Made by a program: the position numbers and the translations under genes
The notes under the pieces: generated by a model
The model's input: the letters and a program-made list of their open reading frames with translations, nothing else
Database searches by the model: none
Told to the model about the DNA's origin: nothing
Source of the DNA: Bolinopsis microptera
Taxonomy: Eukaryota > Ctenophora > Tentaculata > Lobata > Bolinopsidae
Assembly (NCBI RefSeq): GCF_026151205.1
Contig: NC_087077.1
Coordinates: 19,527,975-19,591,974, forward strand
Direction of reading: 5' to 3'
DNA length: 64,000 nucleotides
In this document: piece after piece, positions 1 through 64,000 of the stretch
How positions within the stretch are numbered: position 1 is the first letter of the stretch
Layout of the letters: every line of letters begins with the position of its first letter

Positions 1-3000
1 TCCTTTCAGATGCTCATACCAACCTATAATTAGATTATTATTTAGCGTGCTCTCCTTTTTCAGATGCACATACCAACCTATAATTAGATTATTATTTAGC
101 GTGCTCTCCTTTCAGATGCTCATACCAACCTATAATTAGATTATTATTTAGCGTGCTCTCCTTTCAGATGCTCATACCAACCTATAATTAGATTATTATT
201 TAGCGAGCTCTCCTTTCAGATGCTCATACCAACCTATAATTAGATTATTATTTAGCGTGCTCTCCTTTCAGATGCTCATACCAACCTATAATTAGATTAT
301 TATTTAGCGAGCTCTCCTTTCAGATGCTCATACCAACCTATAATTAGATTATTATTTAGCGTGCTCTCCTTTCAGATGCTCATACCAACCTATAAATTAG
401 ATTATTATTTAGCGTGCTCTCCTTTCAGGTGCTCATACCAACCTATAATTAGATTATTATTTAGCGTGCTCTCCTTTCAGGTGCACATACCAACCTATAA
501 TTAGATTATTATTTAGCGTGCTCTCATTTCAGATGCACATACCAACCTATAATTAGATTATTATTTAGCGTGCTCTCCTTTCAGATGCACATACCAACCT
601 ATAATTAGATTATTATTTAGCGTGCTCCCCTTTTCAGATGCACATACCAACCTATAATTAGATTATTATTTAGCGTGCTCTCCTTTCAGATGCACATACC
701 AACCTATAATTAGATTATTATTTAGCGTGCTCTCATTTCAGGTGCACATACCAACCTATAATTAGATTATTATTTAGCGTGCTCCCCTTTCAGATGCACA
801 TACCAACCTATAATTAGATTATTATTTAGCGTGCTCCCCTTTCAGATGCTCATACCAACCTATAATTAGATTATTATTTAGCGAGCTCTCCTTTCAGATG
901 CTCATACCAACCTATAATTAGATTATTATTTAGCGTGCTCTCATTTCAGATGCACATACCAACCTATAATTAGATTATTATTTAGCGTGCTCTCCTTTCA
1001 GATGCTCATACCAACCTATAATTAGATTATTATTTAGCGTGCTCCCCTTTCAGATGCTCATACCAACCTATAATTAGATTATTATTTAGCGTGCTCTCCT
1101 TTCAGGTGCTCATACCAACCTATAATTAGATTATTATTTAGCGTGCTCTCCTTTCAGATGCTCATACCAACCTATAATTAGATTATTATTTAGCGTGCTC
1201 TCCTTTCAGATGCACATACCAACCTATAATTAGATTATTATTTAGCGTGCTCTCCTTTCAGATGCTCATACCAACCTATAAATTAGATTATTATTTAGCG
1301 TGCTCTCCTTTCAGATGCACATACCAACCTATAATTAGATTATTATTTAGCGTGCTCTCCTTTCAGATGCACATACCAACCTATAATTAGATTATTATTT
1401 AGCGTGCTCTCCTTTCAGATGCACATACCAACCTATAATTAGATTATTATTTAGCGTGCTCTCCTTTTAGTTGCTCATACCAACCTATAATTAGATTATT
1501 ATTTAGCGTGCTCCCCTTTTTCAGATGCTCATACCAACCTATAATTAGATTATTATTTAGCGTGCTCTCCTTTTAGTTGCACATTCCAACCTATAATTAG
1601 ATTATTATTTAGCGTGCTCTCCTTTTAGTTGCTCATACCAACCTATAATTAGATTATTATTTAGCGTGCTCCCCTTTTTCAGATGCGCATACCAACCTAT
1701 AATTAGATTATTATTTAGCGTGCTCTCCTTTTAGTTGCACATACCAACCTATAATTAGATTATTATTTAGCGTGCTCTCCTTTTCAGATGCACATACCAA
1801 CCTATAATTAGATTATTATTTAGCGTGCTCTCCTTTCAGATGCTCATACCAACCTATAATTAGATTATTATTTAGCGTGCTCCCCTTTTAGTTGCTCATA
1901 CCAACCTATAATTAGATTATTATTTAGCGTGCTCTCCTTTTCAGATGCACATACCAACCTATAATTAGATTATTATTTAGCGTGCTCTCCTTTTCAGATG
2001 CACATACCAACCTATAATTAGATTATTATTTAGCGTGCTCTCCTTTTAGTTGCACATACCAACCTATAATTAGATTATTATTTAGCGTGCTCTCCTTTTA
2101 GTTGCTCATACCAACCTATAATTAGATTATTATTTAGCGTGCTCTCCTTTTCAGATGCACATACCAACCTATAATTAGATTATTATTTAGCGTGCTCTCC
2201 TTTCAGATGCTCATACCAACCTATAATTAGATTATTATTTAGCGTGCTCCCCTTTCAGATGCACATACCAACCTATAATTAGATTATTATTTAGCGTGCT
2301 CTCCTTTCAGATGCTCATACCAACCTATAATTAGATTATTATTTAGCGTGCTCTCCTTTTAGTTGCACATACCAACCTATAATTAGATTATTATTTAGCG
2401 TGCTCTCCTTTTCAGATGCACATACCAACCTATAATTAGATTATTATTTAGCGTGCTCTCCTTTTAGTTGCTCATACCAACCTATAATTAGATTATTATT
2501 TAGCGTGCTCTCCTTTTCAGATGCACATACCAACCTATAATTAGATTATTATTTAGCGTGCTCTCCTTTCAGATGCTCATACCAACCTATAATTAGATTA
2601 TTATTTAGCGTGCTCCCCTTTCAGATGCACATACCAACCTATAATTAGATTATTATTTAGCGTGCTCTCCTTTCAGATGCTCATACCAACCTATAATTAG
2701 ATTATTATTTAGCGTGCTCTCCTTTCAGATGCACATACCAACCTATAATTAGATTATTATTTAGCGTGCTCTCCTTTTAGTTGCACATACCAACCTATAA
2801 TTAGATTATTATTTAGCGTGCTCTCCTTTTAGTTGCTCATACCAACCTATAATTAGATTATTATTTAGCGTGCTCTCCTTTCAGATGCTCATACCAACCT
2901 ATAATTAGATTATTATTTAGCGTGCTCTCCTTTCAGATGCACATACCAACCTATAATTAGATTATTATTTAGCGTGCTCCCCTTTTTCAGATGCTCATAC

Positions 3001-4045
3001 CAACCTATAATTAGATTATTATTTAGCGTGCTCTCCTTTTAGTTGCTCATACCAACCTATAATTAGATTATTATTTAGCGTGCTCTCCTTTCAGATGCAC
3101 ATACCAACCTATAATTAGATTATTATTTAGCGTGCTCTCCTTTTAGTTGCACATACCAACCTATAATTAGATTATTATTTAGCGTGCTCCCCTTTTTCAG
3201 ATGCACATACCAACCTATAATTAGATTATTATTTAGCGTGCTCTCCTTTTAGTTGCTCATACCAACCTATAATTAGATTATTATTTAGCGTGCTCTCCTT
3301 TCAGATGCACATACCAACCTATAATTAGATTATTATTTAGCGTGCTCTCCTTTTAGTTGCTCATACCAACCTATAATTAGATTATTATTTAGCGTGCTCC
3401 CCTTTTTCAGATGCACATACCAACCTATAATTAGATTATTATTTAGCGTGCTCTCCTTTTAGTTGCTCATACCAACCTATAATTAGATTATTATTTAGCG
3501 TGCTCTCCTTTCAGATGCACATACCAACCTATAATTAGATTATTATTTAGCGTGCTCTCCTTTTAGTTGCACATACCAACCTATAATTAGATTATTATTT
3601 AGCGTGCTCTCCTTTTAGTTGCTCATACCAACCTATAATTAGATTATTATTTAGCGTGCTCTCCTTTCAGATGCTCATACCAACCTATAATTAGATTATT
3701 ATTTAGCGTGCTCTCCTTTCAGATGCACATACCAACCTATAATTAGATTATTATTTAGCGTGCTCTCCTTTTAGTTGCACATACCAACCTATAATTAGAT
3801 TATTATTTAGCGTGCTCTCCTTTTAGTTGCTCATACCAACCTATAATTAGATTATTATTTAGCGTGCTCCCCTTTTTCAGATGCACATACCAACCTATAA
3901 TTAGATTATTATTTAGCGTGCTCCCCTTTTTCAGATGCACATACCAACCTATAATTAGATTATTATTTAGCGTGCTCTCCTTTTTCAGATGCACATACCA
4001 ACCTATAATTAGATTATTATTTAGCGTGCTCTCCTTTTTGTTTTA
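1..4045. repeat. 52-bp satellite array, about 77 copies
   Basis: A head-to-tail array of a 52-bp monomer starts at or before base 1 and ends near 4045 in unique sequence. The constant core reads ACCAACCTATAATTAG followed by ATTATTTAGCG. The variable part is a pyrimidine-rich stretch (CTCCTTTCAG, CCCCTTTTTCAG or CTCCTTTTAG) followed by ATGC or TTGC. Every monomer therefore carries a polypyrimidine tract plus CAG or TAG, which resembles a 3' splice site. Variants are interspersed rather than blocked, consistent with ongoing homogenisation. Short open frames inside it are products of the periodicity, not genes. Confidence 0.97.
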
Positions 4046-5060
4046 AGGTATGTAAAAGTTACAAGATACCAGAAACAGGATAGTTTTTGGATATAACTGA
4101 ATAAAATTTGTTTATTTAATGAATTTAGCTGTTAATTCTATCAAGCAATAATGAGCGTAATGTTTTAAAAGGAATTTGACTTTTTGGAAACGCATCTCTT
4201 CGCGACATTCCACTCATAATTCTCAAGAAATCATTTGTAGCTCAGTGTAAAAACGTTACAAATAGTTGACGTCAAATACTCCGAACATTGATCCGAATAA
4301 AACATTCCAACCTTAATGAACACCTTGTGACTGTCTAAAGACCAGGTGGTTTTGTGACGATAGGGGAATGATTTACGTTGCCATAAACTATTATAATTAA
4401 TCTAGTAAGAGTGCAAATAATAGGATGATCTGTCTTTAATTATCCGTGCTAATTACGTTTTGACATGTTTCTCGTCACACCGTATGAATAATATTTCCCT
4501 TGTCATTCCTGGCTCTCGTATAATAATGGGTTTAGCTGCCACTCTGTCAATCATCATTTCTATTTAGTGTGATTTCATTTTGTTTCGAATAAGAAAATAA
4601 GAGAGGGTGTCTTAATTTGTGAGCTGTTTAAGTCGGACATTAACCTTAGCTTAACCTATGGAGTCCGTACAACTTATGTGAGTAACATTATATAGATTTT
4701 GAACCTATCGTAATGAGAATTCTTGCTATTTTCACCATTAATTTTTGGAATGTCTCAATTGAATGACGATAATGGAGAAACGTTGCTTCACCAATTCATC
4801 ATGACGAAAACCTTTAAACATTTTCCCCAAATTAATGGCGAATGGTATAGATAATGGTATAGTCTATAGATAATGGTATAGATAATGGTATAGATAATGG
4901 TATAGATAAATAACTTATATTCCGGTCCAATTTTAAGTGAGTCAGACCAGCAAGCTTATAACTATTTACTTATTACTAATATTGCATAGCTAAAATATTA
5001 CATATCAGTAATAAATATTAGTAATAAACCTCACGGCCCAGGAATGTTGACGGAGACTGG
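4046..5060. other. Gene-free interval upstream of GPCR 1, with a short 14-bp repeat
   Basis: AT-rich sequence between the satellite and the first GPCR. A short tandem repeat based on GGTATAGATAAT lies at about 4841-4909. I see no exon, RNA gene or convincing core promoter here. If the GPCR has a 5' UTR exon it would lie in this interval, but nothing in the sequence marks it. Confidence 0.5.
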
Positions 5061-8000
5061 ATGACTGTAAATGGGAGTGTCACTGTCACCTCTCCGCAAG
5101 CAATCCTCACAGAGGACATCTTTCTCCACCACACCATCAACCCCTCCACCAAGCTCTTCCTAGCTCTCTACTACACGCTCATCCTCATCATGTGTTGGAC
5201 TGGCAACAGTTTCACCCTCTACGCTACTGTTAAACACAATGCTATTAAGCTGGACAAGTTGTCTGTGTGGATCATACAGAACCTCTGCGTGGCTGATATC
5301 CTTCATGGTTAGTACCTTATATAGGCATCACGTGTAGTGCACACTCCTTATATAGGCATCACGTGTTGTCTGTGTGGATCATACAGAACCTCTGCGTGGC
5401 TGATATCCTTCATGGTATGTTTTTAGTACAAATTGTTCACGATTGTCTGTGATAATTGTAGTCGCCATTTTCGTCAAGAATTGCGAAAAAGGCGGGAAAT
5501 TTACTAAATTGTTCCCAATCTTATTATTTATTATTATGTCCGCAATCGAACATGCCAATATTGTTTTAATATACCTTTAAGTTCTACACTACCAAGATAA
5601 GATAATCTATGAGGATATCAGTAGTCAATGACTAGACAGGGTTATTGAAACTTACAAAGAATAAAATGGCGTCTGGACTTGGGACCAGCTCATAGTACAT
5701 TTCATTAATGCCTTCTGAAAACCATTCTGCTAGCTCAAATTATTGTTTATTATTATTAAAACTAAATATGCATATGTAACAAACCTCTCCCCAGGCTGGA
5801 TCCACGTACTCCCCGTAGTAATAGCCCTCTTCTTCAAATACGACCTGGAGCCCATCTGTAAACCGCTCCTCACAATAAAGTACGTCTTTATAGACGCTAA
5901 CTCCTTCTTGATTAACGCACTAGTGTTCAACAAGTTGTACCGGTGCAGGTAAACGAACGACTTATTATACATACCACATTTAAATCGTAATCATTTATTT
6001 TATTGAGCAATATACCACGCTACAATCAATATTATTCGTAACTAATTATATCCGAGGGATCACATTTGAATCGTAATCGATAGTTTGATCCAGTAATTTA
6101 CTACGTTACAATTAGATATGCTAGTCGTAACTAATTTCATCCAAGATACCATACATACCATTCAATTACTTTAAACTGACATATAGGTAAAGTCCTCGTC
6201 ACTTGTTTGGTATAATATAGGTAAAGTTCTCGTCACTTGTTTGGTATAATATAGGTAAAGTTCTCGTCACTTCATTAAACCAGTAGCGGTCGCCGTTCCG
6301 CAAGTGCTGTGGGTAATTTACCTATATTATATCTACTCAGGTTCCCCTTCCGGCCAGCTTCTACTGCTAATACCAGGGTCGGGTTAGTGTACACTCCTTA
6401 TATAGGCATCACGTGTAGTGTACACTCCTTATATAGGCATCACGTGTAGTGTACACTCCTTATATAGGCATCACGTGTAGTGTACACTCCTTATATAGGC
6501 ATCACGTGTAGTGTACACTCCTTATATAGGCATCACGTGTAGTGTACACTCCTTATATAGGCATCACGTGTAGTGTACACTCCTTATATAGGCATCACGT
6601 GTAGTGTACACTCCTTATATAGGCATCACGTGTAGTGTACACTCCTTATATAGGCATCACGTTTACCTATATTATATCTACTCAGGTTCCCCTTCCGGCC
6701 AGCTTCTACTGCTAATACTCGGGTCGGGTTGACGGTGTGTGCGGGACTGAGTGGCTGCTTGTACGCTGTCATCACTATCATCAAAGTTATTCATACCAGA
6801 CATGCTAGGTAAGCTTTCGTTTCTTTTTTAAATTCTTTCCTTTATTGAATTTTTCTTAAATTTTGTTTTCCTTGTACCATGTGTTATACTTTTCTTTTTA
6901 CCACTCATCCGTTAATGTTCTTTAATATTGTGGTAATTTATTGCATCTGGTAAAGAACACAGTTCTTTTTATGCATAATATTGCAATTCTAATTTCATAG
7001 CAATTTTATATAATTTATTGCACAATCACGACAGTTTATTAGATTAATGTTCTCCCCGAAGTAATTTGATTCTAGATTTTTAAGGCATTTTAGATCTTCG
7101 TTTGTTTAGTACTTATTAAACTAACCAACTTAATTTCATTGTAGCTAATAATAGAATGATGTAATCTTACGAAGCATACACTACATTTGCGTGTTTCACT
7201 GTCTAACCATAATCTCCCCGCAGGTTTCAAGAGAACTTCTTTGGTTGTGAGGCGGACGACCCAATGCCAGCCCGGTACAACAAGCTGGATCTGGTGATGA
7301 CGTGCATTGTTCTGGTTATACCCGTTACTACTCTTGTTATTGCTAATACTGCCCTTCTTATTATAGCACTGGGCAAAGGTGGGTTTCTTTCCGTTCATAG
7401 ATGTAGTGAAAATTATTTTTGACACATTTAATTAATATATTATGTATATACATATTATTAGGCTTTGGTTGACAAATTCAAAATTAAACTGAATCAATCA
7501 AAAATACGCGAAATTAAAGGCAATAAACTATCCTAACATTAAAAATGTTTTGAAACTTCAGTATGAGAGGGCCAATTATTTAAATGAAGCATTCAAACTA
7601 ATGTCCCAAATATTTGTATGATGATGATCTAGACAACCTTTTTGTTGTCTAGACAACAAAGTATCATTTCCAAACAAATGATCTGTCTGATCAAATGATC
7701 CTTTAGTTCGATGGCCAATTTTCCGAGAAAAATAAATTGAACAACTTTTCAATCGATCAAACAATGATATGAGTATTGCTGAAAGCACAGTGTAAGGCCT
7801 ACATTTAATGAGCGACGAAGATGAACAAATCGATCTTTAAAATACACTGCGATGAAATTTCATTGCGTTTAAATCGCATCGTTTTGACCGATTTGAAAAG
7901 TTCTAGTTCTGATTTAGGAGAACATATTTTGGAACAACGTAAAACAATTTGAACAATTAGAATCATGAGAGCATTAATTGTTCGACTGAAGAACAGTGTA

Positions 8001-8742
8001 AAATGCTGTAATTCATGTAATTAGTGTATTAATTATGTAATTAGTACTGTAATTATACGTTCAGTTAACCACAACCATCCCAGGTATGAACCTACCAGAA
8101 ACCCGAGAGCGAACCTCCAGCTTAACCGACCGCCGCAAATCAATCCTAAACGCCCAGATAAACAAACGCAGCTTTATCATTATTGGAGCTACCACCATAT
8201 TCTACACAGTAGCCCAACTCCCTTATCTCTACTTCTGTTTCGAGATGTACGGGATCACTAATACTCTGAGTGGACTGACCCTGGTCAGATTCACACGGTT
8301 CTCCTTTGTAATAATGCAGAGCTCCTGTTTTGTAAACCCTATAATATACTTCACGACTAACAGAGGGTTCAGAAGGTTCATGATAGAGTGCGTGTACAGG
8401 TGCATCGGTAAACACAGTGAGATTGAACGTAGAAGTTCAATAGCGGCTCTCTCCCGGAAAGAAACTAGAATGATGAACTCGGTATCTGAGAAATCAACTC
8501 GTTTCAGTACGGTAGCTCCGCGGTTGGAGAGTAAAACAAGCAGTGTTATTTTTAACGTCAGAGCGTATTACGGATGCTACAATGTTAATGTGCCCAAATG
8601 TAAGGGAATTAGTCTTTCAGCAAGAGGCTGCTGTCTCTCAGAACATAAACTAAATGGGAATGATGTAGATGGTATTAAAGATGATATGAATGGAAACAAT
8701 GGTAATCTTCTTGAAACAGAGATGAAAGAAGAGTTTACGTAG
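5061..8742 (+). CDS. Class A (rhodopsin-like) GPCR 1, five exons
   Basis: Seven-transmembrane receptor, presumably in the plasma membrane; ligand unknown. The exons I infer are 5061-5307, 5795-5948, 6686-6808, 7224-7378 and 8084-8742. All junctions are GT-AG and in phase, giving about 445 aa. Exon 1 holds TM1 with the GN motif (CWTGNSF) and the start of TM2 (NLCVADIL, with the conserved Asp). Exon 2 carries TM2-TM3, exon 3 TM4, exon 4 TM5 after an acidic loop with a Cys. Exon 5 carries TM6, TM7 with NPIIYF (NPxxY class), helix 8 and a long Ser/Arg-rich cytoplasmic tail. The usual D/E-R-Y at the end of TM3 is replaced by FNKLYRCR. The CWxP of TM6 is also absent (AQLPY instead). Exon-edge duplications sit in introns 1 and 2. 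The start is the first ATG in frame with TM1. The family is clear; the ligand class cannot be inferred. Confidence 0.88.
5260..5414 (+). repeat. Duplicated 3' end and donor of GPCR 1 exon 1
   Basis: The last ~45 bp of exon 1, ending CTTCATG|GT, recur just downstream and end at 5414. Two short units of the CTTATATAGGCATCACGTG satellite lie between the copies. Copy 1 has donor GTTAGT at 5308 and copy 2 has donor GTATGT at 5415. The second donor is closer to consensus. Splicing from the second donor would read through intervening satellite sequence, so the first is the more likely coding junction. Confidence 0.85.
6186..6290 (+). repeat. About 33-bp tandem repeat, 3 copies, in GPCR 1 intron 2
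   Basis: Three copies of a unit containing ATAGGTAAAGTTCTCGTCAC lie upstream of the duplicated exon 3 edge. Each unit contains AGGTAAAG, a good match to a splice donor. No coding potential. Confidence 0.75.
6322..6720 (+). repeat. Duplicated acceptor and 5' end of GPCR 1 exon 3, flanking a 31-bp satellite (about 9 copies)
   Basis: The segment TTTACCTATATTATATCTAC plus the CTCAG acceptor and about 45 bp of exon 3 occurs twice, at about 6317-6387 and 6662-6720. A 31-bp satellite of about 9 units (TGTACACTCCTTATATAGGC core) fills 6387-6662. The same satellite occurs as two units at the exon 1 edge 1 kb upstream. The downstream copy continues into the intact exon (TM4). The upstream copy runs into satellite and then a stop, so it is a decoy. 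Confidence 0.88.
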
Positions 8743-8971
8743 ATTCAAGTTTCAAACTCGGCCTATTTTTTGTCTTTTTTAATTGTTTAGTAATTTAATC
8801 TTTTGTTTTTTATAGTTCAATTTAGCCGTTGAAACATTTTGTATTCATGACTACCAATATTCAATCGCTACCATTACCAAATGGGGTCAACTGGTAATTT
8901 TGATCGATCCTATTTTGCTAAATACAGCAATTGAAATGTTTTTAAAACGGATAAAAGTGTATTGACATTTT

Positions 8972-9023
<52 letters not shown>

Positions 9024-9039
9024 AAGTGGAATAACTTAC
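8743..9039. other. Gap between GPCR 1 and the last visible nardilysin exon, with a 6-bp microsatellite
   Basis: The two genes converge here. The only structure I see is a GTGAAA repeat at about 8976-9028, directly beside the donor of the nardilysin exon at 9040. No further nardilysin exon is recognisable. Confidence 0.6.
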
Positions 9040-17455
<8,416 letters not shown>

Positions 17456-18452
17456 CTTTCAAGGCTGTGAAGGAGACGGGGTATCTAAACAATGAACTTG
17501 TAAAACGATGTGAAAAGCTATTGGTAAACAATATCATTCTTAGATTTTAAATAATTAGAAACCTAGACACATCATAAAATAGTCAGACATATTTATTATT
17601 TATACTTTAGTATAAGATTGGGATGAAATAAGTATCTTTGACTTTACCTTTTAAGTTATTCTATCAGAGTTCAGTTGAGATGTTAGTAGTCAGTATTATA
17701 TAAGATTACCATTTACCTGCTTCAAAAATTAGTCGTGTTCAAATGTTTAATTATATTCATTCAACATTGCCAGGATAATAATGATTGAATCTAATTTGAT
17801 TCTTTAAGTTTTCAAAAAACGGTGATAAAATAATAAAGACTTAATACAATTTAATTGGCAGTTATTATTTAGTGATATAATATTTAGAGTAGCTGTCAAA
17901 GCACTTTCACAGCTTTTTGACTTGAATTCCATTCTGATATAATTTACGATCTCAAATAACCGGGAGATCAAAGGGTGTTTATAAGAATAAAACTCTGTGT
18001 AACTGTTTAAATTACTGAATATTTACAAAATATTTATTTCAAGCCGAATTTTTTGCTTCAAATTCTGATATAATTTACTAGATTAATTAAGTTTAAAACT
18101 CTGAAGTTGCAAATTTCCTCATAAAGTTGTATCCTGAAAAAAAAAACCTGTTTCTTACAGGATGTACTCTGTGACACACTAGTTGCCTTATACTCTTATA
18201 ATATAAACATCAGCTATGCTGTCTACACGGTTATTTACACGATTTTGTATCCATTTAAAACACTTTTGCAACAAAATATCTGTTCTAAGTTCAGGCATCA
18301 CTCTGACTTATTCAACTATTAAAACATGTCAAATAGAGTGTTCAGCAATTTATATTATAACCTGAAACACAAGTTAATATCGCACACATATCATAATGCC
18401 AATAAATAGAACATGGTAGAACGTATTGTTGCTATTGAATATTCACATGATT
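17456..18452. other. Intergenic interval between nardilysin exon 1 and BBIP1
   Basis: AT-rich sequence with no open frame of interest, RNA gene or repeat array that I can see. The nardilysin promoter should lie here, since its ATG is at 17455 on the minus strand, but I cannot identify its elements. Confidence 0.5.
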
Positions 18453-18668
18453 TTAATATGAATTGCTGCTTTCAGTTTCAATTTGCATCTGTTGTTTGAC
18501 AGCTTGTTGAGCATCTTTCTGAATCTCTTCCATCCTCTCCAAGGTGATACTCTTAAGTGGCATTATTCTCGGTTTACACAGCACCATATGACTTGTTTCC
18601 TCAAAATAGAGTACCCCTTTCTTTGGTAGCACTTCAGGCAAAACAACTGAACTTTCTTTGTCTGACAT
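18453..18668 (-). CDS. BBIP1: BBSome-interacting protein 1 (BBIP1/BBS18), 71 aa
   Basis: Small subunit of the BBSome, the complex that moves membrane cargo at cilia. In vertebrates it is also linked to tubulin acetylation. The open frame starts at ATG 18668. The core reads EVLPKKGVLYFEE, then HMVLCKPRIMPLKSITLERM, then a Gln-rich helix. From knowledge of the family, the EVLPKQG, MVLCKP and LPLKSLTLEKLE blocks are its hallmark and align without gaps. Length is close to the family norm (about 70-90 aa). It is intronless as read here. It lies upstream of, and on the same strand as, the nardilysin-like gene, but about 1 kb apart, so no operon is implied. It indicates a ciliated animal. Confidence 0.87.
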   Translation of the reverse strand: MSDKESSVVLPEVLPKKGVLYFEETSHMVLCKPRIMPLKSITLERMEEIQKDAQQAVKQQMQIETESSNSY

Positions 18669-20090
18669 ATTTCTTGAGTAAAGGGAAATAATTAGTTACT
18701 TCATAGTACGCGTTGTTAAAGTCGACTTTTATTGAATGAAGCTAACTCCAGACATAAATAATACTACTTCTATTAACAAAGGGACTTGGAGTATAAACCG
18801 ACCAATTTTGCATAATTGTCTATCCAACCAAGAATTCAGGAGGCAAGGGTGGGTGCGTAAACTTTATGGTCTGCACTCTCAGATCCTGTATCACCCTGGA
18901 TTCATTTCGACGTACTTTTGGTAAAAGTATACATATACTTTCTGGTCACTCTCTTGCTACTCCAAGTCCCCTAAGATATATGGTCTAAAGTTTGCACTAG
19001 TTATATTTATAAAATATGTTTTTGTCTGCTTTAACTGATACTAAATAAAATTGTTTTTTTCTTGAATTGTTGTTTTCTTGTTTTTTTCTTGACTTGACCA
19101 CACCGTCACTCTCATTAGCGCAGTTGGTGAAAAGACCCAGGCAATGTTAATTTTTATTAGCCCTGCTTGACTGCTGAGAGTGACAATGGGTCTGACATTA
19201 TAGTATAGTCAAAAATCTGATAATATTGCTACACTCCAGTTACATTTAATTTGTAAGTTTATTTATTTTACAGCTGCTCGCAATACATTATAATTATACT
19301 TTTAGATATCACATGTTCAGTTAATAAACAAGAAATGCGGCCGCTTTTCTTTTGTGGATGGCCGCTCAATTTCCCGATCAGTGATTCAATATTATATACA
19401 ATCTGGGGACGGCCCAGTCTTTACTGTTTATATAAACATGCAAATATGGCGAAGTGACATGCCGACTGCCGAGCGCCGCCCAGTTAATATAATTCTATAT
19501 TGAATTTGAAAATCGTGTATACTTCTATTTAACCATATGTTTATTGTTTATGCAACCTGACACGGATCTGTGCAAAATAGTAATACTAACTCAAAATAAT
19601 AATAATATGCTATCAATTAGTGCCTAGTGGGATACGTACATGATGAAATTAATAATGTACTTGGTTGGTTCAGCGCTGTGCGCCAACAATTATATAATTC
19701 AGATTGTCACGCAAAATAACTTTGCGCAGGTAGTCACGTGGGCGATAACAGTGCTCGCAGGCACGTACGGTCGCACACTCGCAGGCACGGTCGCAAAGCT
19801 ACCATATTTTTAAAAAACCTCGATCGCTAACCCTTGTCCTTGACTCTTTTGTGCCTTCGGCACTTTGAGTCATGGATCGGGAAAAAATTATAGGAAATAG
19901 GTCCAAAACCAATACAAGCATGATACCAGACCAAGATCAACATTAAGAAAAACAAAACATCGAAAGCTGCAGCATAAATTATACTCAGATCAGTAAAATA
20001 ACATCACAGATGAGTCTCCATATTATATTATCTAAGTCACAATTTATCTAAGTTTTGTAATGACCTCCTCGTAGTACCAGCAATGAAAAT
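18669..20090. other. Gene-free interval
   Basis: No gene recognised. A short hairpin GTGCCTTCGGCAC lies near 19851-19863, and a GC-richer patch at 19730-19800. Nothing else stands out. Confidence 0.45.
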
Positions 20091-20093
20091 ACA

Positions 20094-20310
20094 GCAACAG
20101 TTGTAATGATTTTAGACCTGAGTGCTGCATTCGACACAGTTGATCATAGCAAGCTAATTAACATATTGAAGTGTGAGATTGGGATTGAGGGAACAGCCTT
20201 AAAATGGTTTACCAGCTTCATCCGTGGTCATTGTCAAAAAGTCAAGATTCGATCGGTGACCTAGAATTTGAAGAAACTGTTTCGGTATAACCAGCAGCTG
20301 GCTTGGGGTC
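20094..20310 (+). pseudogene. LINE reverse-transcriptase fragment
   Basis: Reads MILDLSAAFDTVDHSKL followed by LKWFTSFIRGHCQKVKI, the conserved RT blocks around the first catalytic Asp of CR1/Jockey-like non-LTR elements. Frame breaks follow before the expected GVPQGS block. It is an isolated fragment abutting the endonuclease fragment of the next LINE, in the same orientation but out of order (RT upstream of EN), so it comes from a different insertion. Confidence 0.75.
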
Positions 20311-20776
20311 ATGTCTAGGTGTGGTCTGGTTTTTCTATCTCTCCTTAATATTTCCCTGATAGTAATTTGTAATTGTTCCTTACTGAACCCTGGACCAAAT
20401 TTATCCGTTGTTTACAACAATGTCCATGGTTTCCTAAATACACGCGATTTAGCATCAGGAACACCACCACTAAATATGACCAAGATACATGAATTCCATG
20501 GTTATATCTACAAACATAAGCCTCACATCATTATTCTAAACGAGACATGGCTGAAAAATTCCATTCTCAGTAATGAGGTGCTCCCTGACAAATACAAAGT
20601 ATTTAGGCTTGACCGATCCTTAAGATCGCATCCAGTGGATGCAACCCAGCCCAAGAAATTCAGAAAAAACGGTGGTGGTGTTCTGATTGCCCATAGAACA
20701 GACATTGATATCTCGAGTCTAAAGCTCTCTAAAGTTAGTGTTCAAGCTGAATTATTATCCATCATAATTAAGACTC
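20311..20776 (+). pseudogene. LINE endonuclease domain, 5' part (interrupted by the 20777-24972 insertion)
   Basis: Apurinic-like endonuclease domain of a non-LTR retrotransposon. VVYNNVHGFL and HKPHIIILNETWL supply the N and E blocks of the EN fold, and NGGGVLIAHRTDI follows. The frame stops at the inserted element and resumes at 24985 with QCGRNFCISTFYRVG. The two halves join exactly through the 12-bp duplication TAATTAAGACTC, so this was one ORF before the insertion. Confidence 0.8.
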
Positions 20777-23700
20777 TTATATTTGATCCTTCGAACAGCT
20801 AGTAAGGGGAAAAGTGGTCGATTTAAGGGTTCCGTTGGATTTGAATGTTCACAAGGATTTCTCAACGGAATATGGTAGTTAGGACCCCTACGAACATAAT
20901 TAGACTTGTTGCCAATTTTGTATCTCAACAGAAACACCACTTTTACCACTTTTTACCACCTTTGTACCACCTTTCTGGTTTGCCAAATATCTTTAGTTGT
21001 GAACGTCGTAGAAGGCTGCAAATTAACCTAGAATGTTTATCTTATCAAGGAGTAAAACTTTTGTATGAAAAATTTTTACATTGGACAATCAGCTAATTGG
21101 ATAATTACCAATTAGTTAATCACTAAAAAAAGTGAAAATTTTTTATTGGCTCAAAATGATTGAAATTGTTTGAAACACGGAGAAATGTAGTTTTTAGAAA
21201 AACTTCAAAAATTTTTCAGTTACAATTTTTTTTCGAGACTTGGAAAAAAGTTTGAAAATTTGAAAATATTTTTTTCCGCCAAAAGTGATCGAATTGCATG
21301 AAACGTGGATAAAAATGCTTTGCAGAAAAACTTCGAAGATTTTTAGATTGGGGAATACTAAAATCATCAATATTTGAAGTTGGAGTTCAGTAAATCTCGA
21401 CATATTTTAGTAATTAGGAATAGCTTAGCGGAAAGGGCTGAACCTGAAAAAGGTTAACCACACAATATTAGAGTTTCATAACTAATTACAATACAGCTTT
21501 ATCAAATTCCACATAAAGAAACAGCACAAAAGAACCATTTAAGATCGAACCGATTTTACCTGCTGTACTATCATTTTATTGATTTCAATGATCAAAACCT
21601 CTGTACCGTCAATCTTGCCAATCTATACCGGGTATCTGAATGTACCGGACCTCTTATTTACCTCTATAATTAGACCCAGTTGTGCAAGAAATGCGATTTC
21701 TCACAGGGGTTTCTTTTAACTGTGCACTTTTTGTCACTCTGGCAAGAGGCCTGGTATTATAGGGGGGTATAGGAAGCGAGTGTAAATATACCTTCCATCA
21801 TCCACTGTGGCTTTTTTGTATTGTGAATGCGCATGCCGCATCGTTTGCTATGCCAGATAACTCAAATAACCTCCATATCTCATTGCCAGGGTCGGGATAG
21901 AGCTGGAGATAGCATCGAGAGGTTGCTAGAAATAGCAAGATTTAGAGTAAACTGGTGGTAGCTGGGTGGTGCTAGCATGGATGTAGCAGAACGTAGCTAC
22001 ACGGGGTTTCATTGAAGTTTGAAAATTTGAAAATATTTTTTTCCGCCAAAAGTGATCGAATTGCATGAAACGTGGATAAAAATGCTTTGCAGAAAAACTT
22101 CGAAGATTTTTAGATTGGGGAATACTAAAATCATCAATATTTGAAGTTGGAGTTCAGTAAATCTCGACATATTTTAGTAATTAGGAATAGCTTAGCGGAA
22201 AGGGCTGAACCTGAAAAAGGTTAACCACACAATATTAGAGTTTCATAACTAATTACAATACAGCTTTATCAAATTCCACATATAAAGAAACAGCACAAAA
22301 GAACCATTTAAGATCGAACCGATTTTACCTGCTGTACTATCATTTTATTGATTTCAATGATCAAAACCTCTGTACCGTCAATCTTGCCAATCTATACCGG
22401 GTATCTGAATGTACCGGACCTCTTATTTACCTCTATAATTAGACCCAGTTGTGCAAGAAATGCGATTTCTCACAGGGGTTTCTTTTAACTGTGCACTTTT
22501 TGTCACTCTGGCAAGAGGCCTGGTATTATAGGGGGGTATAGGAAGCGAGTGTAAATATACCTTCCATCATCCACTGTGGCTTTTTTGTATTGTGAATGCG
22601 CATGCCGCATCGTTTGCTATGCCAGATAACTCAAATAACCTCCATATCTCATTGCCAGGGTCGGGATAGAGCTGGAGATAGCATCGAGAGGTTGCTAGAA
22701 ATAGCAAGATTTAGAGTAAACTGGTGGTAGCTGGGTGGTGCTAGCATGGATGTAGCAGAACGTAGCTACACGGGGTTTCATTGAAGTTGGTTATTTTAAT
22801 GGCCAAAGAGTGCCGGAACTAAAGTTACTTAAGATTGCAGTTGAGGGGCAGTGTAAACCACGGTGTAGTCAGGGACACAGTGCTACAGTGCAGGAGTACT
22901 GCAAAAGAACAGTGCAAGTGATACAGTCTGCAACAGTAAAACGCCGAAGAAGGAGATAAGATTGTGGCTGCAGAGGAGGAGAGGAGCTGGAACCTGATTG
23001 TGTTTGGGTTGAAAGAAGAGGGGGAAGAATAGTTTCCTGCTCTGGTAACTGCATTTTTGGAAGAGGTGGGGTGCGAAATTATTTTCAAGCTCGACAAGGG
23101 TGGGCTGGAAGCAACCAGGTACAGCTATCCGACCTATTAAGATCACCGTCCTGAGCTTAACAGCCTTTCATCAGAATCTGATGAAAACAGAGAGACTGAC
23201 CCACCCTTTTTAGATCCAACGAAACCCTTTATATAAATCGACTTTTCCGCATGAATTACTTCATGGTATCTTCTTATCAAGGCTACAGACCTTACCGTAC
23301 CGGATTTATTGATCAAAGTGATTCTCTTTAGCCCTCTCCGTCTTTTGAGCTTTAGGTTAGTGATCAAACTCTTCGCTACTCGCTCTTCACTGGATCTATC
23401 AGGACAGATTCACATCTTTTTAGGTCTCAACCAGCCTTAGTTTTCATCATGTAGTACGTTTTGCTACCTCCATTTTAGCATCACCCAGCTTCCATCAGTT
23501 CACTCTAAGTCTAGCTTCGTCGGCGTTTAACTGTTGCAGAGTGCAGACTGTATCACTTGCACTGTTCTTTTGCAGTACTCCTGCACTGTAGCTCTGTGTC
23601 CCTGACTACACCCTGGTTTACACTGCCCCTCAACTGCAATCTTAAGTAACTTTAGTTCCGGCACTCTTTGGCCATTAAAATAACCAACTCCAATGAAACC

Positions 23701-24972
23701 TCGTGTAGCTACGATCTGCTACATCCATGCTAGCACCACCCAGCTACCACCAGTTTACTCTAAATCTTGCTATTTCTAGCAACCTCTCGATGCTATCTCC
23801 AGCTCTATCCCGACCCTGGCAATGAGATATGGAGGTTATTTGAGTTATCTGGCATAGCAAACGATGCGGCATGCGCATTCACAATACAAAAAAGCCACAG
23901 TGGATGATGGAAGGTATATTTACACTCGCTTCCTATACCCCCCTATAATACCAGGCCTCTTGCCAGAGTGACAAAAAGTGCACAGTTAAAAGAAACCCCT
24001 GTGAGAAATCGCATTTCTTGCACAACTGGGTCTAATTATAGAGGTAAATAAGAGGTCCGGTACATTCAGATACCCGGTATAGATTGGCAAGATTGACGGT
24101 ACAGAGGTTTTGATCATTGAAATCAATAAAATGATAGTACGGCAGGTAAAATCGGTTCGATCTTAAATGGTTCTTTTGTGCTGTTTCTTTATATGTGGAA
24201 TTTGATAAAGCTGTATTGTAATTAGTTATGAAACTCTAATATTGTGTGGTTAACCTTTTTCAGGTTCAGCCCTTTCCGCTAAGCTATTCCTAATTACTAA
24301 AATATGTCGAGATTTACTGAACTCCAACTTCAAATATTGATGATTTTAGTATTCCCCAATCTAAAAATCTTCGAAGTTTTTCTGCAAAGCATTTTTATCC
24401 ACGTTTCATGCAATTCGATCACTTTTGGCGGAAAAAAATATTTTCAAATTTTCAAACTTTTTTCCAAGTCTCGAAAAAAAATTGTAACTGAAAAATTTTT
24501 GAAGTTTTTCTAAAAACTACATTTCTCCGTGTTTCAAACAATTTCAATCATTTTGAGCCAATAAAAAATTTTCACTTTTTTTAGTGATTAACTAATTGGT
24601 AATTATCCAATTAGCTGATTGTCCAATGTAAAAATTTTTCATACAAAAGTTTTACTCCTTGATAAGATAAACATTCTAGGTTAATTTGCAGCCTTCTACG
24701 ACGTTCACAACTAAAGATATTTGGCAAACCAGAAAGGTGGTACAAAGGTGGTAAAAAGTGGTAAAAGTGGTGTTTCTGTTGAGATACAAAATTGGCAACA
24801 AGTCTAATTATGTTCGTAGGGGTCCTAACTACCATATTCCGTTGAGAAATCCTTGTGAACATTCAAATCCAACGGAATGCCACTTTTCCCCTTACTAAGC
24901 TGTTGAGCAATGAAACGCAAACATAATCTTAGCAAAATGAATATATTTCTTTTATCTTCAGCATTTAATCAG
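20777..24972. mobile_element. 4.2-kb inverted-repeat element inserted in a LINE, 12-bp TSD
   Basis: Exact duplication of TAATTAAGACTC at 20765-20776 and 24973-24984 brackets the insert. The arms (AGTAAGGGGAAAAGTGG at about 20800, its complement at about 24895) run inward to about 22949 and 23523. The left arm carries an internal 767-bp tandem duplication (21250-22016 and 22017 to about 22786) that the right arm lacks. The single-copy centre, 22950-23520, contains a broken reading frame with NLIVFGLKEEGEE, resembling a LINE ORF1-type protein. No transposase or complete RT is present. Small open frames that appear once in each arm are mirror images. The class is unresolved. Confidence 0.82.
21250..22786. 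repeat. 767-bp direct tandem duplication in the left arm
   Basis: Two nearly identical copies, from GTTTGAAAATTTGAAAATAT to GGGGTTTCATTGAA, abut at 22016/22017. They differ by few bases (for example a TATA insertion in copy 2), so the duplication is recent relative to the divergence of the arms. Confidence 0.93.
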
Positions 24973-24984
24973 TAATTAAGACTC

Positions 24985-25983
24985 AGTGTGGAAGAAACTT
25001 TTGTATATCAACATTTTATAGAGTAGGAACGCTTGGCTTAGATAATTTTGAATCTTTCAAGAAACATTTTGTTACTTTAGCATCTGCCAGAAAATTGCAA
25101 AGGCACATTCTGGTAGGTGACTTTAATTCTTGGTTACCCTGACCATCACATAATCCAAAATGACATCAATAGATTATATGTTTGGTCAGTGAGAAATCGA
25201 ATGAAGTTCCACCCACAAAAGTGCAAAGCCCTCTCTGTGTCCCTGCAAAGAAACGTGCTGGATAACTTGCCATTCAATACCTTCTTTTATAAACTTTCTG
25301 GAAGTGATATTGACTTTGTGCCCTCTCAGTCAGATCTAGGAGTTGCAATAAACTCCAGGTTTAATTGGGGTGCACAATGTAAAGCGCTTGTTTCCAAAGC
25401 TACCTCTAGACTTGGACTACTTAAGAGAACATGTCATTTCACTACTGATAAAAGGCAGAAAAGATCGTTCTATTTAGCGTTAATTAGGTCTATATTTGAA
25501 CATTGTTCTGTCATATGGTCCCCTCAATCTGCAACTCATCTTCAACAGTTTGTTGCTATCCAAAAGAGGGCTATTAAATGGATCAATGGTGAACCTTACT
25601 CCAGTTATAATGACGATAAACTTGCTACAGAGCAAAAGAAACTAAATATTCTCCCTGTTAAACAGAAGTTTATTTATAACGATCTTATGACCTTCTATAA
25701 AATAGGGAATAGCATAATTCCAGTTTCGCTCCCTACATATATAGTCCTATGCCGTCCAGAGGGCACCCGATACACTAGACACAATGCTCAAATAATTGAT
25801 AGGTCGGATACTTCAACTTACATGAGTACCACTGTGCCCTGCTCGGATGCCTTCCGAAATAGCTTTTTTCATAGATCTATGCTGAAATGGAATAGTCTAC
25901 CAGTATGTATCCGGCAGTCAGAGCGGATTTCTACTTTTAAGGCCAAACTGATCAAGTACCTCTGGGCTGCCGATACAGATTAG
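24985..25983 (+). pseudogene. LINE: rest of endonuclease fused to C-terminal reverse transcriptase
   Basis: Continues the endonuclease after the inserted element (TFYRVGTLGLDNF, then HILVGDFN, the conserved GDFN block). An internal deletion near 25115-25130 then joins it to the region after the RT catalytic site (DINRLYVWSVRNRMKFHP, then SDLGVAINSRFNW and YLALIRSIFEHCSVIWSP). The catalytic core is therefore missing. The 3' end of the ORF is intact and stops at 25981-25983. CR1/Jockey-like. Non-functional as read. Confidence 0.83.
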
Positions 25984-28398
25984 CTCATTATGAGTCTCAG
26001 AAATTTGTTTTTGTTGGTTACAATTCTGTCCGTCCAATTTCCTATCTGCTTGTCCTTTTCTTTTTTCTTTTTCAGTTGTGATGGAATTGTAATGAACAAA
26101 ATCCTTATAATTATTTAGCAAACACTAAACACAACATACATACGATACCAATTTGTACATTCGAAAAGAAAATATATCTGCTATCTAATTTAAAAAATTG
26201 TAGAATAAACCTGAAGAAGGAGAAGGAGAGAGGGGTTTGGGAGAGGCAGAGTAGGAAAACAACAGGATCCTGTGCCGCAGGATTTTAAAATTTGTTGTAT
26301 GATGATTCGTTTTGTTTCGTCTCTTAGATTAATATAGGTCTGATACCCTTGTCATGGTTCTTTGCAATAACACCGTGGTTTACTCATATGATTAAGTTTA
26401 GTTAATTAACCTATTTCAATGATAATTCATTTGCATCAAAGTTGTAACTGCACCATAGTTGTCTGTCATATTTAGATTGTAGTTCTAACAAAGCTTTCTT
26501 AAGATTATTCTTGAATATACTGATAGGAGTGGAGAAGTCTATTTCACTTGTTGACTGGCTATACCCAGTCTAATTGTGCATGATCGCACTACGAACTTAC
26601 CATTACAACGTCCGCCAAAATCGCAGATTTTCATATCAACCCCTTTCGCACCCTGTCCGGGTGTGTCCGAATTTTCAAAACCATCAAGAAAACAACAATT
26701 TCAAGAAAACAACAATTTTATTAAGTATCAATTAAAGCAGACAAAATGTTGTTTTTTCTACAAATGAAACCAAATATTTAAAATTAAGTAGCAATCGACC
26801 GAATTAGTTTTAAATTTAATCCATGAGAAGAATAATTTAACGAGCAATATTTGTTCATGACACTTGACAGATGTTACTCGTCTACATTTTTTCGAATTAT
26901 CGCGCGGCACCGGGCTATTCCATTAACAATGGACAAGATATTCGTAAAATATTTACTGGGCCGCGCTCAGCCTGTCATTCCGCCTAATCTTAATGAACAT
27001 AATAGCCTGGGGTCCCCAGGTAAACGTAACTCAATAGTTAATAATAACTATTTTAAATAATTGATTAATATCGATTTATACCAACAACCAAACATTAATT
27101 ATTCTTTAATAACCTTTTATATATGTGTTAAACGATCCATGGCATATCTAAAATTCGATAATGAACTTTATATTATTAGTGCCGCGTGCTGATACATATT
27201 ATGGGAATCAATCCACCCAATCGTGGCGATAACTTATCTTTGTGCTTGGCCGGTTTTAGGTTTGAGTTTGTGCTCCAAAAGTGGTAAATCGGGTGCTAGT
27301 AAAGCTCTTGCAGGCAACTGGCTCCTTTTGCCAACTGCTTTTGGTTTAAGCGCTGACTCACATTTGGAACTGGCACGGGTATAACATATAATTGTAATAT
27401 CCTACAAAGTCAGCATGCTATATTATTTCGCAAAACTCGTTTAATATCTTGACAATATTTACCCCAGAAAAGCTTACCGGCTGGCCGTGGTACTAGAGGT
27501 GGTTGTTTTTCGATGGCACGTGTGTCAGCGCGCGTGACGTAACGTTCACTGCATGATCGCTCGCTCGCTCGCGTGAATTAAAATCTGGAGTCATGACAAC
27601 GACATTACTTCGCAAAGTTTAAAAGCTGCGATCTTTTATTTAGCCCAAAATCAAACTTTTCGCGATAATTCAAAATCTACATTGTTTTGAATTTGGCTCC
27701 TGGGGAGCCTACTTTAGTTTTACGAGACGGACATTTTGTTGAAAACCGGACGTTTCTATCTCTTTTACTTCCGAAGTTAGGCCCCTAACAGTAAGGTTTC
27801 CTGGGACAATTTAAAGTTTATGGTTTTAGGTTTAGGCGCGGCGCACCGCTTATATGTTATCAGTTATAGCTCAATCATCTTCTATTTTCAGCGCTGTGTT
27901 GCTACACGCTGTATAGCATGTGGATCAAGCGCGGTGCCGCTCCTAAGCAGCAAAATAGTTATTTATTTTAAAATTTATTTTTGTATCTAGCAAAAATGAT
28001 GTAATGTTTTTAATATAACGTAGAATTAAAGCTATTTCCGTACAGCCTAAGTATGCTCGTTAGAAAAACTATCAACAATGAACATGCTAGCTTTCTTTAT
28101 TTTGTAAGTCGCGTCGGCTGACATCTTGGGTTGTTCTGGATGTAACAAGTTTATTATCGGATGTCTACTTATATTTATTATGATATCAATATCATTATTC
28201 ATTGTAATGGCAATAAAATTTAAGTTTTGTTTTACTTAAATTTTGTTTTACTTACTCAGTATAATAAGGTGATCGTGAATAATTAAAGCTTGGAGGTCAC
28301 CCAATTAAGCTGATCGGGTGCCTGTTAACTGCGTGGGAACTAGGTTCAGTTGTCGGTCACCCTGTAAACCACTGCAAGATGCAATTGCGGAGCTGTCC
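25984..28398. other. Gene-free interval
   Basis: AT-rich, no exon recognised on either strand. A GC-richer stretch with CGCTCGCTCGCTCGCG lies near 27550. I see no repeat array longer than a few units. Confidence 0.45.
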
Positions 28399-28632
28399 TT
28401 GACATACGTTGCATGCCACTTTTCGCGCGCGAAGCGCGCGCCGCCGAAGGCTGTCGCCGAAAGCTGTCCCTTTCCTAGTATACTAGTACAAACAAATTAT
28501 TTAAAGATATTAAGACAATGAAACTTACTCCTCAATGGGTGTCCTTAGTGACTGGTTAAAACTCTTCCATAATCCATTCTTGACATACGTTGCATGCCAC
28601 TTTTCGCGCGCGAAGCGCGCGCCGCCGAAGGC
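28399..28632. repeat. Two 53-bp direct repeats with a GC hairpin
   Basis: TTGACATACGTTGCATGCCA followed by CTTTTCGCGCGCGAAGCGCG and a short CCGCCGAAGGC end occurs at 28399-28451 and 28580-28632. Each copy contains the palindrome CGCGCGAAGCGCGCG, a stable hairpin. They probably mark short dispersed elements. Confidence 0.85.
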
Positions 28633-31831
<3,199 letters not shown>

Positions 31832-32118
31832 AACACATCTCTTATTAGGAATAATGACTCCCACGTGACACAATGATGATTCCCACGTGCTGCATTTCTT
31901 TTTCCCATTCACACTCACAGCGACGCAATACTAAAACGTGTCACAGATATATGCCCACGTGCCACATTGAATTTATATATTCTCGTTCCTATAATGCACA
32001 TGACTTGTAGTTGTGTGTAGGTGCAACCTGCTACTCTCTTTGTCACTCCGTTATTTTCTGTTTTTCTTTTCCGTAGTCCGATCTACGACACTATAGTTAT
32101 ACTTACATTAAGACTATT

Positions 32119-32640
32119 ATTATAATGCCCTCAGGGACGTTATATGTGATGATATGTCATGAGGGAGAAAAGTGATAACGCTAAATTTTTCTCAGGGAGC
32201 ATTATCAAAACAGGTATAGGAACAGCGAGAGACCACTTTCATTTCTCGTAATACATTTTCACTCTATCAGGCCGCGCAAACCCCTCACTACGTTCGGTGT
32301 TATCATGCGCGGCCCTCAGAGTGAGAGAGCATTATTGCGTTATAATGCCCTCAGGGACGTTATATGTCCCTGATTATATGTAATACGGAAACGTATTACG
32401 AGAAATGAAAGTGGTCTCTCGCTGTTCCTATACCTGTTTTGATAATGCTCCCTGAGAAAAATTTAGCGTTATCACTTTTCACCCTCATGGACATGACACA
32501 TTATCACATATAACGTCCCTGAGGGCATTATAACTGATAATACTCTCTCACTCTATCAGGCCGCGCAAACTCCCTCACTACGTTCGGGCGTTATCGACAT
32601 GCGCGGCCCTCAGAGTGCGAGAGCATTATTGCGTTATAGC
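32119..32640. mobile_element. Fold-back (MITE-like) element with nested inverted and direct repeats
   Basis: TATAATGCCCTCAGGGACGT at 32121 is mirrored at about 32510-32532. The inverted arms continue through CTCAGGGAGCATTATC and AGAGACCACTTTCATTTCTC. A second module (CAGGCCGCGCAAAC to ATGCGCGGCCCTCAGAGTG) occurs in the centre and again downstream at about 32550-32640 as a direct repeat. No coding capacity. The ends are hard to fix because modules are nested. Confidence 0.75.
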
Positions 32641-32867
32641 TGTACCATGTTTACATTATATTACATTATAATGATTTAATGAGTCGAGCACACGTTCCGA
32701 GTTCAAGCGAGATTTTGTAACCTTATCAGCACCGAGTGTCAACTGCAGCATATCTTAACTGCAATTCAGGGCTCGATCAGTTAATTATATGCGCCGGATA
32801 TCTCATATCTAATTTTTGGAAAGCGGTCCGGTTTCCAAAATTCTCTTATTATTATATATTACAATTA

Positions 32868-34522
32868 CGGGTAAACCCCCCTCCCCCCCCCCCCCCTAAA
32901 ATGTCACCCACCCCTAAAACGCCACTCTTGATTGATTGGATCCCATCTTCTTAGAAAGTATCTTACCTAATCATTTGTAACTCCTAAACATAAAAAAATA
33001 TCATTCAGACCCTACCACATCCTGAAATTGAATCTAAATGATGCCATAAGGGCATTTTTTTCACTTTGTACGAATTTTTTACTTTTGAAAAAAAGCGCAC
33101 AATTTTATAACTCTGGAATTCATTAATATTAACTCAGTTTTGGTCTAGGATAGTGATATTTACATATTTTAGCAACTTTGTACATATGACTGGAGATATT
33201 GAAAGTTATACATTACTCAATATTACTACCCTCCCCTAAAATGTCACCTGGCCGCCCCCTAAAATGTCATTGCATTTTATCAGATTCTGGCTTTGAGACT
33301 ACAAGCACCATAAAACAGGTACCAGCCTATTAAACATCATATTTTATATTTAGCATCTAATGGTAATATTGGAAAGCTTTGGCAGCTCAAGGAATTAGTT
33401 TTATTTTATTAATCGCAATAAACATCCCCTAAAATGTCTAATTATCCCCCCTAAAATGTAATTTTAACCTGATCAAATTACTCAGGCTTTTCCTAAGATG
33501 CAATGCATACACTTCGTTAATAGTTGATGTTAATAATTAACAAGTGCCAAAACAAGAGCTATTATCGCACACCATGCGAACAAAATACAAATTTGACATT
33601 TTAGGGGAGAAAAAAAATGACATTTTAGGGGGCATATCATAGGTTTACCATAAACTAGTAAGTACCAAAAACCGTAGTTTTTGACATTCAATTTTGCTAA
33701 AAGCAGTCAAATCTAGTCTATAGAGAAGGTCAGATCGATTACTGGGTTGGCTTAGTTAACTACAGGTCACTAAAATTGCCAAGATGCAGGATGATGTTAA
33801 AAATCCCAAAAAATGCAATTAAAACATGCAATTTGCACAAGGTTGAAATCACATTGAAACCATTTCTTTTGTGCCAATTGTTAGTTTATAACTAGATAAT
33901 CTAACTACAGGTGTAAATTTTGTTGACTGAGTTACTGTTTTGCCGTAAGTTCTGGGTATTCAAAAAAAGTCCCCAAAATGTCACAAAAAGTAAATTGACT
34001 ATAAATTCCGCCATTTTTTTGCAACAGAGAGAGAAATTCTGGTCGACACCTCAGAAATAGGTTATATTAGTCCCAGAAGTGGTTAAAATTAATAATTGAG
34101 CAACATTCTGAGTGCTACACAACCTGTTTTAGCTGACGTTTTAGGGGTGGTGCACGTGACATTTTAGGGGGGTGATTACGGTTTTGAGGTACTTCCTTTA
34201 GTGAGTGAATGTTTTCAAGTAGCTTAATGTTTTAATAAGACAAAACAAATAGTACTAGTGACAAAAGGTACATCAGGCCTCCTGTACATTTTGTAATTAT
34301 CACACATATAGAAATGACATTTTAGGGGTGCTGTTTTAAAACGAACTCCATGTCAACGTCAAAAAAATTGTACCTGATTTTATTTTCAAATTTCCAACTT
34401 TTCCTGGCAGGCTAGAAAAAGGTTTAAATATTATTCCTAGACACTTCAGAACCCTGTAAATTTAGCCCTAACTCGGCAATCTGGGCCCAAAAAACAGGTG
34501 ACGTTTTAGGGGGGTTTACCCG
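32868..34522. mobile_element. 1.65-kb TIR element carrying about 12 copies of a 14-bp motif, copy 1
   Basis: Ends CGGGTAAACC and GGTTTACCCG are flanked by TA on both sides. CCCCTAAAATGTCA or close variants occur in that orientation in the left half (about 32897, 33234, 33255, 33426, 33450). The reverse complement TGACATTTTAGGGG occurs in the right half (about 33597, 33620, 34136, 34158, 34314, 34500). No ORF is present. It is a non-autonomous DNA transposon with mirrored subterminal repeats, which in other families serve as transposase-binding sites. A second copy lies at 59819. Confidence 0.82.
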
Positions 34523-34530
34523 TACCTATT

Positions 34531-36805
34531 AAAATTAACATTAATGGAATATTGGCTCTGTTTTTTCTCCGAAATTATAGCATTAGAAACCAGGCAGCAG
34601 CTAAACTACCTACCTTGGGTACCTTGGGTTCGTTTCGGGCTAGCACGCCCAGGCCAAGACATCTTGCGTCTCCACCACCGGTGTCTCCGTTATCATGTCT
34701 TGCTCACAGCCCATTCCAAGATTGAATTGCCATTTGCCCCTGTATATCCAGGGGTAGGAGGGGTGTCGGGGACGGTATGGAGAAAGCGATCAAGTGCTGC
34801 CTTGAATTTTGGCAAGGTTGGGATAGACTTGATGTCGTGAGGAACAACGTTATACAAAGCAGAGGCCACTGAAGGGAAAGAATGGAACCTCATGGTGTTG
34901 ATGCTTTTGTATTTTGATCCGCCAAGAGGACGAAGACATGTAACTCCTCTTCTTTGAGAGTGTTGGAAAGAAATGTTTACACTGTTTGGAATCTCACCGT
35001 AGTAAATTTTCCAGACAAGGATGATCATGTACCTCTCGCGGCGGCGCTGTAGGGAGTAGAGATCAAGCTGCTTCAGGCGCTCCCAGTAGCTAAGATGCTT
35101 GTATCCTGCTATTTTCGCAGTGAATGAGCGTTGGATCGACTCAATCATGATTATGTCACACTGCAGGTGAGGCGACCAGAGAGCACAACAATACTCGGTA
35201 ATAGAGCGGACGTATGTCTTGAAGAGCATCATCATCGTGTCTTTGTCTCTGGTAGAGAAAGTTCTCAGTACCCATCCAGCTTTGCTCGCTGCCTCAGAAG
35301 ACTTTCTTGTGATGTGTTGACGCCAGGAGAGATCACTGTCAACATACACACCGAGATCTTTCACGACATCATCAGAAGATATCGATGCACCAGATGGTAA
35401 AATGTAGGGTTTCTTTAGCTCAGGGTTCTTACCATGCTGGAGAAGTTGGAACTTACTTTCGTTTAGCTCCATGTTGTTTGCTACTGCCCATCGCACTACT
35501 GCACAGAGATCTTCCTGGAGACATTTGCAGTCGGACGGGGAGCTGATGTTTTTGTGGAGCTTGGAGTCATCAGCAAACACTTTTACTTTGCAATGTCTTA
35601 CAACTAGGAACAGGTCGTTGATATACAAAATAAATAGCAGTGGGCCTAACACAGTGCCCTGTGGTACCCCACTTAGCACCATTATGACGAGAGATTCAAT
35701 ACCATCGACAACGACATGTTGGGTTCTTCCACTGAGGAAGCTTTCCAGCCAGCGGTGGGCGTTGCCCTGGATACCGTACATATGGAGCTTCTTCAATAGT
35801 ATAGCGTGATCTACCTTATCGAAGGCTTTGCTGAAATCAAGATACAGAATATCAGCATTTTCGTCACCATCTAAGTCATCCATGATGTCTTGGACGTGGT
35901 GAAGAAGTTGAGTAAGACAGCTTCTTCCAGCTTGAAAGCCGTGTTGATCGTGGTTGATGATGTCTTGAGCTACAATGTAGTCAACCAGCTTAGCGCGGAC
36001 GACCCTCTCGAACATCTTTATGAGGTTGGATGTTAGAGATACCGGTCGATAGTTGGCAGCAATCGACCTTTTCCCCTTTTTAAAAAGGGGGATAATACTC
36101 TGGTTCTTGAATTTTGTAGCTATTTGATATTTCACCAGAGCTTAGCGAAGCTTTCCAAAGCTTGGTTATCACAGGAGCTAGGACAATTCCACATTCCTTG
36201 AGGATTAGGACTGGGAACTTGTCAGGTCCGACTGCTGAGAAACGATTCATCGCTTTGATGGCGTCGAGGATATCTTGCTCATTAAAGTCGATGTCTGTGA
36301 TAGAATGAGGTTGCTCAATGACCTTGGACGTCCGGACTTCGGCTAGATTTGCCTTTTTAGGGTCACTGAAAGCACTCGCATATTGATCCTGTAAGATATT
36401 ACCCATAGTGGCTGGATCAGACTGGAGCTTGTCATCACTATCCAATAGGGGTCCGACAGATGCAGCAGGGGTTTTAAACCTCTTTGCGAAGGTATAAAAC
36501 GCTTAGGATTAGTCTTGATCTTACTAAGTTACTAAGAGCAACAAGTTCTTCTCTGGCTCGCTGCTGTTTAATGTCCGCTTTAAGGAGCATCTCGACAGCA
36601 GCCCTCTCTTCATCCAGCTTGCGAAGCTTGACATTATTGCGAGGCGGAGAAGGGCCACAAAATCTGTATTTAATACAGTTGATCCTGGCATTAAGGCGCT
36701 TTTTCTTTCTAAGGAGAGCCACCCTTGACCTTGGGATTTTTGAAGATGCTGCGGCTTGACGATTGTGGCTATGAGAAGGTGCGTGTTTCTTGCAGATCTG
36801 CACAA
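34531..36805 (-). pseudogene. CR1/Jockey-like LINE, 5'-truncated, frameshifted
   Basis: The largest frame (36135-34693) covers reverse transcriptase: NYRPVSLTSNLIKMFERVV, DILYLDFSKAFDKVDH (first catalytic Asp), GVPQGTVLGPLLFILYINDL and VFADDSKL (FADD active site), then the conserved thumb and C-terminal region ending WAVSKT. Upstream coding continues in other frames: 36445-36080 (connector, with FSAVGPDKFPVLILKECG) and about 36803-36474. There is a frameshift near 36110 and another near 36460. The endonuclease is missing, so the copy is 5'-truncated at about 36805. Inactive as read. Confidence 0.87.
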
Positions 36806-37039
36806 CTAGAGCGGTATTTGGAAACCTGTTTATCTGTTAGTTATTTCTAGTGACGATTGCCATTGGGTTCAGTTATCGTTTCAAAGTTTCAAAGTTAATT
36901 AGGTAGACTATGATTGGGTTTAAAGCTATTTTCCTAAGCTACCCTGTCTGGCTGTCTACTTCTAGGAAAAGTCTAAATTGTGTTCAGTTATCCGGTAGCT
37001 GCAAAACGTGCAGTTTTGTAATACCTTAGTTCAGCTTTT

Positions 37040-37314
37040 CAAAAGAGGAGAGGGAGAGGAAGAGGAAGAGGGAGAGGGAGAGGGAGAGGGAGAGGGAGAG
37101 GGAGAGGGAGAGGGAGAGGGAGAGGGAGAGGGAGAGGGAGAGGGAGAGGGAGAGGGAGAGGGAGAGGGAGAGGGAGAGGGAGAGGGAGAGGGAGAGGGAG
37201 GAGAGGGAGAGAGAGAGGGAGAGGGAGGGTTGAGGGAGAGGGAGAGGGAGAGGGAGAGGGAGAGGGAGAGGGAGAGGGAGAGGGAGAGGGAGAGGGAGAG
37301 GGAGAGGGAGAGTA
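37040..37314. repeat. GAGGGA hexamer microsatellite
   Basis: A long GAGGGA run with two short interruptions near 37200-37225. Open frames encode Gly-Glu, Arg-Glu or Pro-Leu repeats only. Confidence 0.97.
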
Positions 37315-38516
37315 GTGTAAAATAAGATGGGCACCAGACCAGTCCTCCCGAGGCGAACCAATGGTAAAAAATGCCTGCTCACAAGTCTCTCACTACACAC
37401 TATACTCTCAGTCGTTGTAGCGACTGACAACCGCAATAACTCACAATATCTAAGTATTGAACTCTACGTTAATATAACAAATACGATATTCTAGTACCGT
37501 ACACGGAATTAACAGAAAGGGATACTAAGGTGTTAATATCGAGAATATGAATCAAATGGGAAATATAAACTCGTTACGAACGCTAGTAGAAACACTAAAC
37601 TCTTAGAACTTGCACTTACTCTGAATTGACTGAAACACGATCTTCGAGTATCGAAAGCTTACTAATTTACCCCACACGGAAATAGGTGAGGCAACTTTAA
37701 TTTGAACGGTATAATGTGGTACAATTCGTTCCTACGCTAGTGTTGAACAAGGGAAACAGTTGAATCGATTAATAACGTTCGAAGATGAAATATACGGTTA
37801 ATTAACAACAATTAACAACTATAAACTGTGGCAATACGGGCCACGCCGGTTCGTTCCAGATCAGCGGTTAACACTTTGATTGAAAGTTAAACACGTCACC
37901 TAAAAAGCTTTTCCAGAACTGACTCCAACGTGTCCAGAACTGCGTTAACGACCCGCGCCACGTGATACCACGTGGTCACCCACGTGGTACCGCGCGGCTC
38001 GGCCCAGCCATAAAACTATAACAAAACCTACACGCCCGACTATCACGTGCCCTACTTTACACAAATCTCTAAACCTAACTACTCTAAATCTACACTAATC
38101 CTAACGGTTTTTCTTCACTTAACTGCAATATCCTAACTAAAACATGACTACTAAAAACTGCTTAAAGATCGCTGCAACCAGCCCACACATTACACTATAT
38201 CCCCCGGGAAAATTTAATCGATTTCGTCAATATCTCCAGGAGGTATTGACAAATTCGACTAAATCCCCCCTACCTCCTAAGTCCTAAATAAATCCTAAAA
38301 CTCCCTCTAAAACAACACCCTAAATAATATCCACAATAAATAATCAAATTACACGTACCCTAACGTGTCCAACTACAAATATAACAATACTTAAATAAAT
38401 TAAAATAAATAAATTACGTAAAAAATATTAACATCATCCCCGTGATACAACTACCCATAAAAAATTTCACGTGTTGCAATTATAAAAATCTATATAAAAA
38501 TACGTGTTACAACACG
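37315..38516. other. Unassigned flank left of the copia element
   Basis: No gene. A purine-rich GGGGGATATAG motif on the minus strand next to TGTAATG (about 38190-38205) looks like the polypurine tract/LTR junction of a Ty3-like element, but I find no matching partner LTR or pol, so this stays a guess. Confidence 0.35.
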
Positions 38517-38681
38517 TGTTAACTTTAAATGGATCACTATGCAATGAAACACACCAGTTGTTACAAGTAATTATCAAACCCCACAGACAACATGTTTGTG
38601 GTACATTCTGAAATAGAACACAATTAGTATATATTATATCGACTATCATAAATATATAAACCAAATATATAGCAATTCACA
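38517..38681 (-). repeat. Copia 3' LTR
   Basis: 165 bp, starting TGTTAACTTTAAATGG on the plus strand and ending CAATTCACA. It matches the other LTR base for base by eye. A purine-rich tract abuts its inner edge. Confidence 0.95.
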
Positions 38682-38999
38682 ATCTCCCGTTCTTTCTTAA
38701 AAAGGCTTTGAAAGATTTAAAATATTAAATATAAAATAAAGGTGTCACAAGAAAGACTATAATCTTTCTAAATATAACTTCCCTCTTTGTGGATACATGC
38801 ACAACATGTAATAGAAAATCGTTTTAAACGAGCACATTATATAAATCACAAATACCAATATATTCACTCTTTTAAACGAGCACATTATATAAATCACAAA
38901 TACCAATATATTCACTCTTTTAACTTCTTTAAGTTTCAAATTATTAAGATTATTAAAATCCTTCACACACAATATTAAAAACTTTGAATACAATGTTTA

Positions 39000-41900
39000 T
39001 TATTGGAATACAATTCTAAACAGTTCATTGTCAAATTCTCCTGACGACAATACCTCCCGTAGCAGTGAAGTTGGAGCTCCAGCTTTAGTCAAACAATCTG
39101 CAAGCTGTTTCTTTGTTGAAATCCAACGAACTGTCATTTCACTATTGTTCACTCGCTGTCTCAGGCAAGCTATTGGTATCCTCAATCCCTTGTCATCAAT
39201 ATTTTTCGAGGTTTGGATAGCATCATGTAGAGACTTGCAATCAGTCATTACAATGACATCAAGTTTTCCAGATAACATGATCTCACTCAGCTGAGCTTGG
39301 ATCAACTCACATGTTTCCACTGCTTCGATCATTGCCCAACTCTCCGCTGCTAAAGTACTTTTACATACTCTCCGGATTTTTCTACTCTGCCATGTAATGG
39401 GGCAAGATTTTCCTGTAAGCGAAACAAGGAAAATTATGAAGCCTCCCTGAGAGCTACCATCCTTCAAGTTTCCATACGATGCATCACAGAAAACCACTAA
39501 GACTGACTCAGGCAACAGTAGTTTCTTAAACCTGAGTGTTAGAGGATTCTTTTCTAAGAACTTAACTGTTTTGTTTACCATTTTCAAATCTGCGATGGTC
39601 CCTTCAGTCACAGAATTACTAGCAAAACATGTAGCATAAGCTACATCTGGCCGTGTCTGTGTTGATACCCACAACAACTGTCCGCACACAGTTCTCAGTT
39701 GTTGCTTTTCTTTCTCGTTGATTGGGAGCGTATTTCGATTCACTCGGGTGGGGTCGATCTCTATTCTTGAAATCTGGTCTGCATACCCCAGTTGTGATAC
39801 CAGAATTCCAGATTGTGTTTGCTTTACATCAAGACCAGTATAAGCAAATTCAACTTCGACCTCCGTACTTAGACGAAACTTCTTCTTCAGTTCCCCAATA
39901 ACTTCCCTTTCAAACTTCTTGCTTCCACTGAACATCAGATCGTCAACATGCACAGCAATGATACCCTCGAGTTTTCCTTCATCATACCAGAACATGAATG
40001 ACTCATCATATGACGATACCACAACATTTAACTTCACTAGAGTATCACGAAGCTCAACATACCACATTCTAGGTCCGTCTACTAACCCGTAAATACATTT
40101 GTTCAGTTTCCAGATTTTCCTCGTTTCAGCTTCCTTAGGAGGAATAATGAAGACATCTCTTGAAATCTTCTTGCCTTGCAAGAAGGCAGCCTGAACATCG
40201 ATGTGTTGTAACTTCCAACTTTCTGTTGCAACTATTGTAAGGAGCAGTCTTATAGAGTCCCTGTTACATGTTGGGGAGTCCTTTCGTATGTTGCTACTAT
40301 TTTCTTGATAACCAAGTGCCACTAAACGAGCTTTAACAGAACCTTCTGCTTTCTTTGTAATTACCCAACGAACACCAACATTGGACTGTTCGTTTGCATC
40401 AACTTCCACGTAAACCTTGTTTACTTTGAACTTCTCAAGCTCTGCTAGCTTGGCATCTACAACTGCTTGGTCATACATACTCACACTGGACAGCAACACC
40501 TCTTCTTCTGTTTCTGGTGACAGGTCATCTCTCCAATTCACAGCAAGCTCATACCAATCCACACATTGGATGCTCTCCTCACCATCAAGTTGAATATTTA
40601 CACAGTTTTTGTAACTGCCAGTTGATTTTCCCGCACGGCTATGGATATAAGCTTTATGCCAGATCTCACCATCCTCCTCTGGATACTTTGGAAGAAACTC
40701 CACGTGACTTCTTGCTTTAGGAAGTCCTGATTTGTGCTGAGGTCTGATTGTTGCTGTTGTCTCACTTTGAGGCAGTGTTTCTGTTTCCGGTACAGAAACT
40801 GCTGTTTCCATAGAGCAAGATGGTTGATCCTCTAGGAAATTTCTCTGCGTCTCTAATGGGGATTTTGGTGAACTTGATACAATACTCGGGTTAGGTTGCC
40901 CAACAACTGACTCTGAGGTAATGGGATATCCTGTTGTTGTATCCCTGGTTAGATGACATGCACTGCACTTATAATACTGATTTCCATGCTTTAAAATATA
41001 TAAATGAGTAATGTCTCTCCCCAGTATAACACCTGGCCCACTCCATTTTGCAGATCCTTTTCTCTTGTACATCACCTTTTCACCGTTGCTATAATACTCA
41101 TCATTGCTTGTCCGAACTTGGCTTTGCAGAGCTCTACGTATCTTGTTGCTACTTTCACACTTTGCAAATGCTTGCCTTGCACTGTGCATTGCATTAACAT
41201 TATCAGCCACGGTTTTACTCACCGTTGTTTCTTCTAAAGCTGGCAGTCTATCATCGATGACATTCGGAAGTGAAGGGTTACGGCCCATTGTCAACTGATT
41301 TGCAGAAAACCCACCAAACATCTGCATGGAGTTTTTCGCACTTAGTGCCCAACACAATGCAACTTCCCAGTTGCATTTTGAATCTTCCTTCGTTTTTACC
41401 ATCATCTCTGTCAGCATCTTATGATGACGTTCTACAATCCCATTGCTCCAAGGGCTCTCGGCAGCTGAATTTTGCACATCCACATTGAATCTTTGACACA
41501 TCTCAGTAAACTCCTCATTGGCGAACTCTCCACCATTATCAGCCATGAATTTCTTTGGATTTCCAAAGATGGATATCCATCCAGAGCAAATTCCTTGGAT
41601 GATTGTCTCTTTCTTCTTATTGTAGATTATTCTAGCTGCTGAATATCTTGTCACCGAATCAATCATATGCAAGATATACACATTAGGAGTGCCAGGAACA
41701 TTCTTAAGGTCCATTGCAACACATTCGTTGAACACCTTTCCTCTTGGGAGACCCACCACTGGTCTTGACTTGGGTTTCTTGTACATCAGACATATTTTAC
41801 AACTGCTGGATACCTCATCAATTGCTTTCATGTATTCTGGTCTCTTAAATCCTGCAGTTTTCAGCAATGTTTTCAGTTTATCACTAGGAGGGTGTGAGAA

Positions 41901-43364
41901 TTGTTTGTGGATTTTTTCCACTTTCCTCCTAATCTCCTTTTCGTCAGTACCAAACAAACCTTCTTCGCTGATTGTCATCACCAGATGTGGGGTCTTTCGA
42001 TCTGGCGGCCCAATGGTCATGCGTCTTTTATTACAAAGAGGAACGCAATAGTGCTTTGATTTAGTTTCAAACAAATCAACACAATCTCCACTGAATCTCA
42101 TTGTATCATTTGTGAAATCCAACACAGCACCAGCTCTCTTTAACGATGCTTTACTGAGAAGCAACGGCAGTTCTTTCTCAACAATGTTTGCTTCTATCCG
42201 AACATCTGTCTTTCCTATTCGCCCAGGGATGATAGTCTTTTCTGTGGAAATGACTTCGAGTCCATCCCCAAATCTAAAAGGCGTCGAGCAAGGTTCACTA
42301 ACCATCATTTTCAGCTGTTTTTCTTCCAGAGTTTCTCTGTAGTGATTCACCCAGTTCCTACCAACAACTGTCTTTGTACATCCGGAATCAATAACTGCAC
42401 ATGCTAATGACTCATATACAAGAGAACCAAGGTTCGTATCACTCATCAGGCACTCTTCAGGAATCTCAACAACATCTTCAGATTCAGACACCACCATGAA
42501 TGTTAAGAATGCACCCTCTGCTTCCATGGCCGTAACATTCTCAGCACCATCTTGTGCGAAATACTGTGCATTATCTGTTGAACTTGAAGAAGCTCTGTTC
42601 TTGCTTGTGCACCATCTTGCAATATGGTTTTTATCGCCACAAGCATAGCATCCAGTATACGCACTCTTTTGTCGATTATACGGATGATGATGATTCCCAC
42701 GTCCTCTTGACATCCTTCTGTAGTTTCCTCGTCCACCTCTTGGGGTTGAGTTGTATGTATAGTTACATTCCTCATGTTCCACCTTCACTGATATTGACGC
42801 AGGCGGTGTGGAAAGGTTCGATTGGACGGAGAAGATTTTCCCGATCGTTTCACACATATCTTTATAAGTAAGATCCTTTACAGTTGCCAAAGCGAGATCA
42901 TATTTTTCTGACGGAAGGTTAGCGCTGTTAAGGAATCTGTAGGCCAGGACTGCTTCAGGAAGAGTGATTTTGTGTCTCCTGAGATCCGCTAGCAACTTCT
43001 CAAACTCAGATATGTAACTCTGTAGAGACAACCCTTCTGGTCTCACATATTTTTCAAACTTACCGTAAACTCGGTAACAGGTTTGAGCTGAGTCCTCTAA
43101 ATAGATTTTGTCAAGATGACTTAAAATCTTCGCTATTGCATCCTCTGCAATTAGGACATCTTTCCCCAATGATCGTACTGTATCCTTTATCTTCCCTTGT
43201 TTCAATTCTAAGAGCAACGCAGTTCCTTGTCTCTTTTTCTCTAAACCTGTGAACTCTTGCCACAGCTGCAGGTCTAACTTCCAATTGCAGTAGTCCTGAT
43301 CCTCACTGTATGCCGGTGGGGCTTTGTAATTACTAGTTACTCTAACTGTCTCTGGGGGTGCCAT
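39000..43364 (-). CDS. Copia gag-pol polyprotein, about 1454 aa
   Basis: One uninterrupted frame encodes all copia functions. The first ATG is at 43364; the frame is open upstream into the primer site from a GTG. Gag comes first and carries a CCHC knuckle CYACGDKNHIARWC. Protease has the DSG active site (AVIDSGCTKTVVG). Integrase has the HHCC finger (HKQFSHPP, then CKICLMYKKP) and the DDE core (AMDLKNVPG, MADNGGEFANEEF). Reverse transcriptase has DVQAAFLQGKK and the active site AVHVDDLMFSG. RNase H has VVFCDASYGN and STLAAESWAMIEA. The integrase-before-RT order is diagnostic of Ty1/copia. It resembles the copia types of aquatic invertebrates (GalEa-like), but placing it needs a tree. Confidence 0.94.
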   Translation of the reverse strand: MAPPETVRVTSNYKAPPAYSEDQDYCNWKLDLQLWQEFTGLEKKRQGTALLLELKQGKIKDTVRSLGKDVLIAEDAIAKILSHLDKIYLEDSAQTCYRVYGKFEKYVRPEGLSLQSYISEFEKLLADLRRHKITLPEAVLAYRFLNSANLPSEKYDLALATVKDLTYKDMCETIGKIFSVQSNLSTPPASISVKVEHEECNYTYNSTPRGGRGNYRRMSRGRGNHHHPYNRQKSAYTGCYACGDKNHIARWCTSKNRASSSSTDNAQYFAQDGAENVTAMEAEGAFLTFMVVSESEDVVEIPEECLMSDTNLGSLVYESLACAVIDSGCTKTVVGRNWVNHYRETLEEKQLKMMVSEPCSTPFRFGDGLEVISTEKTIIPGRIGKTDVRIEANIVEKELPLLLSKASLKRAGAVLDFTNDTMRFSGDCVDLFETKSKHYCVPLCNKRRMTIGPPDRKTPHLVMTISEEGLFGTDEKEIRRKVEKIHKQFSHPPSDKLKTLLKTAGFKRPEYMKAIDEVSSSCKICLMYKKPKSRPVVGLPRGKVFNECVAMDLKNVPGTPNVYILHMIDSVTRYSAARIIYNKKKETIIQGICSGWISIFGNPKKFMADNGGEFANEEFTEMCQRFNVDVQNSAAESPWSNGIVERHHKMLTEMMVKTKEDSKCNWEVALCWALSAKNSMQMFGGFSANQLTMGRNPSLPNVIDDRLPALEETTVSKTVADNVNAMHSARQAFAKCESSNKIRRALQSQVRTSNDEYYSNGEKVMYKRKGSAKWSGPGVILGRDITHLYILKHGNQYYKCSACHLTRDTTTGYPITSESVVGQPNPSIVSSSPKSPLETQRNFLEDQPSCSMETAVSVPETETLPQSETTATIRPQHKSGLPKARSHVEFLPKYPEEDGEIWHKAYIHSRAGKSTGSYKNCVNIQLDGEESIQCVDWYELAVNWRDDLSPETEEEVLLSSVSMYDQAVVDAKLAELEKFKVNKVYVEVDANEQSNVGVRWVITKKAEGSVKARLVALGYQENSSNIRKDSPTCNRDSIRLLLTIVATESWKLQHIDVQAAFLQGKKISRDVFIIPPKEAETRKIWKLNKCIYGLVDGPRMWYVELRDTLVKLNVVVSSYDESFMFWYDEGKLEGIIAVHVDDLMFSGSKKFEREVIGELKKKFRLSTEVEVEFAYTGLDVKQTQSGILVSQLGYADQISRIEIDPTRVNRNTLPINEKEKQQLRTVCGQLLWVSTQTRPDVAYATCFASNSVTEGTIADLKMVNKTVKFLEKNPLTLRFKKLLLPESVLVVFCDASYGNLKDGSSQGGFIIFLVSLTGKSCPITWQSRKIRRVCKSTLAAESWAMIEAVETCELIQAQLSEIMLSGKLDVIVMTDCKSLHDAIQTSKNIDDKGLRIPIACLRQRVNNSEMTVRWISTKKQLADCLTKAGAPTSLLREVLSSGEFDNELFRIVFQ

Positions 43365-43373
43365 TGCGTCCTT

Positions 43374-43384
43374 CTCTGCTACCA
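43374..43384 (-). promoter_or_regulatory. Copia primer-binding site (initiator-Met tRNA)
   Basis: TGGTAGCAGAG on the minus strand, 2 nt downstream of the 5' LTR. It complements the terminal CTCTGCTACCA of animal initiator-Met tRNA over 11 nt. Confidence 0.85.
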
Positions 43385-43386
43385 CT

Positions 43387-43551
43387 TGTTAACTTTAAAT
43401 GGATCACTATGCAATGAAACACACCAGTTGTTACAAGTAATTATCAAACCCCACAGACAACATGTTTGTGGTACATTCTGAAATAGAACACAATTAGTAT
43501 ATATTATATCGACTATCATAAATATATAAACCAAATATATAGCAATTCACA
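43387..43551 (-). repeat. Copia 5' LTR
   Basis: 165 bp, identical by eye to the 3' LTR. It is followed outward by CACG, which also flanks the other end. Confidence 0.95.
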
Positions 43552-44914
43552 CACGTACCAATTCTGAATATCAAAAACTTTACGTGAAACAACTCACGCT
43601 TTACAAACAAACAAATTAATAAAACTTCGTGACAACCTTCACGTAATAAAATTCAAATATATAAAACAAATTTATAAATACAACTTGCTACCCTACTAAT
43701 TGTCCTTCTCCTAATTGTCCTTCCTACTCTTCTTACTCCTTCTGCCCTGCTGTTCTTTTGAAGTTGAAGTCCACCATCCCCCGTCTCTCCGTCTACCCCA
43801 CCCGTTGTTGCACACCCTCCACAACCATACTCCTAATCCAGGTACCGTACATCTAGGCACGAACCTACACTTACACCATTATTTCCGTACACCTAGTTAC
43901 GAACATAACTTACACCATTATTTCCGTACACCTAGTTACGAACATAACTTACACAATTATCTCCGTACACCTAGTTACGAACATAACTTGCATAATTATC
44001 TCCGTACACCTAGTTACGAACATAACGTATACAATTATCTCCGTACACCTAGTTACGAACTTCACAAAAGTCATTGCAGACCGTCATATTTATAGATATG
44101 AAGTCAAATCATCTAGATTAAACCTTATCGGCACACGATAAATCCAGTCATCTAAAGGCAAACCTAGGCATCAGGAGCGATGCTCTACCGGAACTCAAGG
44201 TGACTCACGCTCTACTCTTCTCCATGGTTCAACAACTAACTTGAATGGCATTTTCCCGCTTTTAGAACTGCTTACCCAACCTTTCACCCATTTGCCAACT
44301 ACATTGTTGTGAATTATTAACGAGTTGGAAAGTTTCTATTTGCCTGAAGATGCAGCCATTCAGTCTTGTCCTTATGGTGTCCACCTGTTTTGTTTTAACA
44401 ACCGTTTAATGTTAACAACCTGTTTATCACACCATTGATCAGTACTTAAAAGTTCCTAGATTGTTATTGAATACACCTACGGATTAGGAGGACGCTCAGT
44501 CAGTCCAGTTTGTAATTTTGGACCAAGAACCTGGGATTATATTTTTATCACAAATGAACATTAACTTCTTAATTATCACCAAATGAATATAATCTCTTAA
44601 TTAATGCTGCTTCTACTGCTTTGGTCAAGAGGACCACTGCACTTTACAGATAAAGCATTGAAGCCCTGTGCTTATCTTGGTATAATATATTATGTGGATT
44701 GTTAACTTTAGGTTTTTTCACATTTGGTGAAACGTTTCGTCGCATTTATGAAAACCAATTATCATGGGGAGTGAGTATTGTCCTCTATGTCTGGTCACAT
44801 TGAGATTAAAGAGTCAAATTATCTCCTTAAAGACCACTTTGGGCACTGACTATAAAGTGATCATCAATAATAAATAATAATAACGCTTTATTTGTATACC
44901 GCTTATGCAGTATA
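43552..44914. other. Unassigned flank right of copia, with a 39-bp repeat
   Basis: A tandem repeat of about five 39-bp units containing CCGTACACCTAGTTACGAAC lies at about 43885-44065. The open frame across it (HHYFRTPSYEHNL repeats) is a by-product of the 39-bp period. No gene recognised. Confidence 0.55.
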
Positions 44915-47900
44915 AGCGACAAAATTGGGGTTGATACTGCAAAAATGGCCAACAGCGGTGCATTAAGAAAACAATATTTAAGGAAAATTTTTATGTAAAG
45001 TTGTTTTAAAACCTTTGTTAACAAGGTAGTTAGTTCACAGTGTCTCGTATGGACTGTGGCCTGTTTTTGAGTTCGCTTTACCAGTTTGGGATTGATAGGC
45101 AAACTCGTCCACTCCATACTAGTTTGAAGTGAGTGGTGGACAATAAATGTCTCCCAAGTATAGCTAGCCTGATGGTCATCAGAGAGCATTGATGTAATTT
45201 AGTGCGAGCTAGGTCTCAAGTCCGACTCAATCATTTCATTTCTGTTGCAATAAACCAGTGAAGTTATTGGACTGTACTGATTACCTCCAAAAGCTACACT
45301 CTGTTGAATTAAGTTCAAAATACCTCTACTGGTCTTTAAGTTCCTCATTGAGAATTAGCTATCATTAAGGGGGCCGGGGGGGCCGGGGTCATCATCAAAA
45401 TTTCTCACGAAAACGAGTTTAATATTTGGTTTCTGTAGATGGGAGTGATATTATCAGCTGCTTTTAGGTTGCATGAAAAAAATACTTTTCCAGCCGAAAT
45501 TATCGATGGTCAAATGTCAGGCGCTTATGTGTAATTGTATTGCGCGAGCGATTTTTCATCGCACGTTTTGAAAATCTAGTCTAAAAAATCTATTTCTCAT
45601 ACATTTTCTGAGCAATGACCCTCTAACTTTCATGAATATGTCTTAGGAATCAGTTAGAGAGAAACTCGCGCAATACAATTACACCTTAAGCGATGACCTT
45701 TGACCAGCGATATTTGGCTAGGAACATGTTGTTTTTCATGGCAAAAGCAGCTGATAGTTTCACTCCCCTTATCAGAAAACAACTATATAAAGTCGATAAT
45801 TCGAGAGAATTTTGACAAGATCCCCCCCCCCCACCCCCGGCCCCTTGTACCTTTGTACATGCTGCCCTTGTTATTTATCTGGTTTTTAAAAAAAACTAGA
45901 ATCTAATTTTTAGCAATTTGTACGAATAAAAAGATGTAAAACAATTCTTAAGTATACAATGACATTTGGTGTATGACTTTCTGTCCTTGACTGCTAGTTT
46001 GATTTTGAAAGGACAGATAACTAAACGGGCAAGGAATGTGCATTGCCTTGTAATGCCCTAAAATCAACATGGGTTATCACTACCATAAATAAGATTTCAG
46101 CCTAGAAATTTAGGCGATTATATGGCATCTACATTCAACATTATTTATTATATTATATGAAATGGAAAATTAAATTAAGATTATTTTCTATTAAAAAGAA
46201 ATGGAATTTAACTAAGATTATTTTCATAGGAAAAAAATATAGACAAGGAATTATGAACTATATTTTCAATAATATTTGATTGTTAATACATGATAGAATT
46301 TAAAGTATAAAATGGGTTCGTTGTATATAAATTGGGTTGATTTTAAAAGTCTTCAATTTTTAATGGTCGATTTTAACATAGAAAGAGGCCGTGACACCTG
46401 GGTCCGTCAATATGCGGACAACATTAATATTTTATTTTATTTTTTTTTAGATCAAAAACTAATACATGAAAATCAAAGTAGGGTTAAGAAAACTTTGAAA
46501 CTTATAGCATAATAGGGAAAATGCAAAAATAATTAACAACAGGAAAAGTGGCGTGTGAGTGAGCTGCGCCACCAACCAAAACTAATGCAGAGGATCAAGT
46601 CGGGGCTTATGATTTAATTATATTATTTGATGTAAATAAAGGATAGAATTTAAAACTTGTTTCACTAAACTTGTTCCATAAACCTCTGTTAGTCTTGTCC
46701 GCATTATCACAGACATGACCATCGAAACATAACATCATTCAACTTTTCTCTGCTCTATTTGTATTTTCAATTTTTGTTTATATCAATCATTACCATAGCA
46801 GGAAAAAAGGTCTAATAATATCTTTGTGATCAAAAATTTGTATTTCTCAAGAGCTTATAAAATTTATCTATCATTTTGTCATTTGGCTGTGATCTATGAG
46901 TTGTGATCTATTATATTGTGTTAATCGATAACGTTGAATATCATAAAGCAGCTCTTAAAAACGTTTTATTTTTATTGAAACTTTTAAATGATAAATAATG
47001 TGTTGTGTCTGTTAGAATTTGGTAATTCGAGTTTTCAGGTTTTCATCAGAAGTGAAAACAATTCTTCAAATTAATGGAGCTAGGGTGTGAATACTACACT
47101 TCGGAAAATGTATAAAATGTACAATATTTCTAATGGAACTTAAAAACTTAAGTTTAAATCCAAATAAACTTAAGTTTTAAGTTCCATTAAGAAATATTGT
47201 ACATATTTATACATTTTTCAGAGTGTAGTTAGTTACACCCTAGCTCCAAATATGAAGAATTTGTTTCACTCTGGATGAAAATGAAAAAGCTCTAATCTAC
47301 AATTTAACAGACAAACACATTATCTTATCTTTAAAAGTTTCAAATAAAATATAACGTTTTAGAGCTGCTTTATGATATTCAACGATAACGATTACACACA
47401 ATATAAAAGATCAAACACATAGATCAAAGCAATGACAAAATGATAGGCTACGTATTGTATAAGCTCTGAGAAAACAAAATTTTGATCACAAAGATATTAT
47501 AGACCTTATGGTCTGCTAATGTATGATTGATATTAATCAAAAAATTTGAATACAATAGAGGCAGGAGAAAAGGTTGAATTGATGTTTTGTTTTCGATGAT
47601 CATGGGTCTGTGATAATGCTGACAAGACTTAAAGAGTTGAGGAACAAGGTTTTAGTGAAACAAGTTTTAAATTTATCTTTATTTACGAATCAAATTATAT
47701 AATTTAAATCATAAAGCCCCGTCATGATCCTCTTGCATTGTTTTGGTTTGGTGGACGCAGCTTCACTCACACGCACACTTTCCTGTTTGTTAAATATTTT
47801 TGCATTCCCTATATTCTATAAGTTTCAACGTATTCTTAACCCTACGTTTGATTTTCTGTGTATTAGTTGATACCATTTTATGAACTGGCAGCAATGATAA

Positions 47901-49405
47901 GGACCCAGGTGCCGGCTTTCCTTATGTTATCAACATGAAAAATGAAGACTTTAAAATAAACCCAATTATAAACAAGCGAAACCATTTATATTTTAAATTC
48001 TTATCATATTTAACAATCAAATAATATTAATATAGTTTCTAAGTTCACATGTCTATAGTTTTTTCCTAAGAAAATAATCTTAATTTAATTTCCATTCTTT
48101 TTATTAGAAAAATAACTTATTTTAAGTTTCCATTCATAATAATATAATAAATAATGTTGTGTGAAAGTAGATGCCATATTAATCGCCTAAAATTTTGAGG
48201 GGGGGGGCTGAATCTTATTTTATGGTTAGGTGGATTAACCCATGTTGATTTAGGCATTACAAGGATGCACATTACTTGCCCAGTTAGTTATCTGTCCTTT
48301 CAAAATCAAACTAGCAGTCAAGGACAAAAGTCATACAACCAACATGGGCAATATAAATTTAAGAATTGTTTTACATCTTTTTATTCTGTAAAAATGTGCT
48401 AAAAATTAGGATTCTTGTTTTTTTTAAAAACAAGATACAGTACAAGGGCAGCTGTACCAAGGTGCAAGGGGCCGGGGGGGGGGGGGGGGGGGGGGGGATC
48501 TTGTTCAAAAATTCTCTCGTAATATCGACTTTATGTTGTTTCTGATAGGAGGGGAGTGATATCTATCAGCTGCTTTTGGTCCCTGGTAAAAAACATTGTT
48601 CTAGCCTAAAATTATCGCTGGTCCAACGGTCAGCGCTATGTGTAATTGTATGCGCGAGTTCTCTTCTAACTGATCCTAAGAACATATCTTGAAAGTTTGA
48701 GGGTACATTGCTCAAAAACTGTATGAGAAGATAGATTTTTAGACTAGATTTTCCAAAACGTGCGATTGTAATCGCTCGGCACTACAATTACACATAGAGG
48801 CTGACATTTGACCAGCGATAATTTCGGCTAGAACCAGTAATTTTTCCATGCAAACTAAAAGCGTGATAAGAATCACTCCCTTATCAGAAACACTATAAAA
48901 TCGATTTCGAGAGAATTTTGATGAAGACCCCGGCCCCCCGGCCCCCTTAATGAGGAGCTATGTCAATGGAGGAACTTAAAGACCGTAGAGGTATTTGGAA
49001 CTTAATTCAACAGAGTGTAGCTTTTGGAGGTAATCAGTACAGGTCAATAACTTCACAGGGGTTATTGCAACAGAAATGGAATGATGAGTTGGACTTGAGA
49101 CCAGCTCTCACTAAATTACATCAATGCTCCTCTGATGACCATCAGGCTAGCTATACTTGGAGGACATTTATTGTCCACCCACTCACTTCAACGAGTCTGG
49201 AGTGACGAGTTTGTACATCATCCCAACTTGGTAAAGAGAACTCAAAACAGCGGCCACAGTCCCTTACGAGGACACTGTGATACTATAATACCTTGTTAAC
49301 AAATGTTTAAAAACAACTTTACCTAAAAATTTTCCTTAAATATTGTTTTCCTTAATGCACCGCTTTGTTGGCCAGTTGCAGTTAAACAACCCACTTTTGT
49401 CCACA
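44915..49405. mobile_element. 4.5-kb near-continuous palindrome with nested hairpin elements
   Basis: The sequence from about 44915 to 47160 is mirrored by about 47163 to 49405, with a spacer of only a few bases at the centre (AACTTAAG and CTTAAGTT stems near 47145-47185). Arm identity looks like 80-90 percent, with many small indels. Each arm contains its own smaller fold-back of about 475 bp (45370-45845, mirrored at about 48455-48950). That fold-back is bounded by GGGGCCGGGG-type tracts and AAAATTCTCTCG. Mirror-image open frames encode DDHQASYTW in both arms. No transposase or RT is recognisable. It is either a long-TIR element or an inverted duplication. Confidence 0.8.
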
Positions 49406-49659
49406 TGATTCTTATTACAAATAGCAGAATAGTTAAGCACCTTTTACCATGAATCTTTTGATTTCCATCGGAGAGTTATCTCATTTATAGAGGCTAGGCG
49501 ATGTTTCAATTCTAAACTACGAGCAGTTGGATTACATGATAATATTAATATCTCTCGATATTTAGCCATCCGTAAAATTAAAAATTGATTGCAATGGTGG
49601 CCTCACTCCTGCGGTTTAATTATATTTATTTAAATTCATCATAAAATTCATCATAAAAT

Positions 49660-49723
49660 AACACAAGGTGTTATTTTTTTAGGGGCCCAATCATTGGGCC
49701 CCTAAAAAATAACACCTTGTGTT
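49660..49723. repeat. Near-perfect hairpin (about 31-bp stem)
   Basis: AACACAAGGTGTTATTTTTT and AGGGGCCCAAT are mirrored immediately by ATTGGGCCCCT and AAAAAATAACACCTTGTGTT. The loop is about 2 nt and the only asymmetry is a 7T/6A run. It is likely a minimal MITE or the fused ends of one, lying just upstream of GPCR 2. Confidence 0.92.
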
Positions 49724-50049
49724 TTGCGTGAAACGTATTAGTTTGTTATTTGATGGTCGAGCAAAATGGTTTATAAAACATTCTGTTTAATAACATGGTT
49801 TTCTAGAAAAAATTAGCATGACGCAAATCACAAGGTGTTAAACATGCAATTTTTGGGTCATACAAAAAGTTTTATGATATTCGCATATTGGTTTCATTTC
49901 TTATAAAAACCATCTCAGTGCTTATCGTATTAAGTTTTTAATTTTGATATTCGGTCAGTTATATTTGTTGTAAAATCTAATATAAATACAGTTATAAAAA
50001 TTTAAAATAGAGAAAATGTGCTAAAAAACTAAAACATAGGTACCTCAGA

Positions 50050-53000
50050 ATGGCAACAACGCCGCCCTACCACCTAATCTACTTGGACCGTCTACTGGGA
50101 ACAGTATTCTGTCTGATAGCTCTTATCGGGTAATTAAACTTGCTAAAGACGAAAACGAAACGAAACGAAACACTGTATTTACTACCCCGCTACTATGCGA
50201 CAAAGATATTGTATAAAGTTAACTAAATAATTTACACAATACGGTGCCCATGTCTGAGCGGCTCTCCTCAAATAACTTTCTCTCCTCCTCGGAGCAGAAA
50301 GTTAAAAACAAAACACGGGTCTCATAAATCAAAAAATACTAAATAATGTTAAAGAGATCATATCAGATTAACTGTCGCAAAAAATGGTTAAAGTATGCAT
50401 ATTACATAATTGATTTTATTGACACACCGATAAAAACCAGAAGAACAAGAAGTGGATACTCGGAAAACAAAAAAAAAATAACACAAAAAAAGACTAGAAG
50501 CCACAAAAAATAGCTTAACCAGGCTAAAGTTGATCATACAAATAGTTCTTTAACTTACCCTTAAAAGAGACAATATTGTCGATGTTACGGACATTAAGAG
50601 GGAGAGAGTTCCATGATTCAGGTGCATAGTTGCTGAACCGCCTGCTAGTTGCCTTCAATTTAGAGAACTTAGGTATCTTCATAAGAAGGTTGCATGCTGT
50701 TTTTGTTCTGGTTTCTTTGACAGCCTTATCATCTCTGTTCATTTGAACCAACTCTTGGAGGTACATTGGTGCCAATCCATGCGTCACTTTGAAACAGATG
50801 AGACACACTTTGAAAAATATCCTCTTTTCAACAGGGAGAATATGAGCTTTCTTGTAGAAAGGAGACAAGTCAGTATTTCTGTCATAGATGTCGTAAATGA
50901 AACGTATCCCTGCATTTAGAACAGATTGCAGCTTCTTCACTCTAGTCTTTGAAAGATTCATGTAAAGGGCATTACAATAGTCCAGCTTTGATATGATCAG
51001 TTGTTTGACCAGCATGAGCTTAACTCTCTCATCTAGATACTTTCTGATAGTTCTAAGATTGTTCATTGTCCAGGAACAGTTCTTCCTAACGTTGTTAATC
51101 TGCCTTTCCATGTTGAGAGATTCATCTAGTAATACTCCAAGACTCTTCCAGGTATCGTTTTTACATACAGTTGGTGTAATAATGGTGTCACCAAACTTTA
51201 TTGTTATTTCAAGGTCAAACTTCTTCAGTACCAAAGGCTTTCCAATGACTAACAATTCTGTCTTGCTCTCATTCAGTTTCATGAAATTATTAACCATCCA
51301 TACTTTGATTTCAGACAGACAGTCATTGATCCTACTAGTGACATTCTGCAGCTCCATGGGTCTCATCGGGTGGAAAGCTATATAAAGTTGTGAGTCATCT
51401 GCATAAAGCTGAATATCGAGACCATACTTTCTAGCTATTTCCTGGAGCAGCTTAATGTATAAGATGAACAGGATCGGTCCCAATAGAGAGCCCTGGGGTA
51501 CCCCAAACAACAGACACAGGAAGTCAGATAATGAGTCATCTACCTTAACCTTGAAAAACCTGCCTGAGAGGTATGAACTAAACCATTTCAATGCAGAGTC
51601 CTTAATACCAAAATCTTTTGCCAGCTTCTTAAGAAGGATTGTATGATCAATCGTGTCGAAAGCAGCAGAGAGATCAAGTAGGACTACAATCACAATGTTG
51701 TTCTTCTGCACTTCCTTAAGAATATCGTCTGCCATCCTGACCATCAGGGTTTCACAACTGTGGTTCGCTCTGTATCCAGACTGAACTGGGCAATGCAGAC
51801 TGTTTAAATGTAAGTGATTGTTTAACTGCTCAAGTACAATCTTTTCAATCAGTTTAGACATAACTGCAAGATTTGAGACTGGTCTGTAATTCTTCAGAAT
51901 ATCTGGATCAGCATTCTTCTTCTTGATAGTGGGCTTGACCAGTGCAGTCTTCATCTCGGCTGGAAACACACCTTGCAACATAGAACCGTTTATTATGTGC
52001 AGGAGGATCGGTGCCAACTCCTGAGAGCATTTCTTCAACATGAAAGTTGGAATAGGGTCAAGACTACAAAACTTGTTAGACATCTTAGAAATGGTGTGTA
52101 ACAGGTGCTGCCTAGTGATGGAGTGAAATTTATCAAATGATGGCCCTGAATAGGTGCTTTCAAGATTCTCTGACGATGACAAGTTCCCTCCGATATGACT
52201 TCCTTCTTCTTCTATCCCAAGTCTGATATCATTCACTTTATCCGCAAAGATAAATTTTAAAACTTTCTGCCAGTTTTTTAGTGTCATTACCATGTGGCCT
52301 TTCTTGGGTAGTTTCACCCGTGAGTCTATAAACTTTCTTGTACAGAGCCTTCGTATCTCCCGCAGAGGCTAAGAGGGCTTTTCTATTGTAAGTAATCCTC
52401 TTCTGTCGCTCAATGACAATAAATTTGTTCCTGAGGTTGACAAAAATATCCTTCTGTCCCTTGCCTTTCAAGGGACAGAAGTATATTTATATATTAAATG
52501 CAGAATCACACTAGTAATTTCTAAATAACAGTACATTACAGATTCCTCTCGAATGGACTAATGGGAGTACACCTGATAGCTCTGAAGAAGAAGTTCAAAA
52601 CTAGGACTACCTCCCTGCTAGTTCAGATATCAGCTGCAGACTTTCTCACCTGTCTTACTGTTGCCCCAGCAGTTGGTGGTACGTTCATTATTGTTTAATA
52701 ATCTTTAAGTTAGTTAAACAACCCTTTAGTTAATTTAGTTAAACAACCTTTTAGTTAATGGTTAAACGACCTTTTATTTATTAGTTAAAATATTCCAAAT
52801 TCTGGTCACGCTCTTTATAATGTATATATAGGTTTTATAATTATGTTTCTTTAGATAAAGATTGGATGGCAGCGTTGTGTTTACACTATCTGTTATTTAG
52901 AACTTTAGTATATATATCCTAATTTCACAATTAGCATTTATCTCTAAATTTAGTAACGAAACCATAATCAGGCATCAGCATCATCAGTGACCTATCATTA

Positions 53001-56000
53001 AATACTTATCGGCACCAATAACCATTACAACTACCTGAACCATATACCAGACACATATTAGATATTCAGTCTCTAATTAATTACTAATTAGTCTCTAATT
53101 AATTACTAATTAGTATCTAATTAATTGCTAATTAGTTTCTGTTCCAGGTGGACTACTAAGTAATCGAGAGTTACCATTTTGGATCGGAGGGAGTTATGAA
53201 CGTACCTCATTCCTTGCTAATCTAACAGGTATGTTTATCTTCTTATCTTATAACTTTGCTGACGATCTTGCACTGACAACAGACACCGCAGAGCAAGCGC
53301 AAGATCTTCTCCTCAGTGTGGAGCTGGCTGCTAACTCCGTTGGACTTCACCTCAACGAGAGTAAGACGAAGTACATCAGAGTCAATCTCTCTGAGTCTGA
53401 CTCTACCGTCATTAAAGCAGCAAGTGGGCAGGAGATAGAGCAAGTAGATGACTTTGTCTACCTTGGAAGCAGAATAATGAGTGTGGAGAAGGACTTTAAT
53501 GTTAAGAAAGCAAAGGCATGGGGGGCCTGTCATCAGTTAAAGACAACCTGGAAGTCTGGAATGTGCAGGGACTTAAAGATCCGTGTCTTTCGAGCAACGG
53601 TTGAGCCCGTACTCCTGTACGGCTCTGAAGCTTGGACGATAAGCCAATCCATGACTAAGCGGATCAATGGATGCTACACTAGAATGCTCCGGATGGCCTT
53701 GAACATACGTTGGCCACAAATCATCAACAACATTGATTTATACGGCAACATCCCCAAGCCATCAGCGATGATAGCCTCCAGAAGAATGAGACTGGCTGGA
53801 CATGTAGCCAGGCATGACGACCTTCTGGCAAACCAACTTCTGTTCTGGGACCCTCAGCATGGATACAGGAGACCGGGGAGGCCCCACCTTACGTTTCTGG
53901 ACATGCTAAAGAAGGACACCAGCCTTTCCTGTGTTGAAGAGATAAGATCTGTTATGCTGGACCGCGACGTGTGGCGAGGAATTGTAGTTGCTCGGACCAA
54001 GAAGCCGACTTAAGTCAAGTCAGTCAAGTCTTATCATATAACAAGGTGTATTCATGAATATTCCATGCATATTCCATGAATATTCCATGAATATGCCATG
54101 AATATTAAAGGTATATTCCATGAATAATTTAATATGCCATGAATATTCCATGAATATGCCATGAATATTAAAGGTATATTCCGAGTATTCCTATAAGATG
54201 TACTGGTCAGAGATCGTACTCTGTATTCTGTACGTTGGCCAGATTGCCCTAAACAAAAATCAATTTTTAGATTTTAAGAAATTTATTTTTTACTCAATGT
54301 GTGCTTTTTTCTGAAATTTAAGTTATTTTCTGTTTTGTTGCACCTTTAAAACCCCACCAAATCACTTTTTGACCCATTTTTAACCCCACTCCCCCCTCAG
54401 CCCTCCGTAATCAATTTTACACATAGCTATTGTGTCAAAATTACACTAGCGTAATCATTTAGAAACCCCTCCCCCCTCGGCTGATTACGTAATATGTGAA
54501 CGGCCCCTAATTATTACAATGTTGCAACCCTATAAATTACAACATGTGCCGTAATCATTTAGAAATCCCTCCCCCTTCGGCTGATTACGTAATATGTGAA
54601 CGGCCCCTAATTATTACAATGTTGCAACCCTATAAATTACAACATGTGCCGTAATCATTTAGAAATCCCTCCCCCTTCGGCTGATTACGTAATATGTGAA
54701 CGGCCCCTAATTATTACAATGTTGCAACCCTATAAATTACAACATGTGCCGTAATCATTTAGAAATCCCTCCCCCTTCGGCTGATTACGTAATATGTGAA
54801 CGGCCCCTAATTATTACAATGTTGCAACCCTATAAATTACAACATGTGCCGTAATCATTTAGAAATCCCTCCCCCTTCGGCTGATTACGTAATATGTGAA
54901 CGGCCCCTAAGTATTACAATGTTGCAACCCTATTACAACCATATTACAGACAATCCTATTATAAAATTACAGACTACTGTATTATAAAGTACTAGTGTAA
55001 CCCGGCCTTCGGCCGGGATTTCACTGCCGCAGTTAAAAAGGGTAGGATAATTTACCCGTTGAGTCAAAACCCGCATTAGGTGAGCAATTCTATTCGGAGT
55101 GCCCTCACGTATCCAATGGTATCTTAAACAATAGTAATAGTATCTTAAACAATAATCAATAGAAATTAACCCTTAACACCACACCCGCCTATCATATTTG
55201 TGAACACGCATAACATTGTCGTATGAAAGTATGAACTCTCTCTCTGCAGTCCAAACAGTGCCCCCTCCCCTAATAAGATTATAGTATAGACAGCGAATCT
55301 TACACGGGTAACTCAGTTACACTAATTATGCAGCTACATATGCGAGCCCCGTAACTCTTATACTGTTGTGCTCAAGCCATTTTATGTAACATTTGTGGTA
55401 CAAAATCATCAATTAAACCACTTACCAACGACCGATTTAAAAAACCTTTATCATTTAACTTCGTCAGAGTTTTGTCGGCACTTTACCGAAAAAATCAGTC
55501 CCGCAACTCTTACCGTTTTCTTGATTAAGCCGCTCGGAAATTACAAACAGACAGACAGACAGACAGACAGAAAACACACATTCTGGGATTATTAGTTAGA
55601 TAACAGTAACTTAAATACCACGTGTTGACCAGACATTGAAATTACCGGTCTCGCTGAATTGAATCATAACCATCTCCATTTCTGAACAATCAAAAGATTA
55701 TCCACCCACTACCCCCCTCAGCCACTACCTTTCTCCCAGAGCAAACCGCCCTTTATGAGCCTTAATCTCATGAACTCTCTTTATATGGGCATCATGAAAC
55801 TTAACCCCCTACCCCCCTCAGGCTGGGTATCCTCAGCAATGAAACTTAACCCCCTACCCCCCTCAGGCTGGGTATCCTCAGCAATGAACGGAGCCTCTCT
55901 CTACTTGATCTGCGTGCTGAGTATAGACAGGTTCTACGCAGTGTTCTACCCCCTCCACCGGCCCTGCATCCTCACCAACACCCGCCTCACCGTCCTGTGT

Positions 56001-57457
56001 GCCACCTCCTGGCTCATCCCTGTTGTTAGCAACACCTACCCCTTCTTCAGGTAAATCCCTGTTGTTAGCAACACCTACCCCTTCTTCAGGTAAATACCTG
56101 TTGTTAGCAACACCTACCCCTTCTTCAGGTAAATACCTGTTGTTAGCAACACCTACCCCTTCTTCAGGTAAATACCTGTTGTTAGCAACACCTACCCCTT
56201 CTTCAGGTAAATACCTGTTGTTAGCAACACCTACCCCTTCTTCAGGTAAATACCTGTTGTTAGCAACACCTACCCCTTCTTCAGGTAAATACCTGTTGTT
56301 AGCAACACCTACCCCTTCTTCAGGTAAATCCCTGTTGTTAGCAACACCTACCCCTTCTTCAGGTAAATCCCTGTTGTTAGCAACACCTACCCCTTCTTCA
56401 GGTAAATACCTGTTGTTAGCAACACCTACCCCTTCTTCAGGTAAATCCCTGTTGTTAGCAACACCTACCCCTTCTTCAGGTAAATACCTGTTGTTAGCAA
56501 CACCTACCCCTTCTTCAGGTAAATCCCTGTTGTTAGCAACACCTACCCCTTCTTCAGGTAAATCCCTGTTGTTAGCAACACCTACCCCTTCTTCAGGTAA
56601 ATCCCTGTTGTTAGCAACACCTACCCCTTCTTCAGGTAAATTCCGGATTGGAATGTTATTTTTGAGTCGCATAGTTGAAATGTTTTCCTGATAAGATCCT
56701 TTTCCTTGTCGCATCAAACGGGATCAATAGCAATTTACCCAAGACAACCATCTTCAGGGGAGCCCACTTCTTCTACTACGATATCCTGGGTTTCTACGTG
56801 TCCACCCCCCTCGTCACCTCCGGTCACGAGCAGAACGTTATCTACATTGTAAGTAACGTGTCAGTACTTCTCCCCTTTTGTGTCACAGTTGGGTTCTGTC
56901 TAGCAGTAGTCAGCAGACTGGCTCAGTACGCTGGACGTCCTAAACCTGGCATTAACCTGGAGCTACACCAACCTGTCAGCGTGCTCGCTCCCAAGTCAAA
57001 GAAACTCTCCGTTAGATCCCATAGATCTTCCCGCAGACTAGGGCGGATCCTGACCAGGATGAAGAGGATCCCAACAAGTCAGAAGGTTCGGGTGTCAGCA
57101 GGGACGAGGAGGATTGCAGCTAAACGGAGGGCTGGGAGGAATACGGACAAGAACAATATTGTGACGGTGATTATTACTCTTTACATCCTCTGCTTGCTAC
57201 CTGGCATTCTAATGAATGTCTATGAACTCCTCAATACTTTCAATGCTCTGCCACAAAGTGCTTCTGTAACTAACATGTCGGACCAAATGTTGAGTACGTA
57301 TATCTATATTTCACTGTTATTTTCAACTCTACTGTTCACCCTTAATTCATGTGTTAACCCATTTATTTATTATTTTAGATGTAACCCTATATTTGCGCTA
57401 CCAAAACCCATCGCTAGGGCTCTTTACATTTGGAAAGTTAAGTTTCAATGTAAGTGA
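50050..57457 (+). CDS. Class A (rhodopsin-like) GPCR 2, five exons
   Basis: Seven-transmembrane receptor. Exons: 50050-50129, 52542-52678, 53148-53228, 55867-56050 and 56758-57457. All junctions are GT-AG and in phase, giving about 393 aa. Exon 1 begins ATG and enters TM1. Exon 2 completes TM1 (FLSNGLMGVHLIAL, conserved Asn) and TM2 (ISAADFLTCLTVAP, conserved Asp). Exon 3 is the first extracellular loop. Exon 4 has TM3 ending CVLSIDRFYAVFYPLHRP (DRF for DRY) and TM4. Exon 5 has TM5, a basic third loop, TM6 (LCLLPGI) and TM7 with NSCVNPFIYYF (NPxxY class). Introns 1 and 3 hold LINE insertions and both edges of exon 4 are tandemly duplicated. Ligand unknown; the pattern fits peptide-type receptors, but that is weak. 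Confidence 0.9.
50440..52480 (-). pseudogene. CR1-like LINE, 5'-truncated, in GPCR 2 intron 1
   Basis: The long frame 52317-50524 carries connector and reverse transcriptase: NYRPVSNLAVMSKLIEKIV, VVLLDLSAAFDTIDH, GVPQGSLLGPILFILYI and LYADDSQLYIA (YADD active site), then a complete C-terminal region ending at 50524. A second frame (52471-52238) continues the protein upstream, implying one frameshift near 52270-52315. The endonuclease is absent. An A-rich tail (plus-strand T-complement, about 50460-50490) marks the 3' end. It is antisense to the host GPCR. The RT domain itself is uninterrupted, so the copy is fairly young. Confidence 0.88.
53240..54015 (+). pseudogene. RTE-like LINE, C-terminal RT fragment, in GPCR 2 intron 3
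   Basis: Begins at the catalytic box (NFADDLALTTDT) and runs to the ORF end: VDDFVYLGSRIMS, VEPVLLYGSEAWTIS, RMRLAGHVARHDD and YRRPGRPHLTFLDML. These C-terminal blocks are typical of RTE-type non-LTR elements. It is truncated at the 5' end within the RT, lies in the same orientation as the GPCR, and starts only about 12 bp after the exon 3 donor. No 5' domains remain. Confidence 0.85.
54016..54190. repeat. Short repeats of CATGAATATTC type (LINE tail region)
   Basis: Irregular units of ATTCCATGAATATGCCATG follow the RTE-like ORF. They probably belong to its 3' tail. Confidence 0.7.
54441..54945. repeat. 100-bp tandem repeat, about 5 copies
   Basis: CCGTAATCATTTAGAAATCC recurs every 100 bp (AACATGTGCC at 54541, 54641, 54741, 54841). 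Each unit contains the short palindrome ATTACGTAAT and CCCTCCCCCTTCGG. It lies in GPCR 2 intron 3 and has no coding frame. Confidence 0.95.
54985..55606 (+). mobile_element. SINE-like or LINE-tail element with a CAGA tail
   Basis: Starts near ACTAGTGTAACCCGGCCTTCGGCCGGG (a stable GC hairpin) and ends with an ACAG tetranucleotide run at about 55547-55570, then AAAACACACATTCTGGGATTAT. A hairpin head and simple-repeat tail suggest a short non-LTR-derived element. No ORF of known type. Confidence 0.55.
55777..55883 (+). repeat. In-frame 45-bp duplication of GPCR 2 exon 4 acceptor and 5' end
   Basis: AACTTAACCCCCTACCCCCC plus TCAG|GCTGGGTATCCTCAGCAATG occurs twice, with acceptors before 55822 and 55867. 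The offset is exactly 45 bp and there is no stop between them. Use of the upstream acceptor would therefore add 15 residues (GWVSSAMKLNPLPPS) in frame at the extracellular end of TM3. Confidence 0.9.
56018..56640 (+). repeat. 39-bp tandem repeat of GPCR 2 exon 4 end and donor, 16 copies
   Basis: Each unit reads CCTGTTGTTAGCAACACCTA then CCCCTTCTTCAG|GTAAAT. The first unit is coding (PVVSNTYPFFR), and every unit keeps the AG|GTAAAT donor preceded by a pyrimidine tract ending CAG. In the receptor frame a stop (TAA) falls in the donor of the first unit. The other plus-strand frame is open (SLLLATPTPSSGK repeated), because 39 is a multiple of 3, but there is no reason to think it is a gene. Confidence 0.95.
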
Positions 57458-59343
57458 TCATCTCGGTGAGATTTTGGTCCTAAATATCGCTGTGAATTTA
57501 TTATAGTCTTTATGTTAAGAGTTTAAATTCCCAAATAGTCAGACTGAGCAGGTTGAGCTGTAGTAAAACACAGTACTGAGGTGTTAAAACATTTTCATTA
57601 CTATCTTCAGTAACATCCTGAATCAGAAACTCGGTTAATATCAGTTCCTACAAAGTGTAACATTGGAAATGAAATGACACAACTAAAAACGATATGAATA
57701 TTTAAAAAAAAAAACATAACTCTTGTGCCCCAATGCAATAGAAAACATTTAAGATAAATCCAATAATGGAATCCCAAACGGGTCCACGGCATTGAGCCCC
57801 AATAGTCTTTATGTTATGTATCCTGGGTTTGGATAGGATGTTACCCGCTTAAAATATTTCCATCGCGTTACATAATACTTAATAAATGTAATAGATTTGC
57901 AGTGTTGTAATTAGTTTATTATTCCAATATTAATTATTTATCTTTAACTTAAAAGTAACTGAATCGGTGGTATTGTGGTGATGAGGAATTGGTTTTGTGT
58001 TTTGTATTGTTGCTATTTATTTGTGATCTTATTTTCAAATTATGTATGTTGCTGAGGATTTATTTGTTTATTTTATAACAATCTGTTTGCAGTCACATCT
58101 TTTCCTAATTTACACTTTACAGTACTGCGAAACACTGAAATATCATGGTCTGCTAAACCACAAATTATTCAAATAACCGTAGATTCATAAGTCATGCTCA
58201 AACCAATACTCATTACAACGGTATTATGCATGCTCATAATCGGATCATAATTGAAATATAGTCCTGGGCCATGATCGAAAAGTTATTATGTCATGGTTTG
58301 AAGAGAACTTACTGTTCACACGCACTTTCACTTGGCTATCAAAGGTGCATCAAGAGACAGTTGATGTACGGTATAATAAGTGCTATAGGGCAGAAATATC
58401 AGTCCATTAAAATATTATATTATCGTGAAATCACTTTGAATGAAACAGCCCGGAATGGTTTGGTATTTAAAGTAGTCCCGAATTATTTTCTCTAGAATAA
58501 CTTCAAAGTCAAATGAACCGGTAGTTCTTAATGGACCATAAAGGTGCTTTATTAGCATTGGCAGTCTGAGAGCCCCGTTTTAAGGGGACGACACCATTTA
58601 ACTTTTAGCATTTTATATAGACTTGAAAATAAAACATGTTTTAATTAAAGTTGGTGCACCCTCTAACTACTGACTATGCTGACGTACACAATTACAAAGG
58701 TAAATGGTGCAATCTCTCCAAGCTGTATTATATACTGGCTGGTTTGAGAGGAGCAAGCCGAGAATGGTAAAGCTCAAACGTAGTGGAGCATGTCTGTTAG
58801 ATAGCTTGTGTCTGGTCTCTGGTATAAATTACAATCTATTAGGGAAGATCAAACAGCGCTGATTGTACTCTGAGAATAAAGATATATTATGTTAATCTTG
58901 CCTTCTTTGCTCTTCGTAGAAACCTACTTAATAAATATCAGAACCAGCTTGTGAAACAGAGGTTTCACAGCTTGGCCGACATCACAGGTGAACACCGTCT
59001 CCGGCTACATATTTTATGTCAGCAAGTTCAGGACCGTTCTTAGAATTGTGAAACTCGACCCCTTCGTAGGTTAAGTTGTAGTATAATGACAATATTTGAA
59101 CCATCCCTCAGTAACCACTTCCAGGCTGCTTCATTTCACCTCTTAACTTTCAGGGAAGTGGACCTAATAATTACAATTATACGCGAGTACCACGATCTAT
59201 ACTACCAAGGTAGCATAACTAACTAATAATAATATAAACTATTAACTACTAATATTCCGTCCCAGTTAGTGACACTAGGTGCTAGTCTTGAGAAATGATA
59301 ATATTCAACATGCCAGATGTAGTTTTAGTAGAGGTTACCCTAC
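57458..59343. other. Gene-free interval downstream of GPCR 2
   Basis: AT-rich. No exon that I can connect in phase to the gene on the minus strand at 59344-62384, although its 3' exons may lie here. No arrays. Confidence 0.4.
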
Positions 59344-62300
59344 CCTTAGTGATAAGGGACACCTGACCAGTGAACCTGATATCAACCCACTGTTCGGTTA
59401 TCCCTGCTTGCTCTGGTGGTCTCTCTAATGTGGAGTACGTGTGCAGGAAAGTGGTGTAGCGTTGTAGAGATGTGGTCTGAAATAATGGGCTGTAGTTTAC
59501 GGTTCCTGAGTTGATATCTTCTGTGTTTCATAACCCTTATATCAAACCAAACTCCAAACAGTTACCCCTATTTGAGTATTTGATACGAAAAAAGAGTGAC
59601 ATGACTAACGATGAAATATTTCGTGTGAAGACAGATCAACCTTAAAATGTAATATCCTAATATTAACCTGTTTAGCTGCTGCCTCAATCACATCTCCAAC
59701 CTTGCGAGCCGCACCTGTTATCACGTCAATATATATTTTTGCCGGATTATCTGGTTCTGTTTCTAGATCCACTGTCCACATAGATGTCACTGTCACTCTA
59801 AAAAGTATTTTTCAATTACGGGTAAACCGCCCCTAAAACGTCACCTGTTTTTTGGGCCCAGATTGCCGAGTTAGGGCTAAATTTACAGGGTTCTGAAGTG
59901 TCTAGGAATAATATTTAAACCTTTTTCTAGCCTGCCAGGAAGATTTGGAGATTTGAAAATAAAATCAGGTACAATTTTTTTGACGTTGAAATGGAGTCAC
60001 TTTTAAAACACCACCCCTAAAATGTCAACTCTATATGTGTGATAATTACAAAATCTACAGGAGGCCTGATTTATCTTTTGTCACTAGTACTATTTGTTTT
60101 GTCTTATTAAAACATTAAGCTACTTGAAAACATTCACTCACTAAAGGAAGTACCTCAAAACCGTAATCACCCCCTAAAATGTAACGTGCACCACCTCTAA
60201 AACGTCAGCTAAAACAGGTTGTGTAGCACTCAGAATGTTGCTCAATTATTAATTTTAATCACTTCTGGGACAAATATAACCTATTTCTGAGAGGTGTCGA
60301 CCAGAATTTCTCTCTCTGTTGAAAAAAAATGGTGGAATTTAGTCAATTTACTTTTTGTGACATTTTGGGGACTTTTTGTTGAATACCCAGAACTTACGGC
60401 AAAACAGTAACTCAGTCAACAAAATTTACACCTGTAGTTAGATTATCTAGTTATAAACTAACAATTGGCACAAAAGAAATGGATTCAATGTGATTTTAAC
60501 CTAGTGCAAATTGCATGTCAAAAACTACGGTTTTTGGTACTTACTAGTTTATGGTAAACCTATGATATGCCCCCTAAAATGTCATTTTTTTCTCCCCTAA
60601 AATGTCAAATTTGTATTTTGTTCGCATGGTGTGCGATAATAGCTCTTGTTTTGGCACTTGTTAATTATTAACATCAACTATTAACGAAATGTGAGTATGC
60701 ATTGCATCTTAGGAAAAGCCTGAGTAATTTGATCAGGTTAAAATGACATTTTAGGGGGGATAATTAGACATTTTAGGGGATGTTTATTGCGATTAATAAA
60801 ATAAAACTAATTCCTTGAGCTGCCAAAGCTTTCCAATATTACCATTAGATGCTAAATATGATGTTTAATAGGCTGGTACCTCCATTTTATGGTGCTTGTA
60901 GTCTCAAAGCCAGAATTTGATAAAATGACATTTTAGGGGGCGGCCAGGTGACATTTTAGGGGAGGGTAGTAATATTGAGTAATGTATAACTTTCCATATC
61001 TCCAGTCATATGTACAAAGTTGCTAAAATATGTAAATAAAATAAATAAAATGTAAATAAATAAAATATTATAATAATACAATAAAAATACTTAATACTTA
61101 ATATTTAATAATTTGCTCAACCCGTGTACTTACGTAAGAGGGCTTGTAGATGACTGATGTTTTGTGTTCTGATAAGAGTCCACAATACTTGCTGACTCCG
61201 CAAACTTTATCCCTGTTATTCTGTAGCGAACAGAGCGTTCCTTGAATAATATGAGAAATAAGGGACAGTAAGCTAAAACCCTACCGTCCAACTTGAGAGT
61301 ACAAAATTAGTCATGTTATAGCCACATTATTTGTATGTCACGAGATATCGTCAACTGTATAAACTGAACCTGTATAAACTAACAGTTGAACCTGTATAAA
61401 CTCACAGTGTTGGGCTCCACAATATTAACTTGTAGTGTGTCCAGTAAAGGAGGTTTCCCCTCAGGTTGGTGGTAGATAGAAGAGGTGTAAGTAAAGGAGC
61501 TGAGAGGGATACCAGATCCAGCTGCCTTCCAGATCGTGCTCTCTAATCTCTTATCAGTCCTGTGTTACTCAGGTCACTCAGTAAAACAGATTACAGTTAA
61601 CTCTAATCTCTTATCAGTCCTGTGTTACAGGTCACTCGTTATCAGTAAAACAGGTTACAGTGTGTTAACTCTAATCTCTTATCAGTCCTGTGTTACAGGT
61701 CACTCGTTATCAGTAAAACAGATTACAGTGTGTTAACTCTAATCTCTTATCAGTCCTGTGTTACAGGTCACTCGTTATCAGTAAAACAGATTACAGTGTG
61801 TTAACTCTAATCTTTTATCAGTCCTGTGTTACAGGTCACTCGTTATCAGTAAAACAGATTACAGTGTGTTAACTCTAATCTCTTATCAGTCCTGTGTTAC
61901 AGGTCACTCGTTATCAGTAAAACAGATTACAGTTAACTCTAACGTGACTATGTCATATGTAAAGTGTGTTAACTCTAATCTCTTATCAGTCCTGTGTTAC
62001 GCAGGTCACTCAGTAAATTACAGTGTGTTAACTCTAGTGTAACTATAATGTAAGAAATGCATAAGATAGACAGATACAGAGACTTGGTTCTTGAATGAGT
62101 AACTTCCATAAGTAACTTTAGTAACTTTAGTAACTTTAGTAACTTTAGTAACTTTAGTAACTTTAGTGACTTTAGTAACTTTAGTAACTTTAGTAACTTT
62201 AGTGACTTTAGTAACTTTAGTAACTTTAGTGACTTTAGTAACTTTAGTAACTTTAGTGACTTTAGTAACTTTAGTAACTTCTGATCGTACCTTGCGAAGG

Positions 62301-62384
62301 TCCAGGATCCCTGGAGTGTATATCTCTTGTGAACACAGACGGTCTGGTTTACAGGAACAGTATCGTGGTTAGTCGCGTAAACTC
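59344..62384 (-). CDS. Unidentified gene, five in-phase internal exons (partial)
   Basis: Exons inferred from open frame plus GT-AG sites with matching phase: 62384-62291, 61559-61406, 61240-61134, 59797-59668 and 59476-59344. The joined protein of about 205 aa includes VNQTVCVHKRYTLQGSWTFA, TSSIYHQPEGKPPLLDTL, RYRITGIKFAESASIVDSYQ, SMWTVDLETEPDNPAKIYID and ITEQWVDIRFTGQVSLITK. There are few charged clusters, one N-glycosylation sequon (NQT) and a beta-rich look, suggesting a lumenal or extracellular domain. I do not recognise the family. Both the start and the end are missing. The first-listed exon's upstream partner should lie in or beyond the 26-bp array. The acceptor of 61559-61406 is tandemly duplicated. 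Junction phases agree across all four introns, the main reason to believe it. Confidence 0.68.
59819..61035. mobile_element. TIR element with 14-bp motif array, copy 2, inverted and truncated
   Basis: Begins CGGGTAAACC after TA and is the reverse complement of 34522 down to about 33165 of copy 1. It includes the same series of CCCCTAAAATGTCA / TGACATTTTAGGGG motifs. It ends at a TAAA-rich stretch where the last ~300 bp and the second TIR are missing. It occupies nearly the whole intron between the exons at 61240-61134 and 59797-59668. Confidence 0.88.
61541..62035 (-). repeat. About 67-bp tandem repeat of exon acceptor and 5' end (about 7 copies)
   Basis: Units contain CTCTAATCTCTTATCAGTCC then TGTGTTACAGGTCACTCG. 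In transcript sense each copy reads GTAACACAG|GACTGATAAG plus AGATTAGAG, that is, the acceptor and first ~20 bases of the exon at 61559-61406. The copy nearest the exon continues into coding sequence. Confidence 0.88.
62110..62281. repeat. 9-bp tandem repeat TAACTTTAG
   Basis: About 19 units of TAACTTTAG, with TGACTTTAG variants, directly beside the donor of the exon at 62384-62291. The open frame across it (TLV repeats) is not a gene. Confidence 0.95.
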
Positions 62385-62482
62385 CTGTATTGTGAGGATT
62401 ACTATATCATTATTTCATTTCAGCCAACCTGCAATAACTACTCAGTCCTCGCACGACTCCTACATATCCGTGTTCTATAGTA

Positions 62483-63424
62483 ACGGGTGATGATTAAAAA
62501 ATGGGACTTTTTTCAAGGGTCTTTTTAGTGTCGATAAAACTATTTTTGGTTCAAACCAATGAAACAGCGTTGTAAAACGGGCAATTTTGAACGAGTATGG
62601 TCAATGACAAGCGCCCATGAGCCCATTTTGATTGGTTCAGGAGGGCTTCTTTCATCAAGCTCAAAAATCCGTCTGTACAGTTGGGCCTAAAATCGTGTTG
62701 GCGCAGTCTCTTCTTTTGTGCCCTAAGGCCCATGTATGCTTGTAAGCCATATTCCGGGCATGTACATGTGTTGCCAGGACTCTAAAGAAGTCCTCTATGG
62801 GTTGAGATTGTCAAAATTTACTTTGGTCGATAACTTTTGGGACGAAATTGGCCCTTATGGCAAATAAAGATGTGGTTTTCCCAGAAAAATACGATCTAGC
62901 CCCATCCTAACGAACCACCTTCCACCCTTTGGGGATATTTTCTTGTAGGAACAACACCTGGCAAGGCTTCAAGCACTTTGATTTTTACGTGGTACCATTA
63001 TAGACCATGCTAAAGCCGATAGTTGACCTAGCCTCGATCTTTCACACGGTAAAATTTTACCCCTCAGGTGGTTTCTAGCCAAAATATCTTCTTACTGGTT
63101 TTAGCTACGCTGATGGGTGTTGAACCCTCGTCTTAAGCATAACATTCGGCATACTCTCTGCTAAATATTTTTTGGTATGGAAGCTTTAACTACCTGTGAG
63201 GCGACTTCTGTGAACAGAGCTTTGCTGTAAAGTTTTTATAGGACCCCTCCCCTAGTTCGAGACCATTATCGGGGACAAAGATCAACCAATTTTATCAAAT
63301 GGGGGTGGAAACTGTTCGAGTATCGTTCAGAGTAACTGGTGGTTGTGGTAAAATTTCAAAATTTTGTTCAGGTGGAATCTGAGGGCTAAAAAACATGTAG
63401 TCCCATTTTTTATTCATCACCCGT
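62483..63424. mobile_element. 942-bp TIR element inserted at TA in a 26-bp array
   Basis: Ends ACGGGTGATGA and TCATCACCCGT, continuing as ATTAAAAAATGGGACT and its near complement. It is flanked by TA. The empty site is visible in the neighbouring array (CTATAGTACTCC), which proves a TA target duplication. It contains no transposase, so it is a non-autonomous element of Tc1/mariner or similar type. Confidence 0.92.
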
Positions 63425-63426
63425 TA

Positions 63427-64000
63427 CTCCTACATAGCCGTGTTCTATAGTACTCCTACATAGCCGTGTTCTATAGTACTCCTACATAGCCGTGTTCTAT
63501 AGTACTCATACATAGCCGTGTTCTATAATACTCCTACATAGCCGTGTTCTATAATACTCCTACATAGCCGTGTTCTATAATACTCCTACATAGCCGTGTT
63601 CTATAATACTCCTACATAGCCGTGTTCTATAATACTCCTACATAGCCGTGTTCTATAATACTCCTACATAGCCGTGTTCTATAATACTCATACATAGCCG
63701 TGTTCTATAGTACTCATACATAGCCGTGTTCTATAATACTCCTACATAGCCGTGTTCTATAATACTCCTACATAGCCGTGTTCTATAATACTCCTACATA
63801 GCCGTGTTCTATAATACTCCTACATAGCCGTGTTCTATAGTACTCATACATAGCCGTGTTCTATAATACTCCTACATAGCCGTGTTCTATAGTACTCCTA
63901 CATAGCCGTGTTCTATAGTACTCCTACATAGCCGTGTTCTATAGTACTCATACATAGCCGTGTTCTATAATACTCCTACATAGCCGTGTTCTATAATACT
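63427..64000. repeat. 26-bp tandem array, about 22 copies, running off the right edge
   Basis: Unit ACTCCTACATAGCCGTGTTC plus TATAGT, with CTCATACAT and TATAAT variants. One unit lies left of the TIR element (62455-62480), so the element landed inside the array edge. It continues past 64000. Confidence 0.96.

Follow-up and report, generated by a model that had tools for sequence, protein, structure and literature searches.

The window, by which we mean the whole 64,000-nt stretch of Bolinopsis microptera DNA analysed here (GCF_026151205.1, NC_087077.1:19,527,975-19,591,974, forward strand; piece studied 5,061-62,384), holds the three genes tested, two 7tm_1 receptors (GPCR1 and GPCR2) and one M16 gene of the nardilysin/insulin-degrading enzyme kind, called nardilysin below. 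The joined GPCR1 protein matches 7tm_1 (PF00001) with E 1.1e-10 and GPCR2 does so with E 1.9e-19, and nardilysin carries Peptidase_M16 (E 2.1e-37) and Peptidase_M16_M (E 6.4e-39) domains and aligns to insulin-degrading enzyme (E 2.1e-26). Most exons were joined in frame, the E5/E6 join of nardilysin by reading alone. The exon positions of GPCR1 are those of an exon finder, with the ends of the first and last exon set by reading. The genes of the window served to train the finder, which made 86 predictions, compared to 9 in reversed sequence.

Table 1. Genes, duplications and repeat arrays in the window (window coordinates).
Feature	Position	Strand	Description
GPCR1	5061..8742	+	exons 5061-5307, 5795-5948, 6686-6808, 7224-7378, 8084-8742; open frames joined at GT/AG
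GPCR1 exon 1 donor edge	5258..5416	+	52-bp duplication, 100% identical, copies start at 5258 and 5365
GPCR1 intron 2 array	6181..6272	+	34 bp x2.7, away from any edge
GPCR1 exon 3 acceptor edge	6319..6730	+	67-bp duplication, 65 identical
M16 (nardilysin/IDE-like) gene, N-terminal part	9700..17455	-	E1 to start of E13
Nardilysin E12/E13 junction	9723..10402	-	32-bp unit x3 (about 29 bp of exon, CTTCAG|GT)
Nardilysin E7/E8 junction	12587..12833	-	32-bp exonic segment x3 containing CACCAG|GTTTAT; 10-bp satellite between
Nardilysin E7 acceptor edge	12881..12959	-	40-bp unit x2
Nardilysin E6 acceptor edge	13253..13479	-	56-bp unit x4.0, CTCCCAG|GTATTG
Nardilysin E5 donor edge	13690..13998	-	154-bp unit x2 with (AG)n, end ATCAA|GTTAGT; exon end by reading
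Array near nardilysin E4 end	15138..15265	-	46 bp x2.8; candidate edge
Nardilysin E3 donor edge	16089..16522	-	90-bp unit x4.8, end CGAGAG|GTAAGG
GPCR2 exon 4 acceptor, or coding if exon starts at 55740	55794..55888	+	45-bp unit x2.1
GPCR2 exon 4 donor edge	56019..56641	+	39-bp unit x16.0, CTTCTTCAG|GTAAAT
68-bp array	61541..62017	+	array real; Tandem Repeats Finder x5.9 at 61541-61933
Apparent second inverted-repeat element	62479..63428		

The local duplications in the three genes are real, and Tandem Repeats Finder places arrays at the positions named in a preliminary description of this DNA (Table 1). That description listed 11 exon boundaries at which an exon end with its splice site is copied into the intron, and reading of the DNA together with the in-frame joins of most exons upheld eight of them: GPCR1 exons 1 and 3, nardilysin exons 3, 5, 6, 7 and 11 (E12 in our numbering) and the donor of GPCR2 exon 4. 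At the acceptor of GPCR2 exon 4 the 45-bp array is present and the edge is doubtful, as the exon finder starts the exon at 55740, which makes the copies coding and in frame. The 46-bp array assigned to nardilysin exon 4 exists as well; it starts about 150 bp beyond the last base that is clearly coding, and the coding frame reaches a TAG ahead of it. For the last array, exon scoring found no exon at 61559 (edge score 8.7, coding part 1.3). The figure of no fewer than ten edges nevertheless stands, since 11 are counted when E7/E8 is added and both sides of E7/E8 and E12/E13 are included. The unit sequences and lengths are several, in agreement with the proposal of a process instead of one repeat family; a single family behind all the arrays was rejected, the units being unrelated except at the two GPCR1 sites.

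Three of the events, the two in GPCR1 and the one at E7/E8, are not simple tandem repeats; they are target duplications flanking an inserted satellite with units of 31 bp in GPCR1 and 10 bp at E7/E8. Between the duplicates of GPCR1 exon 1 lie two copies of a 22-bp core, and between those of exon 3 nine copies, in a 31-bp-unit array at 6394-6663. A variant of the core (at most 4 mismatches) also lies at 55777, immediately upstream of the 45-bp array in GPCR2. The copies of the 32-bp unit at E12/E13 are interrupted by an inverted-repeat element.

Two nardilysin introns, E7/E8 and E12/E13, are built like introns gained when an AG|GT segment is duplicated, judged from their sequence, as each junction motif is found in three copies. 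The joined frame aligns to insulin-degrading enzyme across E7/E8 with one gap of one residue just before the junction, and at E12/E13 the alignment ends at query residue 236, just short of the junction. Similar gains, in which the first copy of an AG|GT duplication serves as the donor and the last as the acceptor, are outlined for ATP2A1, for 24-bp repeats in fission yeast and for the potato RdRp gene (PMC4974935), and the presence of multiple copies resembles the fission yeast case. In contrast to the cases as outlined there, a 10-bp satellite separates the copies at E7/E8, and most other duplications in the window copy an existing exon edge and create no new intron.

To what extent exon edges are preferred was evaluated by permutation within the three genes. 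In a first run 7 of the 13 local duplications were at edges, a count matched or exceeded in 28 of 20,000 runs. After that result had been seen, the intervals of five units and the start of one exon were moved: by a base each for E12/E13 and GPCR1 exon 1, to the copy that adjoins the exon for E7/E8, by trimming or a shift for E6 and E3, and from 55822 to 55867 for the start of GPCR2 exon 4. An edge is then spanned by 10 of the 13, or by nine with a GPCR2 exon 4 that begins at 55740, where about 2.1 are expected, and neither count was reached in any of 50,000 random placements. The 14 exons that the exon finder gives in the window have a local copy at 4 of 28 junctions, compared to 32 of 112 flank positions; the finder gives fewer exon edges with duplications than reading by eye.

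Outside the window no such excess was seen. In 200 kb from elsewhere, fetched around matches to the 22-bp core and thus not a random sample, a local copy was found at 3/110 predicted splice junctions, 36/430 positions 60-300 bp outside exons and 2/162 exon interiors, so that junctions were poorer in copies than the outside positions (Fisher p 0.04). An edge score of at least 15 was reached by 11 of 66 duplication clusters and by 60 of 330 random unduplicated segments in the same sample; the remaining clusters, of 74 in total, were near stretch ends or longer than 1500 bp. A general edge enrichment of all duplications was therefore rejected, and the suggestion that minisatellites at splice junctions are a genome-wide property is not supported: because there is no junction excess in the 200 kb, the edge duplications of the window are a cluster and no demonstrated genome-wide rule.

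A cluster of this kind could be pure chance plus notice, in that a genome rich in minisatellites will offer a reader some window where arrays meet exon ends. The number of duplication clusters (28 in the 64-kb window, besides the 74 elsewhere) and the lack of edge excess in the sample are in line with this. So is the distribution of the core family, which is denser towards chromosome ends: of 46 dispersed loci on C1-C8, 20 are at most 2 Mb from an end when 18.8% are expected (the nominal p of 1e-4 is too small since some C6 loci copy each other), and the window itself lies 1.34 Mb from the end of C6. However, chance does not explain why other genes show this architecture together with this satellite, and together with the permutation result this makes it a rather doubtful explanation.

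The preliminary description had overlooked the dispersed satellite of which the GPCR1 repeats are a part. This satellite, present in both GPCR1 duplications, is built on the 22-bp core CTCCTTATATGGGCATCACGTG, which has 808 matches at no more than 2 mismatches, compared to 0 for the reversed control. Direct repeats flank 22 of 86 core sites and 1 of 845 controls with mispaired flanks; two of the sites with long flanking repeats are the window's own and the others are outside it, and 64 of the 86 are without a target duplication at score 6. Exactly adjacent direct repeats measure 6, 8, 8, 8, 9, 10 and 15 bp, and others, some with small gaps, reach 68-78 bp. Because the flanking repeats vary in length, break repair fits better than a transposase. 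A DNA transposon or MITE does not fit, as the core is without inverted ends by inspection and its flanking repeats, from 6 to more than 60 bp, have no fixed length.

The window arrays and the core arrays consist of head-to-tail units and, by the usual unit range of about 10-100 bp, can be called minisatellites. The core arrays have internal variants and locus-specific spacers, and their flanks are unrelated between loci; the intron status is known for few. The first spacers in 41 core arrays are of 25 different kinds, and a spacer matches the flank at 6 bp or more in 23 of the 41, compared to 39 of 1524 controls, a match that in a tandem array may equally be the array running past its last core and is no proof of target duplication. 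Due to this ambiguity the argument for target duplication rests on the 25 different first spacers and on the sites with a single core. A bacterial or viral origin of the core is not supported, an exact-match search in two collections having given 0 matches. The letters of the core occurred in no paper of the collection searched, and no such 22-bp seed was recognised in the literature as judged on titles and abstract openings.

A link between the core and exons is suggested by the longest duplications. Flanking duplications of at least 39 bp (39-86 bp) were found at 9 of 111 core sites, and none of that length within 130 bp at the other 102. All nine lie in stretches read as coding, and seven were read as exon edges. 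An automated splice-plus-coding score gave Fisher p 0.007 for the nine, and p = 0.05 once the two window cases were removed, no single outside case falling below 0.06. The flank edge score was higher at these sites than at the others (Mann-Whitney p 0.002) and was at least 14 at 7/9 of them versus 32/102. The automated support for the exon-edge reading of the seven sites is modest. By reading, the same edge architecture is supported in genes on other contigs (L019, L049, L066, L123 and L125). Two more candidates did not hold up as well: L109 was withdrawn as an exon donor, since its longer sequence looks like C-terminal coding DNA of the opposite strand, and L103 is weakened, its 30-bp array unit being open in the coding frame, so that an edge is not needed.

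These data bear on the idea that exon edges are true hot spots, where junctions or transcription (R-loops, AG|GT) attract breaks, duplications and satellite insertion. The edge counts in the window genes, the seven of nine long duplications with none at the 102 other sites, and both automated tests speak for it. Yet all duplications in 200 kb are without edge excess, the automated support fades when the window cases are left out, L109 and L103 are not clear edges, and high flank edge scores are found at many other core sites as well. We regard hot spots as possible, though on the unlikely side. Repair at AG|GT sites, one of the causes proposed earlier, is possible.

Based on the sequence, the explanation we favour, with a probability of roughly 0.55, is that break-repair duplications with captured DNA were amplified, and are tolerated where splicing hides them. 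Filling in and joining of breaks whose nicks are offset would duplicate stretches of about 30-90 bp, a staggered-break step that we infer from the end products, and captured filler DNA would sometimes come to lie between both copies. For GPCR1 this filler is a fragment of the dispersed satellite, with the core as its constant part. The direct repeats so made could then grow by unequal exchange or slippage. When a splice site is duplicated the exon would stay readable from one copy and the remainder would fall into the intron, which is why such duplications could be tolerated; when an internal AG|GT segment is duplicated, coding sequence would become intron, as E7/E8 and E12/E13 suggest. The satellite inserts between target duplications at GPCR1 exons 1 and 3 and at E7/E8 speak for break repair. 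If exon edges are tolerated and not targeted, junctions are expected to have fewer duplications than non-exonic DNA close by and about the number found in exon interiors, and the counts in the 200 kb (3/110, 36/430 and 2/162) agree. Tolerance explains the persistence of exon-edge arrays, but not by itself the excess in three genes, and the 9 or 10 of 13 edge duplications compared to 2.1 expected argue against tolerance alone. In addition, random placement would be expected to put the long core duplications mostly between genes, whereas all nine are in stretches read as coding. The 64 of 86 core sites that have no target duplication likewise speak against the favoured explanation.

It had also been suggested that selection retains the arrays as spare splice sites that buffer splicing. 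Splice-site sequence is indeed kept in the GPCR2 copies, but near-identical copies are explained by recent origin, and in six donor arrays all 24 of the later donors that were identified read through to a stop. We rejected this reading as highly improbable; the same stops support break repair with tolerance, as only the outer donor keeps the frame. Repeats made by the assembler are likewise very unlikely, given the internal variants and locus-specific spacers of the arrays, the inverted-repeat element between units at E12/E13 and apparently another downstream of the 68-bp array, and the presence of the satellite at many independent loci.

The birth of minisatellites and the gain of introns are long-standing questions, and to our knowledge few cases of either have been caught in the act. 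Here one genome holds many apparently young cases in which both copies, the filler and the target are visible, some of them at splice junctions. A comparison of individuals and of close relatives could therefore give direct measures of the rates, targets and intermediates involved. The edge copies and the spread of the core suggest the birth of repeats and introns from DNA repair. A bolder and rather tentative possibility is that break repair copies a 22-bp sequence lacking transposon ends into new sites, with duplication of the target, and that the sequence then founds a minisatellite in which the spacer is the local target; at exon edges it would bring a long edge duplication, the exon surviving and the intron borders being remodelled. 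If true, an extremely short mobile sequence, copied by its host, would both seed satellites and reshape introns.

Related systems are known in part. Filler DNA insertion with direct repeats at double-strand breaks is described as a source of introns (PMC3296678), and direct repeats near splice sites are given as 4-30 bp with a mean of 11.4 (PMC11782384). Both resemble our case in having an insert at intron borders between direct repeats of variable length; the flanking repeats here reach 39-86 bp, and, unlike in the filler DNA described, the filler is repeatedly the same core. Interstitial telomeric sequences at breaks (PMC2246262) likewise place one short, fixed sequence at numerous sites, in some cases with target duplication, which by the figures extracted from that report (6/130 rodent and 4/25 primate loci) is rarer than at core sites; by inspection the core is not TTAGGG-like, and the host's own telomere repeat may differ. 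In introners, as summarised in PMC9860276, insertion with target duplication can likewise supply splice sites. In contrast to them, near-identical introns forming a family were not observed here, the core is by inspection without inverted-repeat ends or splice sites of its own, and many core sites have no visible sign of an intron.

Two core loci share more than the core, which also speaks for break repair with captured DNA. An identical block of 57 bp around it is common to L033 (C2) and L047 (C4), a 25-bp non-core piece of the block matches only these two loci at up to 3 mismatches (reversed control 1), and in L033 the block lies between direct repeats of 15 bp.

The duplications in the window are real, and several look young. 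The preliminary description had exon edges copied into introns at 11 boundaries of three genes: GPCR1 (plus strand), a nardilysin/IDE-like M16 peptidase gene (minus strand) and GPCR2. The joined exons of GPCR1 and GPCR2 match 7tm_1 in Pfam (E 1.1e-10 and 1.9e-19), and those of the peptidase gene match Peptidase_M16 (E 2.1e-37) and Peptidase_M16_M (E 6.4e-39) and align with insulin-degrading enzyme (E 2.1e-26). The arrays are present at the positions claimed, eight of the 11 boundaries were borne out, and one further junction was added. Neither nardilysin exon 4 nor an exon at 61559 was confirmed, and the acceptor of GPCR2 exon 4 is uncertain because an exon finder places its start at 55740, which would make the 45-bp copies coding. 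On coordinates that were corrected after the result of a first permutation had been seen, 10 of 13 local duplications in the three genes span an exon edge (9 of 13 with the alternative GPCR2 exon), in a stretch picked because a reader noticed such duplications. About 2.1 would be expected from dropping the same units at random, positions wholly inside exons excluded, and none of 50,000 runs reached 10 or 9. The first permutation, with rougher coordinates, placed 7 of 13 at edges, a count reached in 28 of 20,000 runs. Beside GPCR2 exon 4, a variant of a dispersed 22-bp core adjoins the exon at window 55777, with a flanking 17-of-18 repeat ending CCCCCCTCAG.

It had also been proposed that seeding of minisatellites at exon edges is a property of the genome. 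Our comparison sample was twenty 10-kb stretches around core matches, and it is not random because it was fetched around the satellite. The sample held 74 local duplication clusters, and minisatellites are therefore dense in it as well. A simple exon finder, with the window genes as its training set, predicted 86 exons in the sample versus 9 in reversed sequence. After filters, a local copy was found at 3 of 110 junctions versus 36 of 430 positions 60-300 bp outside exons, and at 2 of 162 exon-interior positions. In a second test, on 66 of the 74 clusters, an edge score of at least 15 was reached by 11 of them versus 60 of 330 unduplicated segments chosen at random. The sample therefore shows no preference for exon edges, and it does not uphold the genome-wide proposal. 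Edges with a copy make up 11 of 35 in the window genes and 3 of 110 in the sample (Fisher p 9e-6), the former scored by reading and the latter by the finder, which in the window recovers only 14 exons with a copy at 4 of 28 junctions. Outside the window, predicted edges within arrays were seen at L036 (an acceptor edge with 35-bp units, and a donor edge) and L040 (an acceptor edge, 65-bp units). The suggestion that arrays buffer splicing found no sign in its favour: reading the exon through to each later donor found by motif in six donor arrays meets a stop in 24 of 24 cases, and the protein is preserved with the outer donor alone.

In both GPCR1 events a target duplication surrounds a 31-bp satellite. 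With two mismatches or fewer allowed, its core has 347 plus 461 matches in the assembly (264.65 Mb, 232 contigs; C1-C13 together 258.1 Mb), those in large arrays included, and none in a reversed control. Only 22 bp, CTCCTTATATGGGCATCACGTG, are common to most aligned sites, and the flanks are unrelated, a few copied pairs excepted. Within the core we take CCTTATATGG to be CArG-like and CACGTG to be an E-box. Direct repeats with a score of at least 6 surround it at 22 of 86 independent sites, none at that score being found at the other 64, versus 1 of 845 mispaired flanks. In tandem arrays the core is constant, but the spacers, mostly 8-12 bp long, differ from site to site (95 pattern hits; control 0). 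The first spacers are of 25 kinds among 41 arrays (e.g. CAGTAAAG, GGTGTGCGGCCA, GGGACACCTCA and GTCAT), a pattern that we read as independent insertions in which the core was then amplified along with target sequence. Since TAGTATACA and TCTCTACAT both recur as spacers, arrays have spread as well. The best evidence of copying into a break is an identical 57-bp block around the core at L033 (C2), where a 15-bp direct repeat flanks it, and L047 (C4); a 25-bp non-core piece of it matches only these two sites at up to 3 mismatches (control, 1 match). Dispersed core loci tend towards chromosome ends: 20 of 46 lie within 2 Mb of one, versus 18.8% expected. The count covers C1-C8 and only exact matches with A, C or G as the next base, after neighbours had been merged by hand; its nominal p of 1e-4 is too small because several of the C6 loci are mutual copies. 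Near L101, similarly spaced core matches run from 2432098 onward, with more up to 2460837.

Flanking duplications of at least 39 bp within 130 bp occur at 9 of 111 independent core sites, all nine being arrays (43 of the 111 sites are arrays). By reading, seven of the nine lie at exon edges (table), L103 lies within coding sequence with its array open in frame, and L109 is ambiguous. Pfam thus supports two of the seven edges over the cut-off and one by a near match. Automated checks support the exon link less strongly than the reading does. The Fisher p is 0.007 over all nine sites and 0.05 once the two window sites are set aside (L109, 0.77), and a Mann-Whitney comparison of flank edge scores gives p 0.002. 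If real, the link exceeds tolerance, because tolerance predicts intergenic long duplications too and the other 102 sites have none. At L028, about position 4977 (minus strand), a single core has a 21-bp flanking repeat that starts TTACAG, with an open frame after it; this may be one more acceptor edge.

Features of the window and of core sites outside it (L-numbers)
Feature	Location	Detail
Window	C6:19527975-19591974	
52-bp satellite, TTTCAG in most units	window 1-4037 and L100	window's left end
Inverted-repeat element, 590 bp	window 9752-10341	between two E12/E13 units; 41-nt arms, 93% complementary
Frame of 1462 codons without stop	window 39003-43388	minus strand
Inverted-repeat element	window 62479-63428	30-nt arms, 97%; edge of 26-bp x22 array
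Satellite of about 76 bp, one core per unit	L101, C4:2432700-2433020	
Long duplication at exon edge	GPCR1 exons 1 and 3	Pfam match over cut-off
Acceptor edge	L019	by reading; exon peptide without Pfam match
Donor edge after ...SDPDKSIG	L049	by reading; exon peptide without Pfam match
Donor edge in P-loop ATPase exon	L066	PF00004 E 8e-4, 20.3 bits, just under cut-off 21.2
Donor edge after ...VHFSSLTTE	L123	by reading
Donor edge after ...FSRQKNRNPVQ	L125	by reading; exon peptide without Pfam match

Two junctions of the peptidase gene have the structure predicted by intron gain through duplication of an AG|GT segment, as outlined in PMC4974935. At E7/E8 there are three copies of a 32-bp coding segment with CACCAG|GTTTAT, with 10-bp satellite pieces between them; the donor comes from the first copy and the acceptor from the last, and across the junction the joined protein keeps its alignment to insulin-degrading enzyme. 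The E12/E13 junction has three copies of a unit with CTTCAG|GT, two of which are separated by the 590-bp element, inserted at TA and with TA at either side by reading. Judged from sequence, both introns were probably gained in this way.

Repair may duplicate short stretches, with captured DNA between the copies, the duplicated stretches would then be amplified, and edge duplications would be tolerated through splicing. These steps would account for most of the picture, the exceptions being the excess in the three window genes and the link between long duplications and exons.

In peptidase exon 4 (window 15413-15265, minus strand) the frame meets a stop, beyond which lie copies, degenerate at first and then near-exact, of what resembles the next coding segment; the gene may not be intact. 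Its second half was not seen in window 8742-9724, before GPCR1 is reached; GPCR1 may be nested in the peptidase gene, or the latter may be truncated. Transposon-rich DNA lies at about 20 to 54 kb, where we take the 1462-codon frame to be Copia-like; several more window frames are presumably LINE-like. The 52-bp satellite also occupies all 1975 bp preceding the window. The inverted-repeat element at the edge of the 26-bp array seems to have landed between its units, and the array continues to the window end.
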